The notes beneath the pieces are model-generated. The model saw only the letters and a program-made list of their open reading frames with translations, was not told the origin of the DNA and made no database searches. From Bryum argenteum (taxonomy: Eukaryota > Streptophyta > Bryopsida > Bryales > Bryaceae): a DNA stretch of 64,000 nucleotides. Both the position numbers and the translations under genes were made by a program. Shown one piece after another: positions 1-64,000 of this stretch (the stretch's first letter is position 1; each line of letters opens with the position of its first letter). The stretch covers positions 33,210,101 through 33,274,100 of the forward strand of contig CM073321.1 of the NCBI GenBank assembly GCA_037043015.1. The letters run 5' to 3'.

Positions 1-402
1 GCCTCCTATTTGAGATTGCTTCTAGTTCAAATGAGAGTAGCACGCAAACACTGATTGGTAGCTGTGCAGCATAAACATTGACAAGCAAAGACAATTAGGT
101 ATATACAGAAGAAGGCCTTGAATCGAGGCATATCATTATATACAAGGATATAACAGTACATTCGGAATAATGTTGCAAGCCGCAGTTGGGACTCGAATCT
201 ACTATCTACACTAGGCGGTACACTACAATACAAGTACGGGAGCAACAGACTTGAATGTCGTCCGCGATGAGCACTCAAGAACTGCAGTTGATATTGTATC
301 AAGAAGCATAAGATACGGAGTTTGGCTACGCTTCGACGGATGACAGGCATGAACGACTCCAGTAGGGGCGTATAATCAATCAAAACAGTAACGGTTAGGA
401 GT
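1..402. other. Flank without a recognised gene
   Basis: No coding region is supported here. The open frame across this stretch on the minus strand is out of register with the conserved acidic C-terminus of gene A, whose stop codon lies at 403. It is probably the 3' flank of that gene. Confidence 0.4.
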
Positions 403-529
403 CTATACGTGGTTGTCGGCTCCTGGGTCCTCAAAAGGAACTTGAGCAATGGATTGAAGTTCCAAGCTCCCGACTTCCAAGTCATCAGCTCCCAACTTGT
501 AGTCAAGTTTCTCCTCTTCGTCGTCCTCC

Positions 530-2990
530 TTAGTATTGTTGGGTTGACAATCCAACCCTGCAGGAGCATCGTTGGCTGTTGGATTGACCTCAACACGAGG
601 ACTCGCTCGCGATCCCTCCTCATCATTATCGTTGAGCCAACAATACTGTACGGCAGGAGACCTCTGTGATGCAGCGGTCCCAGGCACCCAGAGGTCGCCT
701 GGTCCGTCAACGGTAGGGGGATAAGTTGAAAACTCGCAGAGAGGAGTCGACTCTATGAGTTCCTTGTTTGCCAAGAAGATTGCTCCACTGGAATTGTCGA
801 TTAGACAATTGGGAGACACAACCGGAGTTGGAGCCGCGCAATCCGGAGCCTCCAGTGATATGAGGCGCCTTCATCGTCGACTTGACAATTTGGTGACTTT
901 ATTGGAGTTGGAGCCGTGCACTAGGCAATGTTGGGGGGGACCGCACCACCTTGATCGTCGGATGGAAAATGAGGTGACTTCGCAAAAGTTAGAGCCGCAC
1001 ACTAGGCAGCAGCGGGAGGGGGACCGCAGCACGATCATCGTCGAGGCAATGATCCAAAGTCGCTAGTTGCGGCTCTTGCTCTGACAGAGGAGGAGAAAGA
1101 GCCAATGCGCAAGGAAGAGGGAGTGGCATAGAGAGGACCACGGCCTCAACAGGAGGAGGGGGGTTTGATTTAGACGTAGTAGGCAGTGCTATACAGGGAA
1201 CCACTGCTTCTACCGCAGGCTTGTTAGACGATGTCGATGCGGGAGGCATTGGTGTAGAGGCAGCCAATGTCGACGGAGGAAGCACTAGAAATGAAAAAAC
1301 GGTGACATCAAGATTAAACACGGTCATCTTCAACAACAACTGCATTTGTGCCATCTGAGCCTGAAGTTGTTCCACTATCTCCTTCGACTCGGCTTGCTTC
1401 TGAGCTAACCTCTTGTTTTGAAGCTTGGTCTCTTCCATCTCCTAAGCCCGCTTGATCCTCTTTACCTTTCTTAGCTTGTCATTGGCCCAACATCCCTTCT
1501 TGACTTTGATTCACTTGCCGTTGGGAGCCATCAAGATTTTGTTCTCCAAAGCGAACGGATCTACGGGTACTTCGTCGTCCTCATTAGATGAGTGCGGTGC
1601 ATTGACTTTGTCAACGCTAGGAAGATGTACGATGTCTGCTGGACTCGTAATCCATTGTTTGACGACTTTGGTTACAACTACATGGTCATCATCACCCACG
1701 ACTGCTGGTGGCTGAGACTCAGGATTGTCTTGAAGCTCCTGCTAGACTACGTGAGCCTGCGGCTTGGCGTGTCTGCCCTCCGCGTATTGATCATCGAGTC
1801 AACGATCCACTGCAATTTGATCTTCAGCTCGATTGCCCCCTCCATGCTGAGGCTCTTCAGCCTAGCTCTTGTCCACCGAAGCAACCATTTGCTCAGCTTC
1901 TCTACCGTTACCGTCTACAATCACGGCTTCCGCGAGCTCAGGACATGGTCCCTGGATATCGTCCAAACAATGATCCTCACCTTTCCCCTGTACATTGTCG
2001 GGTTGACGATCCACACCTTCTTCTTGTACACTGTTGGGTTAACGATTTGACCGTTGCACCTATACGACGTCGGGGCAAAGATCCCCGACTTGCTCCTCAG
2101 CATCGTCAAATCGACGATGTTCCTCATTTTGCGATCCGCCTTGGACGACCGCACCATGCAGACCCTCGTCTATTGCGACCAAATCCAGGACGGCCTCATC
2201 TTGGACCGCATCCTTTTGTTAGGATTCGGATTCAAGCCCCTACTGGTCCTGTGCGGGTGCCACTTGGCCTTTGAAGAGGTTGTCCTCCAAATGCACAATA
2301 TCGTCCGCTTGTGCATCGCCATCCGAATCCTCTTCATGTAATAAAGGGTTCTTTTGCGCCTCCCACTCGGAAACACTCTCCATGTCGATGGGATTCTGAG
2401 ATGATCTAGCTCCCTGAACATCTATTACTCCAAGAGAGAAAGCTCGCTCAAAATCCATCGTTGAGCAGATTCAGAACGTATTTGTCCCGAATTGATCAAT
2501 GCCTTGGATGCCCGGATCATTGGTTACATGCACTCCTACTTCTTCGGGTTGCCGCATTATTCCAAATCCACCTTTTGTTAGAGAGTCTAGATTCATTGGT
2601 GGTGACGAAAGAGAGTCGGAATGCACAATTATGGGTTTGCGCGTGATCGGACGAACAAAATCTATTGTATACGGCAAATTGGAGTGCATGAAATTGTTGA
2701 TGTCCAGCCGTTCTGCAAGACCCAAGATCTCTATTTTGCTCTTCACGTCATCACGATCTAGGAACTCGTAATAATAAGCTCCGAACATCTAGGCATCTAG
2801 CGTATACATGTCACTTTGTTAGAAAATAGTATCGTCGACCCGGCAAGAAAGACTGGTAACATACGAGACCCATGATTACAAGTAGTAAATAGTTCTAAAG
2901 CACAGTACAAGTGGTAATTACCGTTGTGTCAACGATACTATAAAGCACAAAGCTGCAAATAGATCTGGGTATCGTTGACCCGACGATACC
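530..2990. repeat. Dispersed palindromic motif of gene A (GTATCGTTGACCCGACGATAC-like)
   Basis: Variants of a short interrupted palindrome recur in exons, introns and flanks of gene A. The clearest copy is at about 2968-2988, with 7-nt arms GTATCGT and ACGATAC around a 7-nt centre. Degenerate copies lie near 535, 626, 872, 1786, 1996, 2030, 2104, 2829 and 2925. This motif differs from the TTATCCCC family of gene B. Confidence 0.55.
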
Positions 2991-4016
2991 GAAGAAAGGA
3001 GTACGAGTGGTCACCTTTGTGGCGAGGAGGAACTTTGCACCCGCGTGGATGCCAATGACAATTTCCTTCACTGACACGCATGCGGTTAGAATCTCAAAGT
3101 AGAACTCCATGCAGAGTTCAATCGATTACATCTGTCATTTTGCCTTTGTAGTTCTGGCAGCCTCTATATAGTACATGCATTTAGCTGGTGTGTCATACTT
3201 CTTCCTGACACACGTCTTTGCAGCTTTTGCTAAATCGCTTCCTTTTTGTAAAGGAAGAAGAGTGTCACGTCCGGTGTAGTTCACTTGTTGGTGACGTTGT
3301 CTAGCATTTTCGCCTTACTCGGTACGTACGTGGAGATAGACGACTTATACTGAGGGAGCTCTTGAGGTGCAAACTTTGATGCAGCTTTCTGGTCTCCCTT
3401 TCTAGACAAGATGATGAGCCAGACGTTCGGCTTTGAGATCCTGAGCTCTAGATGATGCCAAAGAAAGTCCAGGAATGGGTCCACGCGCGCGTTTCGGTCA
3501 CTGGCGACCGTGGGACATTCCGCAGGTCGAGAAGTTCCGACTTCACCTCATGTGAAGTGTAGGTGTAATGGCTCCTGGTAACTTAAGCCTTCACTTTGAA
3601 GTCCGGCCCTCTGATTTGCACACTTCCATGAGGCTCTTTTGTATGGTACTTGAGCGTCATGAACCTTATGTACATGTGCACAACCTCAGGATGCTGTAGC
3701 TCCATCTCGACCGCATTTTTTATCTTTGCCTCGTTGCGAAGGCGCTTCTTATAGTAGTCCGCGCTTGGATATGTTAGCAGGAAATCCTAGCGTACCAATG
3801 TAAACCGGTGCCTCGTCTTCCAAACCTTCCATGTATCATCAATGACGTTCCTGTCAGTGTCGATAAGCTTGAGGGAGGGCTTGCTTGACATGATATCCTC
3901 AAGTACAACTTTCTTGCGTTTCCGTCTCTCCACCCAGTCAACACACAGGAGGTTGTCCGGCACAAGCACATTAGATCTGCCAACAGAGACTTTGGAATAC
4001 GGTGTCTTTTTTTTTA

Positions 4017-4345
4017 GGCGTGGCTTGGACCCCAAACAGGTCCTGGCCTAGTCTCCAAACTGGTCCTGGCCTGGTCCCCAAATTGGTCTTGGCCTAGACC
4101 CCAAACTAGTCCTAGCCTGGTCCCCAAACTGGTTCAGGTCTAGATTTGGAACTAGACTAGACTCAAAGCTCGTCCTGCCTTGGATCACAAACTCATCATG
4201 GCCTAGTCCTAAAACTATCTTAGACTAAAAACCGGTCTTGCCCTAGATTCCAGACTTGTCATGAACTGGACCAGAAATTGGAGTGGACCTTAAACTGATC
4301 CTGCCCTGGACTTCAAACTTGTCTTGAACTGACCTTGAAACTGCC
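4017..4345. repeat. Degenerate 23-bp tandem repeat
   Basis: The unit is roughly CCCCAAACTGGTCCTGGCCTGGT. Unit starts at 4039, 4062, 4085 and 4108 give an exact 23-bp period, and later units decay progressively to about 4345. It sits just upstream of the exon-like piece at 4035-3787 of gene A, where an intron or the missing ParB-like segment would be expected. Confidence 0.75.
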
Positions 4346-5099
4346 CCTGAACCAACTTTGAAATCGGCTTGAACAGTACCCGTACAAGCTCGTGACAATA
4401 CTAGAATGGTACTACAATTCCAACAATACTTCTTGTTAACATTACCTTCTAACCCTATTCCTTCAATACTCTAGAGTGAAAACTTAGCATTACGTTCTAA
4501 CAAATTTTCACACAAATCCAGACATACTTAATTGAAAACTCATGATAGTACAGATAACTTCTATCTGTGGCAGTCCACTCTCTAGTCCCTCCAGATATAG
4601 GTCTAAAGCGGTAGTTCTCTCCACTATCCAAGACACACATATACTCACAGTCACACACACACCCACCTCCTAGCTCCAGCTCCAACTTCCTGAGAGAGAG
4701 TGTGTGTGAGAGCTCACTCCCAAACCCCCTCCAAACCTTAGCCGCCAACCTAGCCGCCCCCTAGTCATCCAACCATAATTGCCTTCATCCATCTACTAAA
4801 AATCCATCCATTTACCAGATTTTTTCCATCCATAGGATTTCATCCAGCAAACTGACTTAGCGTAATCCAGGAAATCTAGACAATTGCTCCAGGGACTAAA
4901 GGTTAACTGGCTGTGGAATTACCATGTTAACTTTATCCCCCTTTTAGTTCACATCTGTCCTCAGATGTGAATTGCTGGGGTTTATTGCAAGTATACCCGG
5001 TAAAGATAGAAAACAAGCTGACCGCACTGTCTAAAAAACATAATAGTAAAGATCTGAACGTATAACACGCATTCCATTAAAATGGGAATATGTAGTCAA
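4346..5099. other. Non-coding stretch inside the gene A locus
   Basis: AT-rich sequence with short purine-pyrimidine runs (a CACACACAC tract near 4650) and no supported exon. The ParB-like coding segment found in gene B at the equivalent place is not recognisable here. Confidence 0.4.
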
Positions 5100-5598
5100 A
5101 CTTAATGACCTTGTCAGGTGTACACGAGGGCTTGAACCACAAGATATGGTATGACAAGCCCCTCTTACTCGCGAAGGTTGATTTAGCTCCGGCAAAGCTA
5201 AAACCAATCTGTCACCAATCACCGATTTCCGAAAAGGTGTGTCACCTTTTAGTGACTCAAGAGGCAGTGTAATGAAGGGCACGCCTTCATCCAGAGACAT
5301 CGAAATATGTAGACAAGTATAAATTAATGAGATTCATGGGCTGTAGTATTTAAAAAGATTCTCGAAATCGAACTATTGGATTATTAAAAGAAATACCAAA
5401 GATATATTAGAATTCATGGCAACTTCTTCCTGGTGACGAGATGTTGGTTCTACAGGTAGAGAAGATTACACATCAAAAGTTTACACAACTCCGAGCCCCT
5501 TGGTAAGTCATTACTTGTAGGCCTACGACAACACATTGACTGACGGAAGCAATCAAGACCATTCAAGTGAACCGCAAGAATAATCTCGCCTAACTGCT

Positions 5599-5976
5599 TT
5601 AGAGCCTCGGGACCCCCAAGGTTTGAATGATTCCACCGGTCCGTAAAAGGGTATCTAATGGATCAACGACTACACAGGTTTTGGGTTTACAGTCGATAAG
5701 TAGCAACTTCTGGTCACAAAAAGTAAAATCTCTCTTGATGTATAGCCGGCGCTGCGGGTATTTAAGAAGAATGGGCTTCGTTGTACGGGGGTACGTGGCC
5801 TTTGCGTAACTCTTCAACAAGAAGTTATCGCATTGGTTGAAAGCCATGACAACGTGAGGGGCAACAGTGGACCCCTCAAAGAAGAAAGAGCAGAAGTCGC
5901 AAAAAACTCTGGCATCCAGAGTACTCCAGATATAGATGTCACAAAATAAACTATGTAAACTGGAGGAACGCAACAA
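5599..5976 (-). CDS. Hypothetical ORF of 125 codons, unassigned
   Basis: An uninterrupted minus-strand frame lies between genes A and C. It is Cys- and Phe-rich in its first half and contains KLLLIDCKPKTCVVVDPLD near residues 90-110. That stretch has the feel of the core strand of a Ulp1/C48-type cysteine protease (HWxLxVID...DPL), a protease type often carried by plant DNA transposons, but the His-Trp pair is absent, so I do not assign it. It could be an exon of a neighbouring gene or a chance frame. Confidence 0.3.
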   Translation of the reverse strand: MLRSSSLHSLFCDIYIWSTLDARVFCDFCSFFFEGSTVAPHVVMAFNQCDNFLLKSYAKATYPRTTKPILLKYPQRRLYIKRDFTFCDQKLLLIDCKPKTCVVVDPLDTLLRTGGIIQTLGVPRL

Positions 5977-6547
5977 CCTCGGGACCGATTGTTGACAAAT
6001 TTGTCAACTCTGTAAAGTTATACTTGGAATAGTGACCCTATGACCATTGAGTCAAGTGCCAGAAGTATATTTAGGAATAGTTTGGTCCAAATGAGTACCC
6101 CAAATCCGTGAAGTTAGATCCTCTATCCGCGCAAATGAAATGTTGGCTCCATTCCATAATTCCTCAAATAATAAAATATAGGAAGTTTCTACATTGTCAT
6201 CAACAAATTAGGGCTGACGTCATCGCTTCTCACCTTATAAATTAGAAGCCAATATTCCTCTTGATTAAGAATTGAAGTTTTTTACACATTTCACTTCCAG
6301 TTTAGGGATCGCGAGAATATAATACACCGATGCATCGAAATTGGAGTTGAAGGATTTACATCAAAATTAGGGCTGACATCACCATTAGAGGCAAGCATGG
6401 CTTTGATTACATTGTATTGACATACTTAGAGTAATACTTGAAGCACTTAGTGTAGATTAAGCTATAAACAATAATCATGATAAGTAAAAATATAAAACCA
6501 TATTGAAAAACACATATAGATATTAGATAAATAATAGATGATGGCAA
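5977..6547. other. Intergenic, no gene seen
   Basis: AT-rich sequence downstream of gene C. It contains two similar phrases, 'aattagggctgacgtcatc' near 6206 and 'aattagggctgacatcacc' near 6365, which suggest a short degenerate direct repeat. No coding potential is supported. Confidence 0.4.
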
Positions 6548-9220
6548 CTACGAATGTATGGCGCTACTACGTTCAGTACCTATTTGAAAACAAATCACAT
6601 CCTCCGCTGAAGGTGTAGCACCATTGAAGTGCTGGTCACACTCATCAGCCTCAAAGTCTACAAACTTAAGCATACTATTGCTGAAACGTGGACGTACACT
6701 GTCAGCCAGAATGCAAGATGGAGCTCGAACGAACTCTTCAGCAAGATGCTCAGCATAGGAAGATAGAGTGAATGTTGATGGAGGGCTGTTGTAGAGATGA
6801 GCGTTGCGAGTCAATTGCTCCTTCAAACTTGCAATGCTAAAAGTACAAAGAAATTCAGTACAATATATTTGTAAGTGCGGTTTTAAAAATTGAGAAAGAG
6901 AATCGATGATGATATTATGCACCAATGAAATTTGAGTCAATCGTGGACCGCGTCTAACTGCATTGATTGTCGCTCCATCCGAAGCCTGAGTCAGATCAAG
7001 TTTCACCGGACCTGCAATGTATTGTGGGAGCGGGGCGATTTCATGGGGTTCTTGTTCAAGATCTACTACAGGCTCCGCACTACAGTTGCGTTGCTTTTTG
7101 CTTGCTTGAGGTTTCGGCTGTGCAGCTTGTGAAGAAGGTTCCAAGGATGGGACAAGTGCGCTTAGTAAAATCAAGACGTCGTCGTCGTCATCGTCATCGA
7201 TCTCCATAGGTGCATTGCCCGGTGCGATTGAATCGAGGTTCCGAAGCAGATGTCTCTCTTTCTTATGCACAAAGTTATCGTTATTCTCAAGGAACCAACC
7301 ACCAGTCATCAATTGTAAGTTTGAAAACCGCCTCTGTTGGGCTTCGGAGAACATGCTGGAAGGATCATTTGAGACTGTTATGTCTTCGAGCTCGACTGGA
7401 ATGGACCACGAAGCCAATGCTCCTTTGGCAACAAGCTCTTGTTTCAAGTACCTATAGTCAAAAAAACATATTAATATGACAAAATTGAGTTTATAGTACA
7501 GATTTTGTTACTTAGCAAATCGAATAGCAAATTGAAAAGCAAAGTGAAGGCATACCGGAATAAGAGCCGTCTATTAGTTACCTTGCCACCACCAATCTTC
7601 TGAGAATCAGAGCCTGTGATGAACTTCGGGCTGGCATTTGGAGCGAGGTAGTTGCCGAATGCCTTCTCCCATAAGAGCTATCTCCACTTGTTTACATATG
7701 CGGATGGCTTTTGCACGGCATCAGACCACTCAATGTTGAGTTTGCCATCCTCCAGAAGTTGTTGCATTTCACTTTCAAGGGATTGTTCTAATTGCAAACA
7801 AGTAGAACCCGTTAGAAAATTAGATATTGAATCACGAGGGTACTGTAATCACATAAGTTGAGTACAATAAACTTGAGCCCAAAGAAAAGCACGATGCAAA
7901 AACGCAAGCAACGTTTTGTCCTTCATAGGGCGCTCTTATTGGAAGTGGACAGATCGACGAACTTTGTTTGGCGCATTCCACCATTGCAGCCACTTTTCCT
8001 TAAAATCAAAGTGGACATTGGTGGTGGCTACCATGTGCAATCATTCGATTGTCATATCGGGCTTCAGGTTTTGGCTGTAGTGAGAATAAATCTGCCCTCC
8101 AAACAAATCAAAGAAGTTAATTTCAGTTATAGTAAATAAGACTAGGGAGGCTCACCAGAAAGTGAAATGATAGAATTGTTTACCTCTTTCAGAAAAACTT
8201 TCCTAAGTTTTTTATTGGCCACAACAACCATCTTGTCGAAGTGTTTGTTAAGAATTGATTTGATTTCCACTTTGATGGCGTTATTCATGGCACTTCATAC
8301 TCCTGGCCTTGTTTGCTTATTCTTTGGGGTAGTGGCATAGTAAGTTGTTTCTGCATCATCCGATGCTTCCGCAATCCTCCTCTACATGGCAAAGAAGTAG
8401 CAGTAAGAAGATGTAAAGAAATGAGTACAAGATAGTTGTGTAAAGTACATATTGAATAAACGTACCGCATATAAAAACTTGACAAAGACGTCGACTCTAA
8501 TAGAATACCAAGTTTCTTTTTTTGCTTTGGCGTTTTTGCAAATTTTGTAATCCTCCGGAGTAATGAGATCCTTGAAATCTTCAAGTTTCAATTTACCAAA
8601 CTTCCTCATGCGTTGCAATTTTGCACATAAACTCTCTTTGACATGGACATGTTCGGTAGACCTATTTAGTAGAAACAAAGATGAGAATACATCAAGGTTT
8701 GAAAGAATTAAAATAAAATGATTCTAAGAAATGTATTAAGTACCAACCAATTAATGCCGTTCATAGCGTCAAGATGATCATCTTGTAGTACCTCTCTATA
8801 TGATGCATCCACGCGGTCACACGATGGTTACCTTTGTATACATAGAAGTTTTTGTCACTGAGCTGATGAAGATCTGGATCCGACATCAACGTCTTCTCAA
8901 ACTCTTCATTTGCATCTCTCCATAGCGGATTCTCCCACACACCATCTCCTGCATCAACAATTTTATTCTCTTCCTTTCCTATCGAATGGAGATACGTACA
9001 TTATCCGGTCTCCTTCACGGTAATCTTTGTTGAACTCGTTATTGAGTTTCTTGACATCTTGTTCTGAGATAGGTCAAACCTTTGGGTAATACACCAAGCA
9101 ACTCAACAGAATGAGCATACGAGACTTTTTAACACGTTTGAATCGGAACCTATTTATGATTGCAATGGAATCACTTTTGTGAATCATCTGCATCTCGTTT
9201 GCACTCCAATCGGGGTCCTT
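6548..9220 (-). pseudogene. Gene C: ParB-like transposon-associated gene, multi-exon and broken
   Basis: A minus-strand gene with visible introns. The first recognisable exon (about 9213-9000) contains DPDWSANEMQ and RFKRVKKSRM. A 50-nt GT-AG intron follows. The next exon (about 8950-8745) has DPDLHQLSDK and then YKGNHRVTAW, the G-N-H-R signature of a ParB/Srx-like fold. It ends in MNGINW, and splicing GT...AG rebuilds the Trp codon into STEHVHVKESL (exon to about 8465). Further pieces include SAMNNAIKVEIKS (about 8290) and WLQWWNAP (about 7995). The last exon, 7447-6548, is open for 299 codons with a run of seven Asp near residue 84. Defects include an in-frame TGA near 9080 and a 1-nt frameshift near 8790, just after HHIE. 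The 5' end was probably separated by the chromovirus insertion. ParB-like identity is by motif; function is unknown. Confidence 0.6.
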
Positions 9221-9582
9221 GTTTTGAGGGTGTATTCATTAAATTGATACAAAATGCACATTTTGAGACTTTCAAACACTCAAAATTTACAAAATTGTAC
9301 TAATAGTTGTTGAAAAGTACTATGATTATGACTTGCAAATTGGTACGACATTCAAATTGAGTGTTCAAGATCCCAAATAGACCAAGGGATAGAGAGGAAA
9401 CTACTCATGTATAAACTACTCTAAATTGGATAACGTAAATTGAAAAATTACCATTTCTTAATACTAAAAATAGTAATCCAAGCATATTATATGAAGTACA
9501 TTTATTTGGACTGAACTAAACAAAGTGGAGCATTTCTATCCCATAATACATATGAAATTCAGAATGTCATTCAGTTTAGACA
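9221..9582. other. AT-rich flank between gene C and the chromovirus
   Basis: No coding signal. It probably represents the upstream or intronic sequence of gene C, continuous before insertion with the sequence that resumes at 17641. Confidence 0.4.
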
Positions 9583-9587
9583 ATAGA

Positions 9588-10879
9588 TGTCGCAACCCTT
9601 GCTAGCTCACCTTAGCTTACACCAACTTTTTCCCAACTGTAGCAAGTGTCACGAGCGCTAACTCTGCACATCCCCCACATGCACAAAGTTAGCTCCCCAT
9701 ACCAACCACCAAGCTCACCGCTTGGTTATCAATCCCTCCTACTCATGCAACCGGGACTCAACCCCTTCGTAGGTAGCCAATGGTTAGGTGCGGACTTCCA
9801 CTTATGTCCAAGGCCCAACTTGGTGGCACTCCCATACCACGCGGCCTAACCGCACTTGGTGGTGTCTCCTCACCACCGCCCATGACCACCATGGTGACCC
9901 CAAGGCCACCAAGTAATCACAACGCCGGCGGTGAGACACCACCCCACATCGGTAGCACTCATGGTCCTCATTTTGCCTATATGAGTCCCCGTGGTGAAGC
10001 CCCAACACTAGCTCCCCACCGGGACTCACCTTGTCCTTATGAGCCACCGTGGTGAAGCCCCAACACTAGCTCCACCCACCGTGCCTCATTTTGCACTTTG
10101 AGTCCCCATGGTGGAGCCCCAACACTAGCTCCACCCATTGGGACTCACCTTGGCTTGGGAGTCCCCATGGTGAGGCCCCAACACTAGCCACACCACTCGG
10201 GACTCCCACCTTGGTCACCACCAAGGCACCATGGGAGTGGGGAGGAGACCAGCCCTCCCCATAGTATACTCTGTGGGATTCGGCAGCCCCCTGGTCCTAG
10301 GTGAAGGGCTGGACCCTCACACCTCTTAGTTTTGGAAGACCACCCAATCTCCCAATGCCTTAGCCGCTGGAAGGCCCCGGAGACTTCCCGAACCTTCCAG
10401 GGCTCGTATCTACCTCGTCCCGCATCCAAACGCGACGAGCGACCACTCTATCGACATCTACTCGTCAAGTAGATGCCGATAGACACCTTACTTGCCTCAT
10501 TCCGACAAGTATTGAGGGAGTTATGCCCCTCTGAAGATTCGGGAGTCCCGGGCCAGCTTCCCAGTCCAGCACTGTCCCTGGACAGCACTCCCTTTAGTCC
10601 CACAATCTTCCAACTCCCATAACTTTTAGCTCACACCTCCAAATGAGGTGCTCCTTAGCATCCTGGAATCGTGGCAACATGAGCTTCCATAATCTCATGT
10701 CCATTCCATCGTGGCTCCTAGTCTCCGTGGGTGAGAGGCGTCTCCAACGCCCGGGGTCCTCTCCCACACTAGGCCCACTTAGGTTCCCTTCACCTTGGCA
10801 CCCCAAGGCCCGGGCGTCACTCCGGTGTCCCCTTGGGCCCTTGGTGTTGCGGGCACTCCTCAAGGAGAGGTGCGCGACA
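9588..10879 (-). repeat. 3' LTR of the chromovirus
   Basis: 1292 bp. On the plus strand it starts TGTCGCAACCCTTGC and ends GTGCGCGACA. It differs from the 5' LTR by only a few substitutions and small indels. It contains an internal run of short direct repeats built on 'gtgaagccccaacactagctcc' around 9990-10190. Confidence 0.96.
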
Positions 10880-10892
10880 CTCACCCCCACCT
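10880..10892 (-). other. Polypurine tract
   Basis: Read on the minus strand this is AGGTGGGGGTGAG, directly abutting the 3' LTR. Position and composition fit the plus-strand primer of an LTR retrotransposon. Confidence 0.85.
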
Positions 10893-11676
10893 AATGGAGT
10901 CGATGCCCTCATCGACTATACTTGTAGTCGGTCACACCAACTCTTGGGTTGCCATCCCCATTGGTGCAAAGATTGTGTTTCACCAGGGCGCGACCCCCAC
11001 AATGCACTCTCAAACTTTGGCAAAGTCTCAAAGGTGTCGTCACTAGGTGGTCCGTTTAGAACCCTGGACTTCTTCCAAGGCAACTAAACTACTCTAGACC
11101 CACCTACTTTGAGACCCTCTTGGATTGCCCTTACCTTGGCTCTCAAGTTAGGCTCCACTAGCCTAACACTTCTTCCTTGACTACTAGGCTGGACCTCAAT
11201 GCTTCCACCAAGTTGTCTTGGTTGCAAACCCAAGATGGCTTTTACACCACGACTCGATCGCACGGGGGTAATGCCAAGTTCCACCCAACTCGGATCCCAC
11301 TATCTCTTTCGAGGCATGGGTTCATGACTCCCATGCACTAGCTTGCACTAGTTTGTGGGAGTGGCGCTTTTATGAGCACGCGCCATTACCTTGTCCCCCC
11401 TCGACAAGCCCAAGGCCAAGGGACTTCATGGTTTTATCCACTCTTTCTCCTAGCCTTGGTCCCCATTACTCGGCCTTCCCAACTCGGTTTCACATCTCTA
11501 TTCCCCCTCTTCCACCAACTTAGCACAAGTACAAGACTAGGACTCCATCTCATACTCTTCTCTTTGCACACACCAAAGCCAAACTTTATTGCCAAATCCA
11601 AAGAACAAGTACAAGTGTTGTGGATCTACGCCCAAGCTACAAGTCATCCTCCCCACTACGGAGGTTGATGTCCTCA
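10893..11676 (-). other. 3' untranslated region of the chromovirus
   Basis: This lies between the chromodomain stop codon and the polypurine tract. No conserved domain is seen in any frame. Confidence 0.6.
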
Positions 11677-11886
11677 TCAATGCCTACGTTGCTTCTTGTT
11701 GGAGCTCCTATTCTTCTCAAAGTTCTCCACCACCTCCTTAGCATTCACCATGTCCTTTGCCGCCACCCACGTTGCTTCTTTCTCGTGGTATCCTCGCCAC
11801 TTCACAAGGTATTCCTTGCTCTTGTTTTTGAGGTTCCTACTCTTGAGGATGGCCTCTACCTCATATTCCAAATGTTGTCCAACCAA
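11677..11886 (-). CDS. Chromodomain at the C-terminus of the integrase
   Basis: A 69-codon piece containing YEVEAILKSR, then EYLVKWRGY, then EATWVAAKDM and VVENFE. This is the canonical chromodomain layout, with aromatic positions in YLVKWRGY and the later Trp. In chromoviruses this module follows the integrase GPY/F region and is thought to guide integration by reading histone marks. It is out of frame with the preceding integrase piece, so a frameshift separates them. Confidence 0.93.
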   Translation of the reverse strand: MVGQHLEYEVEAILKSRNLKNKSKEYLVKWRGYHEKEATWVAAKDMVNAKEVVENFEKNRSSNKKQRRH

Positions 11887-13196
11887 CTCGTGGTGGTGGC
11901 CGAATCACTTGCTTGCGATCCGGCCACAAGGTATCCTCCTTGAATGGCTTTAACAATGAAACATGGAATGTTGGATGCACTTTGATCTCGGGTGGTAGCT
12001 CCAACTTATACACATCTTTGAACACCCGTTCCACAATGGGAAACGGACCCGCAAACTTGGACATGAACTTTGGAGTGAGGCCTTCGGGCATGGTGAAGTT
12101 CTTCACATTCAACAACACCTTTTGTCCCACCTCATACTCCACTTCACGTCTTCCGGCATTGACTTGCTTCTCATAGCGCCTTCTTGCCTTCTCCAACAAC
12201 AACTTGGTTTTTTCCAACATATGTTCCCGCTTCTTGGCCAAGTCTTCACCATCTTGGTTGAACTCGGTGTTGAATGTGCCCCCTCGAGAGCTAAGTCAGC
12301 GGGTTGGAGTGGCTCCACTCCATAGGCCACTTTGAAAGGTGACTCCTTAGTCGCCGAGTGTGTGGCCGCATTGTAATCGAACTCCGCCAACCCCACATAG
12401 TCTACCCAATCACGTTGGTCCGCACTCACAAAGTTCCTCAAGTATTGGTTCAAGACCCCATTCACCCTTTCGGTTTGCCCGTCTGTTTGGGGATGAAAGG
12501 CGAGTGCTAAATGTCAACTTGGTTCCCACCTTCCTAAAGAAGTGTCTCCAAAATGCACTTGTGAACTTTGGGTCTCGATCGCACAATCACTCTTGGCAAC
12601 CCGTGATGCTTCCACCATGCATCGAGAAAGATCTTGGCGGTCTCAAGCGCGATTCTTGGTTCCTCTAGTTGGCACCATATGAGCCAACTTGCTAAACCGA
12701 TCCACCATCACTAAGATGGCATCATACCCTTGCGACTCGGGAAGGCTTGTGATGAAGTCCATAGACACACTATGCCAAGGACCCGGCGGAATTGGCAATG
12801 GTTGCAACAAGCCCGCTTGCTTTTGATATGAAGCCCGGTTAAGTTGGCACTTCACACAAGTCTTCACAAAGTGGGTTATGTCATCTTTCATCCCCGCCAA
12901 TAGTACCTCCTTGACACCGTTGCAATGGTAGCCTTTTCTCCCCTATGGCCGGCTATGGGACTATCATGTTCCTCCTTCAAAACCAACAATCTAAGCTTGC
13001 CTTGAGGAACATACACCCTACTTTGCTTATACTTGAGCAATCCATTCACCAACTTGATCTCCTTGAGCTTCTTGCCCTTCCTAAGATCACCAAGCATTTG
13101 TTGTGCCTCGGGGTCCTTCATGTACCCCTCTCTTATCCGCCGTTCCCAATTGCCTTCACCCTTATACATGAGCCGCAAGACTTGGGTGGTGCTCAT
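11861..13196 (-). pseudogene. Chromovirus integrase, broken into four frames
   Basis: In order, 13196-12888 has the HHCC zinc-binding start (HDSPIAGHRG). 12900-12643 completes it with CVKC and enters the catalytic core with SMDFI (first Asp) and LVMVDRFSK. 12465-12109 covers the end of the core; the sequence just upstream reads HPQTDGQTERVNG, supplying the catalytic Glu. 12241-11861 ends with the GPY/F-type KFAGPFPIVERV and HPTFHVSLLKPF. The pieces overlap or abut in different frames, so several indels have accumulated. In an intact element this enzyme inserts the cDNA into the genome. Confidence 0.92.
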
Positions 13197-13219
13197 GGCA
13201 TGAAACTCTTCCTTTCTAC

Positions 13220-13660
13220 TTAGCGCATCCGCACCACATTGTCACGGCCCGGTTTGTGGATCAAGTCCACATTCATGAGCGCCAAAGTATCATGCCACCT
13301 CAATTGTTTGGCACTCATTTGTGCTTGTGTCTCAAAATACTTCAAAGACACATTATCGGTGTAGACCTTAGTCTTGTGCAACCCCAAGTAATGTTGCCAT
13401 GTCTTCAAACAATGCACCACCGCAAAGAGCTCCTTCTCGTGAGTTGGCCATCTCATTTGACACCCATCCAACTTCTTGCTCTCATAGGCAATTGGCCTAC
13501 CATCTTGCATCAAGACGCCTCCAATGGCAAAGTCACTTGCATCTGTGTGGACCTCAAAGGGCTTATCAAACTCAGGGAACTTCAACACTGGTGGAGATGA
13601 CAACTTGTTCTTGAGTTCCTCAAAGGCTTGGTAGCAAAATTCATCCCATACTTGGTTCAC
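13220..13660 (-). CDS. Chromovirus RNase H domain
   Basis: A 146-codon piece directly after the RT, one frame away. Expected acidic residues are visible: [11 protein letters not shown] (first Asp), [10 protein letters not shown] (Glu) and [11 protein letters not shown] (Asp). The tail contains [15 protein letters not shown], which is typical of Ty3/gypsy RNase H. It would degrade the RNA strand of the RNA-DNA hybrid during reverse transcription. Confidence 0.94.
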
Positions 13661-14658
13661 CCCTTTTTCAACAAGTCGGACAAAGGCTTGGCAATCTTAG
13701 AGAAGTTGCGTATGAAGCGGCGATAGTAGTTTGCTAGGCCAAGGAATGACCTAAGTCCCTTTTGTGTAGAAGGCCGCTTCCACTCTTGAATTGCCTTCAC
13801 CTTCTTCATGTCCGGCTTGATTCCATCTCCGGTAACCACATGGCCCAAGAACTCCATCTCAAGTTGTGCAAACTCACTCTTTTCCCCATTAGTATAAAGC
13901 TTGTTGTCTCTAAGCTTCATGAGTACTGCCTCAAGGTGCCTTGCATGTTCCTCGGCCGTCTTGGAAAACACCAAGATGTCATCGATGTAGACAATCACAA
14001 AGTCATCCATTTCCTCTCGAAAGATGGTGTTCATAAGGGTTGTAAATGTTGAGGGTGCATTGCACAACCCAAAGGGCATCACAAGGAACTCATAAGACCC
14101 ATACCTTGTGCGGCACGCGGTCTTTTCCACATCCGCATCCGCAATGCGGATTTGGTAGTAACCCGACTTCAAGTCTATGCGACTAAAGTACTTAGCTCCC
14201 GCCAATCTATCAAAGAGATCATCAATTCGAGGCAAAGGGTAGTTGTTCTTGATGGTCACCTTATTCAGGGCCCTATAATCAATGCACATCCTAAGCTTGC
14301 CATCCTTCTTCTCCACAAAGAGGACCGGTGCACCATATGGTGACTTGCTTGGTCTCACATAACCCCTTTCCAACAAGTCGTTTAGTTGCTTCTTTAGCTC
14401 CATCAACTCTTTTTGGTTTAACCGATAAGGTGCCTTAGAAGGTGGCTCGGCTCCGGTAGCACCTCGATCTTGTGATCCACTTCTCTTCTTGGGGTAGCTC
14501 TTTGGGTAACTCATTGGTAAGCACATCCTTGTACTTGGCCAACACCTCTTGAATTTCTTTGGGAAGTGGTTGTTGCACCCCTTCCCCTCATGCCCAAGTT
14601 GCTCTTCACGAGCCATCACCACAAATTGATGTTCCAACATTTGGTCTAAAGAGACCAA
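13657..14658 (-). CDS. Chromovirus reverse transcriptase
   Basis: A 333-codon piece. It has the linker [13 protein letters not shown], the palm motif [32 protein letters not shown] with the first catalytic Asp, [10 protein letters not shown] and the active-site YIDDILVFS. It continues into [13 protein letters not shown] and the connection region [12 protein letters not shown]. All core RT motifs are present. A frameshift at its end separates it from RNase H. Confidence 0.96.
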
Positions 14659-14753
14659 GTTTAATTTGCCCCCGCTATTGAAGGGCCACGAGTTAACTTC
14701 AACACTAACTCCTTGCCATCACGGCGCACCACTAACCGTCTTTGGCTTGCGCC

Positions 14754-15204
14754 TCATCCACCACCATGCGCCTCAAAGAAGGTATCCCCTAAGATGAGGT
14801 CTACCTCATCCATCTCATATAATGTGAAATTCTCAACAAACTCCAATGTCCCACACTTCAAGGTCACTTGCAACGCCACTTCCTCCGTCTTGTGCGGTTC
14901 GCCCTTTGCAAAACGCACATTGATGGGCTTGCTTGCCTTTTGCAAAGGGCAAGCCCAACTCCCTTGCTAGTTTGGGACTCATGAAGGAGTGCGTTGCCCC
15001 CGTATCAACCAAACATGAGACATCTTTGTCCTTCACTTGGGCCTCAAGAAACAAGAGGCCCGGCCTTGGCTTGAGGCTACTTGCCTTGGCCACAAAACCT
15101 CCTTCTAGTATGCGGTCTTCAACACAAGCAAGACTTGCAATGGTACTCACCTTCTTGTCGGGCACTCCGCAATGAAGTGGCCAATCTTGCCACAACCATG
15201 GCAC
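14754..15204 (-). pseudogene. Chromovirus aspartic protease
   Basis: The frame 15204-14833 has FLEAQVKDKD followed by CLVDTGATHSFMS, the retropepsin D-T/S-G active site. The frame 14945-14754 continues with FTLYEMDEVDLILG, the flap and core strand. A single-base shift divides the two and another divides the protease from gag near 15165. It would process the polyprotein in an intact element. Confidence 0.9.
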
Positions 15205-16290
15205 CTCTTGGCCTTGGTGTCATCACCTTTGTCTCCCCCTTTAGATGGCTTTCCCCCTTGGTGTTCCCTTTTGTTAGAGGCTCCACCATCCACTTGTCCC
15301 TTGTGTTTGTTGCCAAAGCCAAACTTCTTGCGCTCTTTGCCTCGAGCCGCATTCCTATTTGATCCGCTTTGTTGAGAGGGGCCACTTGACTTCCTCTCGG
15401 GTCCATCACCCTCAATCCTTTCAACAATCTTGATGATGCCCGCCACATCCTCAGGAAGTTTTGGGAACTTGAACAAGGCATCCACCACCCACTTTTGAAG
15501 CCCACCCAAAAAGATGCACTTCTTAGAGAACTCATCCATCTTGGGTGTGGCATTCATTTGGGCATTGAAGTCACGCACATAGGCCTTGAGAGACCCAAAG
15601 TGCCTCATTTGCACCAAGTTCATGCCTTCCCTCAACTCCCGATACTACGGTGTGAAGCGTTCACTCAACAAGTCTTTGAAGCCACCCCAAGTCAAGTTTG
15701 CCACCAACTCCGGCTCTTGCTCCTTTTTGCTTGTCCACCATTGAAGAGCATGATCCTTGAGAAATGTCACCGCAATGGAAACCTTGTCCTCCTCATCCGG
15801 CTTTTGGACATCATAGTAGTTATCCATCTCAAGAAGGAATTTCTTCACCTTCCTTGCCTTACCAAGTCCCGAGAAGGTGCTTGGCATGTTTACCTTAGCC
15901 AACTTTTTGGTGGAAGATGAAGGTCGGGACCCTTGCATCATGAGGTGTTCAATCAACCTCTCTTGGTGATCCCTTTCTTCCTTCCCACGCTGAGCTCTTG
16001 ATTCACGAGTCCATGAACTCAAGCATTCTCATTTGGAAAGCCAATTGAGGATCTTGTTTTTCCACCCTTGGGAAGACTCTAGGCGTCTCGACCTAGAGCG
16101 CTCCTCTTCACCCAAGGGCTCCTCTTGAAGTGACAATTCCATTTGCTCATTGCCCTCACTAGTGGCGACTTGCTCATTGGAGTCATGAGAATGAGCCTCA
16201 CTTGTAGGATCGGGGTCTTTGTTCCCCTCGTGCGTGGCCGCTTGAAGCTCCAGGCTCATCACCCTCAATGGTCTTCTTCTTGCCCATTGC
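15147..16290 (-). pseudogene. Chromovirus gag with CCHC zinc knuckle and a premature stop
   Basis: The main gag frame is 16022-15147, interrupted by one in-frame TAG at 15645-15647, just after SERFTP. The region includes the retrotransposon gag core (FLLEMDNYYDVQKPD, ALQWWTSKKEQ). Near the C-terminus is the zinc knuckle CHGCGKIGHFIAEC (C-x2-C-x4-H-x4-C). The N-terminal part (about 16290-16029) is acidic, Glu-rich and in another frame. Confidence 0.92.
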
Positions 16291-16320
16291 TCCCTCACAA
16301 CTTTGCACTTGGGTACTAAA

Positions 16321-16336
16321 AGCCTGCTCGATACCA
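16321..16336 (-). other. Primer-binding site, initiator tRNA-Met type
   Basis: Two bases inside the 5' LTR, the minus strand reads TGGTATCGAGCAGG. This matches the 3' end complement of plant initiator tRNA-Met (TGGTATCAGAGC) with small gaps. Confidence 0.85.
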
Positions 16337-16338
16337 AG

Positions 16339-17635
16339 TGTCGCAACCCTTGCTAGCTCACCTTAGCTTACACCAACTTTTTCCCAATCAGTAGCAAGTG
16401 TCACGAGCGCTAACTCGCACATCCCCCACATGCACAAAGTTAGCTCCCCATACCAACCACCAAGCTCACCGCTTGGTTATCAATCCCTCTTACTCATGCA
16501 ACCGGGACTCAACCCCCTTCGTAGGTAGCCAATGGTTAGGTGCGGACTTCCACTTATGTCCAAGGCCCAACTTGGTGGCACTCCCATACCACGCGGCCTA
16601 ACCGCACTTGGTGGTGTCTCCTCACCACCGCCCACGACCACCATGGTGACCCCAAGGCCACCAAGTAATCACAACGCCGGCGGTGAGACACCACCCCACA
16701 TCGGTAGCACTCATGGTCCTCATTTTGCCTATATGAGTCCCCCCTGGTGAAGCCCCAACACTAGCTCCCCCACCGGGACTCACCTTGTCCTTATGAGCCA
16801 CCGTGGTGAAGCCCCAACACTAGCTCCACCCACCGTGCCTCATTTTGCACTTTGAGTCCCCATGGTGGAGCCCCAACACTAGCTCCACCCATTGGGACTC
16901 ACCTTGGCTTGGGAGTCCCCATGGTGAGGCCCCAACACTAGCCACACCACTGGGACTCCCACCTTGGTCACCACCAAGGCACCATGGGAGTGGGGAGGAG
17001 ACCAGCCAGCCCTCCCATAGTATACTCTGTGGGATTCGGCAGCCCCTGGTCCTAGGTGAAGGGCTGGACCCTCACACCTCTTAGTTTTGGAAGACCACCC
17101 AATCTCCCAATGCCTTAGCCGCTGGAAGGCCCCGGAGACTTCCCGAACCTTCCAGGGCTCGTATCTACCTCGTCCCGCATCCAAACGCGACGAGCGACCA
17201 CTCTATCGACATCTACTCGTCAAGTAGATGCCGATAGACACCTTACTTGCCTCATTCCGACAAGTATTGAGGGAGTTATGCCCCTCTGAAGATTCGGGAG
17301 TCCCGGGCCAGCTTCCCAGTCCAGCACTGTCCCTGGACAGCACTCCCTTTAGTCCCACAATCTTCCAACTCCCATAACTTTTAGCTCACACCTCCAAATG
17401 AGGTGCTCCTTAGCATCCCGGAATCGTGGCAACATGAGCTTCCATAATCTCATGTCCATTCCCTCGTGGCTCCTAGTCTCCGTGGGTGAGAGGCGTCTCC
17501 AACGCCCGGGGTCCTCTCCCACACTAGGCCCACTTAGGTTCCCTTCACCTTGGCACCCCAAGGCCCGGGCGTCCCTCCGGTGTCCCCCTTGGGCCCTTGG
17601 TGTTGCGGGCACTCCTCAAGGAGAGGTGCGCGACA
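16339..17635 (-). repeat. 5' LTR of the chromovirus
   Basis: 1297 bp, with TG...CA ends, bounded by the ATAGA duplication on its outer side. It acts as promoter for the minus-strand element. Confidence 0.96.
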
Positions 17636-17640
17636 ATAGA

Positions 17641-18780
17641 AATAATATTTCAATATTAAAAGGTACATACATTTGTACACAAATATGAAGTGTAGGCCTA
17701 TAAGTAGGAGGATATACCAATTAGTGAAGTAGAGACAATATATACTAATTATACGGATGACGTTTTCTATGCTGAGAGGATAACGTAGGAGCTACGTCCT
17801 CTGTATTGTTTATTCACAATATTAAAAATGAACATATGTTATCAAAGCCCCTTCTCCTTGGACTTTGAGTCATTAGGCTTGGAAGATTTCTCTAACAACT
17901 TTGTATCCCCTTCCTGTTGCCGCATGATTCCGCGAATAAGATCATTGCGATGGGACGAGGCCATGCAACTAGTAGTACCTAAGAATTCACTCCGATGTGC
18001 AAGCCAAGTGTCAAAACCTTCTCCCTCACGCCTGCTGAGTGAATCAAGAGAACGCGAGGGACGAGAAAAGAGAGGTGAGGCCAACACGCCGGGGGCAGGA
18101 CGCGGACGCATGGTGCAGGATGCTCCTCTCGAGGGAGGGCGACATCATGACTGAGTTTGGATGAGGCAAGGTGTGAACCGCCAAAACGATTCACGCTTGT
18201 ACGAATTACACTCTATAAGCGTTAGTCTAATATTTTCATGTTCAAACTCCCCAATTGGGACATTTAGGCTAATTCTTCCGGTTTCCAAAAAATCCACAAT
18301 AATTAGAAGGGTCTTGCCTAAATGGCCCGGCGTTTGTTTAGTTTATGCTAAATTAGTAATATCAATTTGTGTCAAAATATCATGACATGTTTTTGGTTAT
18401 GATTTGTGACTATCATTATTCATAATTACTTAGATCCCTCCTATTTAATAATCTAGACAATCAATTAAACTCTGCGGATGAATGGCCGGATGAACAAAGT
18501 TTCATCGGTTTGAAACGGATGCATTTTTACCCCATCAAAGTCCAACTAGGGAGAGAGGGTGAGAGTTAGGTCGGGGATCATGTTTTTTGGGGTGCGTGGA
18601 AGGAGTGTGTGTAGGGGGTGTGAGGGAGATTTGGTTTTTTGGCGGCACGATTTTTTGTGTGAAGTTTGGTAGAAGGATGTGTGCCTGAAAGGAAGTGTGT
18701 GGGTGTGATTTTTGGGGAAATGGGAACGCGGGAGTAGTGTGATCTGTGGTTGGTGTCTGGAGTTGACTAGGCGACGACAA
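17641..18780. other. Flank right of the chromovirus, mostly non-coding
   Basis: AT-rich sequence, probably once joined to 9582. Apart from the short ORF listed at 17842-17964, no exon is supported. Around 18535-18780 the minus strand is C/T-rich and low in complexity. Confidence 0.4.
17842..17964 (-). CDS. Short ORF of 40 codons, possible first exon of gene C
   Basis: It begins with ATG in MASSHRNDLIRGIMRQQ and ends KSKEKGL before TGA. It is hydrophilic and Lys-rich. It is on the same strand as gene C and just beyond the retrotransposon that split that locus, so it could be an upstream exon of C. No domain is recognisable. Confidence 0.25.
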   Translation of the reverse strand: MASSHRNDLIRGIMRQQEGDTKLLEKSSKPNDSKSKEKGL

Positions 18781-19680
18781 GGAGTGAATCCAGTACCAGC
18801 AGCTGAAGATCGGTGGTAGGGCGTCGGAGCATCGACGTCTGGCGCTTAAGCAAGCAGCAACAGGGAGGCCGATCGGCAGAAGCTTGGACCAGCATCATCG
18901 GCAGTTGAGGATTCGCCGGCCAACATCGTCGGCAGCCCGGGCAGCAACGGTGAGGACGACGGCGGATCGGCAAGGAGGACGACTGCCATCACCGCCAGGG
19001 ATCGAGAGGGCGTCCAGTTCGGGGCAGCCAAAGCAGAACTGGCACTGAAGGCCGACTACAGCCCGGAGAAAAGGCGGCGGTAGCACGTGCGTCGGCGGAA
19101 GCATCGAGCAAGGTTGCCAGTCTGGAGTCCATCGGCAGACCAACCCGACGTTGGCGATCAGTTTGGTGACGGCGACGACGAGGAGGACCCGGCGGTGATC
19201 ACGAGTGGGTGACCAACGAGGCCGACGCGACGGTGGATACCCAGCACCGGCAGTGACCAGCAAGGCGCAGGAGCGATCAGCCAAGGCTGATCGACACCGA
19301 CCACGGAGGGCCGGACAACGTCGGCAGGGCACCGTAGAGCAGCAAAGCTGGACCGCACGTTCCGACTCAAACAGATCGGCATTTGCACGATCCAGACGAG
19401 GATCAGATTGAAGACGGTGGCAGTGTCACGGAACGAGCAGAGCCAGCGAAGGCGTCGACAAGGATTGGGCGGCCAGTCGGAAGCAGCACCGATCAAGGTT
19501 GGATCAGCATAGGCAGGCGACAGCGGAGAGGACCGGCATCGACACCGGCGGTGTCATTGACACTCGGCAGTTCGGCAGCTCACGAGGTCGGCAACGACGA
19601 GGACCAGCATCGGCCTCGACTTCGGCACGAGGACGGCATCATCGGAGCATTGTCCTCTCTCCGTGATATAACGAAGGGTG
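18781..19680. other. GC-rich CGGCA/CGACGA-rich block
   Basis: About 900 bp rich in CGGCA, GGCGAC and GACGAGG motifs, flanked by AT-rich DNA. Frames are open on both strands because stop codons are scarce, and none shows a domain. It ends at 'ctctctccgtgatataacg', followed by AT-rich sequence. It could be the transcribed leader of an unrecognised retroelement or a degenerate simple repeat. Confidence 0.45.
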
Positions 19681-19991
19681 GACATGGTGATATTATAGAG
19701 GGATCTCCCTCCTCTTCCTTTTCTAGCACGTTTATGCATTGTTCTCTTTTTGCTAGGATTTGTGGTTTGAATACGGTAGAGGTTATAAACTTTATCTTAA
19801 GAAATGGCAAATTCTTTGCCCGAAAATTGATTGTTTTGTTTTTTACTTGTGTTGCTTTATAATTATGTGATGTTTGTTTTGTTGAATGAATGGGCCTCGT
19901 TGAATTGTTGTTTTGAGTAGTTAGCGTGCACTACGTGTAAGGGTAGCGCAGAAGCGCTGCCTAAATTTTAGGCTGAATTCATGCATTTAAG

Positions 19992-20723
19992 TTAAAAATT
20001 TGGAATTGTGGGATTAAGCGCAGAAGCGTTGTCCAATTTACTCCGGGCTTCAGGATTTATCTTGGAATGAGTGAAATGAATGTCTAGAGGGTTTGTAAAG
20101 GCGTCCATTGCTTGGAAGATTGTATTTGTTGCACGCCCCTCACGACCCAACTTGTGAGCTAGAACCGAACAATCAGAATTTAGCCTCACACAAGGGGTTT
20201 CTCTTGCCAAAGCAGGACGTGGCACACAAGTCCTTGTAAAACAGGTGTTGAGGGCTTTATTCCGAGGTTGAGCGGGAGTCGTCATTCTTGCTGCATTTAC
20301 CACCGTAGGTGTCGAAGTTGAAACTAGCTGAAGTGGATCAGGACGCTCCAATTGAGAGTACAACTGCCTCTGAGGCGTCATGCAAGAAGGAAGGGTAGGC
20401 GACATAGATCGCCTACGAGATGGGGATGTACATATGCGCTTCAGAGGAGACGGAGAGCATACGGGGGTCCTTACAAGACCTCTTCTTGGCGGGCTATCCA
20501 CAACATCCTCATCCACACCTTCTTTCATAAAATCTATTGTCGCCGACGCCGCATGCGTGGCTGTGTACATATCGAAATGCCTTGATGCAAGAGAAATGGC
20601 CAAACTTTTTGAAAGTGACAGAGAACAATTGATCAAAGTTCCGTATAACGAGTCACCGTCATCACCAGACTCTGGGGCGGGTAAGCTTGCCCTGACCTGA
20701 TCAATATTCACCCACAACAACAA
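19992..20723 (-). CDS. Hypothetical 243-codon Ser/Pro-rich ORF
   Basis: A long open minus-strand frame. The first third includes GDDGDSLYGTL and repeated short hydrophobic stretches. The middle is rich in SP and TP dipeptides (CSPSPLKRICTSPSRRR, LPSCMTPQR), resembling a disordered proline-directed phosphorylation region. The last third has TIFQAMDAFTNPLDIH. It lies downstream, on the same strand, of the FCP1-like relic and may be its last exon or a separate gene. No family recognised. Confidence 0.4.
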   Translation of the reverse strand: MLLWVNIDQVRASLPAPESGDDGDSLYGTLINCSLSLSKSLAISLASRHFDMYTATHAASATIDFMKEGVDEDVVDSPPRRGLVRTPVCSPSPLKRICTSPSRRRSMSPTLPSCMTPQRQLYSQLERPDPLQLVSTSTPTVVNAARMTTPAQPRNKALNTCFTRTCVPRPALARETPCVRLNSDCSVLAHKLGREGRATNTIFQAMDAFTNPLDIHFTHSKINPEARSKLDNASALNPTIPNF

Positions 20724-21281
20724 AGTATAAATAGGGAGTGATAATTAAACGAATACTACAATTCATCCAAAGTCCGAGGATAAAAATGCGGGCACATGTA
20801 TGCGGAAGCAACGAGGAAGCAACATGAATATCCATGGGCCGGGCATTCTGAGAGTGATTGCAAAGCAGAACAACGACTACGTAACAAATATCAACAGGAA
20901 ATAAATGTGAACACCAAACAAATCGACAACTATGCTACTCATAACATGAAAATACAATTAGTTCAAATAAACAATGTATAGGAGAAGAAGGATAATGTGA
21001 GAATTCGTGAACAATGAAAAATGTTTTAAATATCATATCAACTTTATTATAAAAATTAGGACTGTACTCCGAGATCCTATGTACAAGTTGTTAGACAGCT
21101 TCCAATTTACAAAACAAAGAAAGTCCAAAAGTCATCTGGAGGTGAAGTGGGATAAATTTAGCGTCTCGTAAGTTAATCCTAACTTCCTAGTAGACCGGTT
21201 CATCCCATCCAAAATGTAACTTCCAAGGCTGCTATGTCTGTTAAGGGGCGGGACACCTATCCTATTGGAGTCCACATAAGC

Positions 21282-22138
21282 TCAAAGATTGCTCTGCCTG
21301 CAATTGGCCTGGAGGGCTAGGAGCCAGGGTGCGAGTAACGTTGACAGGACATCATCGTTCCTGTTTGACCTCGACCAAGGCTCAAAGAAGATTGAGTTGC
21401 ATGTGTGGTTGCAAGTACTCTTCTCAGAACTGTTGTCTATGAGGAGAGTGTTGTCCACGTTGAAAACAGCCACTCCGCAAGAAAGGGGAAAAACCGCGGA
21501 GGACAAGGTTTTTAAAAATATCCTCTTGCTACTGTTGGTTGAGGAAACCAAGAAGGTGTCTTCGCTAACCTCAATTGAGGTAGAAGACTCTTGCCCAAGG
21601 ATTTCGAAGGGCCTTGGAAGTCCACCGAAGAGAAAGTCAACAATACCCTCTGCTATAGACCTCTTCATGGAGCTCCATATCACAATCCTCGCAACATAAG
21701 TGGACATGGACTCCAGGAAGCCCCAAACCCCCGTTCGGCAATACACCAACTTGGGAGGTATCCTGGTTGGGATGTCTAACCCCTAGAGCCGGTCGCGAGG
21801 ATCGGCTATGGAAAAAATCTTCTTCAGTGCTGGCATATGCACACACTGGCAAAGGATTCCGTTAATGTTGATGACAACATTCAGCCACTTAACCGGCTTC
21901 GACTGGACGGCAAACATGGACCACGAAAGGCATGGGAAGTTTGACACTGATTCTACGTAGCAAGCAAAGAAAACAATAAATTGAGGATACTTGATTGAAT
22001 GCAAAGACGGTGGGATCTGCACAAATCCTCAATGACAGAATGCATTGCATCTGAGCCATTGGCGACACAGTGCTGGGATTGATAGGCGATCTCACGGCCC
22101 ATGGGCGCAGAACAGTTTCTATAAGAGAGGGCTAACAA
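21282..22138 (-). pseudogene. FCP1-homology (HAD-type) phosphatase-like relic
   Basis: Pieces in order are consistent with an FCP1/NIF domain. WLNVVININGILCQC (about 21890) sits where the catalytic D-x-D/N motif should be, but reads N-x-N. VYCRTGVWGFLESMS and IVIWSSMKRSIAEGIVDFL correspond to the R-P-G-V..FL..M and W(S/T)S blocks. LLIDNSSEKSTC and FFEPWS correspond to the distal D-(D/N)-S-x-E-K and EPW blocks, followed by DDVLSTLLAPWLLAL. An in-frame stop lies near 21783, after ADPRDRL. FCP1-type enzymes normally remove phosphate from protein substrates such as the RNA polymerase II tail. Loss of the nucleophilic Asp and the stop codon suggest this copy is dead. It sits just downstream of gene B on the same strand. 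Confidence 0.65.
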
Positions 22139-22511
22139 ACAAATACAAGATAATCAAATAACAATAACAAAGGTTGAGAAAAATGTGTGTGTATATTATA
22201 CATCAAAAATTTGATATACAACATGCAAACGTGTGCTATTCAAAGTCAATAACCTACTCTTAAAGACTGCATCTATCAGAAAATAATCTACAACACCAGA
22301 CGCGCCACGAGGATGGTGAACAACTTTGATTAAATCAACTTTCAAAGGGATTGTCTATTTGTTGCAGAAGATAATAGTTGTATAAGCCACATTCAAACAA
22401 ATAAAATCGAACTTTTGAAGACAGCCAAACAAAAATCAATCAAATTCATGCAAGTCGTAAAAAACATTATTCATGAGGTGAAGCACTTACAACGTTTGTC
22501 GTGTGCTCTGG
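22139..22511. other. Spacer between the FCP1-like relic and gene B
   Basis: AT-rich, with no coding support. It might be an intron or intergenic spacer. Confidence 0.4.
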
Positions 22512-23569
22512 CTATTGTCTCGATGACGGACTTTCTGAGTAATCCAAACGCTCCTCATCATCGCCAGCAATAACATTTTCTTCCTGAGGTACTGCGTCTG
22601 TAGTGCAAGCAGTGTTGTCCGGAGGCTCATCATCCACCACCGCTTGGTCTTCTTGGACGCTGGTCTTGTTGAGCATTGTCATGTCAATATCATCTCCAGG
22701 TCGGGGATGATTCACCAAGGCGTCGTACTGGGAGAGCTCGAGCCCAGATTCGTTCAACAACTCGGGAAATACGTTGGCGCCAACCTCACCAATAGTCGCA
22801 CTAGTACCTTCAGCCGGACAAACCGGTGAAGGAGGTGGAAGATTATCCCCGGGTTGGGGATATATCTCGGTGTCAGCAACCAGTACACCCACTGATACAT
22901 TCATATCAGTAGAGCACTCTTCAAATGCGGCCCCGAAACCACCGATAATGACCTCTTGTGATTCTTCGAGATTTGGGTCCCTAAGCGCTGACTGCTGCAA
23001 TGAGACAGGCTCGGATGCAGCTGACATACAATCATCCCTTGGTTGAGGATGAATCTGAGCACTTTCTGTAGGGGAGGCTGCAACACTGATGTCGAGGGAG
23101 GCAGAATGGGAGGACAAAGGAGAGGCCAAAACATCTCCGAGTTGGAAATAAATATCTTCCACATCTTGGAGAAGAGGATCACATGGACACTAGGCTCAGG
23201 AGTCTGCACTGGAATAGGCTCCTCCGCAGCAGTCATAGGTGTCGGCCTATCTCGCTCTAAATCCGGCTGAGTTGACGCCAAGACAATCTCGTGAAGGTGG
23301 TCAGGGAGAGGGAGATTAGTTCTCGCAAGATATGCAAACACCTCGACTTGCTTTTGGAGGAGACGCTCATTTTCCTCCAATCAGCGATTAGATTCCTCCA
23401 GACGGCAATTCTTCTCCTCCCCAGCCCTCTTTTGTTCTGCTCTAAGGTTGCTCACCTCTCGGTAGTGCTCAGCTACCTTCCTCCCCGGCTGCGATGGACC
23501 AGGAGCTTGCCCAGCCGCATTCTCCAGAGGACCTGCTGGTTCAAAAATTATGGGAACTGCTGCCGAAAA

Positions 23570-23800
23570 TCAAGCGGGATCTTGAGCGGGAATTGCAGCA
23601 GGAACTGCAAAGGGAACTGTAGCTGGGACTGCAGAGGGAACTGCAGAGGGACTTGGAGAGGGACCTGCAGAGGGACTTGCAGCGGAAATTGCAACCATCT
23701 CCTCCTTCACATCTGTCAATGGCGTCGTATCTAGCTCTGAGGCAGGAGTGGCAATATCTAGCTCCGAGGCGGGGGTGGCAATAAGATTCATCACCTCATC
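23570..23800 (-). repeat. In-frame short repeats in the gene B C-terminal region
   Basis: Read in the gene B frame there are two tandem 33-bp units encoding ATPASELD-type peptides near 23715-23790, followed by a Pro/Ala/Ser/Val run (PSPSPSAVPSAVPATVPF) at 23580-23680. Short in-frame units such as these expand easily and indicate a disordered tail. Confidence 0.6.
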
Positions 23801-24424
23801 GTCATTGTCGGAGTCGCTGCCAAGGTCAATCCACACGTGATCCGAGGCAATTATCGCGAAGATAGGCTTCCCCTGCTTATTCAATTTTTTGCTTTGAAGA
23901 GTGGAGACTGCATCTGCCACTAATGACGTTGGCATAGCAGAAGATGCCCCATCGCCAGTAACACCTGCAACCTCGCCACATGGACTAAGCTCGAGCCGCC
24001 GCTTTAGTGGTTGCCTAATCTCCAGAGTGCCCTCCGTCCCACAAGAAGAACCAATATCTATTGCGGGGGATGATATGCCCTCCGTCAGCAGTCCAGGATT
24101 TATCTCCGAAACGGGAATAACTTGACCCATCATAGACCCTGTCGTAATGGTTGGGGTCTCAGATTCGATAATAGGAACCCGCTCCTCTGGAAATGGAGCT
24201 ACGGGACGTATTAGAGACAAAGGACCCGAAGTGGCTGCAGGCGGCGCAGTAGTCAAAAGTGGCGCAGGGGCATGCTCTTCTGCAAGAGCCGGCTGCAAAG
24301 ACTCCTCCTCCCGTATCTCCCCGAACTGAGATGGCACATTAGGATCAAAAAACTCGGGATCTACATAGTCCTCATTGACGGGATTGTCCCCTTGACCACT
24401 ATTGTCGTAATCCTCTCCCATGTC

Positions 24425-24535
24425 CTCAACCAACTCTTCGTCCTCGTCCTCCTCGTCCTCCTCCTTGTCTTCCTCGTCCTCCTCCTCGTCCTCCTCGTCC
24501 TCCTCCTTGTCACCTTTGTCAACATCTTCATTAAC
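24425..24535 (-). repeat. Acidic GAGGAC simple repeat in gene B
   Basis: On the minus strand repeated GAG and GAC codons give a continuous Glu/Asp tract leading into LVEDMGEDYD. The plus-strand poly-Ser and minus-strand Arg-rich readings are frame shadows of it. Confidence 0.7.
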
Positions 24536-27500
24536 CTGTGAATGGGCCAGGTTAGATGTCGTCTCTGCGGCAAGGGACTGCGAAGGATCGTCTGATTCTG
24601 CCGCAACAAACCTAGATGCAGGATCACTCTCCCCTGAATGGTTGTGAGCAGGCTAGCCTCCGCCTCCTCTTCGGAAGACTCTTTTGCACTCCTGTCATAC
24701 GAGCAACTACAGTGCACAAAATCGCGCCAGTCGACCCTTGCCGCTTTCTTAAGCGTCGCGACATGTCGGTCTAGGTGAGGGGATTCAACTAAACTGTAAT
24801 GTCGATGCCCCTGGGTCTGAAGAAGAGAGTGGCATACTCAACAATGGCATTTGAGTAATTATCCCCAAGTCGGGGATGCTAGGAATGAAGATGACAATGA
24901 AGTCAAGCAAAGCGCACATATATTTCTCGATAATGGGTATTTATCACCGAACCGGGGATAACTATGCGAATATAAAAACAGATCTATTTTACTTAGAGCT
25001 ATAAACACAAAATAGGACAGTGAAGAATTATCCCCGGTCTGAGGATAATACATGATAGGCACTTACAACAGACGCGACCATGAACTTCGAACCGGCGAAG
25101 ATTCCTTACGTTGAATCTCCAATCTAGCAATACTTGTGAACAAGGTCGATGTAGAACTCCATTTTGAGTTCTGATTGTTTTGATATCCATTTTGTCTAAG
25201 CAAACAACCCAGCTTGGAATAGTATGGCACCGACGCAGGCTTGTAGTCAGGTTTGATCGTGTTCTTGAAACTGTTGGCGTGGGGATCTCCCTTCCTGAAT
25301 AGGTATATCACGGAGATGTCATTCACAAACTATTCTGGAGCTGTCTCGTTGAAAAGCTTCTCGTTTGAAGCTTTCTTATACTGCAAGACCTCCATGTGGT
25401 GCCCTGGATAATAGTGTTGGAGCACATTCCTCAAAGTCACGAGGGACTTCAAAGGCCCGTTGGCTATCCAGACCCAAATGGGGGGAGCCGTGTACGCCGG
25501 GTCTTTTAGACCCCGAGCTGCCTTCATGACGTATTGAAGTGCAGCAATCTTCATGTCCTCCTTTTTGGTGGTGCTGTATATGGTGTCCCAAAGGTCAAAC
25601 ACACCAAGCCCGCAGACGCCATTCTCCAATGGTACTGCCCATTGAAGGCTCAGTGTTGTTTCTTTAGCAAGTTTTACCAAACGAAGGTAACACCATTCAA
25701 CCTTTTCGACCGGATTCTTGTGGAGGCGAATGAACTTCTTGAAGAATTTCTCCACGCCATGATACATGTCCTCCAAATATTTTTCTGTCTTCAGCTTTCC
25801 TTGGTTCAGCAGCCTGGCCGAGTTGAATCCCTTGTTGATGTGACCAAGCAGCATACTCCAAGACGCGGATGTAAATCCATGAGCCAGCTTCCACAGCTTC
25901 CACTTCTCCTCTTCAATATCATAAGAATCTTCTTTGAAGAATGGAAGCGAAGACTTTATAGCCTTCATTTCTTGAAAGACTATACGCTTCGACTTCCGGC
26001 GAAGGCACCACTCAGAACAAGACCGTTGATCATAGTGCTAGTGCTTGCACTTTGAATTTGACAACTTGGGATACCGACGACTACCAGGCTCGTTGGACAC
26101 ATCGACTAGAAGGCAAGACATTTCATATATGTCCTTGTCTGTTAGCCTCCCAAACTTTCGGAAGAATTCTCGAGTGATGCGGTACTTGAAATTGGAGAAC
26201 CAAGACCTGTTCTTGTAGTAGTAGTCTCCCGTGTTCGGGTCGATGAGATTTCCAATGACATACTTCTCTAGAAAATCCTTGAACTTCTCATACCACACAT
26301 CCTGCAGCATTATGATGAGGATTTCATGCTTCAGATGTGCGGTGCACTGGATTTTCTTGCCTTCTTTGCTGGTGTCAATGTTCTTGAAACTCATGATCAT
26401 GAGTTCGACAAACTCCTAATGTAGTCATTACAACGGCCGATTATGAGAAAGAATACACGAACGCATAAGAATAACAAATCTCCTAACCAGAGATAACTTC
26501 AAAAGGAAAAACAAACTGGAATGCAAATTGAATCAGATTATGCCCGGGTCGGAGATAATTCAAATTCCGATTTCCTTCGCAGGCATGCATAGTCGTGGAA
26601 CGAATGAAAGTTCTTTAAGGGTCAAAGATACATACTAATTAGATAATCCAGGCTAAACACACGTTTGAAGACGTATTGGCAATTACCCCGCGTCGGAGAT
26701 AATATGATAATGAGTTAGCCATACACAAAGAATGACCTGATCGACATAAGCAAAATATCTACAATTCAAGGATAGTAATAAAAACATTCGACAAAAATAC
26801 CTTGTACTTCTTTGGGTTATAGATGCTTGCGTTGGATCGACTCAGACTCATTTGACCTATTTGAAGGACGTCCACAATTGATCCAGATGGAGCGCCCTGG
26901 TTGGATCTGGTTCCCCCTTGTCGGTTGAGCATGGGTAAGGGGATTTGTAATGTTGTAGTGCGCAAATATGGCAGTTAGTCCAGCCGGGTCCTTGTCATAG
27001 ACAACGTACGCATTCCAAGTCTTAAGGGATACACGACGGTCCTCTGGGAGCTTCTAATTAATTAGCTCCCGGGCAGCTTTGACGGAGTGCTGGCCGTCGA
27101 TGATTGCAAAACTCTTAGATTTGATCTCGTCCCAACTCCTGGGCTTTCTATTGAAAAGATTACCGTTCTCCTTCATAGGTGTAATGACAAGAGTCCTGCG
27201 AGCTCCGATGTCTCCTAACATAGCGAGGTATACTTTTAGGCTATCCTTGATTTCTTCCTCAAACGCTTGAATTGTCCACTCGGCCTTCCCGCGACTCAGT
27301 TGCTCTAATGTAGCTGCTTTTGGTTCCTTGTTGAAGAGGAAAGAAATATCGTAATCCTTCTGGAGCTCGGTATGGCCCAATGCTATCTTCGCCCAATCGA
27401 TGCCATCGTCCTTATCCTTCCCATGCTTGTCCTTCTTCGCCTTCTTCTTCTTCTTCGATGAGCTTGCCTCCGTTTCCTGAACCTCCGAGACGTTGCTAGG

Positions 27501-28249
27501 TGCCTCGGATGCTCTGCATCTTCTCTGCATCTTCTCTTCCTCTGAGGCTTTGGTTGCTCTTGTGCGTTCGACATCCTCTTCTTTGTCGACCGCGCTAAGG
27601 CAGACCACTCAGGGTTATTTGTCTGCACACTCTAATCCGGAACTGACATAACAGTTTTCGCTGGAGAAGCCTTCTTCTTGGATGTAGCCGGTTGTTTTGA
27701 CAAATTTGTCAACAATCGGTTTAGTATCCGCGTAAGGTCATCCGCCTTAGGCTCGCCCTAGGAAAGGAAAAGGTTCACCCATGAATCGAGGAATCCATGC
27801 TGCACCTTTCGAAGGTGTTCGATGAAACCATCCGGGTTGAACTGGGGACTACAGTTTGTTCCAACTTCCACAATAATTCCGAATTTGTAGATGTCCTTGT
27901 CCTTTTTATCGAAATGCTCGTGGCAACGAATAAAGACAAACTTGGACCGGTGTGGCTCGAAAGCTACAACTCGAATGTTTTGATGCAGAGGAATGTAGAC
28001 GTCGTTCATTTCCTCACGATGCATGATAAGCAAAGTGTTCCTTTCAATCTTCAGGGTCCAGCTCACAACGACATCCTTGAATTGAAAGAGGTTGGATGCC
28101 TCTATGTCATCTTCTTTGAGGAATGGAGTGTCCCCAAATGGATTCTGGAATAGGTCCATGACCAAGAAGATAGAGCTCGTGTCTGTGACTGCGACTGCCA
28201 TCTTGGTTCTGCAAATCCAGAGATGTCAAGTTGTATGCATGAGGGTCAC

Positions 28250-29135
28250 TCAAATTATCCCCGACCCGGGAATAATTCATGTACTAATGAGCGATAGTAT
28301 TCAATCATGACTAATGTCATCTACGGAAATTGGGATTGTTAGACATACTGATGATTTGGGTGATCCGAGCTCTCAGATATGTCACACTCTTTGAGTAACC
28401 GCTTGCGACGCTGCTCAAACACTGCTTGAACTTTGTCAGGGCTAGCCTTGACGATCCGAGCCGTGCTCTTTGTTCGCGCGTGATTTGATGATACGACTCA
28501 GTGAAACAAATGGAATAAATCGTTAATTTATTCCGACGGTACGAATAATTTGTGGGAGCGTAGGTTTATTTATCCCCGACCCCAAGATAATGCGTTTTTT
28601 TGGCTGGGTCTTACTACATAATCTCACTAAGCTGTAACCATCTTTGCTTTATTTTGCACCACTTAGATTCTTACAGACTAAAAAGCACATGTTCACTTAT
28701 TTCTGGAGGGGGAGTAAAATGTGTTTTTCTGTAGAAAAATAGTTTCGCAAAGTTAGTATCTTCCTGATGTGTAGGGCATGTTATCTCCGGTTCGGGGATA
28801 ATTGTATCAAGTAAGTAGCTTGTTCCACACCTAGAGTACATATTCTACAACTTCGATGAAAATTATTCCCGGAACGGGGATAACTACTGATATAGAGATC
28901 AAATTATCCACGGACCGGGTATAGTTGCTAATAATTAGTGGCGGATTATTTCCGGACCGGGGAATACTTCAGATATATGGAGCAAATTATTCCTAGAATG
29001 GGGATAATTCCTGCAAAATATGAGCAATTATCCCTAGGCCAGGGCTAATTGCTGATAATTAAAGGCAAATTATCTCTGGTCGGGGATAACTTCCACTCAG
29101 TAGAAGCAAATTATAGATGGTGCGGGGATAATAGA
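28250..29135. repeat. Array of 21-bp palindromes (TTATCCCCGGNCCGGGGATAA-like)
   Basis: About ten copies lie upstream and in the first intron of gene B, near 28255, 28570, 28782, 28863, 28905, 28945, 28987, 29027, 29069 and 29110. Spacing is irregular, about 40 bp in the densest part. Arms of up to 9 nt are inverted and often mutated. Further copies occur inside gene B introns (24862, 24938, 25028, 26537, 26683) and even in its coding sequence, where they encode PQPGDN-like peptides (22690, 22850). The same motif recurs at 42635-43710. Confidence 0.85.
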
Positions 29136-29390
29136 ACACACATTGCTAATATCTGCTAACACCAGAATCTAAAATCTAACACTGCTATAGGTTTCAAATC
29201 GACAAGTAATTTGCATTGGAAATGCACACAATACAAGGAATCAGGTAGACATGAATCACCTGACAACAATGCTGAGCGACAACGCTTGTGTATTCTTCAA
29301 AAAGTATATGAATATACGAATGAAAAAAGAAATGTAAATTGTGTTCAGTAAAGTGCTTTGGATCAGAATGAGAAGCACAAGATGAAGCAA

Positions 29391-29465
29391 ACTGATACAA
29401 AACCAGTGATGCAACCTATGCAAACTGATACAAAACCAGTGATGCAACCTATGCAAACTGATGCA
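29391..29465. repeat. 33-bp tandem repeat, two copies plus
   Basis: The unit begins ACTGATACAAAACCAGTGAT, with starts at 29391, 29424 and 29457 (period 33). The third copy is partial. Confidence 0.85.
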
Positions 29466-30056
29466 CATACAAGCACATTGCAGCAAACAATACAAACTAA
29501 AGCACACTGCAATACATTTTCTCATTGAAAAAAAGCACAAAAGCAAAACTACAAATTCAATGAAAAGCATTCACAAACCAGCGAAACCTTAATGCGCAGC
29601 TCTTGCTAGGTCCATTCTTCTCCAAAAACTCAAAAACTCCACTTCCGCAGCTGTCAAAAACTTAAATGTACCTCTAAAAAGTAGTCTATTCAGATGGTGT
29701 ACAGGAGAGCAGGCGGAGACGATGACCACAGAGGAGACTTTTAACATATGCAAAGTACTCGAAGCATCGGCAAGGTAAGCAAAGTGACTATCTGCGTGAG
29801 TGCTAGGGCAAGCGAAGTCGTCAACAGGCATGAAAGCGTCGAAACGAGTCTAGCGACAAATGAACGAAGACGAGACAAGCGCGAAGACGATGACAAGCGC
29901 AAACGATAACAAGCTCGGAGAGCAGGTGGAAAGATGCGCTGCGACAACGACGACAACAAATGTGCGGAGGAAGACACTGTGCGGGCGCGAAGTGAAAGAA
30001 AGGACTGCGCTCGCAAATGGCAGCGCTGTCGGCCATCATGACCTGTCATAATGGAA
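29466..30056. other. Region without a recognised gene
   Basis: Open frames on the minus strand here (29831-29589 and 30112-29741) are Ser/Arg/His-rich with no domain. The plus strand is rich in CGA and GACGA motifs near 29820-29960. Confidence 0.4.
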
Positions 30057-30110
30057 GCATGCCCATGATGATGTACATGGGCATGCCCATGTACATCATC
30101 ATGGGCATGC
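30057..30110. repeat. Perfect 54-bp palindrome
   Basis: The sequence equals its own reverse complement over its full length. Each 27-nt arm runs GCATGCCCATGATGATGTAC then ATGGGCA. It sits exactly at the border between mixed-composition DNA on the left and very AT-rich DNA on the right. Confidence 0.97.
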
Positions 30111-30234
30111 ATTTTTATTTTTTATTTTTTAAAATTACTTTTGTTTTCTAATTTTTCTAAGTTCTAATATGTGTATAAATTATTTTGTTTCTTATTTGAC
30201 TTAATAGGTATGTTCTAACTTTTGTTTAACGCCC

Positions 30235-30370
30235 ATGTTCTAAATTTCATATGGTATTCCAAGTATAATACTCAAATATTCTAAAAGTGGTATTCTAAGA
30301 TTAAAATTGAGTTATTTTAAGTTAAATATTCTGAAATAAGTGTATAGTAAACTAGGTCTAGTATTCTATT
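30235..30370. repeat. AT-rich dispersed repeat R, copy 1
   Basis: It contains 'tggtattccaagtataatac', then 'caaatattctaaaagtggta' and 'gttattttaagttaaatatt'. It shares this order of blocks with copies at 32436 and 37036, in the same orientation. Confidence 0.8.
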
Positions 30371-30371
30371 T

Positions 30372-30459
30372 GAGCGGTGCGTGTGGAGCATTCGAGCGGT
30401 GCGTCTAGGGCCCCCGAGCGGTGCGTCTAGAGCCCCACAGCAGTGCATCTGGGATTCTT
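30372..30459. repeat. 22-bp GC-rich tandem repeat, four copies
   Basis: The unit is about GAGCGGTGCGTCTAGGGCCCCC, starting at 30372, 30394, 30416 and 30438. It is an isolated GC-rich island in AT-rich DNA next to repeat R. Confidence 0.88.
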
Positions 30460-30764
30460 ATACTTTTAATATGATTTTTTTTTTTACATTTTTTTTTAAA
30501 ATTACATATTTTTATTTAGTTTTAATAAATTTTCATATTTTTAGTATACTTTTACTTTGTATTTTGAGTTATAATTCTTTTTTTAATAAGCCTTCAAGAA
30601 AGATGCTTGTATATAATAGAAAATTGTTATTATTATAGATTATAATGTTTTGATTTTGGGAGATAGTATATAGTTGCCTTTTTGGAGCGTAGGCTTGCAA
30701 TATTTATAACATGACAAAAACATGTGCTCAAACACATAAAAAGTAAAACAAATCAATTCAACAA

Positions 30765-32267
30765 GTGATCAAAGAGAAGTTCCTAAAAAAGAGAAATGTA
30801 ATAGAGTTGTTTTATGATAATGACAATGCACAAGGATGTAAAACCCCTAAACATGCAAGAAAAAAGTTTTCCAAACTATTTATAGTACCATGTATTAAAA
30901 CGTTAAACACCCCTTATTTCAAGACGGTTTTTGTAAATAAAACCAAAAATACCAATTTGAAAATTTTGCAAAAGCAACAATATTATGTACATTTGTGTCA
31001 CAAATTGTGTGAGGAATGTCTTGATGATCCTCCAATTTGTCCTATATGCGACGCCGACAAAGATACACAGATTGAAAAAAATACAAAGTGGATTTTTAAT
31101 TTCATTTTGACACAAGATATAGTAATAAAAAGCTTGGAAGAATTTCACAATGTATATGATGAACTTCTGATTTTTGTGAAAGATAAATCAAATTCCAACA
31201 CATTAAAGGATGAATCTTTATGTACAATTCCAAATTGTAAGTTTGAAATAAATTCCATTAAGGAAAAACAAATTTTACAAAAGTTTGGTATCAAAAAGAA
31301 GATGGAAGTTATGATTTCATATTCAAACATCCCAGCAGAAAAAACGAAAAAGAAGAATTTCCCACTACCGTATTCGATAGATCCACAATTTGAAGGTAAT
31401 TGGGAGGAGAATTATGAGGATGACAATACATTCCCTATTCAAAAGAAAAATTTGTTGGTATTGAACGGCTATGATATTATAAATACAAAAGTTACAAATA
31501 CTCAAAACATAAAATTCAATCATGTAATGCTAGTATATTTTCAAAAGATATGAGATAATAGACTAAGTTATCGACATACCTTGGCTACCGCTAACACCTA
31601 TTTTGAGACATCTCCATATGGAGGGAAAAAAACTGATGATAATGCACAAAGAGGCACGTGTAAATTTACTAGTCATGGATTTTTAGCACATGAAGATTCA
31701 GAAGGTGATGTAGTAAAGTATAATAGAAAAAAGGTATAAAACGCTGGTCAAGAAAGTTTTAGAAATTTTGGTAATGCTCTTGGCTCTTCCATTTGGCAAC
31801 ATCTATTAAAATTTGGTAAGGAGATGGAAATTTTTTTTGAAGTTCAACATGCACCTGTTAATTCTGTATATGTAGGTGTTCAAGAGTATCCTACAAAAGT
31901 ACACCAGATGCAACTAAGTAAAAACACATATATCAAAGCTCACCTTGACAAAGAGGATATGGGAGCATCACCAATATCATGGTTTACAAGAGGAGATCCA
32001 AAAGGAGGATATTTTAGTGTATTTCGATCATATCTCAAGTTCAATATAAACAAGGGAGCTGCTCTATTTATTCATAGTAAAAAGTATGTGCACGGAACAA
32101 TGAAGTTCTAAGACGAAACACTTGGTGACCAAGTTTACAAAATTGGTATTGCTATGGTGAACAAAAAGCAATTGCATACAAGAACCATAAATCAATTCAA
32201 AACAGGGGAAAAAATGACGTGGAAACATAGTAAGTCAGGAGTGCATTCACCTCAAAGCAATGAGTAA
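30765..32267 (+). pseudogene. AT-rich 500-codon frame with RING-like and 2OG-Fe(II) oxygenase-like motifs
   Basis: One reading frame runs 500 codons with only three in-frame stops (TGA at 31551, TAA at 31737 and 32109) and no frameshift. The first part (GTG at 30765; no ATG in frame) has a RING-like second half, HLCHKLCEEC...CPICDADKD, near residues 76-100. The last part (from about 31824) has KAHLDKED, giving an H-x-D pair, and 48 residues later KKYVHGTMKF, a candidate distal His. After the last stop the frame continues with GDQVYKIGIAMVNKKQLH. H-x-D...H with these surroundings resembles a 2OG-Fe(II) dioxygenase such as TET/JBP or prolyl hydroxylase types. Codons are extremely A/T-rich, unlike neighbouring genes. 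Start and introns are unclear. The oxygenase assignment is inference. Confidence 0.5.
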
Positions 32268-32435
32268 TGTCATGTATATGTAAATTTTGGCGCCTTGTAT
32301 TATCATATACATGTAAATTTTTGATTATATCAATAAAAAAACAAAAATAATTTTGACGGCTTTTATATATAGATTCATTAGCCTAGTTCAATTTCGACTA
32401 ACTAACTCTAACTTAATTATTCACTTGATTTGATA

Positions 32436-32606
32436 CGGTATTCTAAGTATAGTACCCAAATATTCTAAAAGTAGTATTCTAAGACTAGAATTGAGTTATT
32501 TTAAATGGAATATTCTAAAATTAGTATTTAGTAAATTAGGTTTAGTATTTGGAGTATAGTACTCAAATATTCTTAAAGTAGTATTCTAATATTAGAATTA
32601 AGTTAT
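32436..32606. repeat. AT-rich dispersed repeat R, copy 2
   Basis: It contains 'acggtattctaagtatagta' and 'gactagaattgagttatttt', and then a partial second pass (from about 32540). It has the same orientation as copies 1 and 3 and closes the AT-rich module holding the 30765-32267 frame. Confidence 0.85.
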
Positions 32607-32831
32607 TATGGGACCTCTAGAACACGGCTACGCCCCCACTGTTGGGAACGCATGGAAACAAAACTTGCAAAGAAGAGGAACGTGAAGAGAACGTGGTCGC
32701 GTGAGCTTGCAGCAGAATCTCTGGCTATGGTGTCGAGGATGAGACGGGGACGAAGGCCCGTGGATCAAACCAAAGGCTAGAAGCTGAAGCAGTAGAAGCA
32801 GTAGATTCCAAAGCCAAGCTTAAATTCCGAA

Positions 32832-33242
32832 TTGGATTTTCTAGGACTCGTAAGCTATGGTGGAGGAAAACCAAGCATCCTAACAACCTACGCTGAGCAC
32901 GCCAGCAGTGGAGGTGAGCTTGGATGGTCGACGCAAGTGGAGGATCTGCTCGACAAAGACGACGAGGATGGCGCCGTAAAGCTGCTAGAGGGCGTCATCG
33001 CCAAGCTGACAGTCGCGGAGAATGCCTCCTCAAATTTGACCCTAGCCACTGCCATGAGCGACTTGGGAAAGTTGTATGAATTCCGGGGCTTTTCGCTCAA
33101 AGCTGACAAGATCCTCAGCGACTCGTTGCTCATCAAGAAGAAAGCCAAAGACTCCCTCGCAACCGATCACCTCTCCTGGTACCATTCCTCTACTCTGAGC
33201 TCAAGATTCCGCCACTCCAGCTCGTTAGACTCACAGTTGTGA
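32832..33242 (+). pseudogene. TPR-like plant gene fragment
   Basis: An open frame contains SYGGGKPSILTTYAEHAS, then GELGWSTQVEDLLDKDDEDG, AVKLLEGVIAKL, LATAMSDLGKLYEFRG and LKADKILSDSLLIKKK. This helical, Leu/Ala-patterned layout resembles plant TPR-like proteins of the TTC33 type. There is no ATG (the frame opens at a TTG) and the sequence loses similarity after about 33165, so it is a fragment. It is GC-richer than its surroundings. Together with the next two entries it looks like captured or relocated host gene sequence. Confidence 0.5.
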
Positions 33243-33619
33243 ACTCCGATCACTCCAGGGCTCACACTCTGTTGCAATTCACTTGTTTAGGTTTCCAATC
33301 TTGCTTTTCACATGTTTAGGTCACAGACTATGTTCACATTTTAAACTGCACCTCGAGCTTCGGTTTGAAATTCTGTATCTCGTCTACCCAGGTCAGAATT
33401 CACGTTCAACGTATCCTCCGAGAATGCACTTTCTATTAGAGGATCTTCCGATTAAATTTTCAATCGAGGCACCGAAGTGAGGAATCAACATATCTATTCA
33501 GGAATCACAGTTTCGAAGGATTTAGGGTTTTAGAGGCTCTCCAAGCAAGGGTTTAAGTTTCATGGCTTTTGCTCAATAGCTTCAGAAAAAGCAGCATTTG
33601 TAGCAGTCTTTCAAGCAAG

Positions 33620-34130
33620 ATGGCGCACAAGCCACAACCAAAGAAGAGGACGAGATTAGAAACGGCTGCCGCTGCTGCAGATAAGGCTTCCTAGAATGCT
33701 GCAAAACCTTCCAATGATGCCGCACCGGCGGACGTAGAGGCTAAGAAACCAAAGCTTGATACGAATGTGCTGCCTCCTGAAATTGTAGAAACCAAAATTA
33801 TGGAAGTAGAGACCAAAATTGAAGCTAGAACCAAGGGTCTTCTTCTCGGCCCGGAGGCCGATCGATCTAGCCAGCAAGCGTTCAATCCTCGTCGCATCAT
33901 CGACGTGTTGTATTAGGGTCAAGCAATGATTTGAAGCCTTGGAAAATTTTTGCCCAATTACCAAGGTATGCAAAGAAACCCCGGAGCAATTTCCATCGAA
34001 GGTGAGCTACAGCAAGCTCTCTTTTGAGCAAACGTCATGGCCCACTGCAATTTTGGCGACATTAGGAAAGTGGACTGGATGCGAGCAGCTCGAACGGACA
34101 AGGAAATGAGCGCTATAGGACAGATCTTTC
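33620..34130 (+). pseudogene. PUS1/TruA-family tRNA pseudouridine synthase fragment
   Basis: It begins with ATG in MAHKPQPKKRTRLETAA, a basic N-terminus. Further on it reads NYQGMQRNPGAISIEGEL, the family's GYxGxQ...TIEG motif. Then come CNFGDIRKVDWMRAARTDK and SAIGQI, which carry the R-T-D catalytic aspartate context of TruA/PUS1 enzymes. At least four in-frame stops interrupt it: after AAADKAS, after IIDVLY, after QAMI and after QQALF. The intact enzyme isomerises uridines in tRNA. Only the N-terminal part of the domain is present, so this is a truncated, decayed copy. Confidence 0.75.
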
Positions 34131-34769
34131 TATGATTGCTTTTTACTCGTAGGATTTGTAGATGTTATCTGTTTGATGAGCCGTTGAAGCTGAGGTTTCT
34201 GTGTCGATTTCGTTTCAGTAAGGAAGTAGAGGTTTCTGTTGTTTTTGGGCCTGCGTGAATTTTAGAAGGCCCTAAACACTGTGTTTCCAGATAGTTTGAG
34301 GAGAGGCGAGCATGATTCAGGTGAAGCGGCGCTTGTTAATTGAAGCTTTAAAAGACCCTTTAAAATGAGCGCTTCTTCCTTCTTTCTGACAAGTATATAA
34401 TTTCATCACTTGGTTTTACAACGGTTTAGGCAAAGTTTTGTTGCGAGATCACTGGCAATCATTACACCATGGAGAGTAACTATTGAGTGTTCAACTTTGT
34501 CCGGATGTATGATGACGGCTGCTCTCAATGTTAATAAGACGGTTCCTGCTTTCAGCGGCAGACTCAGCAAAATCAGGTGTACTTGCATCACGTCAAGCAT
34601 TTCGGGTTCTATGTGTGACTAACACTGATGGTCCTTTATGTGCTGCAGCTATATACCGCTTTACAACTTCAGCTACGTGTATGATTATGTTATTTCCTTT
34701 CAAAAGAGCTTCGTGGACAGGTAACTAGCCTTCCATCTGACTGTAATGTTACTTCATGGGTGCGTGCAG

Positions 34770-35110
34770 GTGTTCCTTGAAATTATTTTGCCGCGGTTGT
34801 TGACTCGGGTGGAGACGATGTTTACAGCATGAAATAGGAACGTGAAGTCATTGAAGTTCGCATTCGAATCGCGACTAAGTGAAACATCAGTGTGCAAGAA
34901 GCCGTACTTATTCTACATGGAAGAGATGCAGCAAGTCGCAAGCAGTTCCCGGGTGCTGACAGTGACAAGAGGCTCGCAAGCGTGGACAAGGAGAAGATGA
35001 AGAATTACTGCTCGTCAAGAGGGTTTGGTCCATCAAAAGTGCAGAGCATCCATGTCGTAAGCAAACGAGCGTCTACCAAGTTTTTCTCGGTAAGCCCTTG
35101 CTCGCTTCTC
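34770..35110 (+). pseudogene. Third host-gene-like fragment, unassigned
   Basis: After a possible acceptor (GTGCAG) a frame reads FLEIILPRLLTRVETMFTA, a stop, then NRNVKSLKFAFESRLSE, KKPYLFYMEEMQQVASSSRV and VLTVTRGSQAWTRRR. It looks like real coding sequence with one or more indels. I do not recognise the protein. It follows the PUS1 fragment within 650 bp. Confidence 0.35.
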
Positions 35111-37035
35111 TTTACAAAGCCTGCTCAATAACCACTCATTGCAAACTTACCTTAGTCTCAACTTTCCATTACTCATAACGGTGAATACGATCTGCTGTTA
35201 CCATGGAGACAATGTGCCAAGGTTTGGATATCAAGAACACGGTGTTACACATTCATGTCACCACTTGCAAGAGCAGTGAACTAATCAATGCCGCATAACA
35301 AGGGCAATCAACATCGTGTTTCATTTCCACGATGTTCGCACTGGAGTTGTCAAGACTTTTGCAATTTCGAACATCTGGGGCAGAGCTTGACAATTTTCTC
35401 CTTCAGTTTGGCTCTTTTAAAGCCTTCTATCATAGCTATCAGTGTGATGAGGGTGGGTAAGACCTCATTTAGCTAGCGAGTTGGGATCAATGGCTATTGC
35501 CAAATTCTTTGACCCGATTGTAGGGGAGTCTTTGTTTGACGTAGATAATCTTTCTAGAAGGAATATTGTTTCTTTAAATTGAAACACTTGTATTTTACAT
35601 GTTCCCGCTATCGTATATTTCTTTGTCCAGAGATTTGATGCTTTTTGGTAATTTCTACAAATAGCCCTAGAATAGGAGAACACAAAATTGGGGATTTTGG
35701 AATCTATACAATATGGAGGAGGGTACAGGCATAGGACTGCTTCTCCTGGTTGTGTAACCCTCCATGTACTTTCCCAAATTTAGATCTATGACCGGTTCCT
35801 GCAGAGGGTCATCAATAACAACAGTATTTTAAATTTGAATTTTGGCTACTCAGAATTTTAGAATGATTCCTCGAACGTCGCTCCCGCTTGCAATGATGGT
35901 TTCATGGAAGATGACGTTATAATCTAAGCAATTTTGTATAGTATTGCCCTTCTTTTTTGATGATGGACAGTACAGTCAGTTACCAGCCGATAACGAATTC
36001 AACCTTATGAGATTTTCTTTTTGAAAGTTCGAAAATTCATTGTGATCTCTAAAAGAGTCTGGTTTGAGAACTATAAAGGGTTCTGGAATACATTGGCGTG
36101 TTCTAGAATGTCATTGTACATGATCATTTATCATTTATCATGTACAATGATATTAGATTTGAGACAACCTAGGACAACGTTTATATAGATAAGGAGAGGT
36201 ACACTAGTTGTTAGAGATCTCTCTCATGGGCCACATGCTAATCGCGTGAAAGAACAACCATTTGTTTCACAAATCAATATACACTTCTAGTCCTAGTCAT
36301 AATTCATTTTGAAGCTTGTCTCATTCTATATAAAATTCATTTTGTGAGTGCAAAATATAGGTGACTATAAAATGTTGTTTTTTTAAAAACTCGTTGCTCA
36401 GATAAGACATCACTAATAGGTGCTGACATGAGTACGGTAATAGAAATTGTTGAGATGTTAGAGAGAGAGAGCGGGGGCCCAACATGTGTGGGACTTTTGG
36501 AGACTAAATGATGAGTTTCCTTTACACCGCAAGTTTTGGAGTAGTGGTGAGCCTTGGAAGATGCCCAATCAAAGGCATACACATTATCATATGAAAATTC
36601 ATAAGTTTAGTCTCTATGCAATATTCTCAAAAATATAACTGATCTCTTGCCATTTCATATTTATGTGGAGCAATTGTGGCACCTCATATAAAGAACATTC
36701 AATAGTGGAGAAGTGTGGAATTTTTACTTGGCTCTCGACCAACATTTCTACTAAGCTGGGTAGAACCAAACATTATTGGTAGAAATTCTAGTGGAACCCT
36801 ACACAAATATCTAAAAACTAAAAAGTGGTACTAATTAGTACCATTTCTTAGAGAAAATCATTGCCATAATTAATCAAAACCATAGTGAAACAATATATTC
36901 TTCACAACTATCCAAATCTTCAAAAAACAAAGTCCCAAGGTAAACGCTTCCAAATTTCAAGTAGAGGAATCCCACCTAATATTTGAATGTTCTACAAATC
37001 TGTTTGCATTTGAGGTCCCACACGACTTGTTTAAG
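35111..37035. other. Non-coding stretch with LTR-like sequence
   Basis: No gene supported. Around 36040-36330 there is an LTR-like layout: a hairpin (36111-36150), then 'tttatatagataaggag', a TATA-like box, then 'caatatacac'. It may be a remnant of a small LTR element. The flanks are AT-rich. Confidence 0.35.
36111..36150. repeat. Inverted repeat, 14-nt arms with 12-nt loop
   Basis: The left arm TCATTGTACATGAT (36111-36124) and right arm ATCATGTACAATGA (36137-36150) are perfect complements. Confidence 0.93.
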
Positions 37036-37322
37036 TGAAATATTCTAAGATTAGTATGTAGTAAATAAGGTGAGGTACTCTAACTTGATTATTTACTAAA
37101 TTTGATATGATAATCTAAGTATAGTACCCAAATATTCTAAAAGTAATATTTTAAGATTAGAATTGAGTAATTATTAGTTAAATATTCTAAGATTAGTATC
37201 TAGTAAATAATGTGAGGTACCCTAACATGATTATTTACTAAATTTGATATGGTATTCTCAGTTTAGTACTTAAATATTCTTAAAGTAGTATTCTAAGATT
37301 AGAATTGAGTTATTTGAAAATT
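37036..37322. repeat. AT-rich dispersed repeat R, copy 3 (two or more passes)
   Basis: It includes 'gataatctaagtatagtacc', 'tattctaagattagaattga' and 'aatattctaagattagtatc' in tandem passes, same orientation as copies at 30235 and 32436. Confidence 0.85.
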
Positions 37323-37774
37323 GAGCAAAGTAATTGAAAATTGCGAGCGAAATGGAATTGAGTGTTTAAGGGGGTGAATGATGGCAAAGGAGGTCATTTG
37401 GCTTCTTCATGATGATAGGTCAGGTCATGATGACGGCATGCCTATCTTTATGTATGTGTTATAAAACAACAAAATTATGAATAAATTGAGTAATCTTAAA
37501 ACTTCAACTCACTTGTATGATGTTTTCAAAGCTCGTAATTTCCTAAACTTAACCTCTAAATATTGAACATCGTCTATACTTGGACCATACTTCTTAAATT
37601 TAAGTTCTTCTTACGTTTATCTTGTTGTTCGAACAACCTCATGACTTTGATTGTAATAGATTCTTCAGAATGTTGAATGTTATCCTATTTAACAATTTAA
37701 AGTGATCATAATTGGATTTACGTAAGTAATAACCAAGCAAAATTTTCATTTTCTTTTATTGGTTCTCAAGTTCA
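37323..37774. other. Flank between repeat R and the CACTA element
   Basis: AT-rich, no gene. It holds 'ataggtcaggtcatgatgac' near 37425, which partly matches the reverse complement of 'ggccatcatgacctgtcata' near 30031. The two might be decayed inverted ends of a larger composite element. Confidence 0.3.
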
Positions 37775-40700
37775 ATTCACTATAAGAAACCTGCGTTTTT
37801 AATGATGTTGTAAATGATGTCTAAAAAGACATCGTAGACATTAATTCGGATGTCTTATAGACGATAAGACATCCTAGACATGACAGATGTCTAAGCAGAC
37901 GTCTAAAAAGACAGGAAAATGTCTTAAGATCGAACATGTCTTAAGGTAATTTTTGAAGGGTAAAAAGTGTGCCACGTAGGTGCCACGTAGATGACACATC
38001 AGCTTGAATTCAACGGGCAGTGCCACATGGGGATGAAATTCATCATGATGTGGAATTTTACATGGTCCCATGAAAGATGACATGGCGGCGCGAGAATCCC
38101 ACGTGGACCCGAGAAAATCCGACGTCGCACCCGGGAATATCTGACGTGGTACGCGGGAAAAGTTGACGTGGACCCGGGAAAATAACATGGCATGCCACGT
38201 CAGCATATTGCGGAGGTTTTATGCTCCTATCATGATAGTTTTAGACATCAGTTAAGACGACTTAAATGTCTTGCAAGACATCTTAGATGTTGTACAAGAT
38301 GTCTTGCAAGACGTATGCAATGTCTTACAAAATATCTTAGAAGACAATTTTTATGTCTTATAAGATGTTTCCAGTGCGTAGAATGATGTTTACGTTGATG
38401 TCCTTCTTAAGTTTGTGATGTTTGCTCGGATGTTTGTAGCAACATCTCCTAGGACATGATGTTTGCAACAGTGTTACTATTGATGTTCTTTGGGCATATG
38501 AAAGAACATCTAGGATGACATTTTTAGATGTTTATATAGTCATCAGATCTGTAATCCACAGACGTCTCACATAAAATCAACTGTAAACACTGTCGCATCA
38601 AAAAGTATGAATCAAACATATATTGCTTAGGTCATTAAAACCTCAGATAACATAAACTAGAATATTTACTAATACGCCTGTCAAGAACTACGATATACTA
38701 CGCACCCACAATTTGAACTCCGTAAGTCCCTCCACTTCCATCGCTTGTTGTCGATACCCGTATGGTCATGTGCATGTCCCGCCGCTAAACATATTCAATA
38801 AGCCAATATCAACTGCATTTAAAGAAGGGTTTGTAAAGGTAAAAAACTTCTGATTTAATTTCATTTAATTGCACTACCTAGGTTGAGATGGTTTACTTCC
38901 TAACGTCAAGATATCGACACAGTTAGACATTCTTGCAAACATCTGCTTAGACATTTCTTCAGACATCCTTCTAAACATCATTAAAAACAACGTTATAGAC
39001 ATCTATACATACATCTGTTCCACTCACCTACAAGCACGCATGTCGCTTCGCGGCCTCAGATCGTGCTCGCTGCCCCGACCCCTTATGTCCCACCTTCCAA
39101 AATAGAATTCCACCAACACATTTAGACATCTTCATAGACATGCTCTAAGACATCTTGCAGACATCATCATAAACATCTTCTACAACAAATCAAATACTAC
39201 AAGTACTAGGGTTTCCTTCACAACAAATCAAATTCTACAAGTCCTAGGGTTTCTTGTACAAGATGCTTTTGAAATCCAGTACCTCTTAAGTAGCAAATCT
39301 TAGCCACATGAAGAAGGAAACCTACTCTTGAGAGCTATTGGATTTCTAAAAATACTATTCCCTTATTGTAGTTAACAATCATTCTAAAAATGAACGGAAA
39401 CAATTTCGAAATCCTCTATACTTTAAACACAAACTCTTTGGAAAAACTAAGGCAAAAATGAGCTTTGTAATTCCCTTTGAAGATCTCATGACCTAACTAT
39501 GGCGGCGGCAACAAACCCTAGCCACATGAAGAAGCAAACTTTAGCCTCTACACTCCAAACACTAACACTTTGAAAAATGAAGGCAAAAATGAGCTTCGTG
39601 CGGCCTCTAATTCTACTTAAAGGTCTCATGACCTTACTATGGCGGCGGCAGCAAACCCTAGCCGCCTCTGTTCATCCATTGAAGTCAATGAAAATCATCC
39701 GTGTAGATAGTTCTGGATGCTGTCATAGATGTCATCTTCCACATCTTCATAGACATCATGTTAAACATTTTCATAAATGTCATCTTAGACATCCCTGCAG
39801 ACATTATCATAAACATCTGATGACATTTTCAGGGTTTCAATCACAACACATTAACTATAAAAGGTCTTTTGTTTTCCCTCACAACAAATCAAATACCAGA
39901 TGCTTTAAAGTTCTTTCCACAACAAAGCACATATTGTAAGTCTTAGAGTTTCTTCCACAGCAAATCAAATAATCTTTATTGATAGAAAACGTGTGGAATT
40001 ACAATCATGAGACTATTTATAGTCTTCCGTGGTGATAGGCTCTCTTTTAAACTCTCAACTACCTTTTATTTCTACCCTAACTAACTTTCCAACTAACTTT
40101 CTTAATACTAATTCTATTCTTGAATTGTCTCCTAAACTCGTATTAAATAGCTACTTTCATAAATTCATATTTCTTGTAAATTTGCTTTAATTTGTATAAT
40201 ATTGGTTGTTAATGATAGAGTAATGTATAGTCTTGCCATTAGACTATAATAATCTAATCTATAAGTAATCAATAATATTTAATTCCTTCTTGAAGTAAGC
40301 CATAAAAACACTTTTATTGTTTTTATTTTCTTTTATATTTTCTTTATGTATTTGAGGATTACCCCAATCGAGACCCGCGCCAATGGAGGACAAGTCAGTA
40401 AGAGAAAAAGTTGATATTATTTTTTAAAAGACTCTTAAGATCGCTTTTTTTTAGTAAATGACGTCTAGGAGGATGTGTCGCGCAAAAATCTCTTCATAGA
40501 CATCCAAGTAGATGTCTATGCGGACATTCATGCCTCGATCGAGTTATGGTAAGTTGGACATCGTGTTAGACATCCGACTAAATGTTGAATGACTTGTCAA
40601 CCTGTCCGACGTGGAGTTTTTGTTGCCATGTAGATAAAGCGCCAAAATAACTTTATTAATCTATGTCCACGTGTTTTTTGAGGATTAAATATCCACGAAA

Positions 40701-41373
40701 TTACTTTTACTTTTTTTTTTGGCACCATTGTTATCTTATAGATATTATATTTTTTATATAATATTTTTTAATATTTAAAAATTTTTAATCTTTTAAAATT
40801 ACAGAATTATAAAATTCTAATTTATTTGAATATAATAAAAATTTAGAAAAAATATTTTTTATTGAATTATGATTATATATTTTAATATTTTTTTTAAAAA
40901 ATAGACCAATGAAAAAATAGTGAGAATAGCCTGAAATTAGTATTTTCAGTATTGCCACGTCACGTAATGATTTAGCAAAAAAAAAAAAAAACAAAAAAAA
41001 CAAAAAAAAAAAAAAGTGTAATGTTTTTTTTTCTACTTTTGAAAACCGCTGCCCATTCACCTACTCTTTTAACATTAGAAATGCTTTTCACCCTCTCTAC
41101 CAGTAAATTTTGGTCGTTTTTACCTTGTTGGTCCAAAATCCCTTGCCAACGTGGCAGTTTGATGTCTATCAAGATGTCTTCGAAGACATCCATGTCTTCA
41201 CCAACATCTTTTTGTGTGGTGATGTCTTCATGCCCCCCCAATCCAAAATGTGCCCGTTAGACGTACAAACATCCTCCCGTCTTCGAAGACATCTTTTAAG
41301 ACAGTAAGACATCACAAAATACATTAGACATTACACAAGACATCACAAAAAACAGGGTTTTCTTATAGTGATT
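37775..41373. mobile_element. Non-autonomous CACTA (CMC/EnSpm) element with ATT target duplication
   Basis: The element spans 37778-41370 (3593 bp) with terminal inverted repeats. The left end is CACTATAAGAAACCTGCG; the right end read on the minus strand is CACTATAAGAAAACCCTG. Identical ATT trinucleotides flank it at 37775-37777 and 41371-41373, the 3-bp duplication expected of CACTA transposons. Dozens of AGACATC/GATGTCT motifs in both orientations fill the terminal kilobases (for example 37830-38560, 38930-39180 and 41160-41350), typical of subterminal transposase-binding repeats. No transposase is recognisable; open frames inside are small and built from the repeat. Near 39970-40030 a minus-strand TATAAATAG and an AATAAA suggest a nested remnant. 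Confidence 0.92.
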
Positions 41374-42634
41374 GCTTATAAAAGAAGGTATATCCTTATA
41401 AGAAACTTAATACTTTCAAAGTATTACTGGTGTTATAAGTATCTCATTCAATGGTCATACACTTTGCATAATAAATTTTGAACCTAAAATTACATGTTGG
41501 TCACTCAAAATGTTACTTAGAATACATAAGATCCACCTCTTTTTGGATAAATTGATAAATACTTCTAAATTTGAACTAAGAAATTATTATATAAATTAAA
41601 TTAATTACAATATTAAAATAACCAAAAGTCAATCCATAGAAAACAATACATGAAGTATAAATAGTTTATATATTTATATGTGAATAACTAAAATATTAGT
41701 AAATTCTAAACCATAAATTTTAGCTCTATTTTCTAAACCCTAAACATACCCTTAAACTCTAGAGCTTAGTCTAAAAATCCTAGATCCAAATTCTAACGCT
41801 AAACCCGCAAACAGTAAATTCTAAATTTTGAACCCTATATATTAGCTTTAAATCCAAAATTCTTTTCGAAACTTTAAACCCTAAAGCATTGATTTTGAAC
41901 CTTTAATCCTTACTTAAGTAAAGTTAAATAATGTTCAATATATATTGTAAGATTTCCCTTTGATTGTAAAGATTTATTACAAAAATGTAATAAGAAATAT
42001 AAATTGTGCAATTGTATATGGATTTTCCGCTGAAATATGGTTACTTCGGAAATGGCTTCCCGCCCAAATAGTTTCCCGCCAAAAAAGTAGAGTCTTTAAT
42101 ATTTTCCTCTTACGGCGGCGCCACGTTTTGAATAGCGACAGGCCAACATTCTAGCCGTTAAGCTTTGAGCTTGGGTTAAGTTCCATTCGTCACTTTTCGG
42201 AAGCTCTTTCTCTCCCTTTGTTTCGCTTGACTGAGTTGCGGCTTCTTTGTGTTGTCTTCGCGTCTAGGTTTAATTGCTGCCGTTTGGTGTGTATGGTGTT
42301 GGTCTGGCGCGCGTATGTGTTGTTGTTTCTCAAAGAGGGCAGTATTCGGTTCTCTAGGATGCGCGAGCATTCTCAAGCTAGTATAATCAATTTTATACCT
42401 TCATAGTCATAGTCTTCTGTAGGGGATTGTTCGGACGCTGATACTGGTCGATTCTGCTATTTCTTCAGCTTCGTAGCGTACTTCTTCCTCTTCAAATTTG
42501 CATGGTCCAGATATGCATGGTTACCCTATTTTGTACTTAAGTTCTTTTCTCTTCATCGTTTTCGCATGACTTACTACTTATACTTAGTCTATTATCCCGT
42601 AGTTGGTTTAGACCAATGGAATACAAAGATATAT
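41374..42634. other. Intergenic, AT-rich, with telomere-like CCCTAAA words
   Basis: No gene supported. Between about 41720 and 41890 the words 'aaaccctaaa', 'aaaccctaa' and 'gaaccctata' recur, like decayed plant telomere repeats, but without a regular array. Around 42170-42400 a plus-strand frame is open but shows no domain. Confidence 0.4.
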
Positions 42635-43710
42635 GATAATCCCCGTATCGGATATACTTTCATTCCTAGGAATATTTGCGTTATTCCCGACTCGGTAATA
42701 AAGTCAGCGTCTGTAATTACCCCGGACCTGGGGATGAAGTTATCTCCGGGTCGGGATAAATACAGACGCTGACTTTATCACCGAGTCAGGGATAAAATTA
42801 TCCTTAGTAATTTTAACATTATCCCTGCCCGAAGTTAAAGCCAGCGTCTGTATTTATCCCCGACATGGAGATAACCTTATCCCCTAGTCGGGGATAAATA
42901 CAGACGTCGACTTTATCACCGAGTCGGAGATAAAATCATCCTTAGTAATTTTACCATTATCACTGCGCAAAGATAAAGCCAGCGTCTGTATTTATCCGTG
43001 ACCCCGAGATAACTTTATCCCCGGGTCGGGGATAAATGCTTAAGCTGACTTTATCACCGAGTCGGGGATAAAATCATCTTTGATAATTTTTGCATTATAA
43101 CGGCCCAAAGATAAATGATGCCAGCGTTCGTGTTTATTCCCGACCAAAAGATAAATTTGTCCTCGGATTGAGGATATATAAATCCGTAATCATATTTGGT
43201 TTATTTTTACTCGGATGTAGATAGTTTCGGCTATTTTTATCCCCGTGTTGGGCATAAGTTGATTCCCGGGGGAGGGAGGTAATTTTGCTAGCTTATATTA
43301 TTGTAGGTTATCCTAAGCCCCGAGATATATATTCGTCATCATGTATCTGTGGACCCTGTTCACAATGCCCACCAAAGTTTATGTCTGGCTAGGAGAAGAC
43401 TGTTTTCTTGTTCGAGTTTAGCTACAGCAAGTTGAATTTATCATGCAATAGTAAATTAATTATCCCCGCGTCGGGAATATGTATAGTCAGTTATATTTAT
43501 CCCCGGATCGGGGATATGTATCTTCGTTTACTTAAATCGTAATTTTGTTATCGATTTATAAGTGATTAACCCCCAGCCAGGGATAATAATTTTCTGCTAT
43601 AGGATATACAATCTCTTGCCGGTCTCTTGCCAGAGATAATTGCTTGGATTGCAATCTGCTCTTACTATGGAATTATCCCTGACCCGGGGATAATCAATCA
43701 TAGTTGCAGG
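42635..43710. repeat. Second array of the TTATCCCCG...CGGGGATAA palindrome
   Basis: Copies lie near 42635, 42681, 42717, 42740, 42860, 42885, 43015, 43055, 43462, 43498, 43573 and 43672. They are the same family as the array beside gene B, and the last copy is about 150 bp before the transposase start. Repeated 'cagcgtctgta' blocks accompany them and form larger inverted repeats. Confidence 0.85.
42774..43150. repeat. 138-bp tandem repeat carrying the palindromes, about 2.7 copies
   Basis: The phrase 'tttatcaccgagtcgg' starts at 42774, 42912 and 43050, an exact 138-bp period. Each unit holds two or three palindromes, an 'aaatcatccttagtaatttt' block and 'ccagcgtctgtatttatcc'. Confidence 0.88.
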
Positions 43711-43835
43711 CGTTTTTGAACCTTAATTCTTTTCGTTGTCATTTCTTAAGGGTATTACTGGTAGGATCTTTCTCATCAAAGGTGTTTCACATCCTCTTTC
43801 AGATTATGATACTCACATTTGTCAATGCTTGCAGA

Positions 43836-46620
43836 ATGGGTGACTTTGTCATCGATGGTGTGGACTTTCGGCCTCCCGTGCTTCCGAATGATGTTGCTCA
43901 ATGTAAAGACTTCAGTCGATCCTACTGGGTGTCCAAACGAGTTACACTCGTGAATGAAAGTGGAGACAATGTCGCAAAGGCGGTGTACAACTCAAATCTT
44001 GTTCCGGAGACAGATAGTAGACCATTGGGCACAGACTTCGTCTATGTTCAAATAGCAGAGTCTTTGGTGCAATCTATTGTTTCGTTTGGATGGATTCACT
44101 CCTTGCGTGCATGGCCGATTAAACGTGTCATTCTCAATGGTGCCACCCTTTACAATCACAACCAACGCGCCATATACAATATAGCAATGAAGTCATTTGG
44201 AAGACCTCCTCGGAATGGCGTCCGACAGTACGAGAGTACCCGTGAGAGGTGTCCTCGTAATTCAGCACCAAAAAAACAATATCACTTGACATTAGCGTCG
44301 ATCAACTATGTGTCGACCAACGCTTGTTATTCAGTGAATTGTATTCAGCCCTTTCCTTGAGGAAAGTTACAGATCTTAGGACACAATTCTATGTGACTAG
44401 AGACGTTTTCTTTAGAAAACATCGTCTCCTAGACGTTTATGACCAAGTCCATGAAAATGAAAACGGAATCAATATGATAACCTTGGAGGGTATTGAGGTC
44501 TGTTGCATTGCATGGGCCTTGTTTACCAAGGGCCACATTCTTCCGGTAGAGATCTCTTTACCGAGACGGAGCACAAGCAGATCATCATGGAAATCGTGGT
44601 TCCAAGAAGCCTCGTATTCACATGGTGCAAGCAACTACTACCCTCAAGGCTATTGTGAAAAATGCGGCCGACCTCATGCCTCATCGAACTAAAACTGCTC
44701 CTACAGGCGAGAAGGTAGAATCAAAATGCTTGCCCTCCTCCTACCGTTGGAGAGACAACTTACCACAAGTGAATGTCGTGAGTGCCAAAAATGGCCTGTT
44801 TTCCATATCGCATTCATCTTTGAGCAGGATACGACAAGAAAATTTCTCGGAGTATTATGTGAAGCCAAAGGGTGACACATTTGCTCGTTGTGGTGAATGT
44901 GATAAGATCCAGCAACTTCGAGCGTCTAGTACTCCTGGTAGTCGTGCATGGGCTCTTCACAATGCTAGATTCAAAAAACACAACACATCACAAATGTTGC
45001 ACATGCTATCGTATTACGCAAACCGCGAGTTATCAAAGTCATACTCAGAGAAGGAGTTGTGTATTATACATGATAAAATGGATCATTCAAAGACTGCCCC
45101 TCCATAATTCTCCCACAAGAGCAAATCAACAGATTCCTTAATGCAGTTGCCGGTTTTGATCACGGGCATGATTGCGCATGAGCACGGTCACGTACGTTAT
45201 GCACATTATGGCCTTGACATGTACCCGACGGATTCTAATCATACGATTGGGTCATTTGCTCAACTACTGAAAGATTTAGAATCTCCACCAAAATGCTCTA
45301 GAAGGGAATTGTTTACCGGAGGCAGAAGTAGCTCCTTCTCTGAAGCAGTTTTGGATGGTGCCGGCATCTGCTTGGATTCGCTTGGTTTTATACCAGAGGC
45401 ACCAATCCCTGCTAAATCACTACCACCAATGTTGCATTTGCAGCTCGATAATGCATGCGGAGATAACAAGAACCGATTCGTATTTGCGTTTTTTTCCCTT
45501 TTAGTTTATAAGGGCGTTTTTAGGGAAGTTTACTTGAACTTCCTTAATGTTGGGCACACTCATGAAGACATTGACGCTCTTTTTAGGCGATGGTGCAATA
45601 AGTTGAAGAGCAACAGTTACCCCACTGTACCCCTTCTCATGAAATCATTCATGGATACGGAGGAAATGCCAGTCATTCCTCACATGATTGACGAAGTTCC
45701 AAACTTCAAGAATTTTCTTGAAGGCTACTTGTGTGATGGGGACGAATCATAATCGGGGCATACAAGTGCACAACAATTCCGGTTCTTCAAAGATACATCC
45801 GGGTGGCCTCTTATGCAATACAAAATTCATTATACAGATAGTGAGTGGCTCCCAAAAGACAGTGCTGGAGTTAGATTGTGGAAAGTATTACTTAGTGGTC
45901 AACCCAAGGTTCCTCTTGGAGAGCCAACATTGGTGGTTCCAAATGAGATGAGGAATATCGACGACATTTGTAAGGGCATCAGTGGATTTGTGAACATGTG
46001 GGAGTCATTGGCGGATGCTGATCCATCTGGGGATTATCGTAGGCAACACGAGCAATTTATTTACTATTAGAAGTCTGTTTGCGAGGCTCTAGATGTGCCT
46101 ATTTCTACTCCTTCTGCATTTAGGGACGGATTTTGGCCAACATCAAGGTTCTCCCTGAGTGAAGAGGATCAATTTGAAGACAACGGAGAATTGCGTTAGG
46201 AATTTGCTAATGATCCTCCATTCGTAACGTCCTAACGCATCATTTAGAGTTCTCCGCGATTGTTATGAGGGATATCTACTTGCCCTTCGTCCAGTTGATG
46301 AAGATCCTGAGAAGGTTTGGATCGCCCGAGCTTTGAGCAACCCTTATAATAGTGTGGAGCACCCTAATTCAATTTTGCTAGAGTATTGGAAGCCAGCATC
46401 TTATAAACATGTGGACCCTGATACTTATGAAGGGTGGGATACGAAGAAATGTAACTCTTGGTTGAAGGACACAAAGTATCCACCAATTTGGATGGCTACT
46501 TCTTCCATTATGACAGCTTGGAAACCAAGATTCCATTTCCGTACCATGAATCCGAAGATGTCCATACCGACAACACAAATCAATGTGATCAAAGATTCAC
46601 TTATGGAATTTTTCGACTAA
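43836..46620 (+). pseudogene. DUF7869-like (RNase H fold) transposase, decayed
   Basis: ATG at 43836 follows a TTGCTTGCAG acceptor. The N-terminal part (FVIDGVDFRPPVLP) runs to a stop at 44358, and the next piece (44324-44570) carries REVTDL-like KVTDLRTQFYVTRDVFF. The 44622-45107 piece has CGECDKIQQLRASST (possible zinc ligands) and ends IIHDKMDHSKTAPP. The core, 45141-45752, has LITGMIAHEHGHVRYAHY, YPTDSNHTIGSF, LHLQLDNACGDNKNR (Asp103 of this piece) and FLNVGHTHEDIDALF (Glu142/Asp143). These are the conserved blocks of DUF7869, a DDE-like family. C-terminal pieces extend to 46620 (SIMTAWKPRFHFR). Multiple stops and frameshifts break it. The upstream palindromic array suggests it is the transposase of the iteron-bearing element family. 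Confidence 0.75.
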
Positions 46621-47229
46621 TTTTTTGCCATCACTTTTATCGTCATTACCTTAAGCTTTTCTTATTATTATATAGAAACTCTTAGCTTCTTAGAGTAGTA
46701 GTTGTCTCTATTATGTCATCATTTTAATATTATAGTGTTGACATGTGTAAATACACATGGTTGTACTTTAACATGCGTATATTTTAAGTATGGTTGAATA
46801 TGAAAGGTGCAATCCTATAAATTTTATCTATTTCTTTAAATTTTGTATTCAAGAATGACATGATCTAAAGTTGTCTCAATGTTTGTGTTGTCTCAATTTA
46901 ATTGGTGTCTTAATTTAATTGGTTATAAGAGACATTTTTTATATTTATAGTTTGTTCTAATATCGAAGGTGCAACTTAAATTTTACATTGGTAAGTTCTC
47001 ACTCCAATTTTAGTAATCGTCTCATTTTATTTGACATACATTTCAAAAGATTATGTCTGTCAATTGAATTTGAGATTGCAAATTGTCGTAATTTAATGAA
47101 TACACCCTTTTTTGGAGATGAGGAGGCATGTGAACGATGCCGATGTTGACACTCCCTAGCAAAGTAGAATCTTTGTCATCTGAAGGAGACCGGTGTCTAT
47201 CGAGATCTTGCAAGACTTCGGGAGGAGGT
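46621..47229. other. 3' flank of the transposase pseudogene
   Basis: AT-rich, no strong coding signal. A minus-strand frame at 47252-47043 (SVNIGIVHMPPHLQKR) may be the end of the small gene to the right. Confidence 0.35.
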
Positions 47230-47863
47230 TCAGTTTTTGATAGGACTATCACGCGGAACTACTAAACACATGCCTTCTACAATTTCTTGTGGTGCGAGTG
47301 TGCTATCATCTCCTTCAGGAAGTGGAGATGATTGATGATTTTGAAGGAAGGTATCTTCTTCGACTTGTGAAGAGGTTCCTCGGATATTGTCATCTGACAA
47401 ATCAAGAAACAAATTACAACACCGCACTAAAATAATAAGAATAAATCAAAATAATAATAAAATATAAATTCAAAAAGAAAGCCGTTCATAATAAAGTATA
47501 ATGATATATGTATCAAATACTTTTATCATAGAACTATTTGGAATTCAATTTTGCTGCAAGTCGTCGTGAACGACATGGTGTAATTCTAGCTAATGCCTTG
47601 GCTTTGTTACAACGAGCTTTTACTTCAGTGTAATAGTTTCGCTTATAATTTTCTCGTGCAACCCGATCAACGTCTACAATTGAAGTGTAACGGACAGGAG
47701 AGGCAGGAGACTCGATTACACGAATTGTGGACAATGGTAGTATTAAACGGCGAGACTCGACTACTGCCTGAACACGCTCTCTCATAGCAGATAGGTCGCT
47801 ATCAGCATCTGAGTCCTCCTCCAGAGGGTCTCCATTAACCTTAAAAGAGTCCTGCATTACCAT
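47230..47863 (-). CDS. Small hypothetical gene convergent with the transposase
   Basis: The frame 47863-47534 (109 codons) reads NGDPLEEDSDADSDLSAMRE, then basic segments YKRNYYTEVKARCNKAKAL and CRSRRLAAKLNSK. It is acidic at the start and strongly basic at the end, as in small DNA- or RNA-binding proteins. A second frame, 47427-47230, follows an ATTTTAG acceptor and reads LDLSDDNIRGTSSQ; it could be a later exon. The gene converges on the DUF7869 pseudogene and might be a second ORF of that element. No family recognised. Confidence 0.35.
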
Positions 47864-48077
47864 TCAAAACATTTAGCAAACTATATATTAACGACATTTC
47901 AAATACAACAAACAAACTACTCTAGGAAGACAAAAAATCGATGAACATTGCCTCAAAAGATAGCCTAATACATGCCAAATAAATCATTCTTTCCACCATC
48001 AATCTAGCTATATAGACCGCGCAAACTAAGACAAAAAATAGGATACAAAAGGTAGGCCTGATATGGCACGCTCCGGT

Positions 48078-48395
48078 CTCATCAGCACTCAACGCCTTGG
48101 ATGCTAGATCCAGTCAATCAAGACGGGAAAACGGAGGAAAATAACTTCAAATTTCAATGAATCAAGACGAGACCCACGCAGAGTTGCGGTGCCGCACTTC
48201 AGAGCGAAATGCAACAAATCCAAAAGCAGAAGAAAGCAAAACCAACATCACGATCTCCTCAACTGGCCTCCCGCCTCCGCTGGCAGGGCTTGATTCGGCC
48301 AGCTTCGGCCTCACCAGCACGCAACACCTCCGATGCCTGATCCAGTCAATCAAGACGGGAAGACGAAGGAAATTAACTTTGAATTCCGATGAAGT
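48078..48395. repeat. Direct duplication of about 86 bp, offset 232 bp
   Basis: 'gatccagtcaatcaagacgg' occurs at 48107 and 48339. Both copies continue with related sequence (ggaaaacggaggaaaataac and ggaagacgaaggaaattaac). They diverge by several substitutions, so the duplication is not very recent. Confidence 0.85.
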
Positions 48396-49140
48396 ATATG
48401 ATCACGGAGAAGATTCTAGCCTTGAATGCGGAGAAGTAAAACGCCTCCAATTCTGCACGAGTCTTGATTTTTTCTATTGGCATGGGGCGTAACGGTGAGC
48501 TTTGTAGAACTCGGCAAAGAAACTGGATTTTGTTTCAGAACTCACATTCTCTAAATTCATGTCGACGTTCTCCTCTCCATGGACCATTGTGACCTTGTCC
48601 TCTACTAAGTTCACGATATCTTCTTCTTCAAAAATAGTCGCTCCTCCCTACATAATGAAAGAAATAGCTAGGATTTTACATAGTTCTATGGTAAGGCAAT
48701 CCTTATCTTCGTTGCCAGAATTGAACATTCTATTCTCAATGCCAACAGCTATTCCCATATCCTCTTCTCAATGATTTCTATCGTCTTTTTACTAAATTAG
48801 AGCCTGCTAAAGCTGCATTGTGAAGCCACAACTGCCTCTTTGCCTGAGAATAACTTAAGGTTTGCTTATTCCCGCTTGTGCAACTTTTAAGCACTTGACC
48901 TCAAAAGGAGACAAAGCAAGGATCACACTGAATAAGCGCATAAGAAGTTGTTTGATTAAACGAGTAAGTAATGTTTTAGGTGACATAATGTACACGTATA
49001 AGTACTCAAAGTCAAAGACTTAGAAACCTAACAATTTAGCGGCGGCCGTCCTACTAGGCATACACAATAGAAAGCGGCTCGCTTTCCCAAAAAGATCCTA
49101 CCTACTGTCCTAGTCCGGATTGCTAAACCCATGCCGGATT
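48396..49140. other. Intergenic, no gene seen
   Basis: Mixed composition. Short open frames exist on the plus strand (48559-48774) but carry no motif. Confidence 0.4.
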
Positions 49141-49560
49141 CTAAATTCGGATTCTCATTTGTCCTACTTCTTCTTGCCATGCCCACTGACACCGTGTTTC
49201 GAACGCTTTACCAGAGTTGCTGAAATCCGGCCTGTCCGGACCCGCTTTCCCTCCACGACAATGTACTCTAGATCGCTCAGTCTTGTACTTGGTGTCCGCC
49301 TCGCTCTTTACCTCCTCTTCGTCCGACACATTGATGCCGACCTGCTCGTGAAGTTTTTGGGCGGCTAAACACTTCTCCCAATCTTTAGTTGGGAGTCGCT
49401 TAGCCACAAAACGGGTGTTCTTGGCCGGAGAATTGGCAGGGGCAAGTGCATGTTCTTCCAATTTGGCCTTGCCCTTGGAAGAAGTCGGATTGGAAGGTCT
49501 TGCATCCGTCTCCGAGACTTCCTCGAGATAAAGATGTTTGACTGAAGTCTGCGTTGGCAT
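49141..49560 (-). CDS. ORF of 139 codons directly inside an LTR, gag-like position
   Basis: It begins with ATG in MPTQTSVKHLYLEEVSE. It is hydrophilic and Lys/Glu-rich (SSKGKAKLEEHALAP, KRLPTKDWEKCLAAQKLHEQ, SDEEEVKSEADTKYK). It starts 28 bp after the inner edge of the LTR at 49588-50179, on the strand that makes this LTR the 5' LTR. That position suits the start of a retrotransposon gag. No CCHC knuckle, protease or RT follows, so the element is truncated. Confidence 0.4.
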   Translation of the reverse strand: MPTQTSVKHLYLEEVSETDARPSNPTSSKGKAKLEEHALAPANSPAKNTRFVAKRLPTKDWEKCLAAQKLHEQVGINVSDEEEVKSEADTKYKTERSRVHCRGGKAGPDRPDFSNSGKAFETRCQWAWQEEVGQMRIRI

Positions 49561-49587
49561 ACTTCTGTAGGCCGGAAGGGATCGGAA

Positions 49588-50179
49588 TGTTAACTGAATA
49601 TTCTACAAATATTCACTTAGAATAAGTTTGATTAGTCGATAGTGGATCTGGTTGACATCCGGTTGATATCCCGTAGAGAGTTTGAGAGATAGACAAGTCT
49701 ATATATACCCGACCTAGGTAGCCGACCAGTCAGCCGACACTGCAGGTCGATTGACTAGGTTGACCCAACCAGATTGGGCAGACCAAGTCTAACACGGTGT
49801 CAAACTTGGGACTATACTCCCCTTCTCGAGTGGAAGAGCGTTGCTCTTCATTTTATATTATGTTCTTCTCCTTCCTCTCACATAGCCGCCTCTTGTTTTG
49901 TGTTTGTACTTGTAGTCGGCTTTGTCTTGTAAGTGGTGCCTCATGTCGATTTCACTTATTGCATTGATAGGAGGTTAGGAGTAGATAAGACACTCGACAA
50001 TAGTAGAACTCGACCTATTCTCTCTTCTAAAAGTCGACTAGAGTTCTGCTTTCTATGCAATTTTAGGTACTTGGAGATACGGATCCTATCTCCACATTCC
50101 GCTTAAATCGTTAGTTGACTCGACCTATCGCTACTGTCTAGTCGAGTCTCTTAGTCAAATTGGTTGTTATTGAAAAACA
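49588..50179 (-). repeat. LTR of a truncated retrotransposon
   Basis: 592 bp, with TG at one end (TGTTAACTGAATATTC, plus strand) and CA at the other (TTGTTATTGAAAAACA). On the minus strand GGGTATATATAGAC near 49705 is a good TATA box about 110 bp before the LTR edge. No second LTR is found in the window, so it may be a solo or truncated copy. It is rich in GTCGA/TCGAC words. Confidence 0.55.
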
Positions 50180-50514
50180 CCCCTTAACATTTGGCAACCA
50201 TGCTAAAGTCCTACATCAGTTTCTTTGTCTCACAATCTACCTTGTAATCGGGTACGTAACTCTGTGGTACTTGCCCAAGCTACATCGCGCAACAGTCTTG
50301 CACGCAGACGATCTACACGCCTCACATCCAGCGGTCGCACGGCTATTCGCCAAGCACACGCGGTCCTAGCCAACCGTGATCGCCTACCCACTTCTAGAAA
50401 ATTCAGCGTCCAAATCAACTTAGAAACGTTGATATTTTCAGTTGATTCGGACGCGTTGATCTGGACATTAATCAACTCAAAAGTGTAGATATTATCTATT
50501 GATTCGGTTAATTT
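50180..50514. other. Flank between the LTR and the SINE candidate
   Basis: No gene supported. It contains an inverted pair around 50405-50470: 'gcgtccaaatcaacttagaaacgttgata' is followed by 'tcagttgattcggacgcgttgat', i.e. GCGTCC...GGACGC. Confidence 0.35.
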
Positions 50515-50745
50515 TTTTTCTTAAAAAATTAAAATTAAAATTAAAACTGCCGCCCTAAGACTCCGGGAAGCAAATTTTGCCATTCTACAAAATGAAAAGG
50601 AGAACACAATTTGCACGGCCACTGCTAGGGCCCATCTCAAACCCATCTGCTACATCATTACGAACATCAAGTGCGAGCGGCAAAGCTCAAACTCACAACC
50701 TCCGAGCCCCCACCCCACCTCCTTAACCACCACACCACTTAAGTC
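50515..50745 (-). mobile_element. tRNA-derived SINE candidate
   Basis: Read on the minus strand, an A-box-like GTGGTTAAGGAGG (50730-50718) is followed after 17 nt by a B-box-like GGTTGTGAGTTTGAGCT (50700-50684). The tRNA-like head is followed by about 130 bp of body and a tail of TTTTAATTTTAATTTTAA then an A-run near 50565-50515. This matches the layout of plant SINEs transcribed by RNA polymerase III. Target duplications could not be defined. Confidence 0.5.
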
Positions 50746-50861
50746 CGCTCGTGCACACATGTGTTTTATTTTTGTACTTATAAGAAAACTTCACCATTGA
50801 CTATTAATTTGCCTTGTAAATTTTTTTCTTTCAAAATTTGTTTTTGCACTATTTCATACAC

Positions 50862-50978
50862 GTGTTTTTCTACATGTAGAAGAAGTTTTAAAATTTTTTG
50901 AAATTTTTTTCTTTTTTGAGGCTGGGGCGTCTTTTTAATGCCCAGCAGACTTTGAATATTTTTCACAATGTAAAAAAC
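50862..50978. repeat. Direct repeat, copy 1 (followed by a 26-nt T run)
   Basis: It contains 'ttttctacatgtagaagaag' (with a TTCTACATGTAGAA palindrome), a T-rich stretch, then 'cccagcagactttgaatatt'. Copy 2 at 52018-52125 has the same blocks, and a third partial copy lies at 52163-52240. A run of T occupies 50979-51004. Confidence 0.75.
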
Positions 50979-51004
50979 TTTTTTTTTTTTTTTTTTTTTT
51001 TTTT

Positions 51005-52017
51005 CCCTAAATTAGATATTGCATTAAGTTGCATGTTTAAAAAAATAGTTTGACTAAGCATATATTACAAATATGTATATATGTATCCTATTGGCAGCAA
51101 CTTATTAAGCCTATGGCTAATACCATGGCCGGCCTAATTAAAACATACAAATCTATTCATGATTTTCTATGAATCTCACTCACCTTCTATTGTTTGGTAA
51201 GCTATTGATTTGATCTCCAAGATCTGAAGTTCAAAGCTTAAGCACAAGGCAATTATGGCATTTTAATAGCCGCCTTACAACATTATTAGTTATTGTTCAA
51301 CCGTCCTAGCTTTTACACTTCTTGATTATCTCAAAATAGTGCAAGACAAGGCTTTCTTGTGGCTTTTGCTTATAGCAAGACTTTCTCTTTGAGCACATGA
51401 AGAGCCACTGAGGAATTACTTGTTTGAAAGAAAGTTGCTTGCTTTTGCTTGCACTAGGATTTGCTCTTTGAGCACACGAACACGCACATAGTGGAATACT
51501 TTTTTGAGTGAAGTTGCTTGTTGAAGTTGCTGTACAATGGCAGGGTCACGATCGACTCCAAGCACTCAGGTCTATTTTTAGTAAATCACTATTGCTTGTG
51601 ATTCTTCTTATCTATGACTATTTTTTTCTTGTGTAATTTTATTGCTAGTGAAATGCGATAACAAGCAGTGAGTATCTGAAGACACCTCGTCTACGACATA
51701 ACTCCTAACTGTGGTTTTGGGTTGTGCTCATGGGGACAGGTGAGTGTACTCTCTTGCAATCTTACATCAACAAACAAAATTCAAGAACAAGGACGTATTT
51801 TGTGAAGAGAGCTTTCCCTAGCTTCTCTTTGTTTTTGCTATGTATGCTTTTCTATGAGTCTATATGATGTTCTACAACACGATTTTTACATACTCCCTCT
51901 ATCTAGCTTCTGCATGACCTAGTGTTGTCTGTTCGAGTACCTTATATAGACAGAGCTCTGAAAAGAGATGTACCAACTATAGGTGATTTTTTTCTTCTTA
52001 CTATTTCATGTAGCTAA
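51005..52017. other. Non-coding stretch with a possible leader exon
   Basis: At about 51535 'acaatggcagggtcacgatc' opens a short frame (MAGSRSTPSTQ) ending at a GT, and near 51735 'gggacaggtgagtg' looks like another donor. This resembles the 5' end of a transposon gene, but no catalytic exon follows. Confidence 0.25.
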
Positions 52018-52240
52018 TTTTCTACATGTAGGAAAAATATTAAAAAAACGTGATTTTTTTTTTTTTTTTTGAGGTTGGAGAGTCTTTCTACTACCCAGCA
52101 GACTTTGAATGTTTTTCACGATGTGAATTATTTTTTTTGGAAACTTTTTCTTTTTTTTTGCACTTTTTCATGCAGGTATTTTTCTAAATGTAGAACTAAA
52201 TTTCAAAATTTTTTGAATTTTTTCATTTGAAGATGTGATG
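52018..52240. repeat. Direct repeat, copies 2 and 3
   Basis: Copy 2 has 'ttttctacatgtaggaaaaa' and 'cccagcagactttgaatgtt'; copy 3 has 'tttttctaaatgtagaacta' and 'caaaattttttgaatttttt'. They match copy 1 at 50862. Confidence 0.7.
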
Positions 52241-52309
52241 ATGCACCAAAGCATCTTTGTTTTTTAATTTGCATTTAAATCAATGTCAGAAAAGGATTTG
52301 AAATATTTC

Positions 52310-52690
52310 CAAAGATTCTAAAGATTCCTGAAGATTCCAAAAAGATTCCAGAAGATTCCATAAAGATTCCGGAAAGATTCCTAAAAGATTCTGAAATATA
52401 CCAAAAATTTATTCCGAAAATATTCCAAATAGAGTCCAAAAAGATTCCAAAAAGATACCGAAAAGATACTGAAAATATTCCAAAAATATTCTAAATTGAG
52501 TCCAAAATGATTCCAAAAATATTCTAAACTGAGTCCAAAATGATTCCAAAAATATTCGAAACAGATTCCAAAAAGGTTCCAAAAAGATTCCAAAAAGATT
52601 CCAAAAAGATTCCAAAAAGATTCCAAAAAGATTCCAAAAAGATTCCAAAAAGATTCCAAAAAGATTCCAAAAAATTGCAAAAAATTTCAA
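52310..52690. repeat. 11-bp tandem array (GATTCCAAAAA)
   Basis: The unit GATTCCAAAAA repeats almost perfectly from about 52563 to 52670, and with decay back to about 52310. Because 11 is not a multiple of 3, every frame stays open and gives a 33-bp peptide period on the minus strand; these frames are not genes. Confidence 0.95.
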
Positions 52691-52712
52691 AAAGATCTTA
52701 TATTTGATGAAA

Positions 52713-52752
52713 TTTTGTTGATTTGGTCATTTCACTACTCAAATCAACAAAA
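52713..52752. repeat. Inverted repeat, 13-nt arms with 14-nt loop
   Basis: TTTTGTTGATTTG (52713-52725) and CAAATCAACAAAA (52740-52752) are perfect complements, just after the 11-bp array. A second small inverted pair, TTGGTCAC and GTGACCAA, lies near 52853-52880. Confidence 0.9.
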
Positions 52753-52881
52753 TATATTTAGCAAACTGTTGATTTTTACAGAAGGCTCAAAAATAAGTGA
52801 ATTCGGTCAATGTAGTACCCGGAACAACAAAAATGAGTTGATTTTATATTTATTTGGTCACAGTCTTTTAGTAGTGACCAA

Positions 52882-53460
52882 TGTTTACAAACACCGTTGC
52901 TCTAAACGTCGATCTGAAATTCAAGCTAGTTTCCAAACCCTTATCGTCTACAGTGTCGTAGTTTCTGTCGACGCAGAGAGAACCGAGTATCTGCAAACAA
53001 ACACCCTCCATGGAAGAGGTTTTACACTACCAAAGGAACAAATAGCAAACCCCTACATAGAAACGGTTAATAGCAGCCCTCAAACTCCCGTCCCGAACAA
53101 CCGTCGATTTCAATCTCAGATCCTCATTTAGATCTACAATCCCGATCGAGATCTAGATTTGCAGATTCAGATCTAGATACTAGTGGAAATGTGTCCAAAA
53201 GAGACACCCTTGGTTTTCAAGAAGTGATAAGGAGTACCAAAGGGATAGCTTTGGTACCAAAAAAATTCGAGTTTTTTCGACACATTTGTGCTGCAGGCAG
53301 TATCAAATATTGTGCACAAGTCATTTTAGTCTTTTTAGTCCGTGACACTTTTCAAAAAGTAAAAGTAACAGCGCCTGTAAAGTAAAAGTAACATTGGCAA
53401 ACCCTAAAATTCTCGCGAAGCTCGCCGCATGAGCTTGATGTCTCTTGGCGCCCTGCGCTT
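52882..53460. other. Region without a recognised gene
   Basis: Contains GATCTAGAT-type words repeated near 53130-53180 and an open plus-strand frame without motifs. Confidence 0.35.
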
Positions 53461-54840
53461 GTACATCTTATGAGCAATTACAGTTCGGGCCCAAGTTAAA
53501 ATGGTTGGGAGCCCGAACAAGTTCTTTTGGGGCCCGAGCTATAGTGATTGGGGGCTCGAGGAACTACAATTGGGGCCCAAGTTTTAGTAGTTGGGGGCCC
53601 CAACAAGTACTTTTGGAGCCCGAGCTATAGTGATCAGGGGCCCGAGCTTCAGTAGTTGGAGGCCCCAATAAGTTTTTTTGAGAGCCGAAGTTCTAGTGAT
53701 AAGAGGCCCCACATCAAGACAGTGTAGTTGTTAGAATTGGAATTGGAAACCCTAATAATTGCAATTTTTGGAAATGTAAAAGTTTATTCAATAATGAATG
53801 TAAAAGTATAAGTACGTTTAAAATTGAAAATATAAGATAACAACTCCAACAATTTAAAATTTAAAAATGTAAAAGTTTTTTTTGGAATAAGTGAATGTAA
53901 ACGAGAATATAAATTTTACATTGAAAGCAAAAGCTTAAGGACCCCATAACTGCAATTTTAAAGCATGTAATTTTTTTCTAAATTTATCATTTAAAAGTGA
54001 ATACAAAATATACTTTCAAAGCATATAAGATAAAAGCTTTGAGAATTGCAACTTATGATTTCAAGAACTAATATTGGGTAGTTGAGGGCCTTAACAATTA
54101 TATTTGGGCCCCAAGATATGAACAACTGGGGCCCGAGCTAAAAAGGTTGGAAGCCCAAACAAGTTCTTTTGGGGCCCGAACTTTAGTAGTTGACGGCCCC
54201 AACAAGTACTTTTGGGGCCTGAGTTATACTGTTTGGGAGCCCGAACAACTACAATTTGGGCCCGAGCTATAATGGTTAAGAGCCACAACAAGTACTTTTG
54301 GGGTTTGAACTATAGTGATTGGGGGCCCAAACTATAGTGATTGGGGGCCCAAACTATAGTGATTGGGAGCCCAAACCATAGTGATTGGGGGCCCGAACTA
54401 AGGTTATTGGGGGCCCAAACTATGGTGATTGGGAACCTGAACTATAGTGATTGGAGGCTTGAACTATGGTGATTGGGGGACCGAACTATAGTGATTGGGG
54501 GCCCGAGCAACTATAGTTGGGGCCCAAGCTTTAGTAGTTGGAGGCCCCAACAAGTACTTTTGGGGCCTGAACTATAGTGATTGGGGGCCCAAGCTACTAC
54601 ATTTGGGCCTAAGCTATAATGGTTGGGAGCTTCAACAAGTACTTTTGAGGCCCAAGCTATAGTGATTAGAGGCCCCAAAAATTACAGTTTCGGCCCGAGC
54701 TGTAATGGTTGGGAGCTCCAACAAGTACTTTTGAGGCCCGAACTATAATAATCGAGAGCCCCAAAAAGTACTTTTGAGGCCCGAGCTTTAGTAGTTGGCG
54801 TCCCCAATAAGTACTTTTCGGGCCCAAGCTACAGTGATCG
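53461..54840. repeat. Degenerate GGGCCC-based repeat field
   Basis: Hundreds of bases are built from variants of 'ggggcccgagctatagtgat' and 'ccaacaagtacttttggggc'. An AT-rich interruption without the repeat lies at about 53720-54080. Within it, 54309-54525 is a regular 22-bp tandem (ACTATAGTGATTGGGGGCCC plus AA; starts at 54309, 54331 and 54353). Open frames here are by-products of the repeat. Confidence 0.88.
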
Positions 54841-54843
54841 TCC

Positions 54844-55172
54844 AAAATCCTTATCAAGTTTCACAAAGTGGACATAAAGTGTCTAAAATCCTTATCAAGT
54901 TTCACAAAGTGGACATAAAGTGTCTAAAATCCTTATCAAGTTTCACAAAGTGGACATAAAGTGTCTAAAATCCTTATCAAGTTTCACAAAGTGGACATAA
55001 AGTGTCTAAAATCCTTATCAAGTTTCACAAAGTGGACATAAAGTGTCTAAAATCCTTATCAAGTTTCACAAAGTGGACATAAAGTGTCTAAAATCCTTAT
55101 CAAGTTTCACAAAGTGGACATAAAGTGTCTAAAATCCTTATCAAGTTTCACAAAGTGGACATAAAGTGTCCA
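54844..55172. repeat. 41-bp tandem satellite, eight near-identical copies
   Basis: Units run AAAATCCTTATCAAGTTTCA then CAAAGTGGACATAAAGTGTC then T. Starts at 54844 and 54885 give the 41-bp period, and the block holds eight units with almost no divergence, implying recent expansion. Confidence 0.97.
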
Positions 55173-55441
55173 AAATGTAAATTGTAACAAACACTCCCAA
55201 CCTTGAGAATTGTGACAAAAGAAGTTTGAGAAAAGATTGCTTTTAAGAAATTTTGTTTTTTGAAATCGTCATGATCTAAAAGAAAGTGTAACATTAGTTA
55301 CTTCAAACAAAAATAATTATATGGATATCGTAAGCAATAGTCTTCTTTTGTTTACAGAGTTTCATGATAGATTTTTATTATATAGATAGACTAGGGTTTT
55401 GACCGTAGGAAAAACACGTCGTTGTTGCAAGTAGAGGGCTA
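55173..55441. other. Spacer, no gene seen
   Basis: AT-rich, no motif found. Confidence 0.4.
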
Positions 55442-55768
55442 CTACGAAATCGCAGCCTTGGGCGGGGCAGGAAGTCTCCTCTTTGGTACATCAAAATCCA
55501 CGTCATGAATGAGGGTCTGACACGGCTTGTTGAACGCCGACCGCTCTGCCATGAGGAGGTACTCATCCACCAAAGGAAAAGCGCTGCTTGCGCTCACGTC
55601 GCCACCGCCACCTGAACTAGTATCCACTATAGCGAAAATGCTGATTCTCACTTCACAAACCATCTTCTCATTCGAATCAACAAGCAAATTGAAACTTCCA
55701 CAATTCTCGATGAAGACCTGCCCGTTGCTCCCACCCCATGTGAGACCATTTTTGTCTTCAAGTCTCTA
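55442..55768 (-). CDS. Hypothetical exon, unassigned
   Basis: After an ATTAG acceptor the frame reads LEDKNGLTWGGSNGQVFIEN, LLVDSNEKMVCEVRISIFAI, a Gly-rich turn and LVDEYLLMAERSAFNKP, ending PPKAAIS before a stop. It has the mixed hydrophobic pattern of a folded domain and is the C-terminal exon of something. I do not recognise the family. Confidence 0.35.
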
Positions 55769-56220
55769 ATTGCGCCTTTGCTGGACGTAGCCAGGGTGTG
55801 AGCGTAGAGCGGTGAGCGATGAGAACAGGGTTTCTAATTTTCGAGCGGTGATTTCGTATTTTTAGTAAGAAAATTTTAAAATTTGTCTTTTTATTCATAT
55901 GTTGAAGAATATTCCTGAGAATATCCGAATCTTCTTGACTTATTCATGTGGATTTTGGACCCTAAACCCGTGGGATGAGGTGATGTAATTCTGAAATTAT
56001 GCATTTGTTAGATGCATAGGAAGACATTCCTGAACTCAAATGATAGAATTACATGTCCATGATAACTACTTACTAGCATATAATGTGTTAAATAGGAGCG
56101 GAGATTTTGGAACATGTACAATTATATATATTGATTTTCACTAACTTGTGAAATCATACTACATAAGATAGAAAGACACAATATTATAGTATAACATATA
56201 AAGTATGTGTAGGGTGTCCT
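55769..56220. other. Flank downstream of the MULE transposase
   Basis: AT-rich, no gene supported. A terminal inverted repeat partner for 59115-59450 was looked for and not found by eye. Confidence 0.4.
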
Positions 56221-59114
56221 CTATTCTCTAGCATGGTCTAGGACTCCACACTCTAGAATCCTTCTCACCTCATTGAAATTGAAGGTAGGCGCGTGGATAA
56301 AAGAAGCGCTATTGGCATCAAAATCACAAACCCTTACAAAGATGTAGTAAAGTTGCTTAAAGTGTCTATACGGACATTCTTTCCTACCCAACTTATCAAT
56401 TGTGTCCATCATTGGACAAGTACAATTAGGCAATGCACTTATTGAAACTTTATAAGTTGACTATGAATCCGACTCCAAATCGACAATACAACCAAAACCA
56501 GGCTGCGGTATCATGGTCACCTTGAGTATGTTGGCTTCCAAAGCCCGAGCCGAATCGACTCCCTTCATCAACTTTGGTGTTGCAGAAGTGACTCGACGAA
56601 GATTCTTGGATTTTCTTGATTTAGGGAAGACGTTCGCATTGTCCGGCACCAGGATGTGTCACAAGTCCTGTGGAGGGACAATGTTATTGAATGTCCGGAT
56701 TATGGGAAGGCGTTCTCTTTGTGGGAGTTGGAATCCTGCATTCTCCAACGCCTCGATTTTGCTATGTGTCAGATTTGTTTCTATTTTGACAGGCCATACT
56801 GAAGAGATAGGTGGTTGATCTTGCGTTCGAGAATACTGCTCAAACCATCTCCGACATTAACCCTTTACACACCTCTCAATATCGTCTGCACAAAAAAAGA
56901 ATTGTTCTTCAACTTTGCGGCTGCGCTGAGGAGGCTGCCGTATTCCAGTGTAAGTAGGAGCCGGAGTAGCCTTCTCGTTCTAGACTATGCGTGATTCACA
57001 TTTCTTCTTACTCACTGCCATATTTGCCCAACAAGCCTTGAAAGATGTGTCGTTGAGTCGAAAAACGTGCCACAACCTCTCATTCACTTTAGTCTCTTGA
57101 ATCGCGGTCACGCGTTGGATACTCGGTCCCGGAAAAGTAGATGGTTCCAGCGGGCATTCTTGAACTTTGTCTTCCTCGTAGATAGTACCCAAACTCACAG
57201 CACAAGCTCGAGTAACCCCGATTTAATTAGTGTGTTTTTCAAGGGACTGCGTCCAATGGAAGAAACACATACGTTCACCACCTTTCATAGGGACTGTAGG
57301 GTTCCCCGACCCATAAATGATGCGCACAACATTCCAATTGGCTTAAGCACTATCAGCCATGAATCCTTGGAACTCTGGCTTTGGTACTTAGTGCCTAGCG
57401 ATAACATGGTTTAGGTTCTTCCAAAATACGAGTTGAGCTTCTCTATCCTCGGACTGGAAATCACAACACGCAATAGTTGGAATGCGTTGGTATCGGGAGT
57501 CGTACACGTGGCACGCCATAGTGGTCCTGATTTTGACTCGTTTGACGTGGTCAAACATCATCCAAGGGTGGGAGAGGTTGCCGCCAGGTTGCATTCGGCG
57601 GACATGATCAGCGCCGCTAGCATGGCCGACCTTGGACATCTTGAAAATGAAGACTTTGTCAGACTTGTCTCCTTGGCTGGAGAACATGTTTCGTTGCACG
57701 AAGGCCCAGTTGCTAAGCCCTCTGAGCTTAGTGATCCCATCCAGAATTCCATACTTGCGCAAATATCTGAAAGTGTAGACACGGTGCCGTATGGCAGGAG
57801 AGTTCAACTCTCTACATTGTTCAAAAACTGGCTCTAACTCTTGGAGAGAAAGCTGCGAGGTTATAGATCTTCATCACGCAGTAGGATTTTTCCTAACAGA
57901 TCTTTGCTAGTTTCTATGACGATTTTGGAAACCGTTGCTTGGGAATTTCGGTCGACATGCTCTTCTAATAACTCATCTAGTTTCTTTTTTGTGCACCTAT
58001 ACATTTCGACCTTGACAGGGTTTTCGTCGATACCGAGATGAATACAAGCACGCTTTTGATCATCATTGCCGAAGTCATAGAAGATTCTAGCGGAACACTA
58101 GGCAACACAGACTGGAGGTTCTTTGCAAATCTTATAGACAATTGTGGAGAAAGGTGGATGTACTTCGCTAACTGCAAATGGATCTTTGGTAATGCCTTCG
58201 AACTCCACCTCGTTTACTTCTGCCGTCCGATCCGGTTGTTCCAAGAAATTGCAATTTTGGTTGTGGCACTGCAAATAACCCACACAACTTGAATAGCGAA
58301 AGGATAAGCCAAGTGTGTTGTTGATGTTTGAGGTCATCGTCCTCGTCCGCACATGGCCATCAAAGCGCTTGTCCATTCCTTCCATAGACTTGGTATTTCT
58401 ATGAACAGATGAGGGGGAGACGGGTGGTAAGATGTATAGAACATCTCGATTGAAAGGCGGAAGAAGTGATGGGATACAGACAGTACGGATGGTTTCAAAG
58501 TTGATTTTCTTGAAGATAGTTTTGCTACCTGACATAGAACTCAGTTTCAGAAGGGAAGGTAGATTTTTTTTGGATATTCTAGCCTGTGACAATGTAAAGG
58601 GCAAAGGACTCAAATCTAGAGGGGGGATCGAAACAAAATTCGGTGAAAGAAGCTTTTTCGCAGGGCGACGGATTTGAACGGGAGATGTTTTTTCGTTGCT
58701 AGAGAAATGTGACAAATCTATACTCACTCGACGGCCTGGTTCGATTTTGACACTAGCTAGGAGCGGAGCTGCATTGAGATAGTAGAAGCTAGAGGTACGA
58801 GGAGTTAAGAGAACAATACTTGCGTTCATGACGGACTCTGTTATTCCATCGAGGCGGTATTTGCCTGGTCTAAGCTTCCAAATACTGCTGTTGTTATGGT
58901 GACGCACAGATGCTTGCGACATGGAGTACTGAACAAGAAGAGAAGCTCGGTCTAGTACCTCGCGTTCCAACTATAACGAAGACTCATCGTATCCAAATCG
59001 AAGTGCAAGCCATTGTGGAGTGACTACAGCCACGCTATCTGGCCCCGGTGGAATGCGTGTAGGAGCGATCGTATCGTTGGAACTAATCTCTATGACGTTT
59101 AGAATGGAAGCCAT
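56221..59114 (-). pseudogene. MULE-type transposase with SWIM-like zinc finger, decayed
   Basis: ATG at 59114 (MASILNVIEISSNDTIAP). An in-frame TAG at 58971-58973 precedes the 290-codon piece 58970-58098. That piece has a Cys-rich segment, CHNQNCNFL and then CKEPPVC, a likely zinc-binding module, continued by ARIFYDFG and ACIHLGID. The piece 57807-57388 has MFDHVKRVK, MACHVYDSRY and IACCDFQSED, followed past a stop by FQGFMADSA and FHWTQSLEKHT: the D...D framework of a MULE-like DDE domain. The segment that should carry the rest of the domain is missing, and the sequence jumps to VFRLNDTSFKACW. The C-terminus (56649-56221) has PNCTCP and KECPYRHFKQLYYIF, a SWIM-like C-x-C...C-x-H variant, with a TAG at 56461. 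It is therefore a broken transposase with an internal deletion. Confidence 0.7.
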
Positions 59115-59672
59115 TGTGCTTGACGTTTAGAATGGAAGCAAGCGACAATGGACGTGTTGTGTGAAGGTCAGAGAAACCGAAACCGTAGGTTTGAAAGAAT
59201 TTATAATGCAAAGAAGTGGCTAATACAACTCTTAGTCACTAGAATAGGATGGTAGCGTTAGTAAGTAATAATTGAATGGTACAATAAATGTTTTATATTT
59301 GGTAGTTGGTGGTATTCATGAAAAAAGAACGTGTCACTGAATGGGCAATACTAAAGAGAAACATCAATATGCGCAGTCTTTAATTTCGGAAAAGTGACGG
59401 CGGCCATCTCTGTCGGAGTAGCTTAATTTATATTCAAAAATGAGATTAGCATAATATGTCAGATACTGTCATATATGGCGGTCTGCGAACCGTCATTGCA
59501 GTTGCTATAATTAATGAACTAGGAAAGGAATTAGGTCTCTCTCAAGGTAATCGAAAGCGTTTAAATAGATGGACGACGACAGTATCCAATCTTTCATTGT
59601 CCGTGGTGTTTTTTGTAGATTCAGGAGTTGAGTCGATCTCAAGTGTGTCTGATTCTACATTGACCTAAGGTC
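59115..59672. other. Divergent promoter region
   Basis: It lies between the MULE transposase start (minus) and the small plus-strand gene. A plus-strand frame at 59456-59668 begins MSDTVIYGGLRTVIAV but has no known motif. Confidence 0.35.
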
Positions 59673-60230
59673 ATGGATGCTGTAAGCCACGGATCTCAGA
59701 AATCGAATGAGAGTGTGTCTAAAAGGAAGAAAAGGAGAGGTGGGACAAGGTTTAGTATTACGAAAGCGCTCAAGCGAAGCGCTTTGCGTAAGAAGGGAGT
59801 GTCTCGGTCAAGTGGAGACGAGTGTGGCGCGGCTGATATCGACGGAGACGATGAAGAGGTCGGGCCAGAGTTTAGGCCGAGTGTGAAGATGCGCTCTATC
59901 AATCTTGACACGGTTGTCGAGATTGAAAAGACTGAGAAATCGGAAGCAGTTTCGGACTGGAGGAGCGTTGTCTAAGAGCTAGAGCGTGGTACGCGGACTT
60001 CAATGTCGAGCGAATCTCTGAGCTATTACATTGGAGGTGATGGTGTTGCGGTGGATTCCGAAAGACAGGTACGATAGTAACTAAAAGTTTTGAGAAAGAA
60101 AATTGTGCAATTTTTCTTTATTGAAATATTTGCTTGAAAAATAGGATGGTGCAGTAAGAACTTACAAAGATGACGGAAATGAAAATGCAAGCGATGGCAA
60201 TGACGAGAAGGATGCTAACAATAGACCTGA
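59673..60230 (+). CDS. Small basic-acidic hypothetical gene beside the MULE transposase
   Basis: ATG at 59673 (MDAVSHGSQKSNESVSKRKK) leads to a nuclear-localisation-like SKRKKRRGGTRFSITKALKR. An acidic stretch DIDGDDEEVGPEF follows, with a stop at 59973. A following segment, SMSSESLSYYIGGDGVAVDS, ends at GTACGATAG, and after an AAAATAG acceptor comes DGAVRTYKDDGNENASDGND. An intron-containing gene with a frameshift is therefore possible. It is transcribed away from the MULE pseudogene and may be that element's second gene. No family recognised. Confidence 0.4.
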
Positions 60231-60234
60231 AGAC

Positions 60235-60330
60235 CACTCATGCTTGGTTTTGATATTCATTCGAAGCACTCATGCTTGGTTTTGATATTCATTCGAACCA
60301 CTCATGCTTGGTTTTGATATTCATTTGTGA
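60235..60330. repeat. 32-bp tandem repeat, three copies
   Basis: The unit is CACTCATGCTTGGTTTTGAT then ATTCATTCGAAC. Starts at 60235, 60267 and 60299. Confidence 0.95.
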
Positions 60331-60557
60331 TCTCTTATCTGATATTGAGGCCTTGGCCGAATTTGGTGAGAGAACTGTCTAACCTAAGTCCACGCAAGAC
60401 TGGTGCATGAACAGTGAAATGTAATTTTATTTTGAATTTTGGGGTATGTTCTGGAACCTGATTCCGTTGTCTTGCAGTGGATTTGATGAACCCGAAGTGG
60501 GAATAGTGATCCCCTGGCCTCTGTCGATGCCGCTGCTGGAACCTCTCTGGTCGGAAT
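60331..60557. other. Spacer before the copia element
   Basis: No gene supported. Confidence 0.4.
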
Positions 60558-60925
60558 TGTTGAAGATTAGATTGCTCGTAATTACTAAGGGTAACTAGAG
60601 TTGATTAGAGTTTGTGGAGAGGGTTGGACCAATAGAGTCTTATCGTGTATGGAGAGGGCTTGTCCACAAGAGCCTTATCGTGTGTAGTGAAGGATGGACC
60701 AATGGAGCCTTATCATATGTAGAGAGAGAAGGTCCTCTAATGGTCTATTCTTTGTAGACTGATCTTGATTACTCAAACCTTATCTTTGTTGTAGCACCTA
60801 GTGCCTTCACTTGGATACATAAGTAAGTGCTTAGAACGAGTGTGTATCTCATTCAAGCATTCTTTGCTCTACTATTTGTAAGCTTTGAGTGTGTTGTATT
60901 CTCTCTCTCCCTCTATTGAATCTCA
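60558..60925 (+). repeat. Candidate 5' LTR of the copia element
   Basis: 368 bp, starting TGTTGAAGATTAG and ending TCTCA, i.e. TG...CA. The end is set by the primer-binding site 3 bp later. It contains tandem-like 'accaatagagtcttatcgtg' and 'accaatggagccttatcata' phrases. The 3' LTR lies outside the window, so boundaries are inferred. Confidence 0.6.
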
Positions 60926-60928
60926 ATA

Positions 60929-60947
60929 GGTTATGGGCCGACTACTC
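60929..60947 (+). other. Primer-binding site matching the anticodon arm of initiator tRNA-Met
   Basis: GGTTATGGGCCGACTACTC agrees at 16 of 19 positions with the complement of the plant initiator tRNA-Met anticodon arm (GGTTATGGGCCCACCACGC). Drosophila copia and a few relatives prime from such a half tRNA, unlike the 3'-end priming of the chromovirus here. The tRNA sequence used was recalled rather than looked up. Confidence 0.7.
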
Positions 60948-61728
60948 TTGTAGTGAGGTTGAGTTTGAGTACTTTTGGAGGTTAAGAGAGGTCAAAGAGG
61001 TGTTGCATGCACATGTAGGGCGCATTTGTAGTATTTGGAGTCTTTTGGAGATATGGAGGTTCACTTGGAGTCATTTGGAGGTGTTTGCAACCATTTTTTG
61101 AGGAGATTTGGAGCATTGGAGGCAATAGAAGCAATATGGAGGTGTTGGAGGTGACTCAATTGCTAGTAAGATTGTATGCTTGTTGTTTGAGTCCTCCTTG
61201 CACATTGTAGGTGCTAATTTGCATAAAGGGCTCTCAAATTCATTGTTTGAAGTGTTTTGAGCTTAGGAGTGTTTGTTGTAATGTTGACTTGAGTGCACTT
61301 GAGTTGGGAGGGCCGAATCTAGCATTTGGGGTGCATATGTGCACACAAAGGGCTAATATTAGCATTTGAGGTGCAAAAGTAGGTGTTTTGAGACTCCTAA
61401 GCTTAGATTTGAGTGATTTGTGGATCTACAAGCTTTGTTGACATAGTTTGAGAGTTGATCTAGTGTAGGGAGTGCTTTGAACTGCAACCACACTTTGTCT
61501 GTGTGAAAGAGATTTAGATGTTCTATTTGAAGGTCAAATAGATTTGAAGGAGATCTGATTTGAGTAGGAGCAAGTGTATCTTGCTTGTTTGAGTGTTGGA
61601 GAGGCTTATTGTGCATTGCTTGGTGCATAAGTGTGTTTGCACACTCCTAGAGAGTTGATATAAGTGTTTAGGAGTTAGATTTGAGTGCTTTGTGTTGTTA
61701 GGGCACATTGGTGCCTTCCCATGGTTCT

Positions 61729-64000
61729 ATGGAGGGTGAGAGTGTTAGAGTACTTAAAAAGTTCAATGGTACCAACTTCAACTTGTGGAAGTTCAAGATG
61801 AACATGACACTTTCTTCAAGACTTGTGGGAAATTACTGAAGGCACGGAGGAGGCTCCACCATCCGGAGCAAGTGCGAAGGATAAGAAGGACTACCAAAGG
61901 AGGGTGCGCAAGGCGATGTCCATGATTGGGCTCAATTTGGTGGATGCGCAATTTGCAAACATCAAAATTTGCAAGGGTCCGGCGGAAGCATGGAGCGTGC
62001 TTTGTAACATCTACAAGACAAGAAGCTTGTCCAACATACTTTATTTGAGGCGCAAGTTCTTCACAATCAAGATGGAGGAAGGTGTCGCAACCCTAATTAC
62101 TCCAACTCCTTTTTTTTTTCTTCTTAGTGGGCCTTACTTGGTAGCGGAATCCCGGCTCACTTAGTTGGTAGCAACCGGCCACGACTTTGCTAACACTTGC
62201 ATGTGCCCGCACACACAATGTTAGCACCATTTTAAGTCAAGGTGTCCAACCCACCTTGACTACATAACTTATTACCGGATACTCTTTACCCGGAACTCCG
62301 ACCATTACATGGGCATGTCAACCTGGAACTCCCACCAACACATGGGCATGCCACTTGGTGGCACGGGGCGGCCTTCCACAAATGTCCAAGCTCCCAAGGG
62401 TGCTACTAATCACCCCCGGAGCTAACCGCCCTTATCCATTGTCCAACTTCCCACTAGTCCCCTTCCACTCTTGTTTCTCACCCCATTCGGGACTTTGCCG
62501 GAAATCCTCCCGGAATCCGGCACTAGTTTTCCCGGGGACTAGTTTGGAGCGGGACTCTTTCCAACCCAATGTTGCGGGATGCTCAAGAGCATCCCACAAT
62601 GCCCAAGATGTAGAAGTGAGGCTTTCTTTCCATGCCTCACCTTTTTGAGTCATTCCCGGTCACTCCCGGGAACCGGCACTACTTATCACGGGGACTAACT
62701 TGGAGAGGGACACTTCCCAACCCCATGTTTAGAGATGCTCCAAAGCACTCTCCATTTTCCACAAGGTGCGGGAGTGAGACCCCATCCCAAGCCTCACCCC
62801 TTGGAGCCACCCCGGCTCCTCAAGGCACCATGTGCAAGTGAGGAGGGAGACCACCCCTCCTCATAGTACTCTCTGGAGTCTTCGGTAGGCCCCCCCCCCC
62901 TCTTGTGTTGAGGGGCCTTCCGTGACACACTTTTGTTTTGGAAGACCACCCGTTTTTGCCTTAGTCTCAAAAACAGGCCGTAACTTTTCCTCGGGCTAGC
63001 TCCTAGCTCAGGTATCCGACTGAAGAGTGCAAGCCCATTTTCAGCATCTATTCTTTGAGTAGATATCGATAGACTACCTACTTGCCTCAATTGGATTTGT
63101 CCCAAGGGAGATATGCCAATCTGAACATTCGGTGTCCCGGGAGGCACCATTCCCAAGTCCCGAAGTCCCGACCACTTTGAGGAGCCATATCTCTTAGACT
63201 ATTGCTTTGCTTATCATGAGCCTTAGCAATCTGGAAAGCCCTTGTCATTAGCTTTCCAGCAACATGCAACATGCCGCCATCCAAGGAGGGCGACATTTTG
63301 AGTCCCGAAAGGCAACACTCCCGAGTCCTAGAGTGTCCCGGAACACGCTCCAACTTTAGAGAGCCATATCTCATGACTCACAACTCCAAATCGCGCGTTC
63401 TTTGGACCCATGGGTGCGTGCTTGAACAAGGTTTGCAACCATTTAAGGCACCCACCAAGTTCGTCCCGAGCACGACGTTATTGCGTGCTGTTTGCTCGGG
63501 CCCCTCCTTGGTCACCTCACCTTGTCTCTTGCCAAGCCCGGGGCGTCACTCCCGGAATCCTCTTGGCTCACCACGGTGTTCGGGCATCCTTTGGAAAGGG
63601 ATGTGACAGAAGGGGTGGACTTGTTGGAGCGCATCAACAACATCAAGGCACTTGCGGATCAACTCGCATGTTTGGATGTGGCCATGAGGGAGGATGACAT
63701 TGTCATAAGATTACTTGATAGTTTGCCACCTTCATTTGAGAGTCTGATCACGGCATTGGAGACCTTAAAACTTTCTGACCTTAAATGGAGTTTGTTGTGT
63801 CAAGGTTGATGCATGAAGTGTCTAAGAGGAAAGAGAAGGGTGCTCCAAGTGGTGACGTAGGGTTGGTGGCGGCCCAAAACAAAGGGAGGATGCAAAATAG
63901 CCCAAGAAAATGCTACAATTGTGACAAACCGGGCCACATTGTAAGGTATTGCTTTCGAAACAACAAGAAGGAGAAGGAGAGTGCCAATGTTGCAAGCAAC
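61729..64000 (+). pseudogene. Copia gag, split by a solo LTR
   Basis: ATG at 61729 (MEGESVRVLKKFNGTNFNLW) opens with the F-x-G-x-N-F-x-x-W start of copia gag. A 1-nt frameshift near 61810 moves to DLWEITEGTEEAP, then RKAMSMIGLNLVDAQ and PAEAWSVLCNIY, up to the insertion at 62083. After it the frame resumes with DLLERINNIKALADQL and LLDSLPPSFESLITALETLK; removing the insert and one duplication keeps the frame. A second shift near 63785 leads to the zinc knuckle CYNCDKPGHIVRYC (63912-63953). The domain is UBN2/retrotran_gag type. The gene continues past the window edge. Confidence 0.88.
62078..63613 (-). mobile_element. Solo chromovirus-type LTR inserted in copia gag, GAAGG duplication
   Basis: The LTR occupies 62083-63608 (1526 bp). 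On the plus strand it starts TGTCGCAACCCTAATTAC and ends GGGATGTGACA, flanked by GAAGG at 62078-62082 and 63609-63613. Its first 11 bases equal those of the complete chromovirus LTR at 9588, and both share phrases such as 'ttttggaagaccaccc', so they are related families. There is no internal region, the usual result of recombination between two LTRs. Confidence 0.93.

What the first reader, a model, noticed from the sequence alone, without database searches (positions are those of the whole stretch)
22512..46620. One palindromic iteron family links gene B and the DUF7869 transposase locus
The motif TTATCCCCGGNCCGGGGATAA and variants form a dense array at 28250-29135, recur in introns and exons of gene B, and form a second array at 42635-43710 just upstream of the DUF7869-like transposase. 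It is not seen in the intervening CACTA element or the 30-37 kb region. Two loci 14 kb apart sharing a signature palindrome suggests they belong to one mobile-element family. Gene B has a ParB-like segment (IIDGQHSVKAA), and bacterial ParB acts on dispersed palindromic parS sites, so an element-encoded protein acting on its own iterons is a reasonable, unproven idea.
Basis: partly seen in the sequence, partly recalled or inferred. Interest (0 to 1): 0.85.

Follow-up and report, generated by a model that had tools for sequence, protein, structure and literature searches.

The report
Giant moss transposon with palindrome arrays
The two repeat-rich spots are two parts of one very large jumping gene, which carries dozens of copies of a short mirror-image DNA word beside and inside its own genes; a related jumping gene carries a precisely altered version of the same word, which suggests that these elements make a protein that recognises their own DNA.

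Summary
The motif is real: 13 sites with up to 3 mismatches in the window, 0 expected; 1901 in the genome, reversed control 1. The two loci are parts of one TIR transposon, window 9226-47109 (37,884 bp, swollen by nested insertions), with a TTTT target duplication and a recognisable empty site. Three less disturbed copies are about 19 kb; 14 of 14 TIR pairs examined have a 4-bp duplication. Genes: DUF7869 (probable transposase), a NIF-type phosphatase, gene B.
Palindromes lie upstream of gene B and of DUF7869, in introns, and inside gene B, where synonymous third positions are 98% conserved against 81% outside. A sister family, gene B about 33% identical, carries the same frame with two bases per arm exchanged symmetrically: TATC-GT-CGnnnCG-AC-GATA instead of TATC-CC-CGnnnCG-GG-GATA. 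In the listed part of C1 each word sits mostly beside its own gene-B clade.
Best reading: an element-encoded, self-specific regulator that works like VANC of VANDAL elements. ParB membership is not supported. Binding is untested.

The parts
9226..47109 (.). Whole transposon (37,884 bp including nested insertions)
   Evidence: TIRs at both ends, TTTT duplication, and a related repeat at C1:954,612 (E1 9612) that lacks it
9226..9252 (+). Left TIR, GAGGGTGTATTCATTAAATTGATACAA
   Evidence: 68 ends of this and related types in the genome with up to 3 mismatches, control 3
47083..47109 (-). Right TIR, AAGGGTGTATTCATTAAATTACGACAA
9222..9225 (.). Target site duplication TTTT, left copy
47110..47113 (.). 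Target site duplication TTTT, right copy
9588..17635 (.). Probable LTR retrotransposon nested near the left end (1.3-kb direct repeats, 98.5% identical); not part of the system; its own genes not looked at
   Evidence: 9588-10879 against 16339-17635
17854..18138 (-). Remnant of the left-end exon (60% to the E1 ORF), possibly the 3' part of the phosphatase gene
21135..21962 (-). NIF (NLI-interacting-factor-like) phosphatase gene, 58% aa identity to the E1 copy; decayed
   Evidence: (Pfam NIF 8.5e-15 in the E1 copy)
22482..28234 (-).
   Evidence: blocks 27-44% identical to E1
22843..26558 (.). Palindromes within gene B: 22843, 24100 (inside matching blocks), 24941, 25028 and 26538 (between blocks, probable introns)
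28255..29048 (.). Palindrome array directly upstream of gene B (half sites continue to 29131)
42775..43693 (.). Palindrome array directly upstream of DUF7869
43836..46617 (+). DUF7869 gene, probable transposase; 69% aa identity to the copy in L014 over its first 733 residues; decayed (8 stops in the aligned part)
48616..48619 (.). ATAT, the empty counterpart of the site into which the E1 copy inserted
1781..4004 (-). Remnant of the sister (GT-word) family: gene-B 3' part and GT-type palindromes with up to 3 mismatches at 2101, 2830, 2919, 2970
   Evidence: 71-81% nt identity to L051

Best explanation
This is a giant DNA transposon family of a moss-like genome (about 19 kb when little disrupted), with TIRs that begin AAGGG and a 4-bp target duplication. 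It encodes a DUF7869 protein (probable DDE/D-type transposase), a NIF-type phosphatase, and gene B. The four copies chosen by TIR carry 19-39 copies of a 21-23 bp palindrome upstream of the two divergent genes, in introns and in the coding part of gene B. Gene B, or a complex that contains it, most probably binds the palindrome as a dimer and regulates the element's own transcription, more likely as an activator or anti-silencer than as a repressor. Each family has its own word, TATC-XY-CGnnnCG-Y'X'-GATA, so that the protein acts on its own family and not on the sister family. Shown: element anatomy, placement, DNA-level conservation of the sites, two words that track two gene-B clades.
For: Element: TIR and 4-bp duplication in 14 of 14 pairs examined, plus E1 (ATAT) and the window (TTTT) with empty sites; 170 TIR ends, control 0. 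Of 4 elements chosen by TIR alone, 4 carry NIF, gene B and DUF7869 in the same order (DUF7869 partial and its array missing in the shortest) and 26/39/19/22 palindromes at up to 4 mismatches. Conservation of DNA: synonymous third positions 144/147 identical inside motifs against 2436/3014 outside (4 copies, 6 pairs); palindromes persist in introns that otherwise align poorly between the window and most other copies. 2 of 6 outside gene-B relatives that reach past the end of the ParB-like exon (P0123, P0124) show the site's translation at the same place. Co-divergence: a sister family with gene B 32-35% identical carries the GT palindrome in the same placement, upstream and, at L051 2579, in the same gap between blocks; 324 exact sites, control 0, while the other symmetrical dinucleotides are rare: 24, 0 and 26 places. 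CC sites 52/69 within 15 kb of a B-CC gene and 0/69 of a B-GT gene; GT sites 46/50 near B-GT and 8/50 near B-CC; random positions 4.0% and 3.3% (listed part of C1 only). dN/dS (NG86) 0.09-0.13 for DUF7869, 0.21-0.24 for NIF, 0.19 for one part of gene B in one pair. Functional precedent: VANC21 motif arrays in introns of VANC21 and VANB21 and upstream of VANA21 (passages of PMC5735166).
Against: No binding data of any kind. No DNA-binding domain was recognised in gene B; its model is useless (pLDDT 34). Word and gene B travel in the same element, so co-occurrence alone is partly expected from descent. The window lineage has a gene B only 27-44% identical to E1 in its matching blocks and keeps the CC word, so divergence of gene B does not always change the word. 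Two stretches beside other sister TIRs (L048, L049) show neither word in their 10 kb. Intron sites are not universal: E1 has none in its second intron at up to 6 mismatches, F3 one of two, F1 a version one base short in the first. 4 of the 6 relatives mentioned do not show the intron site (P0121 and P0127 end soon after the exon). Array copies can be homogenised by duplication, and the 4 sequences behind the third-position test are related; F1 and F3, with broken frames, were left out. 17 of 69 CC sites and 4 of 50 GT sites had no scored gene B of their clade within 15 kb (only the best 90-91 of 943-975 candidates were scored). One group of 8 GT sites lies near genes of both clades.
Confidence: 0.6

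Rival explanations
1. The palindromes are binding sites of the DUF7869 transposase itself, used to assemble the transposition complex (as subterminal repeats are in CACTA elements).
For: The family is a TIR transposon, and the TIR start AAGGGGATATT of the main lineage shares GGGGATA with the half site. Sites are far more frequent than the reversed control.
Against: In the four TIR-chosen elements no site (up to 4 mismatches) lies within 1.6 kb of a left end or within 3.5 kb of a right end. The window lineage has the TIR AAGGGTGTATT with the same palindrome. Sites lie in introns and at gene starts.
Confidence: 0.12
2. A host transcription factor or host chromatin protein reads the palindromes; the element only collected sites.
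For: Arrays upstream of genes and sites in introns are what cis-regulatory sites would show.
Against: Two distinct words, each mostly beside one gene-B clade, and few sites with other dinucleotides; a host factor would not be expected to switch with the element's gene. Not excluded.
Confidence: 0.13
3. ParB/parS-like system: gene B loads at the palindromes as a CTP clamp and spreads, for segregation or copy maintenance.
For: The local string (I/L)I(D/N)GQHSV recalls ParB/Srx Box II by eye. A fold survey found ParB-like folds often on mobile elements (abstract and passages of PMC12704722).
Against: No profile match; GxxR arginine replaced by serine in 7 of 7; no ParA-like partner among the 16 ORFs or ORF pieces scanned with Pfam; no usable structure model.
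Confidence: 0.05
4. Passive tandem-repeat expansion: the arrays are minisatellites and the palindromes have no function.
For: Spacings of about 43-46 and 61-63 bp prevail in the two arrays and copy number varies between elements. Homogenisation could also raise third-position identity.
Against: Single sites in introns and exons are conserved; symmetrical difference of both arms in the sister family; few sites of other dinucleotide classes.
Confidence: 0.06

Closest known systems
VANDAL elements and VANC anti-silencing proteins (Arabidopsis, Mutator-like)
   Same: Element-specific short motif in dense arrays upstream of the transposase gene and in introns of the element's other genes; arrays gain and lose copies; a variable element protein and a more conserved transposase (passages of PMC5735166; abstract of PMC10398659). 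Here too gene B differs more than DUF7869 (27-44% against 69% aa identity, window against E1 and against L014).
   Different: No shared Pfam domain found; the VANC21 motif is a 9-base word arrayed in one orientation, here the word is a long palindrome; TIR and 4-bp duplication unlike those of Mutator-like elements (recalled).
Spm/En TnpA and its subterminal repeats (CACTA superfamily)
   Same: Element-encoded DNA-binding regulator with many copies of its own site (recalled; PMC2613891 seen in a search listing only).
   Different: TnpA sites lie close to the element ends (recalled); here sites are internal, at gene starts and in introns. TIR does not begin CACTA and the duplication is 4 bp.
DndB / DGQHR and ParB/Srx-fold proteins
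   Same: Gene B has GQH after D or N, an invariant RQ pair and an invariant N..N that recall the DGQHR, QR and FxxxN motifs (passages of PMC4619093). DndB is described as an ATP-dependent repressor of its operon (passages of PMC12704722).
   Different: No profile match; the arginine of DGQHR is a serine in 7 of 7.
DUF7869 proteins (Pfam PF25273)
   Same: Clear member: 1.9e-42. Relatives in Ceratodon purpureus and Physcomitrium patens.
   Different: The term DUF7869 is in 0 papers of the held library. Here the gene is tied to a TIR element with a defined duplication.

Membership tests
TIR (class II) DNA transposon | Terminal inverted repeats | tested here: met
   copy E2 showed no TIR in its fetched 30 kb
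TIR (class II) DNA transposon | Target site duplication of fixed length | tested here: met
   4 bp in 14 of 14 pairs examined, plus E1 and window
TIR (class II) DNA transposon | Empty site in related DNA | tested here: met
   window and E1 reciprocally, in a diverged repeat; not sought for others
TIR (class II) DNA transposon | DDE/D transposase fold | tested here: inconclusive
   D422 41/41, D544 40/41, E/D583 41/41 and D584 40/41 in the alignment of the query and 40 of 127 hits, but the model is weak there (pTM 0.30) and has no meaningful PDB match
Known TIR superfamilies (CACTA, hAT, Mutator, Sola2, Ginger and others) | TIR start, duplication length and transposase family together | not tested
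   AAGGG, 4 bp and DUF7869 together fit none that I recall; no reference library of superfamilies was at hand
ParB | ParB profile match | tested here: not met
ParB | Box II GxxR arginine | tested here: not met
   GQHS in 7 of 7
ParB | Binds dispersed palindromic sites | not testable with these tools
   sites shown, binding not
VANC-like anti-silencing system (works like) | Family-specific motif arrays beside and inside element genes | tested here: met
VANC-like anti-silencing system (works like) | Protein bound at motifs and loss of methylation | not testable with these tools
   no methylation or binding data
VANC-like anti-silencing system (is a member) | VANC protein domains (DUF1985 and DUF287, as the figure legend in PMC5735166 has them) | tested here: not met
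   no such Pfam match in the gene-B pieces scanned

The most novel reading that the evidence does not exclude
A plant transposon superfamily, unrelated to VANDALs, evolved its own sequence-specific self-recognition system: a degenerate ParB/Srx- or DGQHR-like protein reads a palindrome of fixed frame in which one dinucleotide per arm is the family's password. Families become mutually blind when gene B and the password change together, and the protein keeps its own element's promoters open in the face of silencing.
Probability: 0.3. Interest if true: 0.85.

Novelty: new variant of a known kind. Interest (0 to 1): 0.72.

Why it matters
Protein-motif co-evolution in selfish elements is known in detail from VANDAL/VANC. 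A second, independent case in a moss, with two natural protein-word pairs whose words differ by a symmetrical two-base exchange, would make the recognition code directly testable and suggest that self-specific regulation of transposons is a recurrent solution. It also gives a DUF7869 family, so far a domain of unknown function, defined ends and a 4-bp duplication.

Tried and rejected
Rejected: two separate elements sharing a motif (TIRs and target duplication enclose both). Rejected: motif as a feature of every DUF7869 or NIF element (three 10-kb stretches beside sister TIRs, L048-L050, have no CC sites at up to 5 mismatches; L050 has 3 GT sites, L048 and L049 none). Considered: L048 palindrome GACTTGCGTCGACGCAAGTC as a third family word; it recurs about every 328 bp as if part of a tandem repeat, and my genome pattern with a central N did not fit its even centre, so (8 places, control 4) is no test of it; left open. 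Considered: link between TIR (GGGGATA) and half site; dropped because the window lineage has AAGGGTGTATT. The structure models of DUF7869 and of gene B gave no usable fold. No exact motif in viral contigs or in prokaryote genomes. No tblastn match of P0121 in plasmids.

Full report
Observation. The motif is there and far above chance: 13 sites with up to 3 mismatches against 0 in 100 shuffles. All 13 lie in 22843-43693, in the two arrays and in gene B. In the genome of the window (258.8 Mb, 25 contigs) there are 1901 places with up to 2 mismatches against 1 for the reversed pattern.

One element, not two. Clusters elsewhere show the same order as far as the fetched DNA reaches: gene B reading left, array, spacer, array, DUF7869 reading right (in E3 the DUF7869 match is distant, 38-45%, and in E4 the stretch ends before it). 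Copy E1 (C1:957,871-980,068) has TIRs AAGGGGATATTnnnTATTTTGAGACAA and a duplication ATAT; the empty site is recognisable in a related repeat in the window itself at 48616-48619. In turn the window copy is bounded by TIRs at 9226 and 47109 with TTTT on both sides, and its empty site is recognisable beside E1. The finding's interval therefore lies inside one 37.9-kb element. It is inflated by nested DNA, for example a probable LTR element with 98.5% identical repeats at 9588-17635.

The family. The TIR pattern finds 81+89 ends with up to 2 mismatches, control 0 (first 100 listed). I chose 14 pairs of facing ends from that list (not all that it offers); 14 of 14 have a 4-bp duplication, of varied sequence; E1 and the window come on top. 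Four whole elements chosen by TIR alone (13.6, 18.6, 19.0 and 19.2 kb; 4 of 4) contain NIF, gene B and DUF7869 in the same order and 22, 26, 19 and 39 palindromes with up to 4 mismatches. The shortest has only part of DUF7869 and lacks the array before it. The window belongs to another lineage with TIR AAGGGTGTATT; the pattern for it finds 68 ends with up to 3 mismatches, control 3, among them related types AAGGGCTTATT and AAGGCCTTATT.

Genes. DUF7869 is a confident Pfam match (1.9e-42); the named relatives among the 120 listed are from the mosses Ceratodon purpureus and Physcomitrium patens, hence 'moss-like' for the genome; I did not identify the species. Conserved D422, D544 and E/D583-D584 suit a DDE/D transposase, but the fold was not confirmed. 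The NIF phosphatase is a Pfam match (8.5e-15). Gene B has no family above cut-off in Pfam or NCBIfam. dN/dS by NG86 is 0.09-0.13 for DUF7869 and 0.21-0.24 for NIF (YN00, where it ran, up to 0.28), and 0.19 for a part of gene B (E1 against F4; window against E1 was saturated, as is dS for DUF7869 with the window).

The sites. From 252 sites with up to 3 mismatches (a choice that itself favours conservation) the extended word is RTTATCCCCGGSCCGGGGATAAY. Placement in the element with most sites, F2: 10 sites straight upstream of gene B, 20 upstream of DUF7869, 3 between gene-B blocks (probable introns), 4 in the coding part, 2 near the phosphatase end; none in the central spacer. In E1, E4, F2 and F4 the coding sites are in frame and read YPRxGDN or close to it. 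Among positions where the amino acid is the same, the third base is identical in 144/147 inside motifs and 2436/3014 outside (6 pairs of these 4 related copies; F1 and F3 have broken frames and were left out). In two gene-B introns sites persist between the window and most other copies although the rest of the second intron aligns poorly; exceptions are E1 (none in the second intron), F3 (one of two there) and F1 (a version one base short in the first). Of 6 outside relatives whose frame reaches past the end of the ParB-like exon, 2 show the site as a peptide, IYPRPGDN in P0123 and IYHRSGDN in P0124; P0121, P0127, P0131 and P0132 do not, the first two ending soon after. Their DNA was not seen.

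The sister word. A gene-B paralogue (32-35% identity to E1 blocks) about 6.5 kb from an end of type AAGGGCTTATT (3 mismatches to the pattern) has, upstream of its start, in its 3' part and in the gap between the same two blocks, the palindrome TATCGTCGnnnCGACGATA. It differs from TATCCCCGnnnCGGGGATA by one dinucleotide per arm, symmetrically. It occurs 324 times exactly in the genome, control 0. The other symmetrical dinucleotides in the same frame are rare: 24 places (A or T first), 0 (G then A, C or G), 26 (C then A, G or T). In the part of C1 that the listings cover (CC 0.96-9.55 Mb, GT 0.23-5.64 Mb), CC sites lie within 15 kb of a B-CC gene in 52 of 69 cases and of a B-GT gene in 0 of 69; GT sites lie near B-GT in 46 of 50 and near B-CC in 8 of 50 (all 8 in one group next to genes of both clades). 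By groups of sites: CC 7/12 near B-CC and 0/12 near B-GT; GT 9/12 near B-GT and 1/12 near B-CC; random positions 4.0% and 3.3%. The window also holds a remnant of the GT family at about 1781-4004. Against a general rule: two other stretches beside sister TIRs, L048 and L049, show neither word, and the window lineage keeps the CC word with a gene B that is only 27-44% identical in its blocks.

Mechanism. The anatomy resembles VANDAL21, where motif arrays lie in introns of VANC21 and VANB21 and upstream of VANA21, copies vary, and VANC binds and removes silencing (passages of PMC5735166; abstract and outline of PMC10398659). By analogy gene B is the most likely reader: it is in both families, its clade mostly tracks the word, and its gene is itself strewn with sites. 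That it activates or protects rather than represses is inference from the analogy. A role in transposition proper is less likely because sites keep 1.6 kb or more from the ends in the four elements measured. ParB membership fails on profile and on the Box II arginine; kinship with the wider ParB/Srx or DGQHR group is a lead only.

Novelty. No paper holds the term DUF7869 and none combines DNA transposon, ParB, phosphatase, terminal inverted repeat and eukaryot-. The rows listed (15 of 79; 3 of 3; 12 of 30) show no such element in title or start of abstract; I read none of those papers. These searches cover an open-access library only. The parts are of known kinds (TIR transposon, self-regulating motif arrays); the combination, the proteins and the two-base exchange are new to me.

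Noticed in passing
C1 of G000 (44.1 Mb of 258.8 Mb): These elements pile up on C1: 57 of 68 TIR ends of the window lineage and related types and 19 of 32 exact T-centred palindromes, against 17% of the bases. C1 might be a sex chromosome or another poorly recombining one.
   Followed up: no
window 1781-4004: Remnant of a GT-word element next to the CC-word element, so that both families are in the window.
   Followed up: partly
L048 4435-6749: Palindrome GACTTGCGTCGACGCAAGTC recurring about every 328 bp (7 places), in a stretch beside a sister TIR (AAGGCCTTATT) with a NIF gene; may be a third word or just a tandem repeat.
   Followed up: partly
genome: DUF7869 is a very large family here: 151 matches with 150 of 1808 candidates scored, none in 14 control genomes; many matches lie in long open frames.
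   Followed up: no
C8:16224482-16539408: Five TIR-like ends AAGGTTATACTCATTAAATTTACACAA (3 mismatches) on the same strand within 315 kb; perhaps a local duplication.
   Followed up: no
P0131 (928 aa), P0132 (478 aa): Distant gene-B relatives (27-28%); P0131 runs on beyond the ParB-like part in one frame and by eye resembles the C-terminal part of gene B; may help to find the fold.
   Followed up: partly
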